Source of the DNA: Hexactinellida sp. DTS-2022 | Taxonomy: Eukaryota; Porifera; Hexactinellida | NCBI GenBank assembly: GCA_028753945.1 | Contig: JAPNXP010000018.1 | Span: forward strand, 1,054,001 to 1,118,000 | Length of the DNA: 64,000 nt | Direction: 5' to 3' | Shown here: positions 1 to 64,000 of the stretch, piece after piece | How the letters are laid out: each line of letters starts with the position of its first letter | Numbering within the stretch: position 1 is the first letter of the stretch | Notes under the pieces: generated by a model | Databases searched by the model: none | The model's input: only the letters and a program-made list of their open reading frames with translations | What the model was told of the DNA's origin: nothing | Translations under genes and position numbers: made by a program

Positions 1-3000
1 GATTTTGTCTTTTTGTTAACAATGTTTTTAATCCCAAAACGCTTCCGTTTGTTGGTCCTCTTGCTATCGTTACCTTCTTCTGTGATCCCCTCCTCAATCA
101 AGTGAGAGAACTAAAGAAACAGCATAATTAAACAGTAGAGTAGATGGATTAATTGCTCTGTTTAACACGTATTTCTTATTACCCAAAGTGTGCTATTAAT
201 AAATAAAGTGCACAACCTACCTCATCTGCAGCTGCAAAGAGACTCGTGTCAACTTCACCATATTCTGGTTGCCTAGAAGAATCAATGTGTAATTAGATTG
301 AATATTGTTCTTTTCTACTTTCCTAATGTTAGTTGTTAAATTGCTACATCGAATCACATAATCACTAACTTGGCCTCATCACTACGAGTTTCTCGTATAA
401 GCATCCTTTCGTAACTCTCCTTGTTGAATGTTACATCAGTGAGCTCTTCCCCTGAACTGCCAAAGTCGGAGCCATCGATATCTTGAGGGAATTAGTTCAT
501 TACTTTGATAAATAATAAATTGAATACGTCATGGGAATACTACTAAATTCAAGTTTCTAATTAGTGAGTTTGATTGATTTACTATCGGGTTTCGGAACAG
601 AACTTAATTGCTAGTTTAAAATCTAACTTTAAGATGAACCACATTCTGTACTTAATATCTTAACAATCGACCCAAATGGTCAATCTATATAATTAATTTG
701 TTTATTTGTTTGGCGGATCTGGATTGTACCGAAGAACATATAGAACAGGTAAGCATGAATATAATATTCTAGCTGGTATCGAAGGGTTCATTCAATACGC
801 AACAGCAGGCTAGTAAATAACAAATTTGTAGCAAACAGGTGTTATATGTTTCCTGTAAATCAAGCTGTTGCTGTTGATATGTTACATTTTTTCAGCTATA
901 TTCTGGTAACCATACAATGCTCGTGAGCGATTAAACATATGGAGACAAGCTAAGAATCCTAGAATTTAATTTAATTAATCTGAAAACATAATGAATATAA
1001 CAGAACCCATTTAATTAATGAAACTAAGTAGAAGAGAGCGAATTAAGATTAATTATACAATTTGCACCTACCAAAGTCTTCAATATCCGAGTTGCTAGAA
1101 GCACTCGACTCCGATTGTTCAGTTTTCCTCTTCTTTGTTTTTTTCTTCAAATCTCTAAAATAAATAACAAACAAATATTGTGAGATAGAAATATAACACA
1201 ATATGGTTTGTAAATTAAATTTTGTTCTAATTTAAGATCTAAGACAAGAGTTCATCACTTTACGTAACATCTAAAATCACATTAATTAAACGATGATAAT
1301 TATCTCTTGAGTTAAAGCTACGTTGCAGTTTACCTCAATGGAAATATATAAAATGGCATAACTCTTCAACAGAGACATGCTTATTATTAGAACCCATTAG
1401 CCATTGAATCGACCTTCGCTCTAGTACCCGATATATGATCTTCATGCAAAATTAAATGTAAATATTAGAATCCCCTTATTTTAGGAAAAATGATAGAAAC
1501 ATTATCAAAAGCACTACTCCAGTACACAAACTTGTACTCGCTGTGTCTTACTCTCATTATACTATTCGCGCTCTACTTGCTCGTCAAGGTGTACCGCTAT
1601 GCCAAACTCTACAGTTATGTCAGATGGAAACTGCCGGGACCCAAGCTGGACCATCCAATTCTTGGTATACGAATTCAGAAACTGACGGGCAAAACGTTTC
1701 GAGAGTTTGAAGACAAATTGAAGGATTACCCCCGGTTCTGCCGGATGGTAATCGGTCCCATATTGATGATTTACGTGACCGGGCCCGAGGTGGCACAAAT
1801 CATATTCAACCAAGCAGACTCAAAGAATCAAACTTTTAACTACATGATGGAGCCATGGTTGGGGAAAGGGCTTGTGCTGAGTAATGGGGCATATTGGAAG
1901 AGGAACAGGAAACTTCTCACTCCAACTTTTCACTACAAAAGCTTAAAAATCTTTGTTAAAATAATCAACAAGTCCTGCGATAGGTTAACGCAGATTATCA
2001 ACAGAAACTCGAATGCTGATGATCCAGTCGAGTTCTATCCCCTGGTCAGCAACATGACACTGGAAGCTATTCTCAACTGCATTTGCTCCAAAAACTCCGA
2101 TCTTCAACTCAACCCAGACTCTAGCTGCAGGGAGATGCAGTACATAGAGGGGCTAGAGAAGGTAAGGGAAGGGATGGGCGAGAGGTTCGGAGGTGGGCTG
2201 CTCAGCATATTCGATATATTCTACTATCGGAGAGAAAAGGGAAAGGGGTTCTTGACCGGGTCCAAAATGACCAAACAGTACATTCTCTCATTGATACAAG
2301 AGAGGAGAGCTGCGACTCGTAAAGAAGAAGGAAACTACGATATGTTGGATCTCCTCATGATGTCACGGGACGAAGAAGGGAATGGATTAACGGAGAAAGA
2401 AATAATCGATGAACTCAACACGTTCGTATTCGCAGGGCACGACACAACTGGGTCAACAAGTTCATTCCTGTTCTACCTCCTAGCCAAGCACCCTGAGCTC
2501 CAACAGAAGTGCAGAGACGAAGTCACGAGTGTGATGGGAGATAGGAGCGAGGTTGAATGGGAAGATATTGGGAAACTCACATACCTCACTTGCTTCATTA
2601 AGGAGTCAATTAGACTCTACAGCCCAGTGATCAGCATTTCAAAAAAACTGAAAAAGCCCATAATGATAGACGGTTATGAGATACCAGCGAATATAAGTAT
2701 AGATATTGGAGTTGGAATGATTCACAAGAATGCTAAGTACTGGCCAGATCCCTACAAATTCGACCCAACAAGATTCAGCGAAGAGAACATGAACAAACAA
2801 CACCCTTACGCGTTCATCCCATTCTCTGCTGGCTCAAGGAATTGTATTGGACAGAATTTCGCTATGGCTGAGGTCAAGATTATAGCTGCCAAGTTAATTA
2901 AGAACTTTCAAGTCTCTCTTCTACCTGGCTACGAGATAGATCCTACCGTTAAAGTGGTGCTAGCATCCTCAGACAACCTCCCTCTCATTTTCAAGCCGAT

Positions 3001-6000
3001 AAACTAAAACTAATGCATGCTTAATTAATTAAGATTATACATAGATATGGAGGCTAGTTGGTTGTCAGTGATTGCCCTATGTTAATAATTGTTTTAGATA
3101 AACTAATTGTAGGTTGGTTTCATAAAATACTTGAATTATTGTTGAAAATGTTATATTAAAGTTGTCAAATGTTCTAGATGGATGCACAAAATAGGTGTTT
3201 ACAAGTATTAGAGTGGTATAAATAATTACCTCATAAAATTAGGAGCTATTTCTTTATCAGGCTGGGTGTCCTCTTCATCTGATAACAACTTATCTAGAAA
3301 GTAGAAACATAGAGTTATTGACTTACAGAACTCTTGATTAAATAAATAATTAAATAAATTAAAACATACCCGAGCTTTCTCGTTGTTTCCGGGTTTTGTG
3401 TTCTTGTAGCTTGAAGTACCTGAGTAATTGAATAAAGTTAAGCAAATGTCCCATTGTAATATCAGTAGCTCTAAATCAAACGCATACTCAGTATAAATAC
3501 ATGCGCGGAGTAGCAGCCGCTTAGCAATGGAAATAATATAAAATCAATGCTTTGTATAAACATACTGGTAGTAGAACTGTTCGTCCTCGGGAATGCTGTC
3601 GGGCTTCAGGCTTAAGAAAGCTGCTGAATTAACTAGAGAAGAAATCAGTGGGTTAGGAGAATACTCATTGTTGGTACAATACAGGGATTCTAATGAGAAG
3701 ATAATCTATTAATACAAACTGTAGTATTGTTAAATTAATATACTATAAATAGTGAGTAATAAAATTAACATTAAGAAATAATAATGAGAGGCGAAAGGTT
3801 AATTAGACATATCAAAAGAGTTATGTCGACATTCAAACAAAATACGATTCTCCAGAGAATGAATGGAACTAGTAGGAAGCGTTAATCGATTGTATGGTAA
3901 GGATCCTCCTACACGGTTAAACCAACCTGGTACTTTGTCAATGTCTCTTTGTTTATGTTTGGTAGTTAATTTCTAAAAAAATTAAGTAAATAAGCTGAGA
4001 ATTAAGTAAAATATCTACGTTTCTAACAACTCACTTGCATCAGAGAGATTCCCTGGCCTAACAGATGAGAATATTCATTATACAAAGACCAGGAATTTAA
4101 TTTGAATGTTGAGTGTATTACAAACCTGATTCCTTTTTCTTGGGAACTTTGTATACGAATTTATCCAGAAAACTAAATAGATAATCATTTTCAAACACCT
4201 TTTCTAGCTTAAATAACAAGAAATAACATTACCTATTCAAGCTAAAGCTCTCAAAAGGATCACCATCAAATCCAGACTTCTCAGACTGTTAGGAGACAAT
4301 TAAAAATAAAATATAAATTTATAGTTTTGTATAAACTCACATAGATAAGCTGCTCAGCAAAAGAACGAGCTGATGGATGAAAGTGCTTACAAATCTAAAT
4401 AAAAAATTTATTTATAAAATCTGTGAAAATAAGCACTCCTGGTTTTGAAGGCATATTAGAGTGTAAATTTTACATTCTAGTTTTCTAGAATGGAACTCTA
4501 ATTTTTATAAGATTACACTATAATCAAATCCTTAAAAACACTGAGTGCACTAGTATGTGGGCGGCTTACAAGCGATAGCTCCCAGAGACAGGAATAGTCC
4601 GCGTTAGAGAATAGAGGGTTTCGAGAGTTCATATCGTACCGGGGCGCAGATGGGGCACTATCAGGCGGGTTAGTGCCCTCCTGCGATTCGTCATTCGAAG
4701 AGTCCAAGTCTTTGAATCTCTCTTCTTCTGACTCTCTATCTACTGGCTGGGTTATGAGAGTCCTGAGGGCATTGTCTCTCTGAAACAACTACAACACAGT
4801 GTACTAGTGTAATGGCAATAGATTGAATTAAGATAGTGTAAGTACTAACCAGCTCACAAAGGTTAAGAGCAGCGCAGAGATAGTTGGACCGGTGGAATAC
4901 CGTAGATTGCAAGAGTCTCTTCACAAATGACTAGAGAAGAGATTCATGAGTGAGTTTATATTTGAATATTCATTTACGAGATGGTTAGTACCTTATTTCT
5001 GTTTAGAACAGAATCTCCTTTGAGAGTTCGAAATATTAGATTGAGAAATAGAGACTACAAAACAGGACAAGTATTAATCAGTTATTAAAGTCCTATCTTT
5101 GTGTGACGCAGATAAAAACATACATGTTTGTTGCTTGACACTAACTCTCTATCGAACATCTTTTCGTACAAAACTTGGTGAAAACGATCAGATATCTGAG
5201 GTCTAACGGATCGAAATATAAATAAACAATTGGCAAATGCGCATATCAGTTCCTCTTACTTAGTATTGATAAGCTGGAATAGAAAGAGAAGTGACTGGAG
5301 GCTGGTACTGAAGGTCCCGACGTGCACTACCTTGAATAGCGTGTCTATCTGCTCAGAAAACAGCTGATCATCTTTCACTACACACCATAGAGATAACGCT
5401 ATTATTATCAAACAGTTGCGTGGTAATATATAACTAACATTCAGAGAAAGGGTACGCTCTCTGAACACCAGATAAGAGAGAGCTCATCACTTTCCAGTTA
5501 GCTTCGTTCTTCTTACTATAAACCTAATGGAATAGTATAATTACAATAAATAGTGCAGACGTAGTTCAGTTATCTTCTTACCCTAAAGAACGCGAAATAT
5601 ATCATTATAAGCTTGTTCGCCAGCTTTACATCTTCGCGGGAAAGGACAATCTGGTTTAGATAATTAAATCCGTATTGTCTACCAAAGTAAATACCAACAA
5701 TAAAATTAACTCAAAGTGCATGGCTAACAACACGAGTACTTACTGGGCTTTCTCGCTAATGTTTGCCCTGTTAATCAGTCTCTCTACCTCTTCACACACT
5801 ACGTACTTCATATTAGGGTGTCTAGAATCTATTCAATTAAACACAAGATGACATTAACTAATTCTATAAACTAACTGTTTCAGAGTAGGAAGAAATAGTA
5901 TAATAGGGAAACGAATTTACTTGCATTATCGCGTTAACCTACACTAACTGAGTTTGAATAGAAGATACTGTGATTTAGATGCAATCTTCTTTGATGGATC

Positions 6001-7306
6001 AGCAAGCTTATCAACCAAGGCAGACAGCAATACCTAGCATAATATTAACTACAGTTATAGCTCAAAACCCTATGCAACAGTACGAACAGACCTGCTCTTG
6101 TTCCGGCTTCGTAGCAAGCATTTCAAACAAATACCCTACATCCATAAACAGTTACAATCTATCCACTATAGTAATATAGAGCGGAGAAAACGTACCAATT
6201 GATTTGGCTTTAACATCTGTTACCGTATCGTGTGCGTACTTCTAATTCAAACAAAATAAAGACTGATTTCAATACTGGCCCACTACATAGTAGTCGGCAC
6301 AGTAAAGAGATATTAGAAAGTGAATTAACAAATTAGATTACTCACTTTAACTAGTTTTATGAACTGGATGTAGTTTTCTTTAAGCTTGTGTTCAAATAAA
6401 GCAAACATTATAGCACGATCTCTATCTGTATTATATTTCAGAGATTTCAGTCCAACATAATACTGTAAAGGAAATAGTAATTTAGTGTCAGTATATTTCT
6501 AAAGAAATATAATCCAATACGTACTTCACCCAGAGATCTCAATTTCCTGTCAGGAAGAAGAGAAGTCCATAACTGTCTCAACGAATCTGAAAACCAAAGA
6601 TTATACATGTAGAGTTGGCAATAATTAATTAATTAAATACATGTCCATATACCATATTGTACATGTCCAGTTAGTACATGTTCATTTGCCAATAATCAAT
6701 AAAATTAATGCATACAATATTACCACATGAATTGAGGGCCACTCTCTTTTCATTCTTTCCAGCCAAATTGAGGAGAGCATAAACAGAAGCCAGATTGTGG
6801 ATTGGGGATTCCTAAATACAAGACACCAGTAGTATAGCAATATTACTACAGGTTAATAACAAGGTTAAAAGCATGGTTATTATTACCTGTACTAACAGCA
6901 CATGAGCAGAGAGTTTGTCACTTAGTGTCCCAGTCACGAGAATATTGCGTAGCCACTCATTGTCACTTTTATTAACCTTCTCTTGGACTAATAAATATGT
7001 ATTTGGAGTTAAATTATTGAGTATAGAACAGTTAACAGAATTGTATATTTATCTCTCAGTGAGTTATTAGAATAAATAATCACCTAATTTAAAAGCTGCT
7101 GTGTCAACAGAGATTAACTTCTCTGCTTCTTGCAAAAATCTATCTGGTATCTTGGCGGCAGTTCCAGGAGAGAGTTTTAGTTTCAAATACAGATCTCTTT
7201 GCTGAAATAAAGAGATAGTCCAATAGCCAGAGTGAAATACAAGTAAAATCAGTTTAGCAATACTTACCATTTCAAACCACACAGAATCATTTGTGATAAG
7301 TGGCAT
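1..7306 (-). CDS. CEBPZ: CEBPZ / NOC1-type CBF-domain ribosome biogenesis factor (partial at 3' end)
   Basis: Family role: nucleolar NOC1/CEBPZ factor needed for 60S subunit assembly. About 20 short exons read leftwards from an ATG at 7304-7306 (first exon 7268-7306, second 7084-7201), with GT..AG introns mostly of 50-80 bp. The clearest matches are EQIDTLFKVVHVGTFSTSLQ near 5300-5360 and the CBF-domain stretch near 4320-4780 (RNPLFSNADYSCLWEL, then KHFHPSARSFAEQL), both of which align closely with human CEBPZ. Downstream exons at 4233-4290, 3540-3620 and 3229-3290 continue the domain (GFDGDPFESFSLNR, then an FLDKFVYK stretch). An acidic and lysine-rich tail follows (1075-1156, 420-480, 235-275, 1-100). 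The human N-terminal disordered part is missing or very short. The last codons lie beyond base 1. The intron 1157-3228 carries a P450 gene on the other strand; the exons flanking it join in phase (ATG AG|A GAT). Confidence 0.9.
1490..3007 (+). CDS. Cytochrome P450, CYP4-like, microsomal
   Basis: Single-exon 505-residue P450 of normal length. There is a hydrophobic N-terminal anchor at about residues 15-35, followed by a proline-rich hinge (KLPGP). The I-helix oxygen-activation motif AGHDTT is at residues 315-320, the K-helix ExxR appears as KESIRLYS, and the heme-binding loop PFSAGSRNCIG has its thiolate cysteine at residue 452. By family it is a heme-thiolate monooxygenase anchored in the endoplasmic reticulum that uses NADPH-P450 reductase. 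The motifs look CYP4-like, but the subfamily and substrate cannot be read from sequence. It lies entirely within an intron of CEBPZ on the opposite strand. The start follows TTATTTTAG by 5 nt, which looks like a 3' splice site. All catalytic motifs are intact, so it is probably functional. Confidence 0.93.
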   Translation: MIETLSKALLQYTNLYSLCLTLIILFALYLLVKVYRYAKLYSYVRWKLPGPKLDHPILGIRIQKLTGKTFREFEDKLKDYPRFCRMVIGPILMIYVTGPEVAQIIFNQADSKNQTFNYMMEPWLGKGLVLSNGAYWKRNRKLLTPTFHYKSLKIFVKIINKSCDRLTQIINRNSNADDPVEFYPLVSNMTLEAILNCICSKNSDLQLNPDSSCREMQYIEGLEKVREGMGERFGGGLLSIFDIFYYRREKGKGFLTGSKMTKQYILSLIQERRAATRKEEGNYDMLDLLMMSRDEEGNGLTEKEIIDELNTFVFAGHDTTGSTSSFLFYLLAKHPELQQKCRDEVTSVMGDRSEVEWEDIGKLTYLTCFIKESIRLYSPVISISKKLKKPIMIDGYEIPANISIDIGVGMIHKNAKYWPDPYKFDPTRFSEENMNKQHPYAFIPFSAGSRNCIGQNFAMAEVKIIAAKLIKNFQVSLLPGYEIDPTVKVVLASSDNLPLIFKPIN

Positions 7307-7705
7307 GCTACTCTATAATTTCTAAGAAAAATATCACAGTTAGGGCTTATAATCCTGGGATAAATATAACGAAATACAATTAATTAATTGATAATTTTGA
7401 ATGAAGTTTTATAAAGGACAAAAGGAAAACTATGGAAAATGATTTCGAAAAACCTTCAAGTAGAAATTGAAATTATTCATCCTGTAATACATTAATGAAA
7501 ATTGGAATTATCCTATAGCAATGTACTATAGTTAAATCAATCACACTTAAATAATTGTCACAAAAAAATCCAAACAACGAAATTCGGGTCCTGGGCATGG
7601 GATTGAAAACAAAAATATGTTGGATTTTCGACATTTTATGTTTAAATTTCTAACAAATTGATAATTCCTAAACCCACTACAATTGAATAATTATAATATT
7701 CCTAG
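7307..7705. other. Intergenic AT-rich spacer between CEBPZ and the phosphatase
   Basis: Lies between the CEBPZ start and the 3' end of the phosphatase, both on the minus strand. It must hold the CEBPZ promoter and the phosphatase 3' end. I see no repeat or motif in it that I can name. Confidence 0.5.
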
Positions 7706-8647
7706 CTAGCTCTCGTCATCTCGTTTGAGTGACAGTGGCCTGGTCTTCTTCATGATCTGCTGCGCCAGGGCTGGGGTAGAAACACACAGGAGTTTCCGAC
7801 TCATGATGTCCAGCTCCCCCCCTTCGATGTCCATGCAGACGCCGCCCGCCTCCTCCGCTATAAGCACCCCGGCCGCCATGTCCCAACAGTGGAGGCCAGT
7901 CTCGTAGTACGCGTCAGCGCACCCGCTAGCCACCATGCAGATGTTCAGAGCAGAGGAGCCCAGCGACCGGATGCCGTGGCACTGGTCGGGCGCGGTGGCC
8001 AGAGAGAACATGTTGTCGCGATTTGCCGTGGCCCACTCCACGAACCTCTGGCTGCCCCACTCACAGAGAACGAACGCCTTACTGAGCTCTGTTTGGCCGC
8101 TAGCATGGATCTTGTCTCCATTGAGGGTGGCGCCTCTCCCGCGACACGCGGCGTACATTTGGTCCAGGATGACATTGTACACCACGCCCACCGCTGGCTT
8201 CTTGTCCACCCATAGACCGATGGAAATGGCCACGAAGGGAAACCCGTGCACAAAGTTAGAAGTCCCATCTATGGGGTCGATTATCCAGGTTGGGGATGCA
8301 GTGAGTTTGCATGAATCAGTGACTGACTCCTCTCCTATCAGGGCGTGAGAGGGATACACCTTACGAATGCGGTCAAACAGCAGCTTCTCCACCTCGAGGT
8401 CGGTCTTCGTAACGACGTCAGAAGAGCAGGACTTCTCCTCGAATGCCGGCTTTTCCTTCTGCCTCAGAGCAGCCTGCGCTACCTTTCCCCCCTCGGCAGC
8501 TATCTTCAGAGCGAAGTCGTAATACTCTAGGAACTCTGGGTTACCCACACTTGTCGCCATGCGTCTTGCCTGTATTATCGAATTAGTTTTGCGAATGGAA
8601 TAGCGAATAGATCCTGTGTGTAAGAGTGCACGCAAGGATTTTAGCAT
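7706..8647 (-). CDS. Inositol monophosphatase family protein
   Basis: Single-exon, 313 residues, Mg2+-dependent sugar-phosphate phosphatase fold. Metal-binding motifs are intact: GEES (metal-ligand Glu), then IDPIDGTSNFVHGFPF (the DPxDGT signature), and near the C-terminus CWDMAAGVLIAEEAGG (the WD..AG signature). By family it hydrolyses myo-inositol monophosphates to inositol, feeding phosphoinositide synthesis. The N-terminal 30 residues are basic, with Ser/Arg and no acidic residues (LKSLRALLHTGSIRYSIRK), and could be a mitochondrial leader. Alternatively, translation may start at the internal ATG at 8558-8560 (MATSVGNPEF), which would give a normal cytosolic length. I cannot decide between these starts. 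Confidence 0.92.
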   Translation of the reverse strand: MLKSLRALLHTGSIRYSIRKTNSIIQARRMATSVGNPEFLEYYDFALKIAAEGGKVAQAALRQKEKPAFEEKSCSSDVVTKTDLEVEKLLFDRIRKVYPSHALIGEESVTDSCKLTASPTWIIDPIDGTSNFVHGFPFVAISIGLWVDKKPAVGVVYNVILDQMYAACRGRGATLNGDKIHASGQTELSKAFVLCEWGSQRFVEWATANRDNMFSLATAPDQCHGIRSLGSSALNICMVASGCADAYYETGLHCWDMAAGVLIAEEAGGVCMDIEGGELDIMSRKLLCVSTPALAQQIMKKTRPLSLKRDDES

Positions 8648-9488
8648 TTAAATAACAATGTTAGTTAGCTACTCTTCTGAACTAGTATAATATTGATACT
8701 AGATTAGAGATCAAAATTTGTAATGCCTTCGGATAATTTAATGCAGCTCTATTCAATAACATAAAACAAATTGAGATCAATAATGCATTACATATGCCGT
8801 AGGACTATACACCTCATAGTTAATAAAAAATGATACGGATATGGCTCGTACAGATAGTGAGCGGAGATTTCGTGTGAGTTCTCAGAGCAGACATCAGCTG
8901 TCGGCCGGAGTGGATCTGCTCGTCACGTGGTTATCAAGCGGCTGTAGAATAAACAGTATAAATAATACACACAATGAACTCAAATAAAATTACCTGATTA
9001 TTGTCAGTAATGTTTAATAAAGCGATTAAATAGGAGTCATATTTGATTGCAGAAAATGAATTGAACATTTAGAATGATTCATATTTTGTTTTATAATTTG
9101 TGAACAATAGCAGCAAGTATAAATTAGCAGTAAAGTAAATTGACTAATTATCAAAACCATTCTATACACAAATAAGAATGGCTACTTCAGGCGGCTATTT
9201 AGCTAAAGTTTTAGTGTTGGAAGCGAAAAATGGTTATTGGGATACTGTATGGACAATCCTCAAGCATAAGCCCTATCTGATTCATGAAAATTCATGAAAA
9301 TCGAAATCAATATAGGGGCTAACTTCCAACGGGTTCAATAGGTAAACAGATCTGCTGTACATTAATTTACAAATATTTTATGTGAATTATTATTGTTGTT
9401 GACAATTCAAATAGAGGTACCGCGTAGTGGTTAAGTGATCATTCGCGAAGCGACTGAGACCGAAGGGCTCATAATAGATAGAATTTGT
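8648..9488. other. Intergenic region with a SINE-like fragment
   Basis: AT-rich spacer upstream of the phosphatase and downstream of WDR20. It contains a short tRNA-like repeat at 9414-9475 (listed separately) and a short direct repeat of AATTCATGAA near 9282-9300. Nothing else is recognisable. Confidence 0.5.
9414..9475 (+). repeat. tRNA-like SINE fragment, copy 1
   Basis: The sequence contains an A-box-like GTAGTGGTTAAGTGAT, then GCGACTGAGACCGAAGGGCTC, the layout of the 5' half of a tRNA-derived SINE. A diverged second copy in inverted orientation is at 59618-59671. Two dispersed copies of the same promoter-like block support a mobile repeat rather than chance. No complete tRNA fold or clear B box is visible. 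Confidence 0.5.
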
Positions 9489-12417
9489 CTATACACTAGC
9501 ACTAACCTCGTTTATCGGTTCTTTGAGGTCGCTAGCCCTAACTGGTCTGTTCCAGCACACAATTCGATTGCAATGCGAAGTTACAATAATGAGGTTCTTA
9601 TCGAAATGAATGCTGGTGAGTCTGTCCTCGCATATGAACTTCTCCACCACGGGCTCCAGTCGGTTCACCTGGGAACAGGGCACCGGACAGGCCTGTGAGT
9701 CCTGCAGCTCGTGGCGCGAGGGCAGGGGGGAGGAGGAGCCCTTCGGTCTCTTCTTGACAGGTTTCTTGGCATCTTTAGTTTTTTTATTCTTTCGATTTGA
9801 GCTCTCCATGCCCAGCTCGTCGGCCTCAGGGTCTGAGGCGGAGTTGACAAAGCCGCGGTTTGGATCTCCGTTCATGCAGGAGGCCCCGATGAGCGGAGGC
9901 GTGACGGAGGAGGCTAAAGTGGGACGGAAGGGGTGGGCGGCGGGGGGCTGGAGATCAGAGTCTGAGAACTCCCAAATAAACATCTTCCCGTCCTGTCCTG
10001 CCGACCCGATGCGGTAGGTGGGTATGATGCTCTCTACGTAGATGGAGCCCACGCGCGCCAGACTCTGCAGCCGACAGAGCGGCGGCTTGGAGAGTCGGTC
10101 CTCGGGAGATGGGACGCGGTGGGGAGAGAGGAGGCTGCTCTCAGCTGGGAGCTCTGGGAGGGTAGGGATGTAGTGAGGGTCGAACTTAACACTGTTTACC
10201 CAAGATCTGTGCCCGTAGCATCTGTAGAAGGAACTCTGATGAATAAAATATATACAGTGGAGCCTCCCATAACGGACACTCCAAATAGCGGACAACCTCT
10301 AAATAACGGACAACGGTTCCGGTCCCAAGATGTCCGTTGTTCAGAGGCTCTACTGTATACAGTATGTTCAGGTTAAAGTCAATCAATTGGCTCAGTTAGA
10401 GAAGTATTGTTATTAAAGTGGTGTTCGCCTAATAGCAATATATATTGAAATTTCGTGTAATATTCAACTTCCCATTACGCGAAGACCACTGTAGATTATA
10501 AAATTAAACAAATAATATCCCTATACGACTATTATATAGATATAGTATATAATATCAGGGAATAAAAGGTTCACGAACGGACTGAATAAACCCAATACAG
10601 TTCATTTCATTTCAAGTTTATAACATGTTATGTTTGTAACATGTTACGTTTATAACATGTTATGTTTATAACATGTTACGTTTATAACATGTTACGTTTA
10701 TAACATGTTACGTTTATAACATGTTATGTTTGTAACATGTTATGTTTGTAACATGTTATGTTTGTAACATGTCATGTTTGTAACATGTTACGTTTATAAC
10801 ATGTTATGTTTATAACATGTTACGTTTATAACATGTTACGTTTATAACATGTTATGTTTGTAACATGTTATGTTTGTAACATGTCATGTTTGTAACATGT
10901 CATGTTTGTAACATGTCATGTTTGTAACATGTTACGTTTGTAACATGTCATGTTTGTAACATGTTACGTTTGTAACATGTTATATGTTTGTAACATGTTA
11001 TGTTTGCAACATGTTACGTTTATAACATGTTATGTTTGTAACATGTCATGTTTGTAACATGTTTGTAACATGTCATGTTTGTAACATGTTATATGTTTGT
11101 AACATGTTATGTTTGCAACATGTTACGTTTATAACATGTTATGTTTGTAACATGTTACGTTTGCAACATGTTACGTTTATAACATGTTATGTTTGTAACA
11201 TGTTATGTCGTAACATGTTATAAAGCCCTGACCTAGCTAGCGGCAGAAGAGAGTACCGCCCCCAGATGGTGACCATGTCGTCCTCTGTTCCGGTGGCCAG
11301 CAGCTTCTCGTCCGGACTCCAGCAGACACAGAGGACGCCTCCGAAGCTGCTCTTGCCCCTCCCACACAGCTGGATGGGCTTGAGTGTGAAAAGCCGCAGG
11401 TATCCATCCGAGCTAGCGGTGGCTATCTGCTTGCCATCCGATGAGAAGGCGAAGTGGTTGAGCGTGTCAGTTCCGACTCTGAGTTTCATCTTGAGAACTG
11501 TCTTCCTGGCCTTGGGTGGATAGAAAGCGAAGTGGCACGTGTCTATGGTTGGGTTGGACTGAGGGACTCCAGTAACTTTGTATTTTGTAGTAATTACGAG
11601 GAGAGTCCCCGAGGTGAAAGAAACCGCGAATCTGCAGAGATGTTGAGGGACCCAAGCGATGTGTGTGGGGCGAGTTTCTTTCGACCCTTCAATGCTATGC
11701 TGAAGGACAACAAATAAATATTGAAACTACAAAACGGTGAAAGAGTAACTACTGACATCTTCGTTGTAGTATACACAGGTTCTGGAGAAGGGATTATAGT
11801 TCAGAAAAGCGCCACTCCTCGTGGCGACCAGAATCTCCAGCTGAGAGTACTGCTGGGCCTCAGTGCTGGCGGCCAGACAGACCGGCTCCGAGGAAACCAG
11901 CTTCTTGTCCACGTAGTTCGCATAGTAGGGAGGCTATGGAGAAGTAAGGTAAATACGTACAGTTATATTTAAGAATTACTTAATTTATCCACTAACATCT
12001 TTCCTAAAGAAATTTTCAGGCGTAAGCAAGGTAATTTTTTTACATAAAAAGTTTTCACCATTTCGAAGCGGGGTTCTGATATTGAAAGGTATTGGCCGAT
12101 ATATATATAAACAAGCGCTTATATTTATGAGAAATTGAACTAACCTTTCCATTGAATTTATAGATAAATACAGATGAGTCGCAGTTGTAGCAGAGGTATA
12201 TCATCTCATTAGATCTGGTCTTGTCGGGCTTTGCGTTATCCGTCTTGGTGAGGGGGAGTTTGTGGGGAGAGGGGACAATTGGAGCGAAGGTGGGAAGCAT
12301 TCCTGTGAAGGTTCTGCCAAACGACTTCCCAGGAGTTGTATCAAAGTTTGATATCGTAGTGTATGTCCCGTCGCGCAGATGGAAGTGTTGGTCTTGTAGG
12401 CTCTCGATTCGTGCCAT
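9489..12417 (-). CDS. WDR20: WDR20-type WD40 protein (USP12/USP46 activator)
   Basis: Four exons: 12145-12417, 11757-11933, 11233-11699 and 9489-10221. Phases join cleanly; introns 1 and 2 are about 0.2 kb and 57 bp, and intron 3 is 1011 bp. Diagnostic WDR20 segments include KLRVGTDTLNHFAFSSDGK, SSFGGVLCVCWSPDEK with DDMVTIWG, then CYGHRSWVNSVKFDP across the long intron. The last exon has an SAGQDGKMFIWE repeat, a low-complexity basic linker, and a C-terminal RLEPVVEKFICEDRLTSIHF block matching the vertebrate WDR20 tail. Known role: the beta-propeller binds and activates the deubiquitinases USP12 and USP46. The start ATG at 12415-12417 is chosen by homology; an in-frame ATG 36 nt upstream is possible. 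Two donors are GTCAGT/GTCAGG. Intron 3 carries two MITEs and the large minisatellite. Confidence 0.92.
10255..10355. mobile_element. Pogo/Tigger-like MITE, family 1 (short copy)
   Basis: About 101 bp, flanked by TA on both sides. Ends are CAGTGGAGCCTCCCATAACG and the inverted CAGAGGCTCTACTG. It carries internal repeats of ATAACGGACAAC and sits in WDR20 intron 3. It is a deletion derivative of the copies at 33070-33256 and 50830-51002. CAGT...ACTG ends on a TA target are typical of the pogo branch of Tc1/mariner. No coding capacity. Confidence 0.8.
10416..10491. mobile_element. Short TA-type MITE of the GTGTTCGC family
   Basis: Ends GTGGTGTTCGCCTAATAGC and GCGAAGACCACTG are imperfect inverted repeats. 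The interior is AT-rich, and it lies in WDR20 intron 3. It is related to the elements at 16921, 20115, 32702 and 55172 but much shortened. Confidence 0.6.
10618..11222. repeat. 16-bp minisatellite with palindromic AACATGTT core
   Basis: Roughly 600 bp of head-to-tail units of about 16 bp, approximately TAACATGTTACGTTTA, or near 37 copies. Variants are C/T and A/G changes (ACGTTTA, ATGTTTG) and a TAACATGTCATGTTTG type, arranged in runs. Each unit holds the 8-bp palindrome AACATGTT. It lies within WDR20 intron 3 and ends about 10 bp before the donor of exon 3 in genomic order. The open frame within it (11032-11223) is a by-product of the repeat. Confidence 0.95.
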
Positions 12418-12802
12418 GAATAGTACAAATACTAATTCAAAGAATCGCGACAATCGAGTACAGATAACGAACAGTTCAAAATGAAATTAACATATATAAT
12501 ATTCTGATTGACAGATAAATATACATCAGAAGATACAACGACTATTTAAGGTAATATTGTAAAAATGGTAGATTATCGTATATAGGTGAGATCGCGATTA
12601 ATGTGCATGATTAAAAACCAAACATAAGTACAAAGGGTTGTATTAGTATGCTAGCGGATGGGATAGGGAAATTGAATTAGTAGGTAACTATTATGAAATA
12701 CAGATCTGACATTTACAAATAAAAAGGGAAACTTCGGATTGTATCGCTGATATTTCATTCCATTCAAGTTTATTAGAATTTGACCGAAATTCAATCTGTC
12801 CA
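12418..12802. other. Spacer between WDR20 start and TOGARAM1 3' end
   Basis: AT-rich. It would contain the WDR20 promoter and the TOGARAM1 3' UTR. No repeat or named motif is seen. Confidence 0.5.
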
Positions 12803-15800
12803 TCAACTGGCCAGCTTCCTCAGTTTCTCTTGCTGGGAGTTGGATAGCCGAGAAGCTTTTTCGAATAGCGATTTGTTCATGTGCTGGTAGACGACTTGGC
12901 AGAGGTTCTGCAGGGCGGCCGAGCACTCGGCATTCAGGTGGTGCTCCAGGAGACTGAAGATGAGCGGGAGAACGTGCTTCTGAACAACACTCGGCTTCTT
13001 CTCGAACAGAGCGTCACTCACGTCTACACCGATACACGATAAACAGAGCTATATAAGGGTGAACTCCCTGGTCCATAACGTGTAATAACCCTTTCAGAAT
13101 AAGCTACCTGCTAAACTGTTCAACAGAACAGGCCGGACGAAATTGTTGGCGTACTGGGCTACACTGGAAAGAGGCTGAACCAAATAGGTGTGGTCTAAAG
13201 GATTGTGTTAATGAATAGTGATGCAACAGATAACAACTGATACTAACCAATCGATGTAATGATGGTCTCTAAGGACTCCTTGGCTTTAACCTTCATTGTT
13301 TGGTTCTTAGAAGCTAGGTTAGATGTTAGGGCTTTGAAGATTGGGTGCAAATGCTGCACTAGCTTATTGCCAAGAACACTTATGACGTCAATAAAGTACT
13401 CAATAGCCATCACGTTAACTTTAGAATTAGAATCAGTTAGCCTTAGAATGTACCCATCGATTGCCTAAGACATTGGAGAGTAAATAATTACACAATTAAT
13501 TGTGTTTAAAGTTTAAACCAAACTCTATTAAGCAATTGACTAATGGAAGAGTTTTCTAGAACTAGGTATGTTGAATACAAAGGTCACCTTGACGATACGC
13601 TGGTCATGGGATATGTTGCCGGAGTGCTGTGTAATCACTTCATGGAACTCCCTAATAGCGTCCAGTCGCTCATCCCACTTCTTTGATTCGAGTCTGGTGA
13701 GCAAATCTTCTGAGAGTATTGACACTGTTTGCGACTGAAGAGGGAATAACACAATAATACGTAGCTACAATAAATTGTAGTATACAGGCAGAATTGTATA
13801 GTGGAGTATTTCAATCAATAAGTATATTTTAAATAATTAGAGCGTTTATCCAATACACAATAAATTGTCAAAATTGGCTAATAAAGTAAGTACAACTATA
13901 AATAGGTACAAAATTACAAATTACAGATTGCTGAGTCTAGGGGAAATAGTTACAATTATATACTGAGAATTAATAGTAATTAGAAGTATTTATCAATCTC
14001 TCTTCTAGTTCGGAATATTCCCAGGCTGTTCTTGAGAGGGAGATAAATGAAGAGAGAGATAAGGGCCGCCACGCCGTAGCTAACCACCATCAGCCCTGCT
14101 ACGATAAACGAGAAGCAGAGAGTTGAATACGCTACAGTTCTCCTCAGGGTAAGAAAGAATACAATCATCACAATCGGGTGGATGAGGTAAGTCACAAAAG
14201 TCAGTCGACTCAAAGGGGCCCACACGTCCCATGAAAGCAGAGCACCCACAGGCCCACCGAACCCCAAAGCAATTCCGAAGATTATCAAAGAAACAGCGAT
14301 GGCCCACAATGGTTTAACAGCAGTGAATAGAGTATATGTTAGTTCTGGCACAATGGGCATACCGTGAAGAATCCAGGTGGGTACAAAAGTGAGCACAATC
14401 GCCAATAGGATACCAATTGGAAACGAATTGACACAAAATAAACTTAATTTCTTATCGAACTCTATTTGCCGTTTGCTATGCAATCTCCAGACAGGGATCT
14501 TATAGAGAACGTAGCCCAGTAGCAAGCCAGCCAGATACATTGTGTAGTGGAAGTAGAACTTGGCGTAATACATGTCGACCATAACCTCTTCCAGAGCCTG
14601 AGCGTGTTGCAGCAATTGCGATATGTTATAGAGTGTAAGGTAGTTGTTAACTATAAACGCAATATGCGGGTTCATATCGTTAATTAATAATAGCGGGACA
14701 ATAAATAGAGAGGATAGAATAAACAGAACGAATGGGAGTAGTATTGAATAGGGAGCTCGCAAATAGTACGCTGGTATTATGAACAGGGGAGAAAGGATAA
14801 TGAATTGAACCTCAATTGATATGTAAAACGTCCAACTAAGACAAGTGTCGATATATTTGGCCGGATAAAACGTATTTATGTATAGCGCGTTAGTCCACCA
14901 ATTCTCTTCACATTTTCCAATAAACTGATCTACAGTCGGACTCCATAGAGGCCCACTTCCGAGCAAGGGGGTCAGTTTCCACATGAACAACACGAGAATT
15001 AGGTAGGTGGGCGTAACACGGAGAATATGGTAGAGGTAGTATTTGGCAAAGTACGTAATGCAGTAGGGCTTATCTGAGTCCAATTCCTTGAGGGATAAGA
15101 ACATAGCGAGACACCCGGAAATAATGAACAGAGTTTCCATTGCGGCAAAACCATTCCAAACCATAGTAAAGCTTAAAACAGGAAAAGAGTTTAAAAAGAT
15201 ATTCTCCACGTCACTGATGGCCCCACTAAACAGGAACCAGAGATAGGACCGACAGAGGAGAATCCACAGCAGAGAGAGAGACCGGATGCCAGTCAGGCAG
15301 TTGATGGAGTGCAACGGGTTGGATGGCGGGGCCACGAGCATCTGAATATTGGAGTAGAGAGAGAAAGATTTAACCGCATTGAACAGAACTGTTTTCGCAT
15401 TAATACGCTTGGGAAGCTCATCCTGAATGACCGGTACAAATATCTGAGAACTGTCCTGTATGTTAATTTCGCTCTCAGTTGGATAGTAGGCGTATTTCGT
15501 CCGAACAGTGAGCCCTGGGTCAGATCGGGGATAGTAATTGTAAGAGATCGGAACAAACGCATTGGTGCAACATAGCCTAATTAGCATGTGAACAAAGGTA
15601 GCGAGTAGAACGATAAAAACGAAAAAGAGTATAACCCCGAAAGCCACTATCGTCAGGGCATCAACTGAGTATTCTTCTTCAGGAACAACAACGAGCTGGG
15701 ATGTGTTGAACATACCAGTCATGTTGATGGGCACATACGGCTGAGCTATTGTGATCAGCTGATTGAGTATGCTAGCCGTGTCGTTCTTATTGCTACAGTC

Positions 15801-18800
15801 AGCTGGCAAACATATGGCTATGTCAGGAGCCAGGCTCACGCCTACAAATGACGTCATACTTACTCCCAACAGACCACTAACGGCGGGAATAACGACTCGC
15901 ACGTACTCAGTGTGATTCATGGATTTACACTCATCCCAGTCCCCAAGCCACTTGAAGTTCCCCTCTAAGAGCCCAGTGGGAGGTTTCGCGAAGCTGTCCA
16001 ACAGGTAAAGCAAGCTGTTTGACGGGTCTTTAGCGTCGATTGAGAAAGCGGCTAGTTGCCTAGAGCACCCGTCTGAGAGGGAAGGGCCGTTGGAATCGGT
16101 AAATACGCTCTGCCAAAGAGATATGTTATAAACCAAGTCAGTCATGTGGAGCTGTTTCCAGGCCCCGTCTTCGTAACTCTGTGACGAGAAGAAATCATTC
16201 TCTTCGCTGTTACACAAACAAATATAGAGAGTCAATGAAAAGTAAGAGACCAGTGATGTCCAATATTTCCAAACACTCATTTCTTAATTTCTTAACTTGA
16301 GTAATACTGGCGTCAACGGATAACTCGCTATGAATAAGCTATATAAGTACTGAACATACAACTGCATGGTTCCATAAGATGGTTTCCCAAAATTAAATAA
16401 TCACTTGATTAAAAGATTAATTACATACGCATAGTGCGAGTGGATTAGAAAGTTTAAATTCGTTCTCACATGACTTGCGTCCTGACTTATAATCTGGGAG
16501 TTCTTCCTTGGTTTAGCCTGTACGTTTCCACTAACACCTTTCATGCCTGGTCTGAGTGCATACGAGTTCTTAACCGACCCGGAGGTCTCGACCCTGCTAT
16601 CAGCTGACTCCTGGTTCTGTCGGGTGGGCGGCTGCTGTCCGACTCGGGACTGTCTCGCGGACTGCAGACCTGCGCTGGGAAGCTCGCCAACGCCCTGAGA
16701 TTAGTTTATAGATTTGAGTACGTAAATGAATTGAGAGCATACAATACAATACTGTACCTTTGTCTGCACCAGCCTCACGAGATCTTGCACTTTGCCTACC
16801 AGCTCTGGACTGAGATTCTTACTGATTCTCTTATCGAACTCAGGATTCTCAAATACTAACGTGATGGCCTTCCTCGCATAAAACCTGTAACAGAATATGA
16901 ATTAGGTACTGAATAAAGTAGAGTAGTGTTCGCGTAATATTAAGTCGCATTTTGCACTAAATTTGCTTGATATTAAAGGAACAGAAATAACATTAAATGC
17001 TCGGTTGGGGAGTGAAATAACTTGCTAATATAGCAATTGCTATTATGCTAACACAACTGTATCAGGTGTCTACCTGGCATCAGGTGTGTTATCCTGCGAA
17101 GTGCTGGTGATAGCGAGCATCAGTCTCTCCAGGACATCCCGCGGGAGAGTCAGCACCTGGGCATCTCCCATCTGCTCCATTCCGTAGCAGAGCAGCTGCA
17201 TGGACAGCTTACGGACAATTAGGTTCTTGTGACTAGACATAATTACCTGGTTAGTAAGTAACCGTCATACAATAGTACTAATTATTAACAAAGTTTATAA
17301 AGTAGTATTTCTATCTTGGGTACACTCGGTTAGTACGTATAAACGTATAATACGTACAGTTAACATCCGTTAATATTTTGAACATTCGCTAAAATTCGAC
17401 CAAAATTAATTTCCCTTGAGAGTTAAAATGAACGAATAAAGACTATACTACTTATTTTCATTTCCCTAGGGGGTACGTTATACCGAGTTCTGCTGTATCA
17501 GTTATTTAGTTATTTAGTTTTGTATCCTAACCCAATGCCGCCTGAGATGAGAGCAGCGAATGCCTTGGAGGGATTCGTGTGCTGCATCATGATGTGCAGA
17601 GACTTCTCCACGTCCTCCCGAATGAACATGTTGGACTCCCCTGCCTTGTGAAGGAGCGTCTTTATAATCATCTCGAGATACTGGGGTGTAGATAATAACA
17701 AACATATCAAACAAACAGATTAATATCATAACAAACCGGTTCTAGCGTCTTGTTGAGACGTATAAACAGCTCATTGAACGCAGAAATAGCCGCTTTCGAT
17801 ACTGAAGATCTCAAGTTCTTCACCTACAAGCAAAGGTTAATTCTACCGATTAGAATGAGACACGAATAATATCTAACCTCAGTCATCACTCCATTGGCCA
17901 CTTGTTTAACCTGCGGAAGTATGGTGTCAGTGTGGTGTCTGGCTAACCGCTTTATCAGCACCAGTCCCTCTATCTTGCTCTCCCTACGAGTTATAACATT
18001 AATACCGTATATAGTGTACAGTGAACTCCCGTTATAACGAAGTCGGTTATAACGAAATGCTAACTTTCCCAGAGCACTAAATGTATTAATTATCATCCGC
18101 TTATAACGAATGTCCGTATACAACGAATAAATTTACAGGTCCCAAACACTTCGTTATAACGAGAGTTAACTGTATCTATATTACTAAAATATATATCAGT
18201 AAGTGTACGTACCAAGCCTCGTCCTCCAGGCGGCAGAAAGCGTCGGCCAGCGCCGCCCCGGGGTGCGACAGGGGCTCCAGAGAGCCCTCTTCCGGCTGCG
18301 CGGGGTCCAGAGAGGGCTTGGCGTCCCTGAGGGGGAGGGGGTGCTTGGCTCGGGCGGGGCTCGCCGGTAGGACGCTGTGCTTGGGGGTGCTGTGGATAGA
18401 GGTGGAAGTTATGCCGAAGGCATTGATGCTCCCTTTCTGTGGACTGGGGTCATTGGGAGGGACTGCCTTGGGCTGTGGGGAGGACTTCTTAGCAGCCAGC
18501 TTCATGCCCCTGGAGGGACTGAAGCCCTTGCTGTAGATGCGTGGCGCCTCCCCGGCCGGGTGGGACGGGGAGTAGGAGGGGGACCGCATCAGCTTGTCGA
18601 TTGGCGAGCAGTCCATCGGGGATGTGCCGCTTACTTCGTAGGGGGAGTTGACAACGGAGGAAGTAACGTTGTTGTGTTTATAGTTATTCGAGGTGGGCTT
18701 GAATGCGTCGATCTCTCCCTTGAGAGGCGACAGGTTCTTCTTCAGCTCCTGCGGCGAGAGAGACAGGTGCGAGAGAGCGCTGGTGTCCATGGTCCCCGAC

Positions 18801-21800
18801 TCCGCGGACGCGCGGTAGCGGCCGAAAGAAGGCGAGAGGGAGAATACGCTCTCGGAGGTGTCGTTAAAGAGAGAGTCTTCCAGCTCGTCGTCCAGGGAGT
18901 GGTTGAGACTCTTGGTGAAGTCGACGCGCCTCCTGACGGGGCGAGCAGCGGAGGGACCGTTGGTGGGGAGAGGAACGTTCTCGTAGTTTCTGTTCTTGCA
19001 GTCTATCTTGTTCGGGAGAATGCTGTCCACCTCGATCTTCTTGGAGAGACTGCTCGAGGCGGAGGGGGACTCCGTCTCGAAGACTTTCTTCTTTTGGTAG
19101 AGTCCGCAGTAGCTGCTGGACTCCTTCTGCTGGGCGCGCACCGGGATGGGCGGCTTTATGGACGGGTTGTACTGCTTCGGGGAGTGAGAGTACTCGCCAG
19201 GATTAGCTCTGTTCTCTGTTGTGTTTCTCTTGTTGCTCCTGTCTGAGAGGGAGTCCTCCAGTTCGCTGCTATTGGCCAGGTTAGCGCAGTGTATCTCCTC
19301 GCTAATGTTATCCTCCGCCTCGGGGCTGGGCTTGCTGCGGCCGGCCGCGGGGTTGTGAGTGACGGGGTTGCCAGGGGTGGGCGTCAGCTGTTCTTCGCAC
19401 CTGTCTGCCACCTCCTGCGGCTCCGGGGAGACAGACCCCAGGTCGCTGGTAAGGCGCGGGAGGGAGTGGCTCTTCTGCCGCGGGTGGCTCGACAGGTCGC
19501 TGGCGGAATCCTGCAGACTGGAAGTGGAGGTGTCCACGGCTAGGCTGTAGGCAAACGAAGTGTCGAATTCCGCGCGGTCGCAGAGGGAGATCGGGCCGAT
19601 GAAGGTGCGTCGCAAGCGCGTCTTGGAGCTGACACGAACCGGCTTAGCCTTCGGAGGCTTAACCATCAGCTTTGGCTCTTCACTACAAACAGTATTAATA
19701 CGCTATACATAACTACATGTATAACTATAAGGAGAGCAGCTTACTCAGAAGGGTGCGGCACTTGGTTGCCTCTCGGCTGTTCGGAGCTGGGGTCCGTGGC
19801 CGTGAGATCGTTTGTCCAGGTCTCATTTGGGGTCTCAGAGAGGGCTACCGGCTGCTCCGCTGTTCCTGGCTCCGCCTGACTCTTCTTATCTCTCTCTTCC
19901 TCGCTCCTCTCTTCCTGCTTAACTTTCCTATCCACTGGGAGCTCGCTAGCGACCGTGCTGGGACTGGGGAGGGTGTTGCTGCGGGGTTTCGTCTTAACAG
20001 CTGGCTTGTCGGCTCCCAGGCTGCGCTTAATGCGATTGGGTAGCACAGGGTTGTTCCTAACAGCACTGCCGGAGTCCACGCTGTACAACAGATCCTAGCA
20101 GGGAATATACAATACAGTAGTGTTCGCATAATAGCAATATAAGCAAGTTATTTCTGTCCCTAAGCGAGCATTTAATGCTAATTTTTTCCTCTAATAGTAA
20201 GTTCGTCTATTAAAAGCAAATTTCGCGCAAAATTCGACTTGCTATTACACGAACACGACTGTATAATAATACAGTGTAATGTTCACCGCACCTTGTGTGT
20301 AGCCTCTTTGCTGGCAGGCCCTATGGTGCAAGAGGAGGCCACCTTGTGTAGCTCTCCGGGAGCAGGGGCCTCGGCTCTGCTGGGCTTGGAGGAGACGGCG
20401 CGTCTGTCCCTCTTAATAGCGGGTCTAGTCGGCCTCTCCGGATCAGAGCTTATAAGGGCAGAGTCCGCCGGCTTCTCTGCCGGGTCCCTCTCTATGGCCG
20501 GCAGGTGCAGCCCGCTGTCAGACGGCCGTCTGTCGGGCTTGGAGCTGTTGGGCTGCTGCTTGGAGCAGGGACGAGCCTTGGCGAGTTTGAAGGGAAAATG
20601 GGAAGCTAGAGTGTTGTTAACTAAGCGGAGAATCGGTATATTAGCTGAATAGTGCAACAGTTGTTAAACAGGCAAACCAAACCATTTGAGTGTCCTGACT
20701 CAGTGTTTGGTAGCGGATGAGAATTCTCGAATAACTGGACCGGCCAGGACTGAGAGAAGTCTGCTTCGCTCGTGTCCTCGCTCTGAAACTCAGACTCTCT
20801 GACTGAATAGCCGAACTCGTCTCTAGAAACAAACCACAACAAATATAAATATATTCCCGAATACCGTATTTACTCGGATAATCGCCTAGGCTACTACAGT
20901 CGAAACCGGTTTTTCTAACACCGGTTTTTTCTAATTAATTAATTATTTATTTTATTCTAAATCTGTAAGAAATTTCCATTATGTTTTATTTTAAATCAAT
21001 CTATTCTAAACATCGCATTTTCTTACTTTATTTCAATGCAAAGAATTAGTTAGAAAAACCCGGTTTCGACTGTATTCGATTAAACAAGGTACAGTATATG
21101 AAATGGCTAGGAATTAAACTCGCTATGCAAGCATAGATAGGAACCTGTCTGGGTCGGTGTGCATCCGCTTGGTCCCCAGGTACTGGTCCATGTAGCCAGC
21201 GCGCGGCTGCTTGGGGGAGCTGTCGGCGCTGTCCATGCTGTTTGGATAGAACCTGTCAGATCGACTCAGATTCTTGTTCCCATTTGTATCGGCTACCCAG
21301 TTGGAGTAGGTAGGGGGCGGGGCCTTGGTCGCCCGTCCATGCTGCTTGTGCAGAAAGTTCGTTTGGTAGGACCCGTCCTATAACAACACATACTAACGAC
21401 GCCCTAATGAGCACAGCTGTATCTAACCTCCTTCTTTGTTGGGGCGCTGAGGGACTGCTCCTTCCGCTCCCGCTCCCAGGGCAGCTTCTGTCGGCCGGCC
21501 GAGAAGCGCCGGGGCGGCTGCACCGGAAGTAGCTTGGAGCCGTTAGTGGATACCTCGCTCTCCTCGCCCTGCGTCCGCTCAATAGTGCTGCTTATTATCC
21601 ACTCTATGTCCATCCCGCTGTCCTGTCTATGGCAGCATTACTCTATGCACTGATACGAGTGTGACGTCACATACCTGCTAGCGTTGGTAGGGAAAGGCAC
21701 AGCTGGCTCCACAGTCCCGTCGGTGTTTATGTGCGGGAGTTTCTTCCTGGAGAGTCTGGCCTGTATGACCTTGAGCAGAACTCCGGGACTCATGTTCTCG

Positions 21801-22802
21801 GTCTCCCAGCGCTGCACGGGCCCCAGCAGCGGCTGCATGTAGTGGCTGCGAGTCTCCTGCAGCAGCAGTCCCGGCTCCAAAGCGTGCGCGATAACCGCAG
21901 TGGCCTCCAGCGCAGTGTAGCGCACACGCTGCCGCGAATCCGCGATTAGCGGCACCACGTGCTCCGCCACTGATCCCAGGTCGAACTCAGTCCTACAGGG
22001 ATACGGAGTGTGCAAATGGAATTCCATACTTAGTATACACGTATAGCAAGGAATCCAATGGGAGTATAATTAGGGGTCGATAATTTGGAATATTCTCCTA
22101 ACCATAACATTATTTGTGATTTAGGCGTATGAGAATAGGATCAGACCAGCTTAGGAGCGCACTACAAATGCCTGTATACCCTGGCGTATGGCTACTGACC
22201 TAGGGAAGGTGAGGAGGCCCGCCATAATAATGATGAGGGTGTCCTCTCGGATCTTGTGGCTCTTGCTGTGCAGTGCTGACGTCACCAGTCGCATCATGAG
22301 GGCGTGAGGACTCAGCAGATGCATCAGCTTCAAGAAGAACTTGGGCATCTTCTCCCGCGCGTAGAGCGAGTTCCTATTCTCCGTTATTCTGTGGAGGATG
22401 GTGTCGGTGCTCTCCAGGATGTCTGTCTCGATCTTCTCGCCGAATCTCTCCGCGAGCTACATACACGGTACCTATACAGATGTGCTATAATTAGAATGAC
22501 AGACGTACCATCTCAATGATCTGCAGAGTGGTGTGTATGACTCGGAAGTGCGAGTCGTCGAGGAGAGACACGAGGAAGGAAACGAAAGAACCGAAGTTTG
22601 AGAGGAGAGCGGAGATGTCCGACACCTCCTCGAGGATCCCCTTCAGGGTCTCCAGCGCGTTCGTGCGTCTCTGCCAGTCCCCGGGGTCCCTGATCGCCTG
22701 TATGACGTCATGCGGCAGGAAGTCTATGCTCGTGGGAGTCAGCTCTTGGGGCGGATCGGAACTCTTCAGTTTAGACAGATCAGACATCAAGCGGAGATTC
22801 AA
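12803..22802 (-). CDS. TOGARAM1: TOGARAM1 / crescerin TOG-domain microtubule regulator of cilia
   Basis: About 19 exons read leftwards from ATG 22800-22802 (or the in-frame ATG at 22785-22787). TOG-domain exons at 22510-22802 (LLDDSHFRVIHTTLQIIEMV), 22200-22455 and 21675-21995 match the crescerin N-terminal TOG array. A long serine/proline-rich disordered middle occupies about 16.7-21.6 kb; its largest exon is within 18213-19680. A third TOG around 17.5-18.0 kb contains LLHKAGESNMFIREDVEKSL, almost identical to vertebrate TOGARAM1. The last TOG is at 12803-13738 (SEDLLTRLESKKWDERLDAI ... stop). By family it binds tubulin and controls ciliary axoneme length. Exon 16468-16697 ends in phase 0 and joins the exon starting at 13738 in phase, so a 2.7-kb intron encloses a complete acyltransferase gene. 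Human TOGARAM1 has a further N-terminal TOG that I do not see. Confidence 0.88.
13980..16280 (-). CDS. NRF-6-type acyltransferase-3 membrane protein
   Basis: Single-exon, 766 residues. There is a signal-like hydrophobic N-terminus, then a cysteine-containing extracellular NRF domain at about residues 30-200 (SDGCSRQLAAFSIDAKDP, LGDWDECKSM), one membrane span near residue 215-235, and an acyltransferase-3 domain with about ten spans from residue 330 to the C-terminus. Family: 'nose resistant to fluoxetine' proteins, integral membrane O-acyltransferase homologues implicated in lipid or drug handling. The first acyltransferase helix reads CLTGIRSLSLLWILLCRSY. The family normally has a glycine-histidine pair (as in VILGHTY) where this has Cys-Arg, so the conserved histidine is Arg344 here. 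Catalytic activity is therefore doubtful. It is nested on the same strand in a TOGARAM1 intron. Confidence 0.88.
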   Translation of the reverse strand: MSVWKYWTSLVSYFSLTLYICLCNSEENDFFSSQSYEDGAWKQLHMTDLVYNISLWQSVFTDSNGPSLSDGCSRQLAAFSIDAKDPSNSLLYLLDSFAKPPTGLLEGNFKWLGDWDECKSMNHTEYVRVVIPAVSGLLGVSMTSFVGVSLAPDIAICLPADCSNKNDTASILNQLITIAQPYVPINMTGMFNTSQLVVVPEEEYSVDALTIVAFGVILFFVFIVLLATFVHMLIRLCCTNAFVPISYNYYPRSDPGLTVRTKYAYYPTESEINIQDSSQIFVPVIQDELPKRINAKTVLFNAVKSFSLYSNIQMLVAPPSNPLHSINCLTGIRSLSLLWILLCRSYLWFLFSGAISDVENIFLNSFPVLSFTMVWNGFAAMETLFIISGCLAMFLSLKELDSDKPYCITYFAKYYLYHILRVTPTYLILVLFMWKLTPLLGSGPLWSPTVDQFIGKCEENWWTNALYINTFYPAKYIDTCLSWTFYISIEVQFIILSPLFIIPAYYLRAPYSILLPFVLFILSSLFIVPLLLINDMNPHIAFIVNNYLTLYNISQLLQHAQALEEVMVDMYYAKFYFHYTMYLAGLLLGYVLYKIPVWRLHSKRQIEFDKKLSLFCVNSFPIGILLAIVLTFVPTWILHGMPIVPELTYTLFTAVKPLWAIAVSLIIFGIALGFGGPVGALLSWDVWAPLSRLTFVTYLIHPIVMIVFFLTLRRTVAYSTLCFSFIVAGLMVVSYGVAALISLFIYLPLKNSLGIFRTRREIDKYF
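16921..17059. mobile_element. TA-type MITE, GTGTTCGC family
   Basis: About 139 bp in a TOGARAM1 intron. It starts GAGTAGTGTTCGCGTAATA after TA and ends GCTAACACAACTG before TA. Its interior (TTAAATGCTCGGTTGGGGAG, then ATAGCAATTGCTATTATG) is shared with the copies at 20115-20261 and 55172-55325. Confidence 0.75.
17323..17495. mobile_element. TA-type MITE, ACTCGG/ACGTA family
   Basis: About 173 bp flanked by TA. The left end CACTCGGTTAGTACGTATAA pairs imperfectly with the right end GTTATACCGAGTTCTGCTG. Located in a TOGARAM1 intron. Single copy in this window. Confidence 0.65.
18019..18172. mobile_element. Pogo/Tigger-like MITE, GTTATAACGA family
   Basis: 154 bp with TA on both sides. The left end is CAGTGAACTCCCGTTATAAC and the right end is CGTTATAACGAGAGTTAACTG. 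The GTTATAACGA motif in the ends is characteristic of pogo/Tigger relatives. Located in a TOGARAM1 intron. Confidence 0.82.
20115..20261. mobile_element. TA-type MITE, GTGTTCGC family (best copy)
   Basis: 147 bp, TA-flanked. The left end CAGTAGTGTTCGCATAATAG mirrors the right end CTATTACACGAACACGACTG. It carries TTGCTATTA-type and AATGCT-type interior motifs shared by the family and lies in a TOGARAM1 intron. Confidence 0.82.
20897..21072. mobile_element. TA-type MITE, CGAAACCGG family, copy 1
   Basis: 176 bp, TA-flanked. The left end CAGTCGAAACCGGTTTTTCT is a near-perfect inverted match to the right end AGAAAAACCCGGTTTCGACTG. The interior is AT-rich. It lies in a TOGARAM1 intron. A second copy is at 44698-44882. 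Confidence 0.85.
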
Positions 22803-23036
22803 TACAACCTCCTAATTGCATACAAGTGTGTAATCAGGTACCGTATAGCAAAACTGAAGTGTAATGGAATGATCGGGATTGCGTAATTGGATTCTAAATA
22901 AGTTATCTAACGCGTAGCATTAGCCTAATTACCCACAGGATCTTTCAACCTAATAGCATAGCAAGAACAATTACAAATCTTGTTAGTTAGAGCTGCTAAG
23001 AGGACTAAACATTTCCTAACACTATTCTACAGAATG
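22803..23036. other. Spacer TOGARAM1 to RPS15A
   Basis: 234 bp between the TOGARAM1 start and the RPS15A stop. It must contain the TOGARAM1 promoter and the RPS15A 3' end. No other feature is recognised. Confidence 0.5.
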
Positions 23037-23429
23037 TCAATAAAAGAATCCTAGAATCTTTCCTCCGGTTTTCTTTCTCTTCGCCTCTTCGTGGTCCATT
23101 ATACCGGACGAGGTGGTTAGCACTAGGAAGCCGAACTGGCGAGAGGGAAGCAGATTGTTGGTCCATTTCTCCATATCTTTCAGAGCCACGTCAAACCGAG
23201 GACTGATGACGCCGCATTTATTCAGCCGCCCCGTCAGTTCTACGATTATTTTCCCACTTCTGTGGTCGTCCACGATTTCGAACTCCCCTATGTATCCCTT
23301 CTTCATCATGACGGTCAGGAACTTTACAATGACCTTACTGGAGGGGCGTATCAGGACCTGTCTCTTGCCTCTGCGCTCCGCGTTGCTGATCGAGACCAGC
23401 GCGTCGTTTAGCACATTTATACGGACCAT
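23037..23429 (-). CDS. RPS15A: 40S ribosomal protein S15a (uS8)
   Basis: Single-exon, 130 residues, exactly the family length, and collinear with human RPS15A from [11 protein letters not shown] to KILGFFY. Highly conserved blocks include [35 protein letters not shown] and [21 protein letters not shown]. It is a component of the small cytosolic ribosomal subunit that binds 18S rRNA. Animal RPS15A genes usually have introns; here there are none within the coding region. Confidence 0.98.
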
Positions 23430-23625
23430 TGTGAGTATACGAGTATGGACTAGTTTATACGATTAGAATAGTATAATGGTATAATCAATGTCCCTAGTAA
23501 AATTCAAATTCAACTGGGTTGCTATTTTGATTTGAAATAAATTTTAAATCTAAAAGAAGCATAAAAATTCCATGTTTCAAAAGCAAAAATACCATAAATA
23601 ATATTTACACTCGATATAGTACAAT

Positions 23626-23874
23626 TCATATGAAGACAGGCTCTTTTCCTTTCATCTTGTTACGAACCATAACAATCGAGTTCAGAACACAAATACCCAT
23701 CACAAGCAATGTGACTACAATGAGGATTAAACCGAGGATAATGGCTATGAGGGAGAGCGTGGGAGAAGGTTCGTCACAAAGAAGGGAAGTCTGTTGTTGA
23801 TCGCAGTGAGAAAGAAGAGCGCTCAGTGAGAGTAAAATTATTGCAAAATAGATTAAAGGATACATCTTAATCAT
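23626..23874 (-). CDS. Small membrane protein (82 aa), function unknown
   Basis: Open frame with a convincing signal peptide (hydrophobic stretch ending near SHC at residue 23), a short extracellular segment with two cysteines, one transmembrane helix at about residues 39-66, and a short basic cytoplasmic tail (VRNKMKGKEPVFI). It could be a stand-alone type I mini-membrane protein. Alternatively, part of it could be the last, membrane-anchor exon of the EGF-like gene just upstream, since an acceptor-like ACAACAG precedes codon 28. I cannot choose between these. Confidence 0.5.
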   Translation of the reverse strand: MIKMYPLIYFAIILLSLSALLSHCDQQQTSLLCDEPSPTLSLIAIILGLILIVVTLLVMGICVLNSIVMVRNKMKGKEPVFI

Positions 23875-24129
23875 AATTCCTAATTAAAAATCAGAGTTAG
23901 AAACAAAGCGGAGCATTCAACAGATTAATTTTAAAGTTTGAGATATGTATCTGCTTAGCATTCAATTCCTATGCACAAGGCAATATAATCATAAGCGTAG
24001 AATTCGGGGGGGGGCAGGGTATTTTATAGACCATACAGAAACATACCGTCTACATATAAAGAAAGTCATAGAAACGATAAAAATAAGTTTAGATATTAAA
24101 TAATAATAAATAGCATAAATAATAATAAA

Positions 24130-24805
24130 TTCGCAATTATTGGTACCAGTGCACTCGTTAATATCTTCACATAAGTTGTTGGTTGCATTTAGTGTGTATC
24201 CCTCTACGCACAGTATGCACTGTCTGCTGTGTAACACAGTTGCTCTCAGAAGGAGAAATGAAAGTATCGCTGAAACATTGATAAGATTGGTTCCGACTGT
24301 TAACGTAATTGGAACTATCACTTATAGAATTTCCATCGAAACTGGAAGGGATTTCACACGTTCCATTAACTGTCCAACCTAGATTGTTAGCAACATTATC
24401 AACGCATGCCATCTCACAGTCACAATGGAATGGAACAAAAGCACCAGTTACAGTGGATAATTCTTTCAGTTTCTCAAAAAACCTTTGTTCGAGTGTAGTT
24501 ATAAAGAATCGCTTTTATCGAATTGTATTAGAATAAGCAATTACTAGGAAAGATCTCTTTGGAAACGAGATCTAAATTTGTTTGCAAGACTGAGTATATA
24601 AATGTGTCAATCCATCTAAACCAGATAGGGCGTTATCTAAAAAAGTGAAATTAGTGAAAAATCTGGACAAATACAATGATTTGTATGTTGGAAAGTTGCA
24701 AATGACGTACCAATGTTGAGACTGAAATGGCCATAAAACCTTGCATTATCCCTCTTTAGAATTTTTGATTTACCACTTTTATTTTGCTACCTCCGCCCTC
24801 CGGGC
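24130..24805 (-). pseudogene. Fragments of an EGF-like (possibly SEA-like) receptor, frame interrupted
   Basis: On the minus strand, an open stretch from about 24525 reads LEQRFFEKLKELSTVTGAF and then a cysteine-rich part (HCDCEMACVDNV, NGTCEIPSS, YQCFSDTF). After that the frame must shift by one to continue into VEGYTLNATNNLCEDINEC, a typical calcium-binding EGF start. A further coding-like block at about 24690-24775 reads KRDNARFYGHFSLNI before a GTACGT donor. The shift falls at ACACAGCAGACAG (about 24220-24235), where deleting 7 nt would restore the frame. A run of nine G at 24006-24014 lies downstream. This may be a decayed gene, an assembly error or a gene with unrecognised splicing. The SEA label is only suggested by position and pattern. 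Confidence 0.35.
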
Positions 24806-24940
24806 CTGCGATATTGAGGATAGGATCCGAGATTATAAAATTTGAATTCTCACAGTCACAATATAAAATTGGTCTCTAAATTTCCATTCAGTTTTTGATA
24901 TGATTTGCTCAGAATTTAAGTATCTGAATCCCATCTTATT

Positions 24941-25010
24941 CCCACAGGATTTATTTGCTGATTAATATGTGGATCCCCATGAGCATTCCCATAGAAATCC
25001 TGTGGGAATG
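24941..25010. repeat. Inverted repeat ATTCCCACAGGATTT
   Basis: ATTCCCACAGGATTT near 24940-24955 recurs as its reverse complement AAATCCTGTGGGAAT near 24993-25007, with further near-palindromic GGGAATTCC just after. It could form a hairpin with a loop of about 40 nt. Possibly a fragment of a foldback element. No target duplication is evident. Confidence 0.6.
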
Positions 25011-25249
25011 GGAATTCCACTCCCACGCCAATCCTGATGGATTCACTATTAGTCTATTAGGCATACTTTGACCAGGAATAACTAATTTTAATTCTAATTT
25101 TAGAGAATTGTGATAATGCATTATTTATACTACGTACTAACTGTACTGTTCAAAAACGCAATAGAAATTGGGGGTCATCGGGTGTCGAAAATTGACTGGT
25201 GGATCACCTTAAAAATGAGTCAAAGCAAGTGTATAAATTCAACACAAAA

Positions 25250-26320
25250 TCAGAGATTTACAATAACAGGCAAGTCCTCCTCCGTAACTTCGAAGTTCCA
25301 CTTAAACTTGTGAATCAGCAGAGATTTGAACCTGTCAGCTCGACACTTCAAGTCCCCACTGACCTCTGGAGATTCATTCAAGTTCTGGAATAAATTATTT
25401 AGTTTGGGAATCAAAAATATATTTTCTGCGAACCTCACTGTTTTAGTACTTGACTCGTTTGTTAACAAAAATTCCATTGGAATAATGTTAAGTTGGAAAT
25501 TTAGAAGACTAATGAATTGATGGTAGAGTTCAGAGTTGGATGCAAGAGCCTGGTCGCAGGAGCAGAGCAGGTCCACTAAGCGGCGCCACTGTTCGAATCC
25601 CTCAAACACGTGTCCGTAAACAAATAATAGAAAAGAGCACTGGATTTCTCCAAGGAGGTTAGTATAATTGTTTTGATAATTGGTTTTCAGACAATCGATT
25701 AGAATTGGAGATTGGTCCAAATGAGCTCTCGTGATGTCAAGAGCAGTCGCACCCTTAGGTACCGTTGGTCCAGGTATAACAGAAAACTTTATACTCCCTT
25801 CCTTTCTATCTCCGGCAGCGATCTCAGCTATGTCGAATGCAGAAAAAGGTTGCTCATCAATTCCAAGTTTTTCTAGCGACAACTTCGACACATGGTTACT
25901 AAGGGAGACCCACGTTTTGAGACTATCGAAAGGGAATGGAGCTAAGCAAGGCTCAAGCTGGTGCAAATTGCTCCGTATTGAACTCAAGTCAAGCTCACTG
26001 TATTCCTTAATTGAAAACATTTCACATTTAACATCCCATTCTTTTACAAGCAATTCTTTCTGTTTAAAAACATGAAAAAACCCTATCACAGGTCCGGTGC
26101 AACCTTCCTTCCCAATTGACTGGCAGAAAATGAAGTGAACTCCTGGGGGGATCATCTTAACACCTTTAAACTTATCACCTACTTCCCATGAATTGGTATC
26201 AATCCCGAATACACTTTTCGGTGGTAGATCCAGCATAACAAATACTGCCCCTTGTTCGTACAAGTAACGAGCCTCGGTTTGGGATAATTTATCTAGAAAG
26301 TTGTAACCGCCTACGGCCAT
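25250..26320 (-). CDS. AAR2: AAR2 splicing factor homologue (U5 snRNP assembly)
   Basis: Single-exon, 356 residues, close to the family length. The N-terminal AAR2 beta-sandwich is clear: GAVFVMLDLPPKSVFGID, then KGVKMIPPGVHFIFC and GPVIGFFHVFKQ. A helical C-terminal domain follows (LLGEIQCSFLLFVYGHVFEG). By family it binds the RNase H-like domain of PRPF8 and chaperones cytoplasmic U5 snRNP before Brr2 replaces it. The ATG directly follows CTCAATTTAG, an ideal 3' splice site, so the 5' UTR is probably added by cis- or trans-splicing. Confidence 0.93.
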   Translation of the reverse strand: MAVGGYNFLDKLSQTEARYLYEQGAVFVMLDLPPKSVFGIDTNSWEVGDKFKGVKMIPPGVHFIFCQSIGKEGCTGPVIGFFHVFKQKELLVKEWDVKCEMFSIKEYSELDLSSIRSNLHQLEPCLAPFPFDSLKTWVSLSNHVSKLSLEKLGIDEQPFSAFDIAEIAAGDRKEGSIKFSVIPGPTVPKGATALDITRAHLDQSPILIDCLKTNYQNNYTNLLGEIQCSFLLFVYGHVFEGFEQWRRLVDLLCSCDQALASNSELYHQFISLLNFQLNIIPMEFLLTNESSTKTVRFAENIFLIPKLNNLFQNLNESPEVSGDLKCRADRFKSLLIHKFKWNFEVTEEDLPVIVNL

Positions 26321-26913
26321 CTAAATTGAGAAATCCATTGAATAAAATTTCCCTTGGTATAGTTGTACTTATGAGATACATATCAATTGCACCAAAAGCT
26401 ACAAGATAAAACCCCTCACAGACGGGATGGGAGTGTGCTTCTTCTGATTGCACTTCCCGAATGTTTAATTTAACTAGAATTTCAATATTCAAATTACATT
26501 TCATCTTAGTGTAATAGAATCTAATTAATGTTTGAAATGTGAAGACTTCGAATGTTTAAATTAATTAACTGACGAACGAAAACGAAATTGAGAAATCGGG
26601 CATAGAGGTGCACATCTCCAGGAAATTCTATATCTCCTGTCTAAAACTCTAAGTTTGAAATCTCTATCACCAATGGTCTAGTCAGCCATCGCGTACGGCC
26701 GGCCGGCCGGAAGTCCGACAGAGGTAAATTTAGAACTGTCATCTTATAGTATAAAACTATAGTAAGACCCTACTATAACGTTATTTACTAGAAGAAGCAC
26801 ACTAAAAAGGAGATTGTGGGTTTGTGCAATAAATAGTAATTGTATATGTACATAGCTATCCAAAGTTTGATATAATTATCCCATAGTACAATTAAGTACG
26901 TATTATTGAAAAG
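26321..26913. other. Divergent intergenic region AAR2 / glycosyltransferase
   Basis: About 590 bp between two divergent starts, so it should hold both promoters. The only conspicuous feature is a GC-rich GGCCGGCCGGCCGG run near 26698-26712 in otherwise AT-rich DNA. Confidence 0.5.
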
Positions 26914-27987
26914 ATGACAAAAAAATGCAAAAAATGCAGTTTAATACTACTAGCAATGTTATTAATATGTATTATAGTTGTTAGTTGGAAGGTAAAACGA
27001 ATTTTTGAAATAATAGATAGAAAATTGGGACAAAGAGAGATTGATGGCAAAATATGGGCTACAAAAATCAAAGCTAGATTCTATGAAGAGACAGCGAAAG
27101 ACGGGTTGATCAGTAAGGAGAGTTTATCTAAAAACCATCAGTATGCGAAAAATAACCTCACTAGAAGATGTAGTTTGTGGAAGGAACAAACAAGTAAACT
27201 AATTCAAAACATGAAAATAAATAACAATCCAAAATTCTACCTGACTGCAGTGTTATACGTCAGAATATACAAAGAAGACAAAGCTAAACTGACAACTAAA
27301 GAACTCCTGCAATGGATCAGATTCTCCCTGTACGTTGGAGTGGAGCATATCTACATATACGATAGCTATTTGAGAACAGAGGAGAGACAAATGGAGAAAT
27401 TGGATCAGTACATAAGAGCGGGACTCGTTTCATACTTTGACTGGCACGAAAAAAATCCCTACTCAATGGCTTATCAAATATCAGCTTACAAACATGTTAT
27501 TGAGAACTACAAACAATACACTGTTTGGCAAATGGCATTTGATATTGATGAATACCCTTATTCCCCACTAGACAAAGATCCAGGGTTTCTAACAAGGTAT
27601 CTTAGGAAATCTGAGCAATTAAATGAGGATGTATCAGAGATTACGTTACAAAATTATCTTATGTTGGGACATCCTGATTCAAATGCAGAATGGCTGATAG
27701 AGCGACTGTTCAGGGAAACGAAAAAGGAAGGAAACAACCTAGTGAAGCCTATTTATATCCCCGAAAAAGTGAGTCCAAAGTTGCACCATAATATATTAAG
27801 GTCAGGAAGGTCTATTGACGCTCCGCCTAATGAGATGCGCTTCAAACACTACTGGGGTGCGAGGTCACAGAACTGGGGACCAGACACGGAGAAAATACTG
27901 GGAATGACCAAACCGGAATATGGGATTCTGGATATCAGTTATGTTATACGGAACTGTCATGTGGCAGATCTCCCACACCCATACTGA
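26914..27987 (+). CDS. GT92-like type II membrane glycosyltransferase
   Basis: Single-exon, 357 residues. There is a short basic cytoplasmic tail (MTKKCKKC), one signal-anchor helix at about residues 9-26, a stem, and a GT-A-like domain starting near YLTAVLYVRIYKED. GVEHIYIYDSY followed by MAFDIDEYPY supplies the DxD-type metal and nucleotide-sugar motif (DID). The C-terminal KHYWGARSQNWG block also fits GT92/DUF23-type enzymes. It is likely a Golgi enzyme; donor and acceptor cannot be inferred. Codon usage is AT-rich compared with the NEMF-intron genes. It converges on the NEMF 3' end about 200 bp away. Confidence 0.8.
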   Translation: MTKKCKKCSLILLAMLLICIIVVSWKVKRIFEIIDRKLGQREIDGKIWATKIKARFYEETAKDGLISKESLSKNHQYAKNNLTRRCSLWKEQTSKLIQNMKINNNPKFYLTAVLYVRIYKEDKAKLTTKELLQWIRFSLYVGVEHIYIYDSYLRTEERQMEKLDQYIRAGLVSYFDWHEKNPYSMAYQISAYKHVIENYKQYTVWQMAFDIDEYPYSPLDKDPGFLTRYLRKSEQLNEDVSEITLQNYLMLGHPDSNAEWLIERLFRETKKEGNNLVKPIYIPEKVSPKLHHNILRSGRSIDAPPNEMRFKHYWGARSQNWGPDTEKILGMTKPEYGILDISYVIRNCHVADLPHPY

Positions 27988-28183
27988 TAATCTCATGAAT
28001 TGTTAGAATTGCCAAGGTAATGTGGTTTTGCAGAAATTGGTCCCCCCTAATAAATTGGTTTGCAAAACAATGTATACTCATCATATTTATAATGGTTTTT
28101 ACATTTATACTGTATTTGCTGTATCTATCTAATTACTGAAATAAAGAAGCTAAATAGCGTAAATCCAAATACTCTATCTATAA

Positions 28184-31100
28184 CTACAGAGTTACAGATC
28201 CCGTTATGCTGATTGATACTTTCTTCCCAGGCATGAGGTAGCTTACATCTGTATCCTATAGATGTATGTGATAAGATAATGTCTCAATATCCTAAGTTAG
28301 CAGCTAAACTTACCCTGAGGCATTTAATGTGGTCTTTCTCTATCTGTGTAACTTCACTTGAGTTTGCAAAGGCATTGAAAGCTGCTTGCAGGGCTATAAT
28401 AATTACATAGTAATTGAATATGCAATTGCTTTACAGCAGATTGCTCGATTATTAATTTCAAGTCTTAACATTCTTAACATTCTTAGAAATTTACCTTTCC
28501 CTTTTTTCCCAGATCCAGGAGATAGTTTGGCTTTGTATCTACAAATAAGCATATATAATTTGGCTGTTAGAAGAATGCAACATCCAAGTATCCCAGGTTG
28601 TTACTACTTACTTGCAACATTATCAATGTAGTAACATTATACTCACTTGTAGTTAGCGAGAGTTGAGTAGGGGGCACAAGTTACAACTGCGTACAGAATA
28701 ATGTCATCATCTAACGGCTGTGCTGTTAGACTATTCATATACGAATATTCCTATAAACAAAGCGTGCAATTAATTGAATTCGTATACCGATATACTAGTC
28801 TCACATCAGTAGGAACAGATTCTTCGTCATCAACATCTACATCAATCTTCTCTATCACATCAGATTCTATGGAGTAATTAGTAAATCTGGACACAGGTAT
28901 TATTCTATATACAAAGTACCAGTTGGTTTTGAAGATGGGTACTTGTCTCTGTTCAGAACATTCATTTGCTTAACAAGTCTAGCTGTCTCTTCCTCCTGCA
29001 TCAACTCAGCAGCAGACTTGGGCGCAACGGGACTGTCCAAAGGAATGTCATCACTCCCTGAGTCCTCATTATTAGCTTCCGGTATAGTGAGTGGAGACGT
29101 ATGCTGGCGGTTAGCTTGGAAGTGAGCTTGTCTGCTAGCAGAAGCGCAGCCTCGCTTCTTCTTGCCTTTGGGCTTAGCAGCACCTGCAGACTTCGGAGGA
29201 AATCAATGTTAGGGACTTCTCAAAATAATTATATTCTCTACTCACTCCCAGTTTTTCCATCGCTTCTATTCTCTCATCTTCATCTTGGTCAGCGTACTTC
29301 TTGACTTTCTTTATCTTACGCTAACAACAGAAAGGGACATAAGCAATCCTCTATAGTCAGTTAATCCTATGGCACTTACCCGCTGTCCTCTAGTCATTTG
29401 TGGAACTCCTTTAGTTAAGTTGGTGACAGGAGTGCTGTCTATTTCCTCTGACACACTTGATACGGGATTTTCATTAAATTTTACTTTGGGTTTAAGATTA
29501 ATGGAATCTTTAGTTGATAAAGGTTTCTGATTAACCTGCTAAGAATCGGTTGTAAGAATCCGGTTATAGAACACATTTATAGTTTCCCATGCTCGTACAA
29601 ATTATATTATATTATATTGAGATAAACACAAGTTTGAAGGAAAAATACACGTAAAACGAGTAAGTGGACTGAAAATAAAATGGATTATTTTGATGTCATT
29701 ATATATTTCTCAGCTACTTTGTACACAGATAAATTAAACAAATACCTCCGTATTGAGTATCTTCTGTTTGCGACCGACTTCGCTGATAGAAGTGGGAACT
29801 GCTAGCGTGGTGTCAGGAAACTCGTATTCGTCTGCTGCCGCATTTGGAGGCTGAACAGCTGATTCCTCTTTGATATCTTCTTCAGAACTCAAGGAGGCAT
29901 CTTCAAAGAGACTTAATCGGAATTCCTTTTCTTCCTTAAAAGTAAACATACCAATTAGTGAAACAGACCTTATATGTAAATAGTTCAAGTGTCAGTTTGT
30001 AAGCTGGTTGTCCAATTAAGAGTATAATCCGCTTACAGTCGGGGTTTCAGGCACGATGTCCGCTATCTCTCCTAACTTGGGCTGTCGCTCGTGGAGGTGG
30101 TTATACACACAGGATTCATCGACCTATTAGGAGATTGTGTAACTGTAAAGATATGGCATCTATAGCAGTGGAATTATATTACCTTGAAGAGAATGCCTAT
30201 TCCGAAAACGAGGTAGGAGTGAGGGAGAAAGTTTTTCTTCCCTATTGAAGGTAAACATAAACATACTGACTACTGAGATAAGAATAAATAAATATTATGT
30301 AAGATTATGGCATATCATTCTATACAAATTTTTTTGCAGCATGCTTTTATGCACTTTTATGCAGCATGCTTTTTTTGCAGCGTGCTTTTTTTGCATGTAG
30401 AAATGGTATGATTATTTAATTAATAATAATGCTACTTTCACGATACCAACCTCTGATCATGAAGCTGCCAGTTTGAATGTACTGGCCGGAAGGAGTTGTC
30501 TTCGACACCTGCTCCGGGTTGACCCAGTAGGCACTCGTTATTATCTTCTCGTCCCAGGCTGCGCTGTGGCAAATAACGAAGGAACCAGCTTCATGCAGCG
30601 TCCGGGGGGGAATCGGAGCGCCTAATTAACCACAAATAAATAGAGTATAAGGGACATACTTATGAAAGTAACCTGTGGGGTTCTTGACAACAACACTAGA
30701 AGACCCGTGCACATCTGCATGCACATACACGTCTCCACATATCAGGTGCTTCTTAACGATAATCTCGTTCTGTTGACGGTCCCTCCCTCCGATAACGAGA
30801 TAATTATCCGAAGATATAAACCAGTAGAACTTCTCGAACCAGTAGGTTTTACGCACTTTCTTGATGAGAGCGATAGTCTGTACTTCCTTAAGAGCTATCT
30901 TTGTTTTCCGTTCGGCAGACTTGAGAGCTTTGCTTGAAGCAGCAGAGGTCTTCTGTTGTTTCGTAAAGGCTTGTTTCTTCTGTATGAAGTATCTTAACAA
31001 ACACAGTATTTAACTAATCAGTATGCTAACGGCATTGAATGGCTACTTAGAAATGTTGGCGTAGGCTGACAGTCGTATGTCTATGTCGACTTCCAATCCG

Positions 31101-34100
31101 TCCGTCCTGTCGGCTGTAGGGGGGCGTCTCGTCCCGAGGGCGGGGGTAGCGCCCAGCTGATCCTCAGAGTCCGTATCCGACCCGCTGGACCCACTGGACT
31201 CACTCGCAGGGAGATATCTATGAGAGGTGTATTAACTACTCAACACACACAGTGCGGCTATCTCTATGCACTACCGTAGGAGCAGGTATATGTGGTTGTT
31301 GTGCAGGTCTAGTCTCCGGATAGCTTTGGCTACAGAGGTCTCTAGCCCGCTCTCCGGCGGCTCGGACTCGGCCTGTTGCTCCTGGGCATCCCTGACCCGC
31401 TGCTCGATCTCCTTCCAGTCCACAGAGCTGCTCAGACAGCTGCGAACGAACACCAGGGCACTCTCCACCAGCTCCAGGTTATCTTGGATTAAGGTAGCCT
31501 TCTCAACATTGGATTCCTGCAGGAGATGTAATGTCAAATTATTAATTGGAAGGAAATTACACAAATCAATTTATCTTCGTTCAATACAAATCCATTCTCT
31601 GGATGATCAATAATTTGTATAATCTACCGCCAGACCTGCAAAATCTCCAGTTCTCCGATTCGCTTGTCGTGGTCTTTACGAATGTTTGTGAGTTTCTTGA
31701 AAGCTGCCTTTTCCTGCGTGAACGTCTTGCTGCTGATCTTGCTCTCCTCCAGCCTCGAGAAGAAGCTGTCCACCGCTCGGTTAAACGTTTCGTAAGTGTC
31801 AACCATGGATTCCTTATACTGCAGGAACAGGAATGGCTGGAAAGTGTCCAAACTAAAGCAAACGAATATAATGTAATCACACCACAATACACATAGCATT
31901 AATCTCAAATCACAATACACATAGCATTAATCTCGCATATCAATACACATAGCATTAATCTCGCATATCAATACACATAGCATTAATCTTACATCTCAAT
32001 TGCCTTCTGCTCCTCCCCTAGCAGTCTCTCTGTTGCAGAGTCAAATGTCTTCATCTTCTTAAACACATACCCCTGTGAGACACAATCTCGTTAGTACGAA
32101 CACCAGGGGACTGACAACACGTGTTCGCCTTATCCAAATTAGTATTAACTGTTGTCATTGATATTGAAAAAGTTTTCAAGGGGACTGAATATCGTGTTAA
32201 CTGGAATTTCATATTGCCGTATTCGTTACTAACGAGGTTCTACTGTACACAATCTGACTAGCTGTATAGCGAACTAACATAAATAGTATTATAAATGTAT
32301 TTAGCTAACCTTAGCTGTCTCCGAGTCCTTCATCATAGCTTCTCCCAGCAGCAGAGCCTCGAATAGCACCTCTACATCTGTCGGGAATACAATAAACAAG
32401 CCACAGCCAGTATAGTATATAGAGTATATAGTATTATAGATTACCAGTATCAGGGTTAAATCCATGTCCAACTTTACATTTGACACTGAATCCTTTCTCA
32501 ATCAAGCAGTGCTCTATTAAGAAACCGCCGAAACCTAACATACAACATTAGAATAAGCGCTGATAGATATATTGTGTGAGAAACTAACTAAGATGGTGAT
32601 TCAGGCTCTTTTTAACTTCAGCACCATTCTTAAGTTCGGCAACAAACGTTTGAATTCTACAGAAATACAGAAGTATGTATGTACCTAGTATAAATACAAT
32701 ATAGTGGTGTTAGCGTGCTAGCAAGTTGCAAATTTACACGAAGTTTGCTTGATAAACGGCGAACTTGTTATTAGACATTAAATGCTAGCTGGGGATGAAA
32801 AGTAACTTGCTAATATACAAATAGAGCAATTGCTATTATGCGATCACACTATCCATATAACAGCACATGTAGTAAGGTATCTGTTGCACCTATCGAGTGT
32901 GAGTGGCTTCTCGAGAGGCAGTATCTTGTCTACCGGGTACATCTCTCTGACAACAAATCTACTCTCCTCTCCGTCTTTCCGCGTGCGCAGCAGACTCAGT
33001 ATTATGTACTCCCCATCAGTCAGTATAACGTTACCCTAGAGCATCAAGAGTGGCAAAGGAATGTGTATACAGTGGAGCCTCCCATAACGGACACTCCAAA
33101 TTGCGGGCAACCTCTAAATAACGGACAACCCTCGTGGCACGGATTTATTTATTTAGCATATGTCTAATAGAAAAGCAACCTCTAAATAGCGGACAACCTC
33201 TAAATAACGGACAACGGTTCTGGTCCCAAGGTGTCCGTTGTTCAGAGGCTCTACTGTATACTATACAGCTGACTGTGCTTACTCTGTCGTATAGCTCCAC
33301 AATGATATGGTAGTTGTCGGTCCCCGTGGTGAAGAATAGGTCTATGACGCGGTCGCTTCCCATCTGTCTGAGATACTCCAGGCGGGCGTTACGAATGTGT
33401 TTCCGTAACTAGGGCAACACAGCATTAATAAATAGATATCCAACCAATTGGGTAGATCGCTACTCAATTTATATGTATTCGTTAAAATTCCCATTTTATC
33501 GTAATTTTACTTTATTACTTATTCAAATTATATTTGCAAATGGACTCTACTAATTTCGTAATCAAGTTACCGTATTTGTTTAGCTATATAGTAATAACAC
33601 TGCTTAATAATCCATTTGTATTGTAAAATTTATAATCAGTAATAGAGTTGCTAACGAGCATATGTGCGAGCAGTACCTTCATACAGAACCCAGACGGAGT
33701 ATTGTGCTTAGGCCAGTCGAACTCTGTGAGGTGCACTCTCGAACCAGACTCGAATGTGAGCAGGTACCTCTCATCAGGTCTAAATAATAAGCAATATTAA
33801 GTTCATTTCCTGATTAGGATAGCTACAAATTAAATACTATTAGGAAAGAACAGTTTTCATGGACACTAAATTAGTGACTACTTTAGAGGCTAAAGTAAGT
33901 GACTGTTATAGATCGACCAATTTATCCCATTAATTAACTGCGGAGAAAGATCTCTATTAACAGAACCCTTCAATAGTAACGCAAGTACATTATACTACAG
34001 CTGTATTCAGATAATGAACTTGCTGAACTGGCATAATAATTATAATATTCACACCCACACAATTTGCATTGCAGATGCGTGTTTGTTCTAGGATAACAAA

Positions 34101-37100
34101 ATATATATAAATAGAAGAGATGAGTAATGATGAGCTATGACTGTATTGAACTAGCGCTGTGTGTTCAGAATGAAACTTCCATTTCTGTCTTGGGGTTGTC
34201 GCCCAGAAGGAGAACAGAGGCCTTCGACTTTGGGAGCCAGAAGAGTCTGAAGTTGTTGTACCCCGAGTAGGGGGGCAGCGGCTGGCTGTCGGAGGGGATC
34301 ACTGCCAGGACAGTCTTCAAGAGTCGAACGGTTGGGTTCACCATTTGTCCGAGGATGGGCGGAGGCGTGGAGACGTGCCAGAGACGCATCTCGGAGCTGC
34401 CCTGGCTGTAGCTGCAGAGACACTTCCCGTCGATGGAGAAGGTGAGACAGGTCACAGGCGAGCTGTGTCCCACGAACTCCTGCAGCTTGTTGTGCTTGAG
34501 GTCGAACAGACCGATGGACCCGGACTTCCGGCCGACAGCTAGGTTGCTAGTGCGCACGCACTGCGCATAGCAGCCGAGCTTGTCGATGGAGGGAAACACC
34601 TCCTCTATCTTCTTGCTGCGGAGCTCGTCGCTGCCCACACAGAATATGACCAGCTGCATGAACTCCACTATCTTCAGGAAGACGTGCGGGAGTCTCTTCT
34701 TGAGGAGGTCCTCCAGGATCTTGAGCAGGAACCGCCGGGACCTGGGCAGTAGGTGCAGGCCCGACTTGCTGATGCCGGCCGCTATGTCCGGCTCCTGGTG
34801 CTCGTGACCAGGGACGGGGATCAGCGAGTGCGTGGAGCCGATGAACTGCGTGTAAGTGCTCACTTCCTTAGCCAGCACGTCGATCATCTCGTCAGCTCGC
34901 GCGAGGAATATATTGGTGAGCGAGCGCATGGCTATACTTCGTGCCAGCTGATAGTCCACACTCATGGGCTCCTCCACCGTGTTAACTGGGTGCGTCACCG
35001 TAATCTCGAACAGGGACACCAGCACCGAGGGGACCTCCAGGTAGCTGCAGAAGAAGTTGAATCCCTTCGCGATTAGCTCCGCCGCGGTGCGCCTGAGGGC
35101 CCCTTGCAGGGAGCAGGAGGAGGACTGCGGACAGCAGAGAATGCCCTGCAGCGAGAGGGCCACGTGCTCCATCTCCTGCTTGCTGAGCACCTCCCGACGG
35201 GCGCTGTCGCTGGGGGAGCTCACGAAGTCGTGTCCGCAGTCCGTGAACTCGGCTGCTATCACGGATAGGATTATGAGCGCTGTGAAGTACTCCTTCGCCT
35301 TGATGAGAGCCTCGGGGTCAGACAGGTAGTCGGTGATGGGCGGGGCCTCCTGCTTAGAGGACCTGCCCTCGCTGTGTTTCGCAGAGAGCGCCTCTCTGTT
35401 CCCATACGTGATCCCCTTGACCCCGTTCCTGGGGGACAGGGGCTGGGGGGGCATGAACTGGTACCAGTACGTGACGGTCTCTTGCAGGGCCCGCGGGCTG
35501 AAGCTGCGGAGCTGGGCCAGCAGCAGCGCCTGGGCCGCCTCGCGGATCTGTCCGTTGTGGTGCGGCCACTTGAGAGCCAGCACCGAGAGGTGCGGAGGTG
35601 TGAACTTGTGTCCCAGCATTTCCGGCAGGAACACGCAGGTGAGTGTGTTGAGCTGGCTGCAAGCGGTGAGCTTCCGCTGCGAAGACTCGTCGCTGCTCGC
35701 CTTGAGCTGCTTCTTGCTGTAGAGGTTCATGCAGCAGTAGCTGAGTGACGTCAGAGCGAGCAGGTGCTGCGTGGTGAGCCCGGGACTGAGACACCACTTG
35801 TGGCAGAGCGGAAAGCTGCTGGAGGGCGGGTCGCAGGGCTTGAGGGAGGCCGGGTCCAGGCCCCACCCGGGCAGGTATATGGAGAGGCAGGAGTACTTGG
35901 AGAGGAGGCCGTACTGCGGACACATGCAGAAGGAGAGCGGCAGCCGGATCTTGAGGAACTCCTGGCAGGTGGCGTCCAGCTGGGCGTCCATGCCCCAGCT
36001 GTGCAGACAGGAGATGAGGAACCGCGTGAAGAAGGCCGTCTCCTGTCTCCGGTCGAAGGGGGAGGGTCGGGTGGGGCTGGAGGAGAGGTCCAGGTCCTGG
36101 GAGCTGCCCATAGACTTGCTGACCGGCTTGTCGCTGCTCGCGCTGTGCTCAGAGGAGCACAGCTGATCGATTAGCAGCTCCATGTGTATGAGGAGAACCG
36201 GGATAACCGGGTCGAATTGGTGAGAGCGGTATGTCTTCACGCTGGCGATGCTCTTGCCGTTGGTGTGCGCGTTCTTACTGACTTTAGGCGCCTTGACGCC
36301 GGTGCTGTCTCTGCGGAGCCCCGCGGCGCCCGAGTAGCTGCTGGAGATGATCTCCTCCGCCAGGTACCCCACGATAACCCGGTCCAGCACCCCGGTGTCC
36401 ATCTGCCAGATGTACACGCGTCCGTCCTTGCAGCGCACCAGCATCAGGTCCTCCGCCGGCTTCCATCGCACGTTTGTAACCGCGGCTGAGTGGTTAGCGC
36501 ACAGCAACACCTCTCGGAACTCCGAGAGACTCAGGATGGCCACGGAGTTGTCCTGGCCTATGGAGCAGACGCCGCAGTTGAGCCGCGTGTTGGTCATCTT
36601 GGGACACACCTTCAGCTTCATGACCTCCCCCGTGTGCTCCATGAAGCAGTGGAGGTGCAGGCGGTTCTCAATGTCCCACACGCGCACCACCCCGTCGGCC
36701 CCCCCGGTGAGCACGTACTTGCTGTTGAACTGCTCGCTGCTCTGTCGCGGGTACAGCAGCGCGCTCACGCGCCCGCGGTGAGCCTTTATAACCATGACGT
36801 CATCCGCGAGACTGTCTCTGGGGGAGGAGCCGAACACGATCTGCTCCAGGGTCGTGACGAGCGGGAATATGACGACGTAGCCGTTGGAGAGGCCGCACAC
36901 CACCTTGGACAGCTCCGGCAGGTACAGAATGGAGCTGACGCTAATGTCGTTTGCGAAGCAGGGGTCCCTCTCCATCCAGGAGGACTCCAGGAGCATGACG
37001 TCATCGGGGATGTGGGAGGGCGTTATCGAGGAGTGGGAGATTAGCACCTCGCTCAGGTATGACGTGAGGCCGGACCGCTTGTCCAGCAGCTCCCAGGCGC

Positions 37101-40100
37101 TCTGCAGAGAGGTGGTGTAGTGAGGAGAGGTGTTCGGGGGGTGCGGCTGGTCTCTCTCGGTCCCCCCGACCTCCAGGTCCAGCTCCCACATAAGGAGAGA
37201 CCCACTCACGTTGCCCTGCACCAGCAGCACCTTCGTGTCGAGGTGCAGCAGGTCCCAGGAGGCGTCCATGATCAGCTGGGCGGTCGGGTCGCTCTGGAAG
37301 CAGCGGAGGTACCTCACCTCGAAAGTGTTCTCGGGTCCGCTCTGCTGGAAGGAGTACAGATGGGCACTGCCCATGCGGGACCAAACCACGATGTGCTCGT
37401 TGTCCACGAAGTCCCCGCCCGAGAGGGAGAACACGTGTCCCAAGCAGTCCACGTGGCAGAGCTCCGGGAGCTGGGACTTGGCGCACACGCCCAGCACTTT
37501 GAAGTACGAGAACCCGACTATGAGCAGTTTCTGTGCTATCAGCTTTGGCCAGTGAGTGATGTGCTGCACGTTTAGGTAGTCGGAGTGCCGGCTCTTGTCC
37601 TCCTCCTTGCTGTCGGACTCCCGCGGACTCTGCAGGTCCAGCCGAGGCACGTCCCATATCTTTATCAGCGGCTCCGCGGTGAAGGCCAGCACGTGGGTCT
37701 CCTTCTGGTGCAGAGAGAGCGGGATGGCCAGCATGGCACTGATCCAGTTGGGTTGCTCCTCGCTGCTTAGGATGATGGCTAGGTCCAGAGTTCTGGCGTC
37801 CAGGAGATACGCGTTGCAGTAGCTGCCGTACACCAGCAGCAGGTGGTGCGTCTGCGGGGGCCCCAGGTAGCTCAGGCCTCTGTGCTCCCCCTCGAGATTG
37901 GTCTGGTGGGTGCAGGCCCCGTCCCTGGCGTCCCAGCGGATGATCTCCCCGCTGTGGCTGGCGGAGAACAGCATGGCTCCGTCCTGCGAGTAGCAGAGAG
38001 CAGTTATCTGCTCCGAGGCCCCCGCCAGGAGGCAGCGCGGCCGCGCCTGGAAGCTGTTGATGGGGGGGATCATCTGGCCGGATGAGTGGTCGGTGGACGC
38101 CCGATTGGGCTCATGGGAACGGAGGGTCCAGAGACAAATGAATCCCGACCTGCATCCCGTGGCGATCTCATGACCAATGGGACTAATCGTGACACAAGTC
38201 ACGAAGTGGGAGGGAGGCTCATTCCCCCAGAAAACAAGAGGAACTGTTGTCGACATTAGCAATAAAGAGCTCTCTAGTTCTTTGAAGGTATTCCGAATAT
38301 AATCAACCCTATTTGTCATAATAATAAAACGATGATGATTAAGTTACCAAATTGATTAACTAATATATAGAATTCTTAGCGTGGCAGGACTTCGAGATCA
38401 AGAGGAAGCAAAGGTCATTTATAGGATCTTAATCTGGCATCAAACCACGAGTTAAATGAGATCCTCTATATGTATCATGAGAAGATCTATAGATAGAACA
38501 GGAGCAGTACAAATAGAATCGCATACGCAATACAGTGTCGCCTGTGTATTATACGTACAGCCATTTGTAAATACGCTCCTGATCCAATTTCATACGCCTA
38601 AATCACAAATTAATGGTGTAGTGTAGACAACACTGGAACAATGACGATTTGTATACAAGTAGTCCGTCATCGCCGTACCACTTTGAATACTATAAATCTT
38701 TCGCCGTACCACTTTTGAAAAGGATGTGCCGCGGGTGACGTATATATATTTGCTAGGATCACTGACAAGTTTATGGATCTATTTTGTTGCGCCAGATTTC
38801 TATTTGCTATTTGTAATCTGGTCATACTGGATACAGGGTAACTTAGCGACACTCAAGGAATTATCCAGCAGCGCGAGACGCTCCTTTTGGAGCATGATTT
38901 TGGGAAAATTTGAATTTAGGAGCGCGAAAATTTGGAATCCTTTGCTCTACCGTAACATTAATAATTCAATAGACGGTCGTAGGATCCGTATCCGTCGCAC
39001 TACACATGATTCCGCATTTGTTTTTAGCGGTTTCATTTCATTCATTTTAGCATTGTGTGATAAAGCCCCCGATATTTGGAATCAATTGAAAAAGTGGCGG
39101 GGTATGCCGCCCCTGTATATATATACGATTTACAAAAATATACATGATATGCATAGTAATATAGTAAGTATATGAAAAGTGGAGAGGTGGGATGTATTAA
39201 TTAATTTACATCATTAGACGGAATATCAATTGGGATATAAATAATTTCGTGGTTGTAATTACTACTATCAACAGTATATAGTATGAACAAATGATTCAAT
39301 GTCTTCGTGACATGCCAACCTAGGGTTGATGGGCATGTGGTTAGTAAGTCAATTAATACATGACCTAACAGGACTATCATTAAGCAATCATAGTACTGAA
39401 TGGAATATTAATATTTGCAAGAATGTATTATTTATACAATGATCACTACAATTAATTTCCTACTACTTTCTAGAGATGGATTAGCGAAGATAACGGTAGA
39501 TCGGTACATGCTCTATTATCAAATAAATATGGATACTGGATTATAGATACAATTAAGATCATGGATACCAAAGCAGAATAATGTATAAACCACTGATATT
39601 TCAATTTAAATGACTCACTGGATTCCAAATACCAATTCAAATTGAGAATTAATTAACAGATCACATAATAGAATAGTTATTGGATATATTACCCAAATAA
39701 ACAAACGAAAATATCTAAATTGCATATTTAATCTAACACAAAATACAATAATCTATTAAGTAAATAAGGAAAGTAGAAGTAGAAATGTTTAAAGGAAACC
39801 GTAAAATGATGTGAGCCACATGCTAAATGAATGTGAGTGGTGTATAGGATGGATAGCCCGTAAGAAATATACATACGATTTCTTGAATAAAATACAAAGT
39901 GAATAGGAATTACAAATAGGAGATCTCTAATGTATAAATTCCCTAGCTGACTGCTCCTCCCCCCAACCAGAGTGTGCGGCAGTCATGTCGACTGTCAGTC
40001 GCTGGTATAGGTCCAGGTCAAGGGGGGCACGGGGATCGTCTCGTAGATAGAGGAACACGTTTCCACCGATGAATTCAAGCACCATCCTAAGATCACACGA

Positions 40101-43100
40101 CAGACAAACGAACCCGAAGTCTCCCTCCTCATGGATGATACGCATCTCCTTAGTTTTCCAGTTTATCTTCCAGGATTTCATTCCCGAATAGCGCCAAATC
40201 TTAATCTGGTCGTACGAATTAATGTCAATAGCCACCATTCGATTGAATGCGATTCCTAGGAGCGCCTCTCGCTTGGGCCGCGTGAACTGAACAACAAAGT
40301 AGCTGATTCCGAAATCTAGCAGAACCATCCAATTACGGATGTACTGCATTTGAGCATCAATCAGAGACAGGTTGAGAAGACAAGTGTGCGCCTCTACTAC
40401 CTTGCGTGAGAGGTCCCTGCTCTTGCTCTTGTATTTCTTTATGAATCTTTGACTCACGAGCAGGTGAGGCTGCAGCTCTGGCTTGATGTCACCTGGGGTA
40501 GCACCGTTCGTGTCATTCTTCCCAATCTGCATAGCAATGAATGCACTGACACTCGTCTTCTCTCTCTCCAGCTTATTCTCAGTGATGATCTCGCCTCTGC
40601 CGGCTATCTTGAAGCTGGCCATCCACTTTACATACTCGTCGGCATTGTCGCACATCAAACGAATGTCGTCACCGTTCTCGAGCTGCAGATTGATAGCGAA
40701 CCTATTCCTGGAGGGATCCAGGTCAGCCTCGCTGACTGCTCCCTTCACATTGTACTTGTCGATAATGTTGTTATCCTCGTTGGACTTGTATTCACAGAGA
40801 GTTACGCCCTGTAGCATGAACCAGTAGCGCTTGGGTCCCCGGAGTGTGAACCCGCCCTTGGTGAGCTTCATGTACCCGTAGGTCTCCTCCGCAGGGGCCT
40901 GCATGTCCGCGTCCGTCTGTCCCAAGCTGTCCTTCAAGTCCATCAGCTGCTGGTCGATATCAGACGCGATCGCAGCAGAGTTGTCCTTCTTCTGCTGCTC
41001 CTTCTGCGAATACGCGAGCGTCGCTTGGAACTGGAGAGCCGCGAAAGTCATCGCCTCCTCCTCCGTGCAGTCCACCTCCTCAGACAGGACCGACCACTTG
41101 GCCTGCTCGAACAGCTGACGAATCCTGAAGTCGTCCAGCTGTGGATTCAGATCCAGGAAGGCGTGGTACTTGTAGCGCAGGTACAGGTGGTCCTCGTCGA
41201 ATACGTCCTGTTCGTAGAGGGAGTGGTTGGAGTCCAACCAGTTGCGGTTTATGTAGGCTAGGTCCTTCAGACTCTTGGTGTACTCCTTAGCGAAGAGTTC
41301 AGTGGACTCGTTCTGTCTGTGGAACTGTACGCCCTCCGGCTGATACCCGTACGTGACGTCAGGATGGTAGGTCCCGTCCTCCGAACTGGCGGCCTTCTCC
41401 GCCTTCTTCTTCTTCTTCTTTCCCGCGACTCCGTCTTCGCGGAATTTTAGGAGCGACAGTTCCTCCGGCCGGCGGATACTCATCAGACGACACAGATCTC
41501 TGACCACCTCAAACACTGGCTTGCTGAAATTAACGACACACTTGTACACAGATTTATCCGGCAGTTCTACGAAGATTCTATGGTTCAGATTGATGAGTTG
41601 TATCTTAGCGTCCGACATAACTCCGTATCCATGTAGGGACTGCTGGTGCTTGCGTAGCCAGAGCCTCTTGTCGGGCCACCAGAGGCCGTAGTGGGAGATG
41701 TTAGTTTCGAGGAGCTTAGACGAGAGGGTGCTCAGAACGTGACCAACGGACCAATCGCTCCGGACACGCAGGACCTTACGGGCGCCGAGATGCAACACTT
41801 CGATAGCCAAATCCCATTCTACCTCTTTCGCAGCCATAAATATAAAAGTAGATTTTACTTTGAAGTTCTATTTGAACACTTAGTTGGAGAATTGATAGTT
41901 AATTAATAGAGTATTCAATGGCTCTTTATAGAAGACACAATAGTTTAGGCCTATCGGAGCGTAATAGTACTGTTCATTATATAGTAAATGTTACTTTATG
42001 GAAACCAAAATGTATTTGTGCCAGGACGACTTATAAGGGAATCTAGCTATAGTAGATTAGAATAATAATTAACCTTTTTGGCGCGGCAAATAGTTTGTAC
42101 AAATCATGTTGTTTTATAAAGTTGAGTTGATCTCGGAGTGATAACTTATCATAACTTATATAAAAAAAGCCTATTAATTAATAATACATATAAAGTAGAT
42201 ATAAATCAAAAACCGAATCTGTATACAGGTATTCATGAAACCCGAATGAATTACACAAGAATGGCATCTCTAATCAATAACTGCACAGCGTGCTCTACAC
42301 AACTGGGTTACGTACAATAATTAATTACGAGAGAAATAGTTCAAAACCATAGCAGATAGGGTCATTATGAGAAGTACATATTTAATGTAATAGAAGTGTT
42401 CTTAATCATGGAAATTAATTGCTTCAAATACTTGAATGGTTGGGTTGTGAAATGGAACGTAAACATGCCTGGTACTATCCTATGGTCAATAGATCCGTGT
42501 TATAATATTAATTAATATTAAATGGATTTCCAAAAATTAATGATTTAAATGGGGTACAACACACCCAAGCGGATAGTTCTTGTTTACCAGGTCACAATTT
42601 GAACTCATGCGATGATAGTTACCCTGAAATGTCATTAACGGAACTGAAAATAGAAGTTAGACTTAAAACCGTTAAGATATCAGCTGATGATTCCTGCTCT
42701 GATTGAATAGAGTATCACTTCAATACATTGTATATAATTAATTAATATGATTATAAGGAGCTATCTAGTATCCTGCACGATTAGAGTGCCTGCGGGTCGC
42801 CCCTCCAGCTCTATGAGCAGGTAGCGTATCTGATAGCGGCCTCTCGCGTCCTTCTTGAGGTCCACATTAACCCGGCCCAACCGTCTCTGTCCCCTTACAT
42901 TGTACTCGAGACGGATATGCTGGTCGTCTCCCACCTTGTAGATCACGTGGTCGAGGCGCCTGCGTCGGTTCCAGCCGGTGTGCTCGCCGAAGCCGCGAAT
43001 CGGCTCGCCCAGCACTCGCTGCACGTTCTCGTTTCCACGCACAACTTTGAGAGTTCGAGTGAATATCGAGTTTATCGAGTTGCCAGAGAAGAATTCGCTG

Positions 43101-46100
43101 AAAAGCGCCCAAATCAGAAGCCCAGTTAGTGCGAAAGCCACCACAATAACCCCTGAGTAGGAGACATCTCTCCCAGTACGAATGACTTTCTCAGCAGTAG
43201 TGAGAGCTTTGGGCTCCTGTCGATCTACCTTCAGCAAACTGGAATGTCGTATCTTCTCATTCACGTCGTCAGGGTCAGTAGACTGAGACTTCGTAGAATA
43301 ATTATAATAGTTTATATAAACAGAAGGTGGGAGCACTCTTGAATAGATAGGGATGCAATAAATTCTAAGAGGATACTTCGATAGGAAGAATGAGCGGGAA
43401 ATAGACTGTATCATTGCCTGAGAGATTCAACCAAGGAAACGAGCTGACTCAGCTAATCAATTATCGAACAAATCCCATATGAGATGGATTAAAATTACAA
43501 CTATCCTTTTCACAACTCAAGTATTCGACTGTTTAGACAGGGCCGTAGCCACCAAAATCAAAGTGGTCAGGTTAATTTGACCAACCTGACATTGGTTAGG
43601 TTATTCTGACCAATGGGTACGGCCCTGCTAGACGTTATGCTATAAGCAGTACGTGATACCCTAAGTTGTCGAAAGGATAATTATTATCTAATTATAATTC
43701 CGAGACACTAGAATAGGGCTTTCTCAAATGGCGGTGAAAAAGTTACTAAAAACACAACTACATAATGTAATCCACACTGGCACAGAACAATGTAGAAATT
43801 AGAATAAAAGATCCAGATTTTCATTATGAATTAGCGCTTTAGGCACCCCGCGACCCTAAAACGCTACCGATTTAGGGTCGGGCCTAGAAGCGCTTACACA
43901 GCAATCGTAATTTAGTGGAACCCACTAAAGTACTAGGTTAGTGAGCTTGGAACGTACGAATAACGTAATAGCGGAGCAGCTAAGGAAGCCCTGTAGTTGC
44001 GTCAATACTTTATAGACCATGGATGAGTGCGAATTAGAGCACAGAATTACTTATACGGCTTACTTATATGGCGGCCGCCTACAAAGTCGGCTAGCCGACA
44101 TATAAGCAAATTTCGCCGACATATAAGGAATTAATCTAAAATTGAAAAAATTAGAGTCAAAGTCCCAGGAAGATTGAAAATTAATGACCTATTATGGAGG
44201 AAAAAGAACCTAGCTAGTAAGAAGCGACAATGAATTGGGAGCGATCCAAAAGCCAGAACTTTTAAAAGTGAGTATTAGAGGAAAGGTTGCGATCAACTCG
44301 GCCAAATCCTTCTTTGTCGTCGACATTTGCATATATGTTGGCTAGCCGACATTGAAGTCGGCCGACAAATAAGTAATTCCTTCGTTCTATGTTAGATGAA
44401 TTCCTTATATGTCGGCTAAATCCTTATATGTCGGTGAAATTTGCTTATGTGTCGGTGAAATTTGCTTATATGTCGATGAAATTTGCTTATATGTCGGTGA
44501 AATTTGCTTATATGTCGGCGGCCGCCATATTACGTTTATCATCCAGATTTTTACAGAATTACGGACGGCGGTGGGGGTTCATTGGTTTATTTTCTAATTT
44601 AATAATATACTTCATTATTATTCTAAGTCAAACAACAAAGACCATCATTCCAATCAATATATTAAAAAATCGGTACTGTAAATACAAAATTGATATACAG
44701 TTGAAACTGTTTTTTTCTAACCATTTCTTTTCAGATAAAATAGTAAGAAAAAACCGATAGTTAGAAAAAACCGATGAAAAATACAGTATAGTTGGAATTT
44801 CTTACAAAAGATTGCATTACTAATAGTTAGAATAAACCGATAAGTTAGAATAACCCGAGTTAGAATAAACCGGTTTCGACTGTATATGGAGTAATTTACA
44901 TGAATCTATAGCAAATATTTAGGAAGCACACGTTCTTGAAGTAAGTAGTACAGTAGATGTCGGATATAAGCACACCGGTTATAAGAACATATCGGATATA
45001 AGCACACTATGTTGGAAAACGGTTGCCATATATTATAAGCACCTTAAGTGCAGTTCCCGACGATGTGCTTATAACCGGCATCCACTGTAATAAAATAAAT
45101 CCGGACGGAGGGACGATAAGCAAGCAATATATTTAATATGGCAAGTCGAGTGAGGATATTCAGTAGATTGAGTGAGCATGCGCCTTATAACATGATGCGC
45201 TTTGTAACCCGCAGCATCATGTTCAGGGCGGGCGGAAGCAGTTATAAAGTGGTCAGGCTCCATTTTGCAGGAGCGCAAGGTGGAGCGCGCTCCTTTTAAA
45301 TTTGAGGGAAATGGAGCGCCGCTCACTGGAGTGCACTCCTTTTTAAAATATCACTAAAGTAATCCAATACAAAATTACCAAAATTAGAGATAATCAGTAC
45401 TAATTACGTAAGATCGATAGATCGGATAATTAGAGCAGACAGAACAATTACATTATATAAACCAGGGCACGTTAATTTGGTACGTAATTATTTATAGATA
45501 ATGTAATAATAAGAACCTAACTAAGTTACCATGAGGTTTCCGCAGTTTTTAAGCGCGAAACAGAATTAATTAATTAACCAGATAAACATCTTTGTTTATT
45601 TAATATATTTTGGTGCGCAAGAAATGAAGGAGCGCAAAGTGAGCGCTCCTTTTTTACCGAAGGAATGAAAACAGGAGCGCCGCTCCTTTTTATGGTTAGG
45701 ATTTCGGAGCGGGAGCGGGCTCCAAAATATTAGGAGCGGTTAATGCTTTGCGCATTGTAAAGTTTATTAATAAATACTGATAATTCGTCACATATTTACG
45801 AAACGGAACATATTTACATAATTGAATGTAAATTTTATATCTTTGCATCTTACATTACTTGAGTAGAAATTAGTAAAAGCAAACACACACTGGTAATAGA
45901 TAATGATGAGAGAAAGATGCAACCTACTACCATTATAAACCATCTGTTATGCAGGAGCTAATTCCTTGTTAGTAAACTACTTATTATATGTGATATAAGT
46001 GTTTATCACCCCTTCCGTCAGAAATTAATTTATTAGGATAATATAATAATATGATATTACGGACAAGTAAAATATTGGCTATCGACTCGTATATATTAAT

Positions 46101-49100
46101 TTACATATAACTGTGTAGTCTACGGATGGATAAGATAACGTTCTACGACGAGTCTTCTAGCGAGGAGGACGAGCTCGCCGTGCCCCTGCCCGAGGGCTGG
46201 GAGGACCGCATAACTCCCACCAATAAGATATATTACGTCAACCACAAGGAGAAGTGCACTCAGTGGGAGCACCCCGTGAACGGGAAGACCAGATCGGTTC
46301 CGGCCTTCCTGCCCTACGGCTGGGGCCGCCAGGAGGACGCGGACGGAAACCGCATTTTCGTAGAGTACCTAGCTCAGCGGGCGGCCTACACGGACCCCAG
46401 ACTCCTAACGAACCCTCACAGAAAGCGGTACGTGCTCAAGGTAGCCAAGGCCCGCGGTTCTTTCGTGGAGAACTCCTTCACTGAGAAGACAACGGCCGCA
46501 GAGGTGATAGAGGGGGTGGACCTGACCGGGAAGGTGGCTATCGTGACAGGGGCGAACTCTGGGATCGGTCTCGAGACCACTCGCTGTCTCGCCTCGCAGG
46601 GCTGTCACGTCATAATGACGTGTCGCAATCTCGCGAATTGTAACACCAAAGCTGAAAGCATTCGCAAGGCGTTTCCAAACGCGAAACTGAGTGTCCTGCA
46701 GCTCGATCTTTCGCAGAAAGAGAGCGTGCGGAGTTTCGCGACTGAGTTCCGCTCGCTGCAGGCCCCGCTGCACATCTTGGTGCTTAACGCCGGCGTGCTT
46801 GGCCTGGACTGGGCGCTCAGCAGCTACGAGTGCGAAATGCAATTCTCCGTAAACTATCTGGGACACTTCCACCTGTTCCTCCTCCTGCGGGACCTGCTTG
46901 CGAGCTCCGCCCCCGCGCGAGTGGTGTGCGTCAGCTCGGAGGCTCACCGCTACACACACATCAGCCACTCCACACTGGACCTAGACGGGCCTCTCTCCAA
47001 GACGCGCCCGCGGGACTACTTCTCCATCACTGCCTACGGGAACTCCAAGCTCTGCTGTCTGTATCTGGCAATGGAGATACACCGGCGACACCAGGCCGAG
47101 GGCATACACGCGTACGCAGTGCATCCGGGAGTCATGGTGCCTACCAACCTGTCTCGACACTGGTATGTGTACCGACTGCTGTTCCTCGCGTCTCGCTGCT
47201 TCACCAAGTCGGTGGCCCAGGGCGCCGCTAGCGTGGTGTATTGCGCCGCTAGCCCCCTCCCGGGCGAGGAGAGCGGACTCTACTACTTCAACTGCCGACC
47301 CTCCCGCCCCTCCCACTCCGCGCAGACGCACCTGCCGGCCGGCTCTCTCTGGGAGCTCTCGGAGAGACTCGTGGGGGCACCAACAGCTGACTCATAATGT
47401 TAATGTACCGAGCTCTGTTTGATAACAGCTGACTATATACTAGTATTGCTCGTTATTACAGAATATTGTATAGTTTGTTACTTTGTGGTCTGTGCATTAG
47501 AGACTGGATGGCAGAGTCTTCTCGGAAGCCCAAGCCGGCGAGAGGGGACTACAAACTGCGGCAGAAAAAGCGCAGACAGTCCGGGGGGCCTGAGGACACG
47601 GGAGCAGTGGACGCGTGGAAAATAGAAAGCTTCAAGCCGGAGCACAACCCGGCCCCCTTCCTGGAGGAGAGCAGCTTCTCGCTGCTGTTCCCGCGCTACC
47701 GAGAGGCCTACCTCAGGGAGGCGTGGCCCGTGGTGGCGCAGGCACTCAAGGCACACGGGGTGACCCCGGAGCTGGACCTCATAGAGGGGAGCATGACTGT
47801 GAGGACCACCAGCAAGACGTGGGATCCCTTCATAATAATAAAGTCCCGCGACCTGATAAAGCTGCTGGCCAGGGGCGTGCCGGTGCAGCAGGCGACGCGC
47901 ATCCTGGAGGACGAGGCGGTGTGTGACGTCATAAAGATAGGCGGGCTGATTAGGAACAGAGACAGGTTCGTGCGGCGGCGACAGCGGCTGCTGGGTCCGC
48001 AGGGCGCCACGCTGAAGGCCCTGGAGCTGCTGACGGGCTGCTACATGCTGGTGCAGGGGAGCACCGTGTGCGTCATAGGCAGCTACGCGGGGCTAAAGAG
48101 CGTCAGGAAGGTCGTCACCGACTGCATGAACAACATACACCCCATCTACAACATCAAGACGCTTATGGTGAAGAGAGAGCTGATGAAGAACCCCGAGTTG
48201 AGCAGCCAGAGCTGGGACAGGTTTCTGCCGAAGTTCAAGAAGGTTAACGTTAAGCGCAAGAAGGTCCCCAGACGGGATAAGGGCCCCTATACGCCCTTTC
48301 CGCCCGCGCCGCCCGAGAGCAAGGTGGACCTGGCGCTGGCCAGCGGCGAGTACTTCCTGGCGGAGCGCGAGAAGGAGGGCATCCGCAGAGAGGCCAAGTC
48401 TCGGAAGCAAAAGGAGGCGCGCGCAGAGAGGAATGAGAGCAGACAGAAGCTCTATGAGCCTCCTCAGGAACCAACCAGCTCTAAAGACACTCAACAACAA
48501 CAACAACAACAACCGGAAGTAGATCTAACTGCTCTGAAGAAGAAAATGTCAAAAAACAAATTTGGAAAGCATAAATCCCGAATTGCTGATTAGAATACGT
48601 AGTTTCTTTTATTTTCCTGACACTTTGAGATAACTAAGTACTGTACTATGTAGCGTAGCCTGAATGAAGCTGACTGCATTCCTATCCCCCTTTGGGTTGC
48701 GAGGTTACTCCCGCTACTCTGCTCACCAGAGAGAGAGAGCTAAGCACTCCGGCAGAATACTGGCCTCTGTGGCTCTCATAACCTTCGGTATTTCCTACGC
48801 GGCGGTCCCCCTGTACCGGCTGTTCTGCCAGGCCACCGGGTACGGCGGGACCACCCTCCGACACAAGGACCCGGCTAAGCTGGAACGCTTGGAGCCGGTC
48901 AAAGAGAGGAAACTGGTTGTTCGCTTCAACGCGGACACCAACGCCTCCATGCAGTGGGAGTTCTCGCCGCAGCAGCGCGAGATACAGCTGGTGCCCGGGG
49001 AGGCGGCGCTCGCCTTCTACTCGGCCTACAACAAAACAGACCGGCCCATAACGGGCATGTCCTCCTACAACGTGCTGCCATTCGACGCGGGACAGTACTT

Positions 49101-52100
49101 CATAAAGATCCAGTGCTTCTGCTTCGAGGAGCAGATCCTCAATCCCGGCGAGCGGGTCGAGCTCCCAGTCTTCTTCTACATCGACCCCGACATATCGACA
49201 GACCCCGCCCTCGCGGCTGTCGACACCATCACGCTCTCCTACACATTCTTTGAGGCCAAGCCGGGCGAGAGTCTCTACTACCAGCTGTCTCCCTCCGTTA
49301 AATAGATACTATTGTATTGTATTGTAATGCATTTAAACATCACTGGGCAGAATTCTTAAAAATTATGATTTTGTTTGGCTGCCATAGCAAAAGTAGAGGT
49401 CCGATCGAATTGGGAATTTCATGGCAGCTAGTACTTATTGTATACTGTTCAAAAATACATCTCTTATGATGATGACAGAGAGGGGCCTTAAGTTAATACT
49501 CAATCAATTAGCTACTGGTTAATGGCTACCAATAAGGAGGGGGTGGAGAGTGCCTTGAGCTTCCCATTGAGGGTGCAGGGAATCCGCGAACAGATCGACT
49601 CGCGTTTCTTACGGCTCCACCAACAGCTGGATACCAGGAGAGATTCTCTGATAGAGAAACTGGAGGAAATCTCACAGGACTATGAGAGCAAGTGCGCGGA
49701 TCAAAGAACCGCTATTTCCCAGCTAGAAGACCTGAAAACACACACGAACAAATCTTTGAAAGAGAACTTAGTGCGAGACTTCGCCACTCAGCACACGAAG
49801 CATATAGAGGAGCAGATCCTAGCTCTGAGACTAAAGACAGAATATACCCCGCAGCCAGTGGTGGCCTGGGAGTGGCAAGAGAGTAGAGTTAGCGAGCTCA
49901 TTGCCGGACTAGGGGGAATAGAGTGTGGAACAGGCTCCCACAGTAAGAACAATAAGTCCAGTGATATTAGTGTAAGTGGTGTCCATAAGGAAATGAATAT
50001 CTCAGGCGGTATAGCCATAGACAGGAGCAGCAATAATATCTACGCTATTGAATTTGATTGTTGTAAACTGGTTGTATTCAGTATTCTCTCCGCAACGAGA
50101 GTTTCTATTTACATTTGGTGACGAACCAAGTCAGTCCGGGCCCCAAGGCATAGCTATTCACAAGAATAGAGTGTATGTGACTCGATGGAGGAGCCACGAA
50201 GTGCAAATGTACAGTTTGGAAGGAAAACTAATCCACAGATCGGGCGGGAAGGGGACTGAGAAAGGGAGATTTAAGTTTCCATACGGCATAACCGTCGATG
50301 AAATTGTTGAAGAGGTTTATGTATGCGACCTGAAAAACAATCGTGTGCAAATATTTCTAACAGATTTAAGCTTTAAACGCATTTTTAATAATTGTAATTT
50401 GTATTGTCCTTTGGACGTGAAAGTGAGAGCAGATTTTGTTTTCATTCTGGATCAATCTACTCCCTGCATGCACATATTCGCTAAGAATGGGGACTCGTTT
50501 AGGGACGTCATTACTCGCGGGAAAGAGAATCAACAAACCGTAAATCCTTGGTTCTTTGAGGTAGACTCGAATAACCATATACTATTGACGGACTATAGCA
50601 AGAACTGTGTGCTTATATTTAACCAAGAAGGAGAGTGTATCTTCCAGATAGGAACAGAGGAGGTCGAGTTCTCCGAGCCCTCTGGTATTGCGATAAGCAA
50701 CGAAGGAAGCATAATAGTAGCCTGTCGTAAGAATGTCGGATGTCTACAAGCGTTCTAATAACGTAACCTATGCGAATACGAACTATAAGTATTTGATATA
50801 ATTATTCGTGTGACGTGCAAATATGTTTACAGTAGAGCCTCTGAACAACGGACACTTTGGGACCGGAACCGTTGTCCGTTATTTAGAGGTTGCTTTCTAT
50901 TAGACATACTGTATGCTAAATAAATAAATCCGTGCCACGAGGGTTGTCCGTTATTTAGAGGTTGTCCGCTATTTGGAGTGTCCGTTATGGGAGGCTCCAC
51001 TGTATTATTATTATAACAATGGGGGAAATAAAATGCTTTTAAACTTAAATTAATTGAATAAACTTATTGGAGCGTACATTAATGACCATGGATGAACAGT
51101 ATAGGATAACAAATATGGGTAATACGCCCCTATCTCTGTAGATGCCTACCAAGATATTAGGAATTCTCCGTCCGCAAGGGAAGTTCCCTCTGCGTCGGAC
51201 GGTCGGGTACCTGGAGCGGGGGAGACTGCTGAAACCTGGAATCGAGAGCGTCGCGATTTACTTTAAACAAACGCTAACAGCTGACACGGGCGTGCGAGAT
51301 TTCGTGTTCTATAATCTCCCCCAGCTGGTGTACGTTAATCCCAATGTTCAGTTCAACACATTCAAGAGTCAGAGCAGGTATAGCAACATTGCGTTCTACC
51401 TGTCAGGGGGGGACAGCATTCAGGTGGATCTGGACGGAATGACTCGAGAGGAGGTTTTGGAAGTGGTGCTTAAAATAGCAGAGAAGAGTCCGGAACATAT
51501 CGAGGCTGACATAAAGCCGTTTAATGTTAATCCTATGTATCCGAAGTATCTTATAAATCCGGCTAACTTTGGCTGGCCTTTCTTCGGACAGCGCAAGTGT
51601 ATTTGTGAGGTACCAGGGCAACTCTCTTGTTCGAAATATATCAAATATTGGCCCAAAGAAATGAGAGAGTACGCACAGAAGTTAAGTGGGATTGGGAAGG
51701 GAAAGAAGGTTGATATTAAAGTAATGGATTTAGAATAGTTAGTTTATGAAAATATTCTATAAAGAATAAATGAATACTTCGCATTATCCTTTGTAACCGA
51801 AGCCTGGGCCGAACTCTTAATTTTTATGCAAATTTTTAATTATTATCATGGAATAGAACGATACCTATTTACCTTTAAATACTATACGCAGAACTCTGTA
51901 ACACAATTATAAATTCACTCATATTAGCAAATATTAACTAACCTATTCAGCTTTAGGATGTATGTCTTGTTATCGATGTCGTAGATGTTGTTAACCTTGC
52001 ATCCCGGCAGTCTACACAGGTAGAGTATACATTATACAGGTTATACAAGTTATAATAATACGTACAATAACACCCTAGCTCTGGCATATAGCTCATTTTT

Positions 52101-52374
52101 ACATTGTAATAGTACAGGATTTTTTTAAGGTTGAGACCTTGGTGTAACTCAGCGGGCGGCCGAACCGAATCATGGTGTAACTCCAAAAAATCTTGTAATA
52201 GTATGTATTTTTATTGACTCTCTTAAAACGCAGGTTAATTCTCCTGTCCCTTGTTCAATACCGATGGAGTACAATCCCTTCCAATAGCTTAATTAATAAT
52301 AATAATATTGCTTACAGTCTCTGTAGCTCTCTCACGATAACAATCACATCAAGAGTGGTGAATCTCAGTTTCAT
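28184..52374 (-). CDS. NEMF: NEMF (Rqc2), ribosome-associated quality control factor, with an 18-kb gene-filled intron
   Basis: About 25 exons. Exon 1 (52316-52374) begins [17 protein letters not shown]. Exon 2 (51943-52011) reads [20 protein letters not shown]. Exon 3 (33677-33779) continues [20 protein letters not shown]. Cumulative lengths (59, 128, 231 nt) keep the frame across both junctions, with codon AG|A completing Arg. Later exons (33286-33408 down to 28184-28255) give the NFACT-N domain, coiled coil (about 31.6-31.9 kb), the NFACT-R block ([20 protein letters not shown], 30.6-31.0 kb), acidic and lysine-rich linkers, and the NFACT-C tail ending [11 protein letters not shown]. Known role: binds 60S subunits carrying peptidyl-tRNA, recruits Listerin and adds C-terminal alanine tails. 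Intron 2 spans 33780-51942 (about 18.2 kb) and contains eight other genes. The remaining introns are mostly under 250 bp. Confidence 0.93.
30319..30400. repeat. Short imperfect repeat of GCAGCATGCTTTT
   Basis: GCAGCATGCTTTTATGCACTT is followed by GCAGCATGCTTTTTTTGC and GCAGCGTGCTTTTTTTGCATG in a NEMF intron, three imperfect units of about 20 bp. Probably slippage-generated. Confidence 0.6.
31885..31996. repeat. Four-copy 28-bp tandem repeat over a NEMF 5' splice site
   Basis: Four adjacent units of CAATACACATAGCATTAATC plus 8 variable bases (CTCAAATCA-, CTCGCATAT- and CTTACATCT-type ends). The last unit in plus coordinates contains the NEMF donor (GTAAGATTAATG on the minus strand, GT at 31991-31992). 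The other copies lack a GT there. Confidence 0.9.
32081..32245. mobile_element. TA-type MITE, CTCGTTAGTACGAA family, copy 1
   Basis: The left part AATCTCGTTAGTACGAACAC pairs imperfectly with the right end TTCGTTACTAACGAGGTTCTACTG (only the last 20 bases are typical), followed by TA. Internal AGGGGACTGA repeats are present. It lies in a NEMF intron and is related to 56290-56455. Confidence 0.65.
32702..32852. mobile_element. Degenerate TA-type MITE, GTGTTCGC family
   Basis: AGTGGTGTTAGCGTGCTAGC at the left and GCTATTATGCGATCACACT at the right, with a shared interior (ATTAAATGCTAGCTGGGGAT, AACTTGCTAATA). The termini have drifted. It lies in a NEMF intron. Confidence 0.65.
33070..33256. mobile_element. 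Pogo/Tigger-like MITE, family 1
   Basis: 187 bp in a NEMF intron, TA-flanked. Ends are CAGTGGAGCCTCCCATAACG and CAGAGGCTCTACTG. The interior has repeated CTCTAAATAACGGACAAC blocks in tandem. Near-full match in reverse orientation to 50830-51002. Confidence 0.85.
34165..38319 (-). CDS. WDR7: WDR7 / rabconnectin-3 beta, V-ATPase assembly regulator
   Basis: Single open frame of 1384 residues, near the usual length of about 1490, although WDR7 genes normally have many exons. The N-terminal WD40 propellers run to about residue 650 ([59 protein letters not shown]). A helical middle follows ([30 protein letters not shown], then [12 protein letters not shown] and [19 protein letters not shown]). The C-terminal repeats are near residues 1240-1340 ([34 protein letters not shown]). 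Known role: partner of DMXL/rabconnectin-3 alpha in V-ATPase assembly and vesicle acidification. It lies inside NEMF intron 2 on the same strand. Coding GC content is high compared with flanks. Confidence 0.95.
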   Translation of the reverse strand: MTNRVDYIRNTFKELESSLLLMSTTVPLVFWGNEPPSHFVTCVTISPIGHEIATGCRSGFICLWTLRSHEPNRASTDHSSGQMIPPINSFQARPRCLLAGASEQITALCYSQDGAMLFSASHSGEIIRWDARDGACTHQTNLEGEHRGLSYLGPPQTHHLLLVYGSYCNAYLLDARTLDLAIILSSEEQPNWISAMLAIPLSLHQKETHVLAFTAEPLIKIWDVPRLDLQSPRESDSKEEDKSRHSDYLNVQHITHWPKLIAQKLLIVGFSYFKVLGVCAKSQLPELCHVDCLGHVFSLSGGDFVDNEHIVVWSRMGSAHLYSFQQSGPENTFEVRYLRCFQSDPTAQLIMDASWDLLHLDTKVLLVQGNVSGSLLMWELDLEVGGTERDQPHPPNTSPHYTTSLQSAWELLDKRSGLTSYLSEVLISHSSITPSHIPDDVMLLESSWMERDPCFANDISVSSILYLPELSKVVCGLSNGYVVIFPLVTTLEQIVFGSSPRDSLADDVMVIKAHRGRVSALLYPRQSSEQFNSKYVLTGGADGVVRVWDIENRLHLHCFMEHTGEVMKLKVCPKMTNTRLNCGVCSIGQDNSVAILSLSEFREVLLCANHSAAVTNVRWKPAEDLMLVRCKDGRVYIWQMDTGVLDRVIVGYLAEEIISSSYSGAAGLRRDSTGVKAPKVSKNAHTNGKSIASVKTYRSHQFDPVIPVLLIHMELLIDQLCSSEHSASSDKPVSKSMGSSQDLDLSSSPTRPSPFDRRQETAFFTRFLISCLHSWGMDAQLDATCQEFLKIRLPLSFCMCPQYGLLSKYSCLSIYLPGWGLDPASLKPCDPPSSSFPLCHKWCLSPGLTTQHLLALTSLSYCCMNLYSKKQLKASSDESSQRKLTACSQLNTLTCVFLPEMLGHKFTPPHLSVLALKWPHHNGQIREAAQALLLAQLRSFSPRALQETVTYWYQFMPPQPLSPRNGVKGITYGNREALSAKHSEGRSSKQEAPPITDYLSDPEALIKAKEYFTALIILSVIAAEFTDCGHDFVSSPSDSARREVLSKQEMEHVALSLQGILCCPQSSSCSLQGALRRTAAELIAKGFNFFCSYLEVPSVLVSLFEITVTHPVNTVEEPMSVDYQLARSIAMRSLTNIFLARADEMIDVLAKEVSTYTQFIGSTHSLIPVPGHEHQEPDIAAGISKSGLHLLPRSRRFLLKILEDLLKKRLPHVFLKIVEFMQLVIFCVGSDELRSKKIEEVFPSIDKLGCYAQCVRTSNLAVGRKSGSIGLFDLKHNKLQEFVGHSSPVTCLTFSIDGKCLCSYSQGSSEMRLWHVSTPPPILGQMVNPTVRLLKTVLAVIPSDSQPLPPYSGYNNFRLFWLPKSKASVLLLGDNPKTEMEVSF
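38726..39175 (+). other. Unexplained 149-codon open frame
   Basis: The open frame encodes a hydrophobic N-terminus followed by a basic middle ([24 protein letters not shown]). No family is recognised. The AGCGCGAGACGCTCCTTTTG and AGGAGCGCGAAAA segments inside it resemble the GGAGCGC-rich repeat at 45269-45737, and codon use looks like noncoding DNA. It is probably repeat-derived rather than a gene. Confidence 0.2.
39176..39926. other. AT-rich stretch 3' of kindlin
   Basis: About 750 bp within NEMF intron 2. It should include the kindlin 3' UTR. Many short AT-rich motifs are present but no repeat or coding feature I can support. Confidence 0.5.
39927..41837 (-). CDS. FERMT: Kindlin (fermitin) integrin activator
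   Basis: Single open frame of 636 residues, slightly shorter than vertebrate kindlins (about 680). The F0 domain starts at residue 8 ([17 protein letters not shown]). F1 follows, with a short lysine-rich loop (six K near residue 140) instead of the long vertebrate F1 loop. F2 is interrupted by a PH domain at about residues 310-410 ([20 protein letters not shown] ... [10 protein letters not shown]). The F3/PTB domain ends in [18 protein letters not shown]. Known role: binds integrin beta tails and activates integrins with talin at adhesions. In F3 the integrin-binding Gln-Trp pair of vertebrates is Ser555-Trp556 here (GMKSWKINW). It lies in NEMF intron 2, same strand. Confidence 0.95.
   Translation of the reverse strand: MAAKEVEWDLAIEVLHLGARKVLRVRSDWSVGHVLSTLSSKLLETNISHYGLWWPDKRLWLRKHQQSLHGYGVMSDAKIQLINLNHRIFVELPDKSVYKCVVNFSKPVFEVVRDLCRLMSIRRPEELSLLKFREDGVAGKKKKKKAEKAASSEDGTYHPDVTYGYQPEGVQFHRQNESTELFAKEYTKSLKDLAYINRNWLDSNHSLYEQDVFDEDHLYLRYKYHAFLDLNPQLDDFRIRQLFEQAKWSVLSEEVDCTEEEAMTFAALQFQATLAYSQKEQQKKDNSAAIASDIDQQLMDLKDSLGQTDADMQAPAEETYGYMKLTKGGFTLRGPKRYWFMLQGVTLCEYKSNEDNNIIDKYNVKGAVSEADLDPSRNRFAINLQLENGDDIRLMCDNADEYVKWMASFKIAGRGEIITENKLEREKTSVSAFIAMQIGKNDTNGATPGDIKPELQPHLLVSQRFIKKYKSKSRDLSRKVVEAHTCLLNLSLIDAQMQYIRNWMVLLDFGISYFVVQFTRPKREALLGIAFNRMVAIDINSYDQIKIWRYSGMKSWKINWKTKEMRIIHEEGDFGFVCLSCDLRMVLEFIGGNVFLYLRDDPRAPLDLDLYQRLTVDMTAAHSGWGEEQSAREFIH
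41838..42760. other. Intergenic spacer kindlin / TIMM21
   Basis: About 920 bp, AT-rich, within NEMF intron 2. It holds the kindlin promoter and TIMM21 3' end by position. Several TTAATTAATTAA-type palindromes occur but nothing classifiable. Confidence 0.5.
42761..43414 (-). CDS. TIMM21: TIM21, TIM23-complex subunit
   Basis: Single-exon, 217 residues. The N-terminus is rich in Ser, Arg and Tyr without early acids (mitochondrial presequence-like). One membrane span lies near residues 92-113 ([17 protein letters not shown]). The conserved intermembrane-space domain contains [19 protein letters not shown] and ends [16 protein letters not shown]. Known role: inner-membrane protein linking TIM23 to TOM and to respiratory-chain assembly. 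The ATG follows TCTCTCAG by 3 nt, another start beside a splice-acceptor-like AG. It lies in NEMF intron 2 on the same strand. Confidence 0.92.
   Translation of the reverse strand: MIQSISRSFFLSKYPLRIYCIPIYSRVLPPSVYINYYNYSTKSQSTDPDDVNEKIRHSSLLKVDRQEPKALTTAEKVIRTGRDVSYSGVIVVAFALTGLLIWALFSEFFSGNSINSIFTRTLKVVRGNENVQRVLGEPIRGFGEHTGWNRRRRLDHVIYKVGDDQHIRLEYNVRGQRRLGRVNVDLKKDARGRYQIRYLLIELEGRPAGTLIVQDTR
43538..43627. mobile_element. hAT-like MITE (90 bp)
   Basis: Ends CAGGGCCGTAGCCACCAAAA and inverted CAATGGGTACGGCCCTG. The interior is palindromic (GGTCAGGTTAATTTGACC, then GGTTAGGTTATTCTGACC). CAGGG termini are typical of hAT elements. The flanking 8 bp show only a partial duplication (TTAGA / CTAGA). 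Confidence 0.75.
43833..43895. repeat. Perfectly nested hairpin with TTTAGGG stem
   Basis: The outer stem AGCGCTTTAGGC pairs with GCCTAGAAGCGCT, and the inner stem CGACCCTAAA pairs with TTTAGGGTCG around a short loop (ACGCTACCGA). No flanking repeat copies are seen in the window. Confidence 0.8.
44070..44526. mobile_element. Foldback element with GGCGGCCGCC ends and 21-bp subrepeats
   Basis: Starts TATGGCGGCCGCC and ends GGCGGCCGCCATA. The left arm has GTCGGCTAGCCGACATATAA and AAATTTCGCCGACATATAAG. The right arm holds about five tandem units of approximately TGAAATTTGCTTATATGTCGG (44403-44520), which are the inverse of the left-arm sequence. The centre (about 44110-44330) is unique, without coding capacity. 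Open frames reading through it are repeat artefacts. Confidence 0.85.
44698..44882. mobile_element. TA-type MITE, CGAAACCGG family, copy 2
   Basis: 185 bp, TA-flanked. The left end CAGTTGAAACTGTTTTTTTC matches the inverted right end AATAAACCGGTTTCGACTG. An internal run of AAACCGATAGTTAGAAAAAA-type repeats makes it longer than the copy at 20897-21072. Confidence 0.8.
44951..45087. mobile_element. TA-type MITE, GGATATAAGCAC family
   Basis: 137 bp, TA-flanked. The left end is CAGTAGATGTCGGATATAAG and the right end is CTTATAACCGGCATCCACTG. The interior repeats GGATATAAGCAC. The CAGT..ACTG ends again place it with pogo-like elements. Confidence 0.82.
45269..45737. repeat. GGAGCGC-rich inverted clusters
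   Basis: Two blocks (45269-45345 and about 45626-45737), each with several GGAGCGC / GCGCTCC palindromes and GCTCCTTTTT runs, separated by about 280 bp of AT-rich DNA. Together they look like the arms of an element, although clean ends are not visible. Confidence 0.55.
45738..46125. other. AT-rich region upstream of WWOX
   Basis: About 390 bp with no repeat recognised, expected to carry the WWOX promoter. A GTGTAG lies shortly before the ATG. Confidence 0.5.
46126..47397 (+). CDS. WWOX: WWOX, WW-domain oxidoreductase
   Basis: Single open frame of 423 residues (human 414). WW1 is at about residues 20-50 ([20 protein letters not shown]) and WW2 at about 61-93 ([17 protein letters not shown]). 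A short-chain dehydrogenase domain starts near residue 133: [19 protein letters not shown] (NAD(P) fold), LNAGVLG, catalytic SSEAHRY and YGNSKLCC. Known role: tumour suppressor that binds PPxY proteins and has steroid-dehydrogenase-like features. The human gene spans about a megabase with large introns, whereas here the coding region is 1.3 kb and unbroken. GC-rich codons. It lies in NEMF intron 2, opposite strand, first of a tight head-to-tail series with KRR1 and COX11. Confidence 0.97.
   Translation: MDKITFYDESSSEEDELAVPLPEGWEDRITPTNKIYYVNHKEKCTQWEHPVNGKTRSVPAFLPYGWGRQEDADGNRIFVEYLAQRAAYTDPRLLTNPHRKRYVLKVAKARGSFVENSFTEKTTAAEVIEGVDLTGKVAIVTGANSGIGLETTRCLASQGCHVIMTCRNLANCNTKAESIRKAFPNAKLSVLQLDLSQKESVRSFATEFRSLQAPLHILVLNAGVLGLDWALSSYECEMQFSVNYLGHFHLFLLLRDLLASSAPARVVCVSSEAHRYTHISHSTLDLDGPLSKTRPRDYFSITAYGNSKLCCLYLAMEIHRRHQAEGIHAYAVHPGVMVPTNLSRHWYVYRLLFLASRCFTKSVAQGAASVVYCAASPLPGEESGLYYFNCRPSRPSHSAQTHLPAGSLWELSERLVGAPTADS
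47508..48593 (+). CDS. KRR1: KRR1 small-subunit processome KH protein
   Basis: Single-exon, 361 residues from ATG 47508 ([10 protein letters not shown]), chosen because the upstream in-frame ATG at 47466 adds only a hydrophobic stretch foreign to the family. The body matches KRR1: [33 protein letters not shown], then the KH domain [20 protein letters not shown] and [20 protein letters not shown], followed by [13 protein letters not shown] and a lysine/arginine-rich tail with a seven-Q run encoded by CAA repeats at 48493-48512. Known role: nucleolar 40S maturation with the U3 processome. The start lies 110 nt after the WWOX stop and 7 nt after GTGCATTAG. Confidence 0.95.
48664..49305 (+). CDS. 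COX11: COX11 copper chaperone of cytochrome c oxidase
   Basis: Single-exon, 213 residues. The first about 30 residues are basic and serine-rich (mitochondrial targeting), followed by one membrane span at about residues 36-54 ([20 protein letters not shown]), then [16 protein letters not shown], typical of COX11. The copper-binding IQCFCFEEQ motif and [19 protein letters not shown] are intact. Known role: delivers Cu(I) to the CuB site of COX1 in the inner membrane. It starts 70 nt after the KRR1 stop, suggesting either very short UTRs or co-transcription. Confidence 0.96.
   Translation: MKLTAFLSPFGLRGYSRYSAHQRERAKHSGRILASVALITFGISYAAVPLYRLFCQATGYGGTTLRHKDPAKLERLEPVKERKLVVRFNADTNASMQWEFSPQQREIQLVPGEAALAFYSAYNKTDRPITGMSSYNVLPFDAGQYFIKIQCFCFEEQILNPGERVELPVFFYIDPDISTDPALAAVDTITLSYTFFEAKPGESLYYQLSPSVK
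49522..50758 (+). pseudogene. Coiled-coil NHL-repeat (TRIM-NHL-like, no RING) protein, frame broken by a 7-bp duplication
   Basis: The first open frame (49522-50121) encodes a coiled coil (about residues 15-110) and the first NHL strand ([20 protein letters not shown]). The second (50048-50758, frame +1) continues with NHL repeats ([58 protein letters not shown]). The two readings join naturally if one copy of the duplicated 7-mer at 50074-50087 (GTATTCA GTATTCT) is ignored. There is no RING or B-box. As written, the product stops after 199 residues. Either a recent pseudogenising duplication, a polymorphic allele or an assembly error; the remaining sequence is well preserved. Confidence 0.75.
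50830..51002. mobile_element. Pogo/Tigger-like MITE, family 1 (reverse orientation)
   Basis: 173 bp, TA-flanked, ends CAGTAGAGCCTCTGAACAAC and GGGAGGCTCCACTG. Close reverse-complement match to 33070-33256, including the shared interior ATAAATCCGTGCCACGAGGG. It is about 70 bp 3' of the NHL gene. Confidence 0.87.
51142..51738 (+). CDS. MRPS25: Mitochondrial small-subunit ribosomal protein mS25
   Basis: Single-exon, 198 residues. The core matches mS25: [38 protein letters not shown], then [20 protein letters not shown] with [14 protein letters not shown]; the cysteines around CICEV are conserved. It has a longer insert ([16 protein letters not shown]) than the human 173-residue protein. Known role: constituent of the mitochondrial 28S subunit. 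The ATG immediately follows ATCTCTGTAG, an ideal acceptor. It is the last gene inside NEMF intron 2, only about 200 bp from NEMF exon 2. Confidence 0.92.
   Translation: MPTKILGILRPQGKFPLRRTVGYLERGRLLKPGIESVAIYFKQTLTADTGVRDFVFYNLPQLVYVNPNVQFNTFKSQSRYSNIAFYLSGGDSIQVDLDGMTREEVLEVVLKIAEKSPEHIEADIKPFNVNPMYPKYLINPANFGWPFFGQRKCICEVPGQLSCSKYIKYWPKEMREYAQKLSGIGKGKKVDIKVMDLE
51765..51770 (+). terminator. Likely polyadenylation signal of MRPS25
   Basis: An AATAAA hexamer lies about 27 nt after the MRPS25 stop, the usual metazoan poly(A) signal spacing for a very short 3' UTR. Confidence 0.55.
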
Positions 52375-52994
52375 TCTTCTGAGTATACTTCTTTGCTTTT
52401 TTTGAGATTGTTGCAAACAAAAATTCGCTTTTTCAGTTTATTAGTTGCTAAGACAAAATAAATACGAGTAATATTTGAGAAATTATACTTGGGTGCTTAT
52501 TAGGAAATGTTTTTGTCTTGCGATCAGAAACAGTGGTCTTCTAAATAAGTTTAAGAATACTGTCTTTATTTACAATTCTTGTCAGATCTATCGTAGCAGA
52601 ATTACAGTGTATCTCTGAATCCAGTTATTAATTCACAATTATACGCCATATCACTAGACAGCAACACAAAATTGGAATGAAATTAGCTAAATTAATTAAT
52701 TAGTAATTATTTTAGCTAATTTAATTCCAAATTTTGTTAATTAATTATTATTTAATTATTCAAGAATGATGACAATGCAGTACGTAGATATAATTGTTGT
52801 GTCAGACTTCTGTATTTTGATGCCTTCTACCTGTAAGTTAGTTTCAGGTTAGCGTTTCAAACTAAATAACTATCAATCAATAAATAGAAGCTTATTGAAT
52901 TCGCAAATAATACTCGAACTAAGAATATTATTTTCACAATAGATAATTGCAACTGAATCATATCTATTACGATTACTGTGTAACTGCTAGCTTG
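52375..52994. promoter_or_regulatory. Divergent promoter region NEMF / SAP30BP
   Basis: About 620 bp between the NEMF ATG (minus) and the SAP30BP ATG (plus). By position it must drive both genes. It is AT-rich with a TTAATTAATTAG palindrome near 52694-52705. No core promoter element could be assigned. Confidence 0.45.
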
Positions 52995-53912
52995 ATGTCC
53001 CAGCTGAGAATAGTTGACTATGTGGGAGACTCGGACCTTACGGACGAGGACCTCACCCCCCTGAGTAACCCCTCCACCCTCAGTCCCCCTCTGCAGAACT
53101 CCCACATCGCCACAGGCTCCCAGCCCGCGCCTGCCCCCGCGGGTGTCGACATGATGGGCCTCAGCGCCACCAAACCACTTCGCACCTCAAACTCTACGGA
53201 GCCCACGGAGTCTCTTTCTCTCTCACAAGTGGAGTCAGCCCCGGAAGTGTGCCCCCCTGTCCCCGCCCTGCTCAGGACCAGCAGGTCCCTAGAGCGGCGT
53301 CTCGTGTCCTACTACGACGCGGGGCCCTCCGACTCAGAGGAGGACGGAGACAGTCCCAGCCGGTCTGACCAGACTCCCAACCACGCGGCTCTCCGGGAAA
53401 TGCCCGGCTCCAAAGACGACCAGTCGCCCCTCCCCCTCAACGGGTCCTCTCCCGGAACGGAATCCCCCGTGGAGACCCCCAGGAAGGGCGTGCTCTACTC
53501 GGTCATGTTCCCCCCGGACCCCCCGGGCCGCTGCTCCAACTCCCTGCACGATAAAGTCATGCGCGCGCTGGAAAACGACTTTTCCTTCAACAAGTCCGTC
53601 GAGCAGGACAAGGACTTCCGGAACCCTAGCATCTACGAGAAGATGATTGAGTTCTGCGGCATTGACGAGTACGGGACCAACTACCCCACGCACCTGTTCG
53701 ACCCCTCCCTCTGGCGGGAGTCGGGGGGTTACGAGAACCTGCGGAGACTCCAGAAAGAGGGGTACGACCGGAAACAGAAAGCCCGCATCGAGGCCGCCAG
53801 TCGAGCGAAGATAGAGTTTGTGACGGCTAATTCCGCTAAGCGCAGCACACAGGACGAAGTGAATGGGGACAAGAAAAAGAAATCCAAATGGGACCTTTCT
53901 CCTAGCAACTGA
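52995..53912 (+). CDS. SAP30BP: SAP30BP / HCNGP-like transcription and splicing cofactor
   Basis: Single-exon, 305 residues from ATG 52995. An upstream in-frame ATG at 52947 is less likely because CTGCTAG precedes 52995 by 4 nt, and MSQLRIVDYVGDSD resembles the family start. A long acidic and serine/proline-rich N-terminus is followed by the HCNGP domain at about residues 170-285: PPDPPGRCSNSLHDKV, KDFRNPSIYEKMIEFCGIDE, YGTNYPTHLFDP, AKIEFVT and a KKKSKWD tail. Known role: binds SAP30 and, with RBM17, promotes splicing of short introns in humans, which is notable in a short-intron genome. GC-rich codons. Confidence 0.93.
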   Translation: MSQLRIVDYVGDSDLTDEDLTPLSNPSTLSPPLQNSHIATGSQPAPAPAGVDMMGLSATKPLRTSNSTEPTESLSLSQVESAPEVCPPVPALLRTSRSLERRLVSYYDAGPSDSEEDGDSPSRSDQTPNHAALREMPGSKDDQSPLPLNGSSPGTESPVETPRKGVLYSVMFPPDPPGRCSNSLHDKVMRALENDFSFNKSVEQDKDFRNPSIYEKMIEFCGIDEYGTNYPTHLFDPSLWRESGGYENLRRLQKEGYDRKQKARIEAASRAKIEFVTANSAKRSTQDEVNGDKKKKSKWDLSPSN

Positions 53913-54609
53913 ATGGATGCATGGAATGTTTAAATGAGTTGGATGAACAGAGAAATTGCTCTGTAAGTTCAGATGGAATTAATTGATCGATTGAGGAGCT
54001 ACTGTTACCTCGGACCTCAAACTTGAAAATATTATTACTTATGTTCTAAGTATATTTATTAATTATAAAGCAAAGGCATACACTTTAGTGTTAATTAATT
54101 AATTAATTCATTTGTTCTAAAATTAGATCAAAAGATCAAAAGATCGATTATAATTAAATTATAGATCCTATCGTATTTCTTTGCTGTCTCTAATGCATGT
54201 TTCGTAGAAGAGTAACTGTTGCTATCTGAGCTTATCTATGAACAACATTGCTAGTTGTATTCGTTTAGCATGAGTCCTCTTATCAACCTTAGTCATTGTT
54301 ATTGTAAATACGTAATTCCTGTCCCAAAATGGAGTTTAATTACAGATTTCCTATTCTTCTTTTGCTGCTTATCCTCCAATACATTCTGTAACACCAATCT
54401 CAACATAAAACGCGATTATCAGGCTGTGTCCCTTTGCATTGGTTTCCCATTTGCATAGGAGCTATGTCAGCTATCCTATAAGTAAACTCAAGTATCCACT
54501 AATTTATATTCTGGCTAAATTCATTATTACTAGAACCACAAGAGCCTTGCTATTTAGTTGCTATAATTAATAATAATAGCTTGCAGGTCGACTACAATAA
54601 GGGAGTAGC
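53913..54609. other. Intergenic region SAP30BP / dyskerin
   Basis: About 700 bp, AT-rich. It contains a TTAATTAATTAATTAA run near 54092-54107 and a short AAAGATC triplication near 54128-54146. A splice-acceptor-like GCTTGCAG lies at 54589-54596, 13 nt before the dyskerin ATG. Open frames here have no supporting features. Confidence 0.5.
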
Positions 54610-57130
54610 ATGGCGACAAAGGATTCACACTTGTTACAAGGAGATCAATCAAAATATGATTTCTGCATTCCATCTAACGTGAGTTGTAACTAAGTTGAAT
54701 TTTCATTTATTTGTAAATATCCGCAGTTCCAATCTGAATCTTGGTTTATATAAGATTTGCATCAGCCTATACGAACAGAGCCATTTGAATAGGATTGCAC
54801 TACGGTGTGTATAGGTGCCGCCTGCCCACATCGACACGGGGGAATGGCCGCTGCTTCTGAAGAACTTCGATAAGCTCAACATCCGGTCCACCTCCTTCTA
54901 CCCCATCCCCAACGGCTGCTCGCCCCTCAAGCGGCCCATTGAGGAGTACCTGGCAGCAGGGTTCATAAACCTGGACAAGCCCGCCAACCCCAGCTCCCAC
55001 GAGGTGGTCGCCTGGATAAAGCGGATCCTCCGCGTCCAGAAGACGGGGCACGCCGGGACGCTGGACCCCAAGGTCACGGGCTGTCTCATCGTCTGCATAG
55101 ACAGAGCCACCAGGCTAGTCAAGGCGCAGCAGAGCGCAGGTAGCTTTATAGTACGTACGTACTGTACTGTATTAGAGTAATGGCAAGTAGTATTTTGCTG
55201 GAATTTGCTTGCTATTAGAAGAACTTGCTACTAAACTAGAGGAAAGGAATTAACATTAAATGCTCGCTTGGGCACTGAAAGTAACTTGCTAATAGACAAA
55301 TATTGCTATTATGCAAACACCACTGTACTTATTACCAAATACATGTTATGAACACACATCTCAGGTAAGGAGTACGTTGGCGTTGTGCGTCTGCACGAGT
55401 GTTTGCCGGAAGACAAGCTCCGAGGAGTGATTGAGTTCCTGCAGGGCGCTCTCTTCCAGCGGCCCCCGCTCATCTCCGCGGTGAAGAGACAGCTGAGAGT
55501 GCGGACAATCTACGAAAGCAAACTTCTGGAGTTCGACAAGGAGTCCCAGATAGGCGTCTTCTGGACAAAGTGCGAGGCGGGGACCTACATACGGACCCTC
55601 TGTGTGCACATGGGATATCTCCTGGGCGTAGGTATGTAGCTAGAGACTCGAATAGTAGCGTTAATAATCGCGATTAAATGCAAAAAAACACCTACATAGG
55701 TAACCGAGAAAATTCGTGAATAAATTATCATACAACGCCATAAAAGATTTTGAGGGGAGTTGTTTAGTAGGTTAATGGTATTTACTATTAACGTATTTTC
55801 TCAAATAGCAATTAGTAACTAACTCAAATAATAACTAAAATTTAGAATTGTCTAAATTAATATTCGAGTAAATTCAGTAACTTAATTTGATGCCTGTTTA
55901 TGCCACATATCATATGGTTTATTTGCATAATAAATAAGGAACATGTCTATTAACCTGGTACCACTGTATGCCCAGCCTATAGACTGTCGGTTGTCTTGAG
56001 TGTGACATTCCGCAGGTGCCCACATGCAGGAGCTGCGGCGAGTGCGCTCCGGAGTCCAGTCGGAGAACGACAACATGATGACGATGCACGACGTGCTGGA
56101 CGCGCAGTGGATGCTGGACAACCTGCGGGACGAGACCTACATGCGGCGAGTGGTGAAGCCGCTCGAGGCCCTCCTCACCAGGCACAAGCGCGTTGTTATT
56201 AAGGACACGTGTGTTAATGCTATCTGCTATGGAGCCAAGGTACGATTGTGTAGTGGAGTAGTCAGGAACTGTACTAGTATCGAATCTAAATATTAGAGCC
56301 TCGTTAGTACCAACACAGTTAAGACGAAATTCTGGTTAATACGAACAGTATTTCAGTCCCCTATAAAGTCTTTCAATATAAATGCACCGGTTAATCCGAA
56401 TTCCGGACAAGGCGAACACATTTTGACGGTCCCCTTGTGTTCGTGACAGGAGTGATACCCTTGTGTTCTGCTGTTCTAAAATATTATTTAGGTAATGATC
56501 CCTGGTGTGTTGCGCTACGAGGACGGAATCGAGGTCGACGACGAGATAGTGGTTATGACCACTAAGGGCGAGGCCGTCGCTCTGGCCATTGCGCACATGA
56601 CCACTGCGGTTATTTGCACCGCTGAGCAGGGAGTGGTCGCGAGGATAAAGCGCGTGATAATGGCCAGAGACGTGTACCCCCGGAGGTGGGGCCTGGGGCC
56701 CAAGGCTCTCATTAAGAAGAAACTCATCTCGGAGGGACGACTTGAGAAGTACGGCGGATACAACGATCTGACACCGAAGCAGTGGAAAGATCTGTTCTCG
56801 CAGCACGGCATTCCGACCCTGGATCAGCTGGGCAGCGACAGAAAGCGCAAGCGGACGGAGGAGGGAACCTCTACAACAGCTGACTTCGCAGCCTCCCCGC
56901 CCACAGACCCGGCTATCGTGGGATCTGTAAAGAAAGAGAAGAAAAAGAAAAAGAAGAAAGCCACTGATGAGGAGGGCCTGGAGGGAATGGAGCTTGGGAT
57001 CGAGAGAGACAGCGACGAAGAGAAAGTGCTCGTCATAGACCAGGGATTGGTAGAGGAAGACAGGAAGATTAAGAAGAAGAAAAAGAAGTCTAAACACTCT
57101 GAGGATATGGAAACAAATTCGGTTACTTAG
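54610..57130 (+). CDS. DKC1: Dyskerin (DKC1/Cbf5), H/ACA pseudouridine synthase
   Basis: Five exons: 54610-54678, 54815-55139, 55365-55631, 56016-56239 and 56492-57130. All introns are GT..AG and phases fit. The N-terminal [10 protein letters not shown] segment precedes the TruB domain; the catalytic motif [12 protein letters not shown] puts the nucleophile at about Asp107. Further blocks are [20 protein letters not shown] and [12 protein letters not shown]. The PUA domain begins near [18 protein letters not shown] in exon 4 and runs into exon 5 ([20 protein letters not shown]). The tail is lysine-rich (nuclear/nucleolar). Known role: H/ACA snoRNP pseudouridylation of rRNA and telomerase RNA stability. 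Introns 2 and 4 each hold a TA-type MITE. In mammals DKC1 introns host H/ACA snoRNAs; I could not identify any here. Confidence 0.97.
55172..55325. mobile_element. TA-type MITE, GTGTTCGC family, in dyskerin intron 2
   Basis: Right end GCTATTATGCAAACACCACTG (last bases) then TA. The interior TAACATTAAATGCTCGCTTG and AACTTGCTAATAGACAAA is shared with 16921-17059 and 20115-20261. The left terminus is eroded, so its start is approximate. Confidence 0.7.
56290..56455. mobile_element. TA-type MITE, CTCGTTAGTACGAA family, in dyskerin intron 4
   Basis: Left part AGAGCCTCGTTAGTACCAAC. The interior has GGTTAATACGAACAG, and right-half inverse blocks GGTTAATCCGAATTC and AAGGCGAACACA. Related to 32081-32245. 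Ends are degraded, so limits are approximate. Confidence 0.6.
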
Positions 57131-57549
57131 GAAGACAGGGCTGTGAGTTAGTACCGTATTCACTTAGTGTTTGTTTGAGTTTCGATATATAGCTTTTTAT
57201 AGTCGTTTTCAGGATAGATTAGCTCGAATAGCTAGCTAGATAGGATTGGTGAGTTAGGAGGGTCTAGCCTTAGTTTTATACTAATTGTGTTTTGTTTTGA
57301 TTTATGAACAGTTATATTATTGTGTATAACTGTGCTAATTCTGGCTGCGGCCATACACTATGTGCTGAGAGCTCTGAGCTCAAGCATACAATCAGGGGCG
57401 GCAGCTAATCTCCAATTATAATCTGATTATACAAAGTGGTCTCAATTATGGGATGTAATTGGGGCCTGAATTTCTGCATTTAACAAATTGAGTAACCTGA
57501 TGCTATCTTGTTTTATGGGTGCTTATAATTTATACAAACTTTAGCTGAA
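57131..57549. other. Spacer dyskerin / UTP15
   Basis: About 420 bp, AT-rich, containing the dyskerin 3' UTR and UTP15 promoter by position. No repeat is recognised. An AG-ending acceptor-like AACTTTAG lies just before the UTP15 ATG. Confidence 0.5.
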
Positions 57550-59037
57550 ATGGACAGTTCCTTCCGGCCCCTCTCTCTCCATAGAACGCCCAACCCATTC
57601 AAGGTCTCCAGCTCAGATCGCGAATTCTGGGCCACTTTCAAAAAGCCATTCTTTGTGAAAGAATTCCTTCCCATCACAAGTCTGCACTACAGCTCCTCTT
57701 CCCCTCACCAACTCGCGGTTACTAACACCAACAAAATACAGATATATGATTCTACCGACTGCTCTCTCCTGCGGTCAATTAACTCGATAAAGGACACTCC
57801 TTATGGTGCGAACTTTCGCGAGGACGGGAAGCTGCTTATAGCAGGAGACAGCGCCGGCGCTGTTCACATATTTGAGGTCTCAACTCGCTCCACCCTCCGA
57901 AAGCTGACCGGCCACTCCCAGCCGGTGCAGAGGGCCATGTTCTCCTCCGACGGGTTCCGCGTGTTCTCCTGCTCGGACGACCGCACCGTCCGGGCCTGGG
58001 ACCTGGCCAGCGGCGAGCAGCTCGCCTGTCTCGAGGGACACTCGGACTATGTGCGCTGCGGACTGGTCACGCCCACTGACCCCCACCTCTGCGTGACGGG
58101 CTCCTACGACCACACAGTGCGCCTCTGGGACACCAGGGACGCGGGGACCTGTCTCAAGCTGGAACACGGAGCCCCGGTCGAGTCCGTCCTCATGTTCCCC
58201 TCGGGCGGGCTCTTGCTGTCGGCGGGCGGCACCTACGTCAGAGTCTGGGACGTACGCTCCAGCGGCTGCATAAAGGAATTCTCGAACCACCACAAGACCG
58301 TCACGCAGCTGGCGCTCAGCGCGGACGGACGCCGCCTCTTCACCGGCTCTCTGGACGGCCTCCTCAAGGTGTATGACGTCACCAACTACAACGTGGTGCA
58401 CGCCATCAGCTACCCGGCCCCCATCCTCTGTCTCTGCTTCTCTCCCGCGCAGTCGCAGCTGGCGGTGGGCATGTCCTCGGGTCTCCTCTCCGTCCGGTCC
58501 AAGGAAGAGGAGCCCCTCCTAGCCCCGCCCCCCCGGCCCCCCCACAGGGGCGCGTACCGATACTTCCAGAGAGGCAAGTCCGTCAAGCCGACCTCTCAGG
58601 TCGTGGTCGTCTCCAACAAAGCTAGGAGACGCAGACCGGAGTACGACGTGTATCTGAGAAAGTTCAAGTACACGCTTGCGCTGGACGCCGCGTTAGCCGC
58701 CCAGGGGTCCCTCCGCCCCACTATTGTCATGAGCATGTTCAAGGAGCTGTCTCGCAGAGACGGACTTAGTATCGCGCTTGGGAGCAGGAATGAAGACCAG
58801 CTGCTGCCCATTGTACAGTTCATCGGTAGGAATATTATAAATCCCAAATTCAGCGCATATCTCATAGAGATATGCGATCTACTGACTGAGCTGTATCCCG
58901 AGATGCTGTTCACGTCCAAAAAGATAAAACCTGAAATGGAAAAACTGAAAACAAAGATTAGAAAAGAAGTGCGCTTCCATAAGCACGTGTTTCAGACGCT
59001 AGGCGATCTAGAGACCATGTTCGCTAATTCTAATTAA
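57550..59037 (+). CDS. UTP15: UTP15, t-UTP/UTP-A subunit of the SSU processome
   Basis: Single-exon, 495 residues (human 518). An N-terminal segment (NPFKVSSSDREFWATFKKP) is followed by a seven-bladed WD40 propeller at about residues 35-320 (FSCSDDRTVRAWDLASGE, VTGSYDHTVRLWDTRD, FTGSLDGLLKVYDVTN). The helical UTP15 C-terminal domain lies at about residues 345-490 (RPEYDVYLRKFKYTLALDAA, then VQFIGRNIINPKFSAYLI). Known role: nucleolar pre-rRNA transcription and 18S processing. GC-rich codons. The ATG follows an acceptor-like AG by 5 nt. Confidence 0.97.
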   Translation: MDSSFRPLSLHRTPNPFKVSSSDREFWATFKKPFFVKEFLPITSLHYSSSSPHQLAVTNTNKIQIYDSTDCSLLRSINSIKDTPYGANFREDGKLLIAGDSAGAVHIFEVSTRSTLRKLTGHSQPVQRAMFSSDGFRVFSCSDDRTVRAWDLASGEQLACLEGHSDYVRCGLVTPTDPHLCVTGSYDHTVRLWDTRDAGTCLKLEHGAPVESVLMFPSGGLLLSAGGTYVRVWDVRSSGCIKEFSNHHKTVTQLALSADGRRLFTGSLDGLLKVYDVTNYNVVHAISYPAPILCLCFSPAQSQLAVGMSSGLLSVRSKEEEPLLAPPPRPPHRGAYRYFQRGKSVKPTSQVVVVSNKARRRRPEYDVYLRKFKYTLALDAALAAQGSLRPTIVMSMFKELSRRDGLSIALGSRNEDQLLPIVQFIGRNIINPKFSAYLIEICDLLTELYPEMLFTSKKIKPEMEKLKTKIRKEVRFHKHVFQTLGDLETMFANSN

Positions 59038-60800
59038 TTATTATTTCTATTATTCTTTAATATTAATGTATTGTAAATTAGTCGAACTCACAATTAATAT
59101 CAGATTAACAACCAAATCAACCATCACATTTTTTTACAAACTAATTTGGTTATCTATAGATTCTGAGAAATTTAACTTATTTCTCTCATGATTAATTGCC
59201 TAATTGGCCAATTGGCTAATTAGATGCATGACAGTCTTCGTTTAAGAGCACCCACCATTTTCGCATTTGCTGGCTTTGTTTACAATTTTAATTATTAATA
59301 ATTTATTATCTGGTGACAGGTAGTACTGTTTCGAAGCGAATATAAATCATCAGGTGGATATACGTATTATGTATAGCAGATGCTATATAGAACTATTCGC
59401 AAGTTTTTATGGTGATCTGCTTAAAGCATTCTTGTTAACCAAGCGTTTTGAATATTCGATTTAATTTTCGATTTATCGAATTAACTTCTACAAACAAGTT
59501 ACCACTAATTCACCCAGTGCACAGACTCGTAAAAACGAAGATCTATTGTTTACAAAGACAGCTATTTTATTCCAAATGAGACGAGCATATAATAGGGCTG
59601 TGTCCTATTATTAATACGAGCCCTTCGTCCTGGGTCGCTTTTCGACAGATCACTTACCGCTACAGGTCTCGAGTTATTCAATTAAATACAGTATTACTGC
59701 TAATCAATAATTCGTTACTTATTTTTGTAACTAAAAACAAAATTAATAATTCCTATAACGAATTGGTAAATGTGAAATTTGTCTTCAGCATACTTGTTCA
59801 CCTATAAAACCCATTGAAGCTAGCCCATTGGTTCATTTTGAATTTTAATTAATTTGTTTACCTATTTTGTAAACAATAACAATAAATGTGCATATGTTAG
59901 GAAATTCTAATGCGAAATTCATGTTCAGTACTGTTTGCCCATACATATAAATTCGGTTTCTATTCCCCATTAGTATACAATCCGGAACAACAAACAAACA
60001 AACACACAACAATCGAGTTTTAATAATATACATAGATATTTGGGTCGTTTGTGTATATAGCAGTGCATCATTGTGGCCAATTAATTAAGAAATGCTCAAT
60101 TGTTACAGAGTGCAGATGTAATATCTTATTCAAGTGTGCCGTTGTGGAGATATTTGCGACTGAGCCAAATCTCTTATTACTTACCTGCTACTTAATTCAA
60201 TTGTTTTCCATTGTACTGTTACTAAATAGAAAAGTTGTTATTGTGAGTGGCGAATTATCTTGTGCCTTTAACGTATGGTACGAAATTCTCTTATCAAAGC
60301 AATTACTTTAAATTGATTACTTTTTAAGCGTAATGGTATATCGCAACACTTTTCTAGCTAGTTATTGTGTCTTGCTATTTTCTAGTAGACACAGCCATTC
60401 CTCTTTATCAGGCGAATATGATTATATTAAGGAGATCGGATTGCACTAGCTTTGCTCTCGATGTTTTGATGTTAATTAGATATTCCCCTCTGCTATCAAT
60501 CTATTTGGTGGCGCTTGCAAAACTCGCATCTGCACATCTTTTCATTTTACTAACGCTTGAATGTTACAGCCAAGTTCAGTATGCTATTCATGAAAGTGAA
60601 TTCTGAACTTAGATTATTCATTGTTCGACTGGATCTAATAATCCGTATATAAGAGTCAATGCAAGGATTGATTCAAGTTTGTATTCACGCGAGAAACGTT
60701 TTTGAGTCGAAATTCTTCCGAATATTTTGAAGAACGTTGTTTTATTATTTTATTATTCTGATTCGATTGTTTTACTGTCAAACGGATTCATACCCAACTA
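59038..60800. other. Large AT-rich intergenic region UTP15 / protein kinase D
   Basis: About 1.76 kb. It contains the second SINE-like fragment (59618-59671) and is otherwise AT-rich. Open frames at 59845-60033, 60051-60311 and 60367-60606 look like chance frames. The 5' UTR or an additional upstream exon of protein kinase D may lie here. Confidence 0.5.
59618..59671 (-). repeat. tRNA-like SINE fragment, copy 2
   Basis: Read on the minus strand: a GTAGCGGTAAGTGATCTGTC block, then AAGCGACCCAGGACGAAGGG. It aligns with the copy at 9414-9475 over about 50 bp with scattered substitutions. Confidence 0.5.
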
Positions 60801-63800
60801 ATGACGTCAAAACCTCACACGCGACAGAGTGTGCCCAATATAGTCGGGGTCGAAGCGGAGTACGTAGACATCTCAATACAGTTTGGTTTGTGGAGGGACA
60901 CGCTAACTTTAACCAGCTACGAGCTCTCACAGATATCCCTGCACTCTTTTAAATTAAAAACTTGCGAACTTCTATCACTTCGAGTAAGTTCATTCTTAAG
61001 AATTATTCAAGTAAAGTACGCATTTACTTAGAGGACTCCTTTGTCAAAAAATGTTGAAAAACTTGTTCGTTGAATTTCTTACATATTAGCGTTGCATTTC
61101 GTTGCATTAAAAATTATTCTCTAATGCAACTTATTGTCCGATTCTAGCCTAAGATATCGGGCCTACTGTATTTCTCTTATTACGAGATTAGGATTTGAAT
61201 CATCATTCTCAACGAGTTTAACTTTTAATTAAAATAGAACATAATAGTATTGTTAGAAATTATAATTAGATACTTAGGAATGTGGTTATGCCAATCAATT
61301 TATGTCTAATATTGGTTAGAATACAATTTGTATCATGTATTGTTGTGCCTTCAAATCCTGTTTTCTTTCCACAGTATCCTGAACACGATATTAAAGATAT
61401 ATTTGCTAGTACGCTATTCTTCGTTCACTTCTCGGATGACACACTCGAGCCACTTAAAAACCCTTCAATATTAAGTGAAGATGTTCTAATTGACGTACTA
61501 TTAGGAGGTAAGTATACTAATTATTGTCTTTTTGTAGTAATTACTTGTGGTTACTGGGTAGAAATAGTATTATAATCTTTTAAATATCGCTGGGCTGATA
61601 ATATTTATAATTGGCTAGTCACATCATAAATTTAATTCGCAAAACATGCACCTGTGTTTACTTGTTTCTTAAATTTCTTGATTTCTTGATTTGGTATTCT
61701 AAAGTGGTTATGAAGTACTCACGCCATGTTCCAGCTGTTTCTAATTAAATTGATTCGTAAATTGATGTGCACCTGTGGTCCCCAGGCCGTATGTTTGCAG
61801 TTAATATCATCTTGTTATTTCAAGTGTGGAATTTATTCTGGTTTATATACTCTTTCACATTCCTTTTAAATTGTTGCTTTATTAATAATTAAATTTTCTG
61901 GATTCCAAATTGCTTTCACAGATGAAATCAGCTTTACCAGCTACTTTGCAGCTATTCCGTTTCCCTGACTGGACAATTATTTGCGATTTGTTGGCCACCT
62001 GCAGTAAGGCGCTAGACTAGCAATTACTGATTTCTAATTTATTCCAAGTTAATTTAGCGAAAATATGTAATTAGAACGATTCTCTCTACAATTAAATTTT
62101 CTATAGTGGCTTACCAACCATCCACCAGCCAGCACCAGTTCAGAGTACAATCCTATAAGAAAACTACTTTCTGTGATTTGTGTGGCGAAATGCTTGTTGG
62201 GTTAACCAAACAGGGAATGAAATGTTCAGGTAAGCGCTTGGTCATCAGTTTTTATTGTTTATTTTAAAATACCATAGATAAAATCAGTTGTTAATCTCGC
62301 ATGATAAATCAATGAATCACCTAATTTTACAGATATTGTTCAATGTAATACATCATTTTGCTATTATCCAGTTTCCTTCTGATATCAATCTGATATCAAA
62401 AATATAATTCCACTTACAAGTTGGATACCATTATTATTGGGAACAAGCACAAATATCTAATGATCTCAATTTAAATGGAATCCTATAGCCATTAATTCTC
62501 CAATACAATGCTATTGCTGTATACAGCTCAACATTGTAGTTTTCCACCTTGTAGCCCATCTGCTAACAAATAATTATTTGTATTATATGTTCTTTAATTA
62601 TTAACATAAGAACGTAAGAACTTAATTAAATACATTTGCTTGTTGCTAAGTAGATTATAATTGATGTAATACAATTGAGGGTTTGAGGGTATGTATGTTC
62701 TCATAGATGCTGTGTTATGCTTATAAAGTTTATAGATGCATGTTTGTGGCAATCTTATAGATGTTGTGTGGTTGTGTCTTCCCACATAGAGTGTTTTATT
62801 GTTATTTTGAATATAGTTTGTGTTGTGGTTCAAAATATAGACTAGAAGTAGGGATAATATTAGCACTTATTCCTTCTAGCTTGTGGAATTAATTTGCATA
62901 AGAGGTGTGTCTACGACTCAACTCCATTCTGCTCTAAGGTCAGACACAATCAGTCTTACCATGACACCTCCAATATACTCAGCTCCACGCACTTACACAT
63001 GGCACAGTGCAGAAACGCTACGGGCCGATCCAACCTCCCAAACTCCCTCGGGGGACACTACAAGAATTCTTCTATTGTCACCATTCCTCACACTTTCATG
63101 ATTCACAAATTTATAACTCCAACCCAATGCGATCTCTGTGGAAGAACAGTAAGATTGTGCAACTCAAATTATCTTGACTTGTTATACTTTATAATGTTCC
63201 TTTGTTCTTAGGTCAAAAGCATTTTCAGGCAGGGCATGCAATGTCGAGGTAAGTTCTCCATTAAGTGATAAGAATACATAAGGAATAACGCTATTATTCT
63301 ATTCTATTTGAATGTATAGATTGTGATCTGTGTTGTCACAGAAAATGTATGAAAAAGGCAGTAAACAGTTGTCCTGGAGAGACCATAAAGAAAAACTCAA
63401 GTAAGTAGAACTTGTTTGCAGTTATTTACCATTCATATGCCATAATCTATTAATGATTGTGATTGTTTTCTAACTTTTATTGTGCAATTTGTATCTCTAT
63501 GCACAAATCATTTAATCCTGAAAAGCACTGAGGCGGTGGTTCTAATAATTGCTGATGTATTCCTGCAAATGACAGTGACCATCTTACACATTAAATATGT
63601 TTATAGTACTTTTTCAATATCATTACAGATCACCATAATTAGCTTTCATGTAAAATCCTTATCGAATCGAAAGAGAGTTTATCTTGCAGTTTTGATAATT
63701 TCAATTATTATTACGTGTTATAGTCTGGTTCTGCTAATAACCTGACTGGACGTATACTTCTGAAAATTCACTTTGTTGATTCATAGTTATTAGAATAGTT

Positions 63801-64000
63801 TTGTCTAACACACATTAAGTATAACGATACAAAGTTTATGCCTATGCACGTGTGACAGCAGGGGGCTGATTCATCTCTAGTACCCAATCACATCAAAGGC
63901 TCGATAACTCCCTTACTCTCATGGCGTGTGTACTAGTGCACTCACTAACTTTAATGGGTTTATCAAAGTATTAGCTTTGCATTAATAGTATTGCTGTATT
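60801..64000 (+). CDS. PRKD: Protein kinase D (PRKD), N-terminal regulatory half, truncated by window edge
   Basis: Exons: 60801-60983, 61375-61507, 62107-62229, 62880-63148, 63211-63247 and 63320-63400, then a further donor (GTAAGT); the rest, including PH and kinase domains, is beyond base 64000. The ubiquitin-like N-terminal domain reads [20 protein letters not shown], then [11 protein letters not shown]1a has H-x12-C-x2-C...C-x2-C-x4-H-x2-C-x7-C intact ([28 protein letters not shown]). C1b is equally complete ([39 protein letters not shown]). The spacing of two C1 domains joined by an S/N-rich linker is diagnostic of PKD rather than PKC. Known role: diacylglycerol-activated kinase acting at the Golgi and downstream of PKC. 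Introns (130-650 bp) are longer than elsewhere in the window. Confidence 0.92.

Follow-up and report, generated by a model that had tools for sequence, protein, structure and literature searches.

Results

One NEMF Gene with One Very Long Intron

The DNA analyzed here (the window, 64 kb of a contig from the glass sponge Hexactinellida sp. DTS-2022) contains a NEMF gene on its minus strand. Manual exon extension yields a single collinear gene of 25 exons (52374..28184), which ends at a stop codon at 28184 and encodes a product of 1042 residues (table 1). GT and AG are present at all 24 introns, and 23 of these measure 51–304 bp; the exception is intron 2, at 18,163 bp. An earlier note on this DNA had described an 18.2-kb NEMF intron in a gene whose other introns are tens to a few hundred bp long, and our measurements bear out both parts of that description. 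The positions and minus-strand orientation it had given for exons 1–3 were recovered exactly, with the expected GT/AG sites.

The junction across the long intron is in phase: Arg43 is assembled from AG at the end of exon 2 and A at the start of exon 3, which confirms the arginine codon that had been proposed there. Human NEMF (PDB 9gy4) aligns with the joined product from residue 1 and is gap-free for the first 140 residues, so the alignment spans the exon 2/exon 3 junction, and the earlier claim of a continuous protein holds as well. Pfam recognizes NFACT_N, NFACT-R_1, and NFACT-C in the product, the domain content of the NEMF/Rqc2 family. The NFACT_N profile matches the joined protein over residues 4–409 (109 bits) and the Oopsacas minuta protein, the annotated form of which is without these exons, over residues 74–400 (68.8 bits).

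Table 1. Exons of NEMF and coding regions enclosed by its second intron (window coordinates)
Feature	Position	Strand	Remarks
NEMF exon 1	52316..52374	-	Start codon at 52374; residues 1–20; assigned by donor, phase, human alignment
NEMF exon 2	51943..52011	-	Residues 20–43; ends in phase 2; matched in tblastn by 6/6 animal N-termini
NEMF intron 2	33780..51942	-	18,163 bp; ~63% covered by eight other genes
NEMF exon 3	33677..33779	-	Completes Arg43; ends with Met76-Lys77
NEMF exons 4–25, to stop codon	28184..33408	-	Introns between them 51–247 bp; NFACT-R_1 and NFACT-C
WDR7	34165..38256	- (as host)	Single ORF; Pfam WD40; O. minuta relative named WD repeat-containing protein 7 in UniRef
Kindlin (fermitin)	39927..41837	- (as host)	Single ORF; Pfam; PDB fermitins, E = 1.6e-97
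TIMM21	42761..43414	- (as host)	Single ORF; Pfam TIM21
WWOX	46126..47397	+	Single ORF; WW and short-chain dehydrogenase domains; name inferred from the domain pair
KRR1	47508..48593	+	Single ORF; Pfam
COX11	48664..49305	+	Single ORF; Pfam
NHL-repeat gene	49522..50758	+	Pfam; frame broken near 50.08 kb
MRPS25 (mS25)	51142..51738	+	Single ORF; Pfam just under cut-off; PDB mS25, E = 7.5e-27

Genes within and beside the Intron

Eight coding regions lie entirely between 33780 and 51942, and their coding parts are thus nested within one intron; the last of them, MRPS25, has its stop codon 204 bp from NEMF exon 2. The earlier note had listed eight unrelated genes on both strands at this place. All eight were identified, on the strands that had been given, but only seven have intact reading frames of their own. 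The exception is the NHL-repeat gene, in which a frame change within 50060–50125 may reflect a lesion of one haplotype, a decaying gene, or a sequencing error.

Several of the identifications can be qualified further. No PDB match was found for TIMM21 at 1e-3, and the PDB matches for WDR7 were solely other WD40 proteins among the best 60 of 288. WDR7 relatives were absent from the prokaryote and viral contig collections searched, and five more WDR7 proteins from ENA contigs match over their full length at 75–92% identity; WDR7 therefore appears to be a single ORF there too. At a threshold of 0.01, no additional Pfam genes were found in the gaps at 38344–39929 (four of six frames) and 43427–46110 (all six frames), nor did searches for tRNA and Rfam elements return any. 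Between WDR7 and kindlin there is an open stretch of 159 residues (38696–39172, plus strand) that has no Pfam match and possibly occurs by chance. The region between TIMM21 and WWOX holds an inverted repeat with arms at 44060–44132 and 44304–44376 (84%) and, beside it, a 21-nt tandem array at 44402–44527; the pair resembles a small transposon remnant.

Exon 1 is followed on its right by an HCNGP-domain gene, which we take to be SAP30BP, and by genes for dyskerin and UTP15, identified by their domains. All three are on the plus strand, so that NEMF exon 1 and SAP30BP are divergent. Single ORFs also occur among the genes elsewhere in the window. At the genome-wide rate of the glass sponge Aphrocallistes vastus (12,409 single-exon transcripts per 19,578 genes; PMC10282587), the probability that eight of eight genes are single-exon is 0.026, and that for seven of seven is about 0.04, which is mild evidence that the enclosed genes arrived as intronless copies.

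Constraint on Exons 1 and 2 Resembles That on Exons 3–5

Within the window, tblastn searches with the N-termini of six animal NEMF proteins matched exon 2 in every case (E = 1.9e-6 to 2e-3) and also matched exons 3, 4, and 5, and matches outside NEMF had E values of 0.43 or worse. Exon 1 alone was matched by four of the six at noise level (E = 0.073 to 3.0); we assign it because of its start codon, donor site, phase, and place in the gap-free human alignment. Neither a second NEMF copy (by tblastn) nor a local exon 3 near exon 2 was detected in the 64-kb window, and the 77 N-terminal residues, used as a query, returned no candidate in the protein database for a separate short protein made from exons 1–3.

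Constraint on the first two exons was compared with that on their neighbors by using a consensus of 107 of the 120 listed animal homologues; the 13 with too little N-terminus, among them O. minuta NEMF and a EukProt transcript, were excluded. Identity to this consensus in exons 1–2 minus that in exons 3–5 is −0.024 for the window gene, and the median for the 107 homologues is −0.020. In each segment the window NEMF scores close to the lowest of the 107 homologues, which indicates a protein that is fast-evolving or distant throughout. Scored by leave-one-out against the gene's own sites, the donor of intron 2 (TAG/GTTAGT) ranks 4th of 24 and its acceptor 5th of 24. It counts against the junction that the score of the exon 3 acceptor is equaled or exceeded by 33 acceptor-like sites inside the intron. 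The anatomy of the gene, the phase of the junction, the continuity of the protein, and the evenness of constraint are shown by the sequence. As far as the sequence can tell, even constraint and strong in-phase splice sites support the view that exons 1 and 2 are still used together with the rest of NEMF, and phase, alignment, the longer NFACT_N match, and even constraint agree in presenting the exons on either side of the intron as one functional gene.

A different first exon adjoining exon 3 would also give a NEMF transcript. When single coding first exons are considered, the 387-bp spacer that separates WDR7 from exon 3 offers only two in-phase ATG...GT candidates, of 11 and 17 nt, and reading upstream from exon 3 in frame meets stops within 150 nt. 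We therefore reject such an exon as unlikely.

Repeats, a Possible Assembly Error, and a Candidate Micro-Exon

Self-comparison of the window revealed a repeat of about 200 bp with mutually inverted copies at 33067–33264, in NEMF intron 4, and at 50821–51005, in intron 2 between the NHL gene and MRPS25. A partial third copy lies at 10243–10365. Owing to their inverted arrangement in introns 4 and 2, the first two copies could pair in the pre-mRNA around exons 3–4. Their presence near both ends of the enclosed block also lends some weight to an assembly error, in which the block from WDR7 to MRPS25 was misplaced within NEMF or exons 1 and 2 were misjoined to MRPS25. We consider such an error very unlikely, though it is conceivable at the right boundary, between MRPS25 and exon 2. 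The copies lie away from the boundaries that a misjoin would have to explain, the window contains no N, and, as described below, NEMF and WDR7 also appear to share a contig in O. minuta. A split by inversion between the two copies is rejected, because exon 3 lies between them and would have been flipped, yet it is correctly oriented. Repeats linking both ends of intron 2 were not found among the best 20 of 48 direct families, among 25 of 28 inverted pairs, or in the self-comparison. The self-comparison also shows a tandem array at 10608–11221, with copies offset by multiples of about 16 bp.

Intron 2 contains a candidate micro-exon of 23 nt (51873..51895, minus strand), 47 nt past exon 2, with a good acceptor and a good donor, the latter being the only donor of such strength on the sense strand of the intron. 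Applied to the whole window, the same thresholds select five acceptor/donor pairs from the minus strand, this one included, and two from the plus strand. Of the remaining four minus-strand pairs, two begin exactly at NEMF exons 15 and 23, and this coincidence with real exons suggests that the 23-nt element may be a real exon too. As read from the sequence, its inclusion would shift the NEMF frame. It could serve as a poison exon or as a recursive-splice point, or it could have arisen by chance.

The NEMF Locus of Oopsacas minuta

Among the best 120 of 458 database matches, the closest NEMF is that of O. minuta, with 71% identity along 93% of the query and a score of 1509 bits, in keeping with a glass sponge as the source of the window. 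It is followed by the EukProt transcript (1321 bits), which is the only other glass-sponge-like NEMF among those 120, and the next match scores 788 bits. The EukProt transcript begins at the equivalent of residue 176, past the exon 2/exon 3 junction. The annotated O. minuta protein has 951 residues and starts with MKLRKH, the first two residues of which correspond to the Met-Lys that ends our exon 3 (Met76); its model therefore is without exons 1 and 2 and most of exon 3, that is, the first 75 residues.

NEMF and WDR7 of O. minuta are each listed on contigs of 1,926,057 bases. From the equal lengths we take these to be the same scaffold; a coincidence would have a chance of about 3% if the genes were placed at random in 61.46 Mb. 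Together with the start of the NEMF model, this probable linkage argues that the boundary between WDR7 and NEMF, on the left of the intron, is real and old. A gene model unable to cross nested genes would start where that of O. minuta NEMF starts, and the start at Met76 is thus as expected if the first exons of this species also lie beyond other genes. The missing 75 residues are likely an annotation truncation. Only 83 nested genes are annotated in O. minuta, against 2432 (about 12% of genes) in A. vastus, and according to the authors of that comparison, counts are low in some genomes because a gene-modelling option had been disabled (PMC10282587). The loss of the N-terminus could also mean that exons 1 and 2 are unused or merely that the model is poor. 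Indeed, the O. minuta WDR7 model, of 880 residues, is cut short as well: its match ends at our residue 902, with the part nearest to NEMF missing, and this calls for caution in leaning on the start of the NEMF model.

The beginning of the O. minuta model at the equivalent of Met76 fits another account as well, one that we regard as unlikely. Exons 3–25 could be expressed from the WDR7–NEMF side, by their own promoter or by read-through, with a spliced leader added at the exon 3 acceptor and translation starting at Met76; exons 1 and 2 would then be used only sometimes or would be relics. A trans-spliced leader of about 37 nt exists in A. vastus, where it is predicted on 4% of long reads (PMC10282587), and AATACA is the only one of five poly(A) hexamers found between WDR7 and exon 3. 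The resulting product, however, would miss the start of NFACT_N. Moreover, constraint on exons 1 and 2 and on exon 3 up to Met76 is like that on the neighboring exons. If the split is old, sequence that is not used would not be expected to show such constraint, which speaks against the Met76 form as the sole product.

Discussion

A Nested-Gene Intron Probably Removed in Cis

Taken together, the observations make it probable that the locus is a genuine nested-gene intron, spliced in cis, with independent genes inside and with a block of genes older than the split from Oopsacas. Trans-splicing, a short form with a spliced leader, and misassembly are possible but less likely than this explanation. 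Under the hypothesis of cis-splicing, one promoter upstream of exon 1 would serve a gene whose first two coding exons stand 18.2 kb upstream of the rest. RNA polymerase II would transcribe all 24 kb of the unit, and splicing from the donor of exon 2 to exon 3 would discard the 18,163-nt intron. Each of the eight enclosed genes would be independent and have a promoter and a 3′ end of its own. Probably the block entered, or expanded within, a short intron of the ordinary kind at a time before the lineages of Oopsacas and this species separated.

Three of the enclosed genes, WDR7, kindlin, and TIMM21, are transcribed in the same direction as the host, and their 3′ ends could stop host transcription. 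Among the five hexamers sought, AATAAA does not occur within 500 nt after the stop codons of these genes, and the variants ATTAAA, AATATA, TATAAA, and AATACA are present. Such 3′ ends bear on the alternative that NEMF is bipartite, with exons 1–2 and exons 3–25 forming separate transcripts that are joined by trans-splicing. Each half is indeed flanked by other genes, and trans-splicing of a leader has been reported in A. vastus (PMC10282587). The halves are, however, collinear, on the same strand, and in the right order, so that cis-splicing suffices. Nor do the ~200-bp inverted repeats favor a joining of separate halves, as they would pair intron 2 with intron 4 and not the two ends of intron 2. 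In flies, 727 of 1651 nested genes are oriented as their host, and intronic poly(A) signals are silenced there (PMC3890989). A bipartite gene therefore seems quite improbable to us, and we favor cis-splicing, in which the poly(A) signals of WDR7, kindlin, and TIMM21 would be ignored because they are intronic in the NEMF transcript, as in the nested genes of flies.

A broader version of these alternatives can be framed for glass sponges as a group, namely that the NEMF message is made from two independently transcribed halves at one locus, by discontinuous trans-splicing or by an obligatory choice between a spliced leader and exons 1–2 at the exon 3 acceptor, with a long and an N-terminally short NEMF. 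Taken as a whole, we judge this proposal rather unlikely.

An Extreme Instance of a Known Arrangement

Genes within introns are a known arrangement, of which the NEMF locus is an extreme instance. The share of nested genes in A. vastus noted above is called normal across several animal phyla by the authors of that study, who list two other sponges with more nested genes, 3358 and 5032 (PMC10282587, Table 1). As at the NEMF locus, there are cases in A. vastus of a single-exon gene inside another gene of a glass sponge, and glassin lies within a host gene in A. vastus and also in O. minuta, so that this instance of nesting is common to two genera (PMC10282587). NEMF itself does not occur in the main text of that paper, and we found no eight-gene intron there.

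A precedent in form is intron 2 of flotillin-2 (Flo-2) in D. melanogaster, which holds 12 GMC oxidoreductase genes plus CG14406; the arrangement is conserved in four insect species (PMC1891103, Iida et al. 2007). There, too, a whole cluster occupies a single long intron close to where the coding sequence begins, and the codons for the first 16 host residues lie upstream of it, much as the start of NEMF is split off. The Flo-2 intron differs in its length of 83.2 kb and in holding paralogues that are mostly in one orientation, whereas the NEMF intron is 18.2 kb long, and about 63% of it is taken up by eight genes that are unrelated, lie on both strands, and in seven cases are single ORFs. The last intron of CG18675 likewise contains several genes, those of the TipE/Teh cluster (five genes in D. 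melanogaster, one of them unrelated), and is conserved in most of the insects compared; it differs in having fewer genes, mostly co-regulated paralogues (PMC3240667). The ctenophore Hormiphora californensis, also a spliced-leader organism, has 2357 nested genes in 1654 hosts, many of them parallel to the host, and differs in that the example drawn has four nested genes in a single host, two of them doubly nested (PMC8527503).

One intron enclosing eight genes on both strands, as the earlier note had proposed, is the best supported reading of the locus, but its description as highly unusual is too strong in view of how frequent nesting is and of the Flo-2 precedent. What sets the locus apart is the combination of unrelated genes, single ORFs, and both strands with a host whose other introns are so short (51–304 bp). 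No description of this locus was found in the main texts of the literature searched, nor did that literature contain a ranking of extremes in the number of nested genes per intron.

Implications for Glass Sponge Genomes

NEMF is a ribosome-rescue protein, and its gene is the host of the enclosed block. The locus offers an extreme test case of a compact genome that would transcribe a host through eight genes on both strands and, equally, a test case for how 3′-end signals on the same strand are ignored inside an intron. It also cautions that first exons lying far away can be lost from automatic models, as the public O. minuta NEMF, without its first 75 residues, may illustrate. Should the message instead come from two halves, a conserved neighborhood of eight genes would be permanently lodged inside a ribosome quality-control gene. 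If, as the data for O. minuta suggest, glass sponges share the arrangement, the gene neighborhood would be locked in place. Microsynteny between A. vastus and O. minuta is strong and wide (PMC10282587), and a shared, locked neighborhood of this kind may help explain it.
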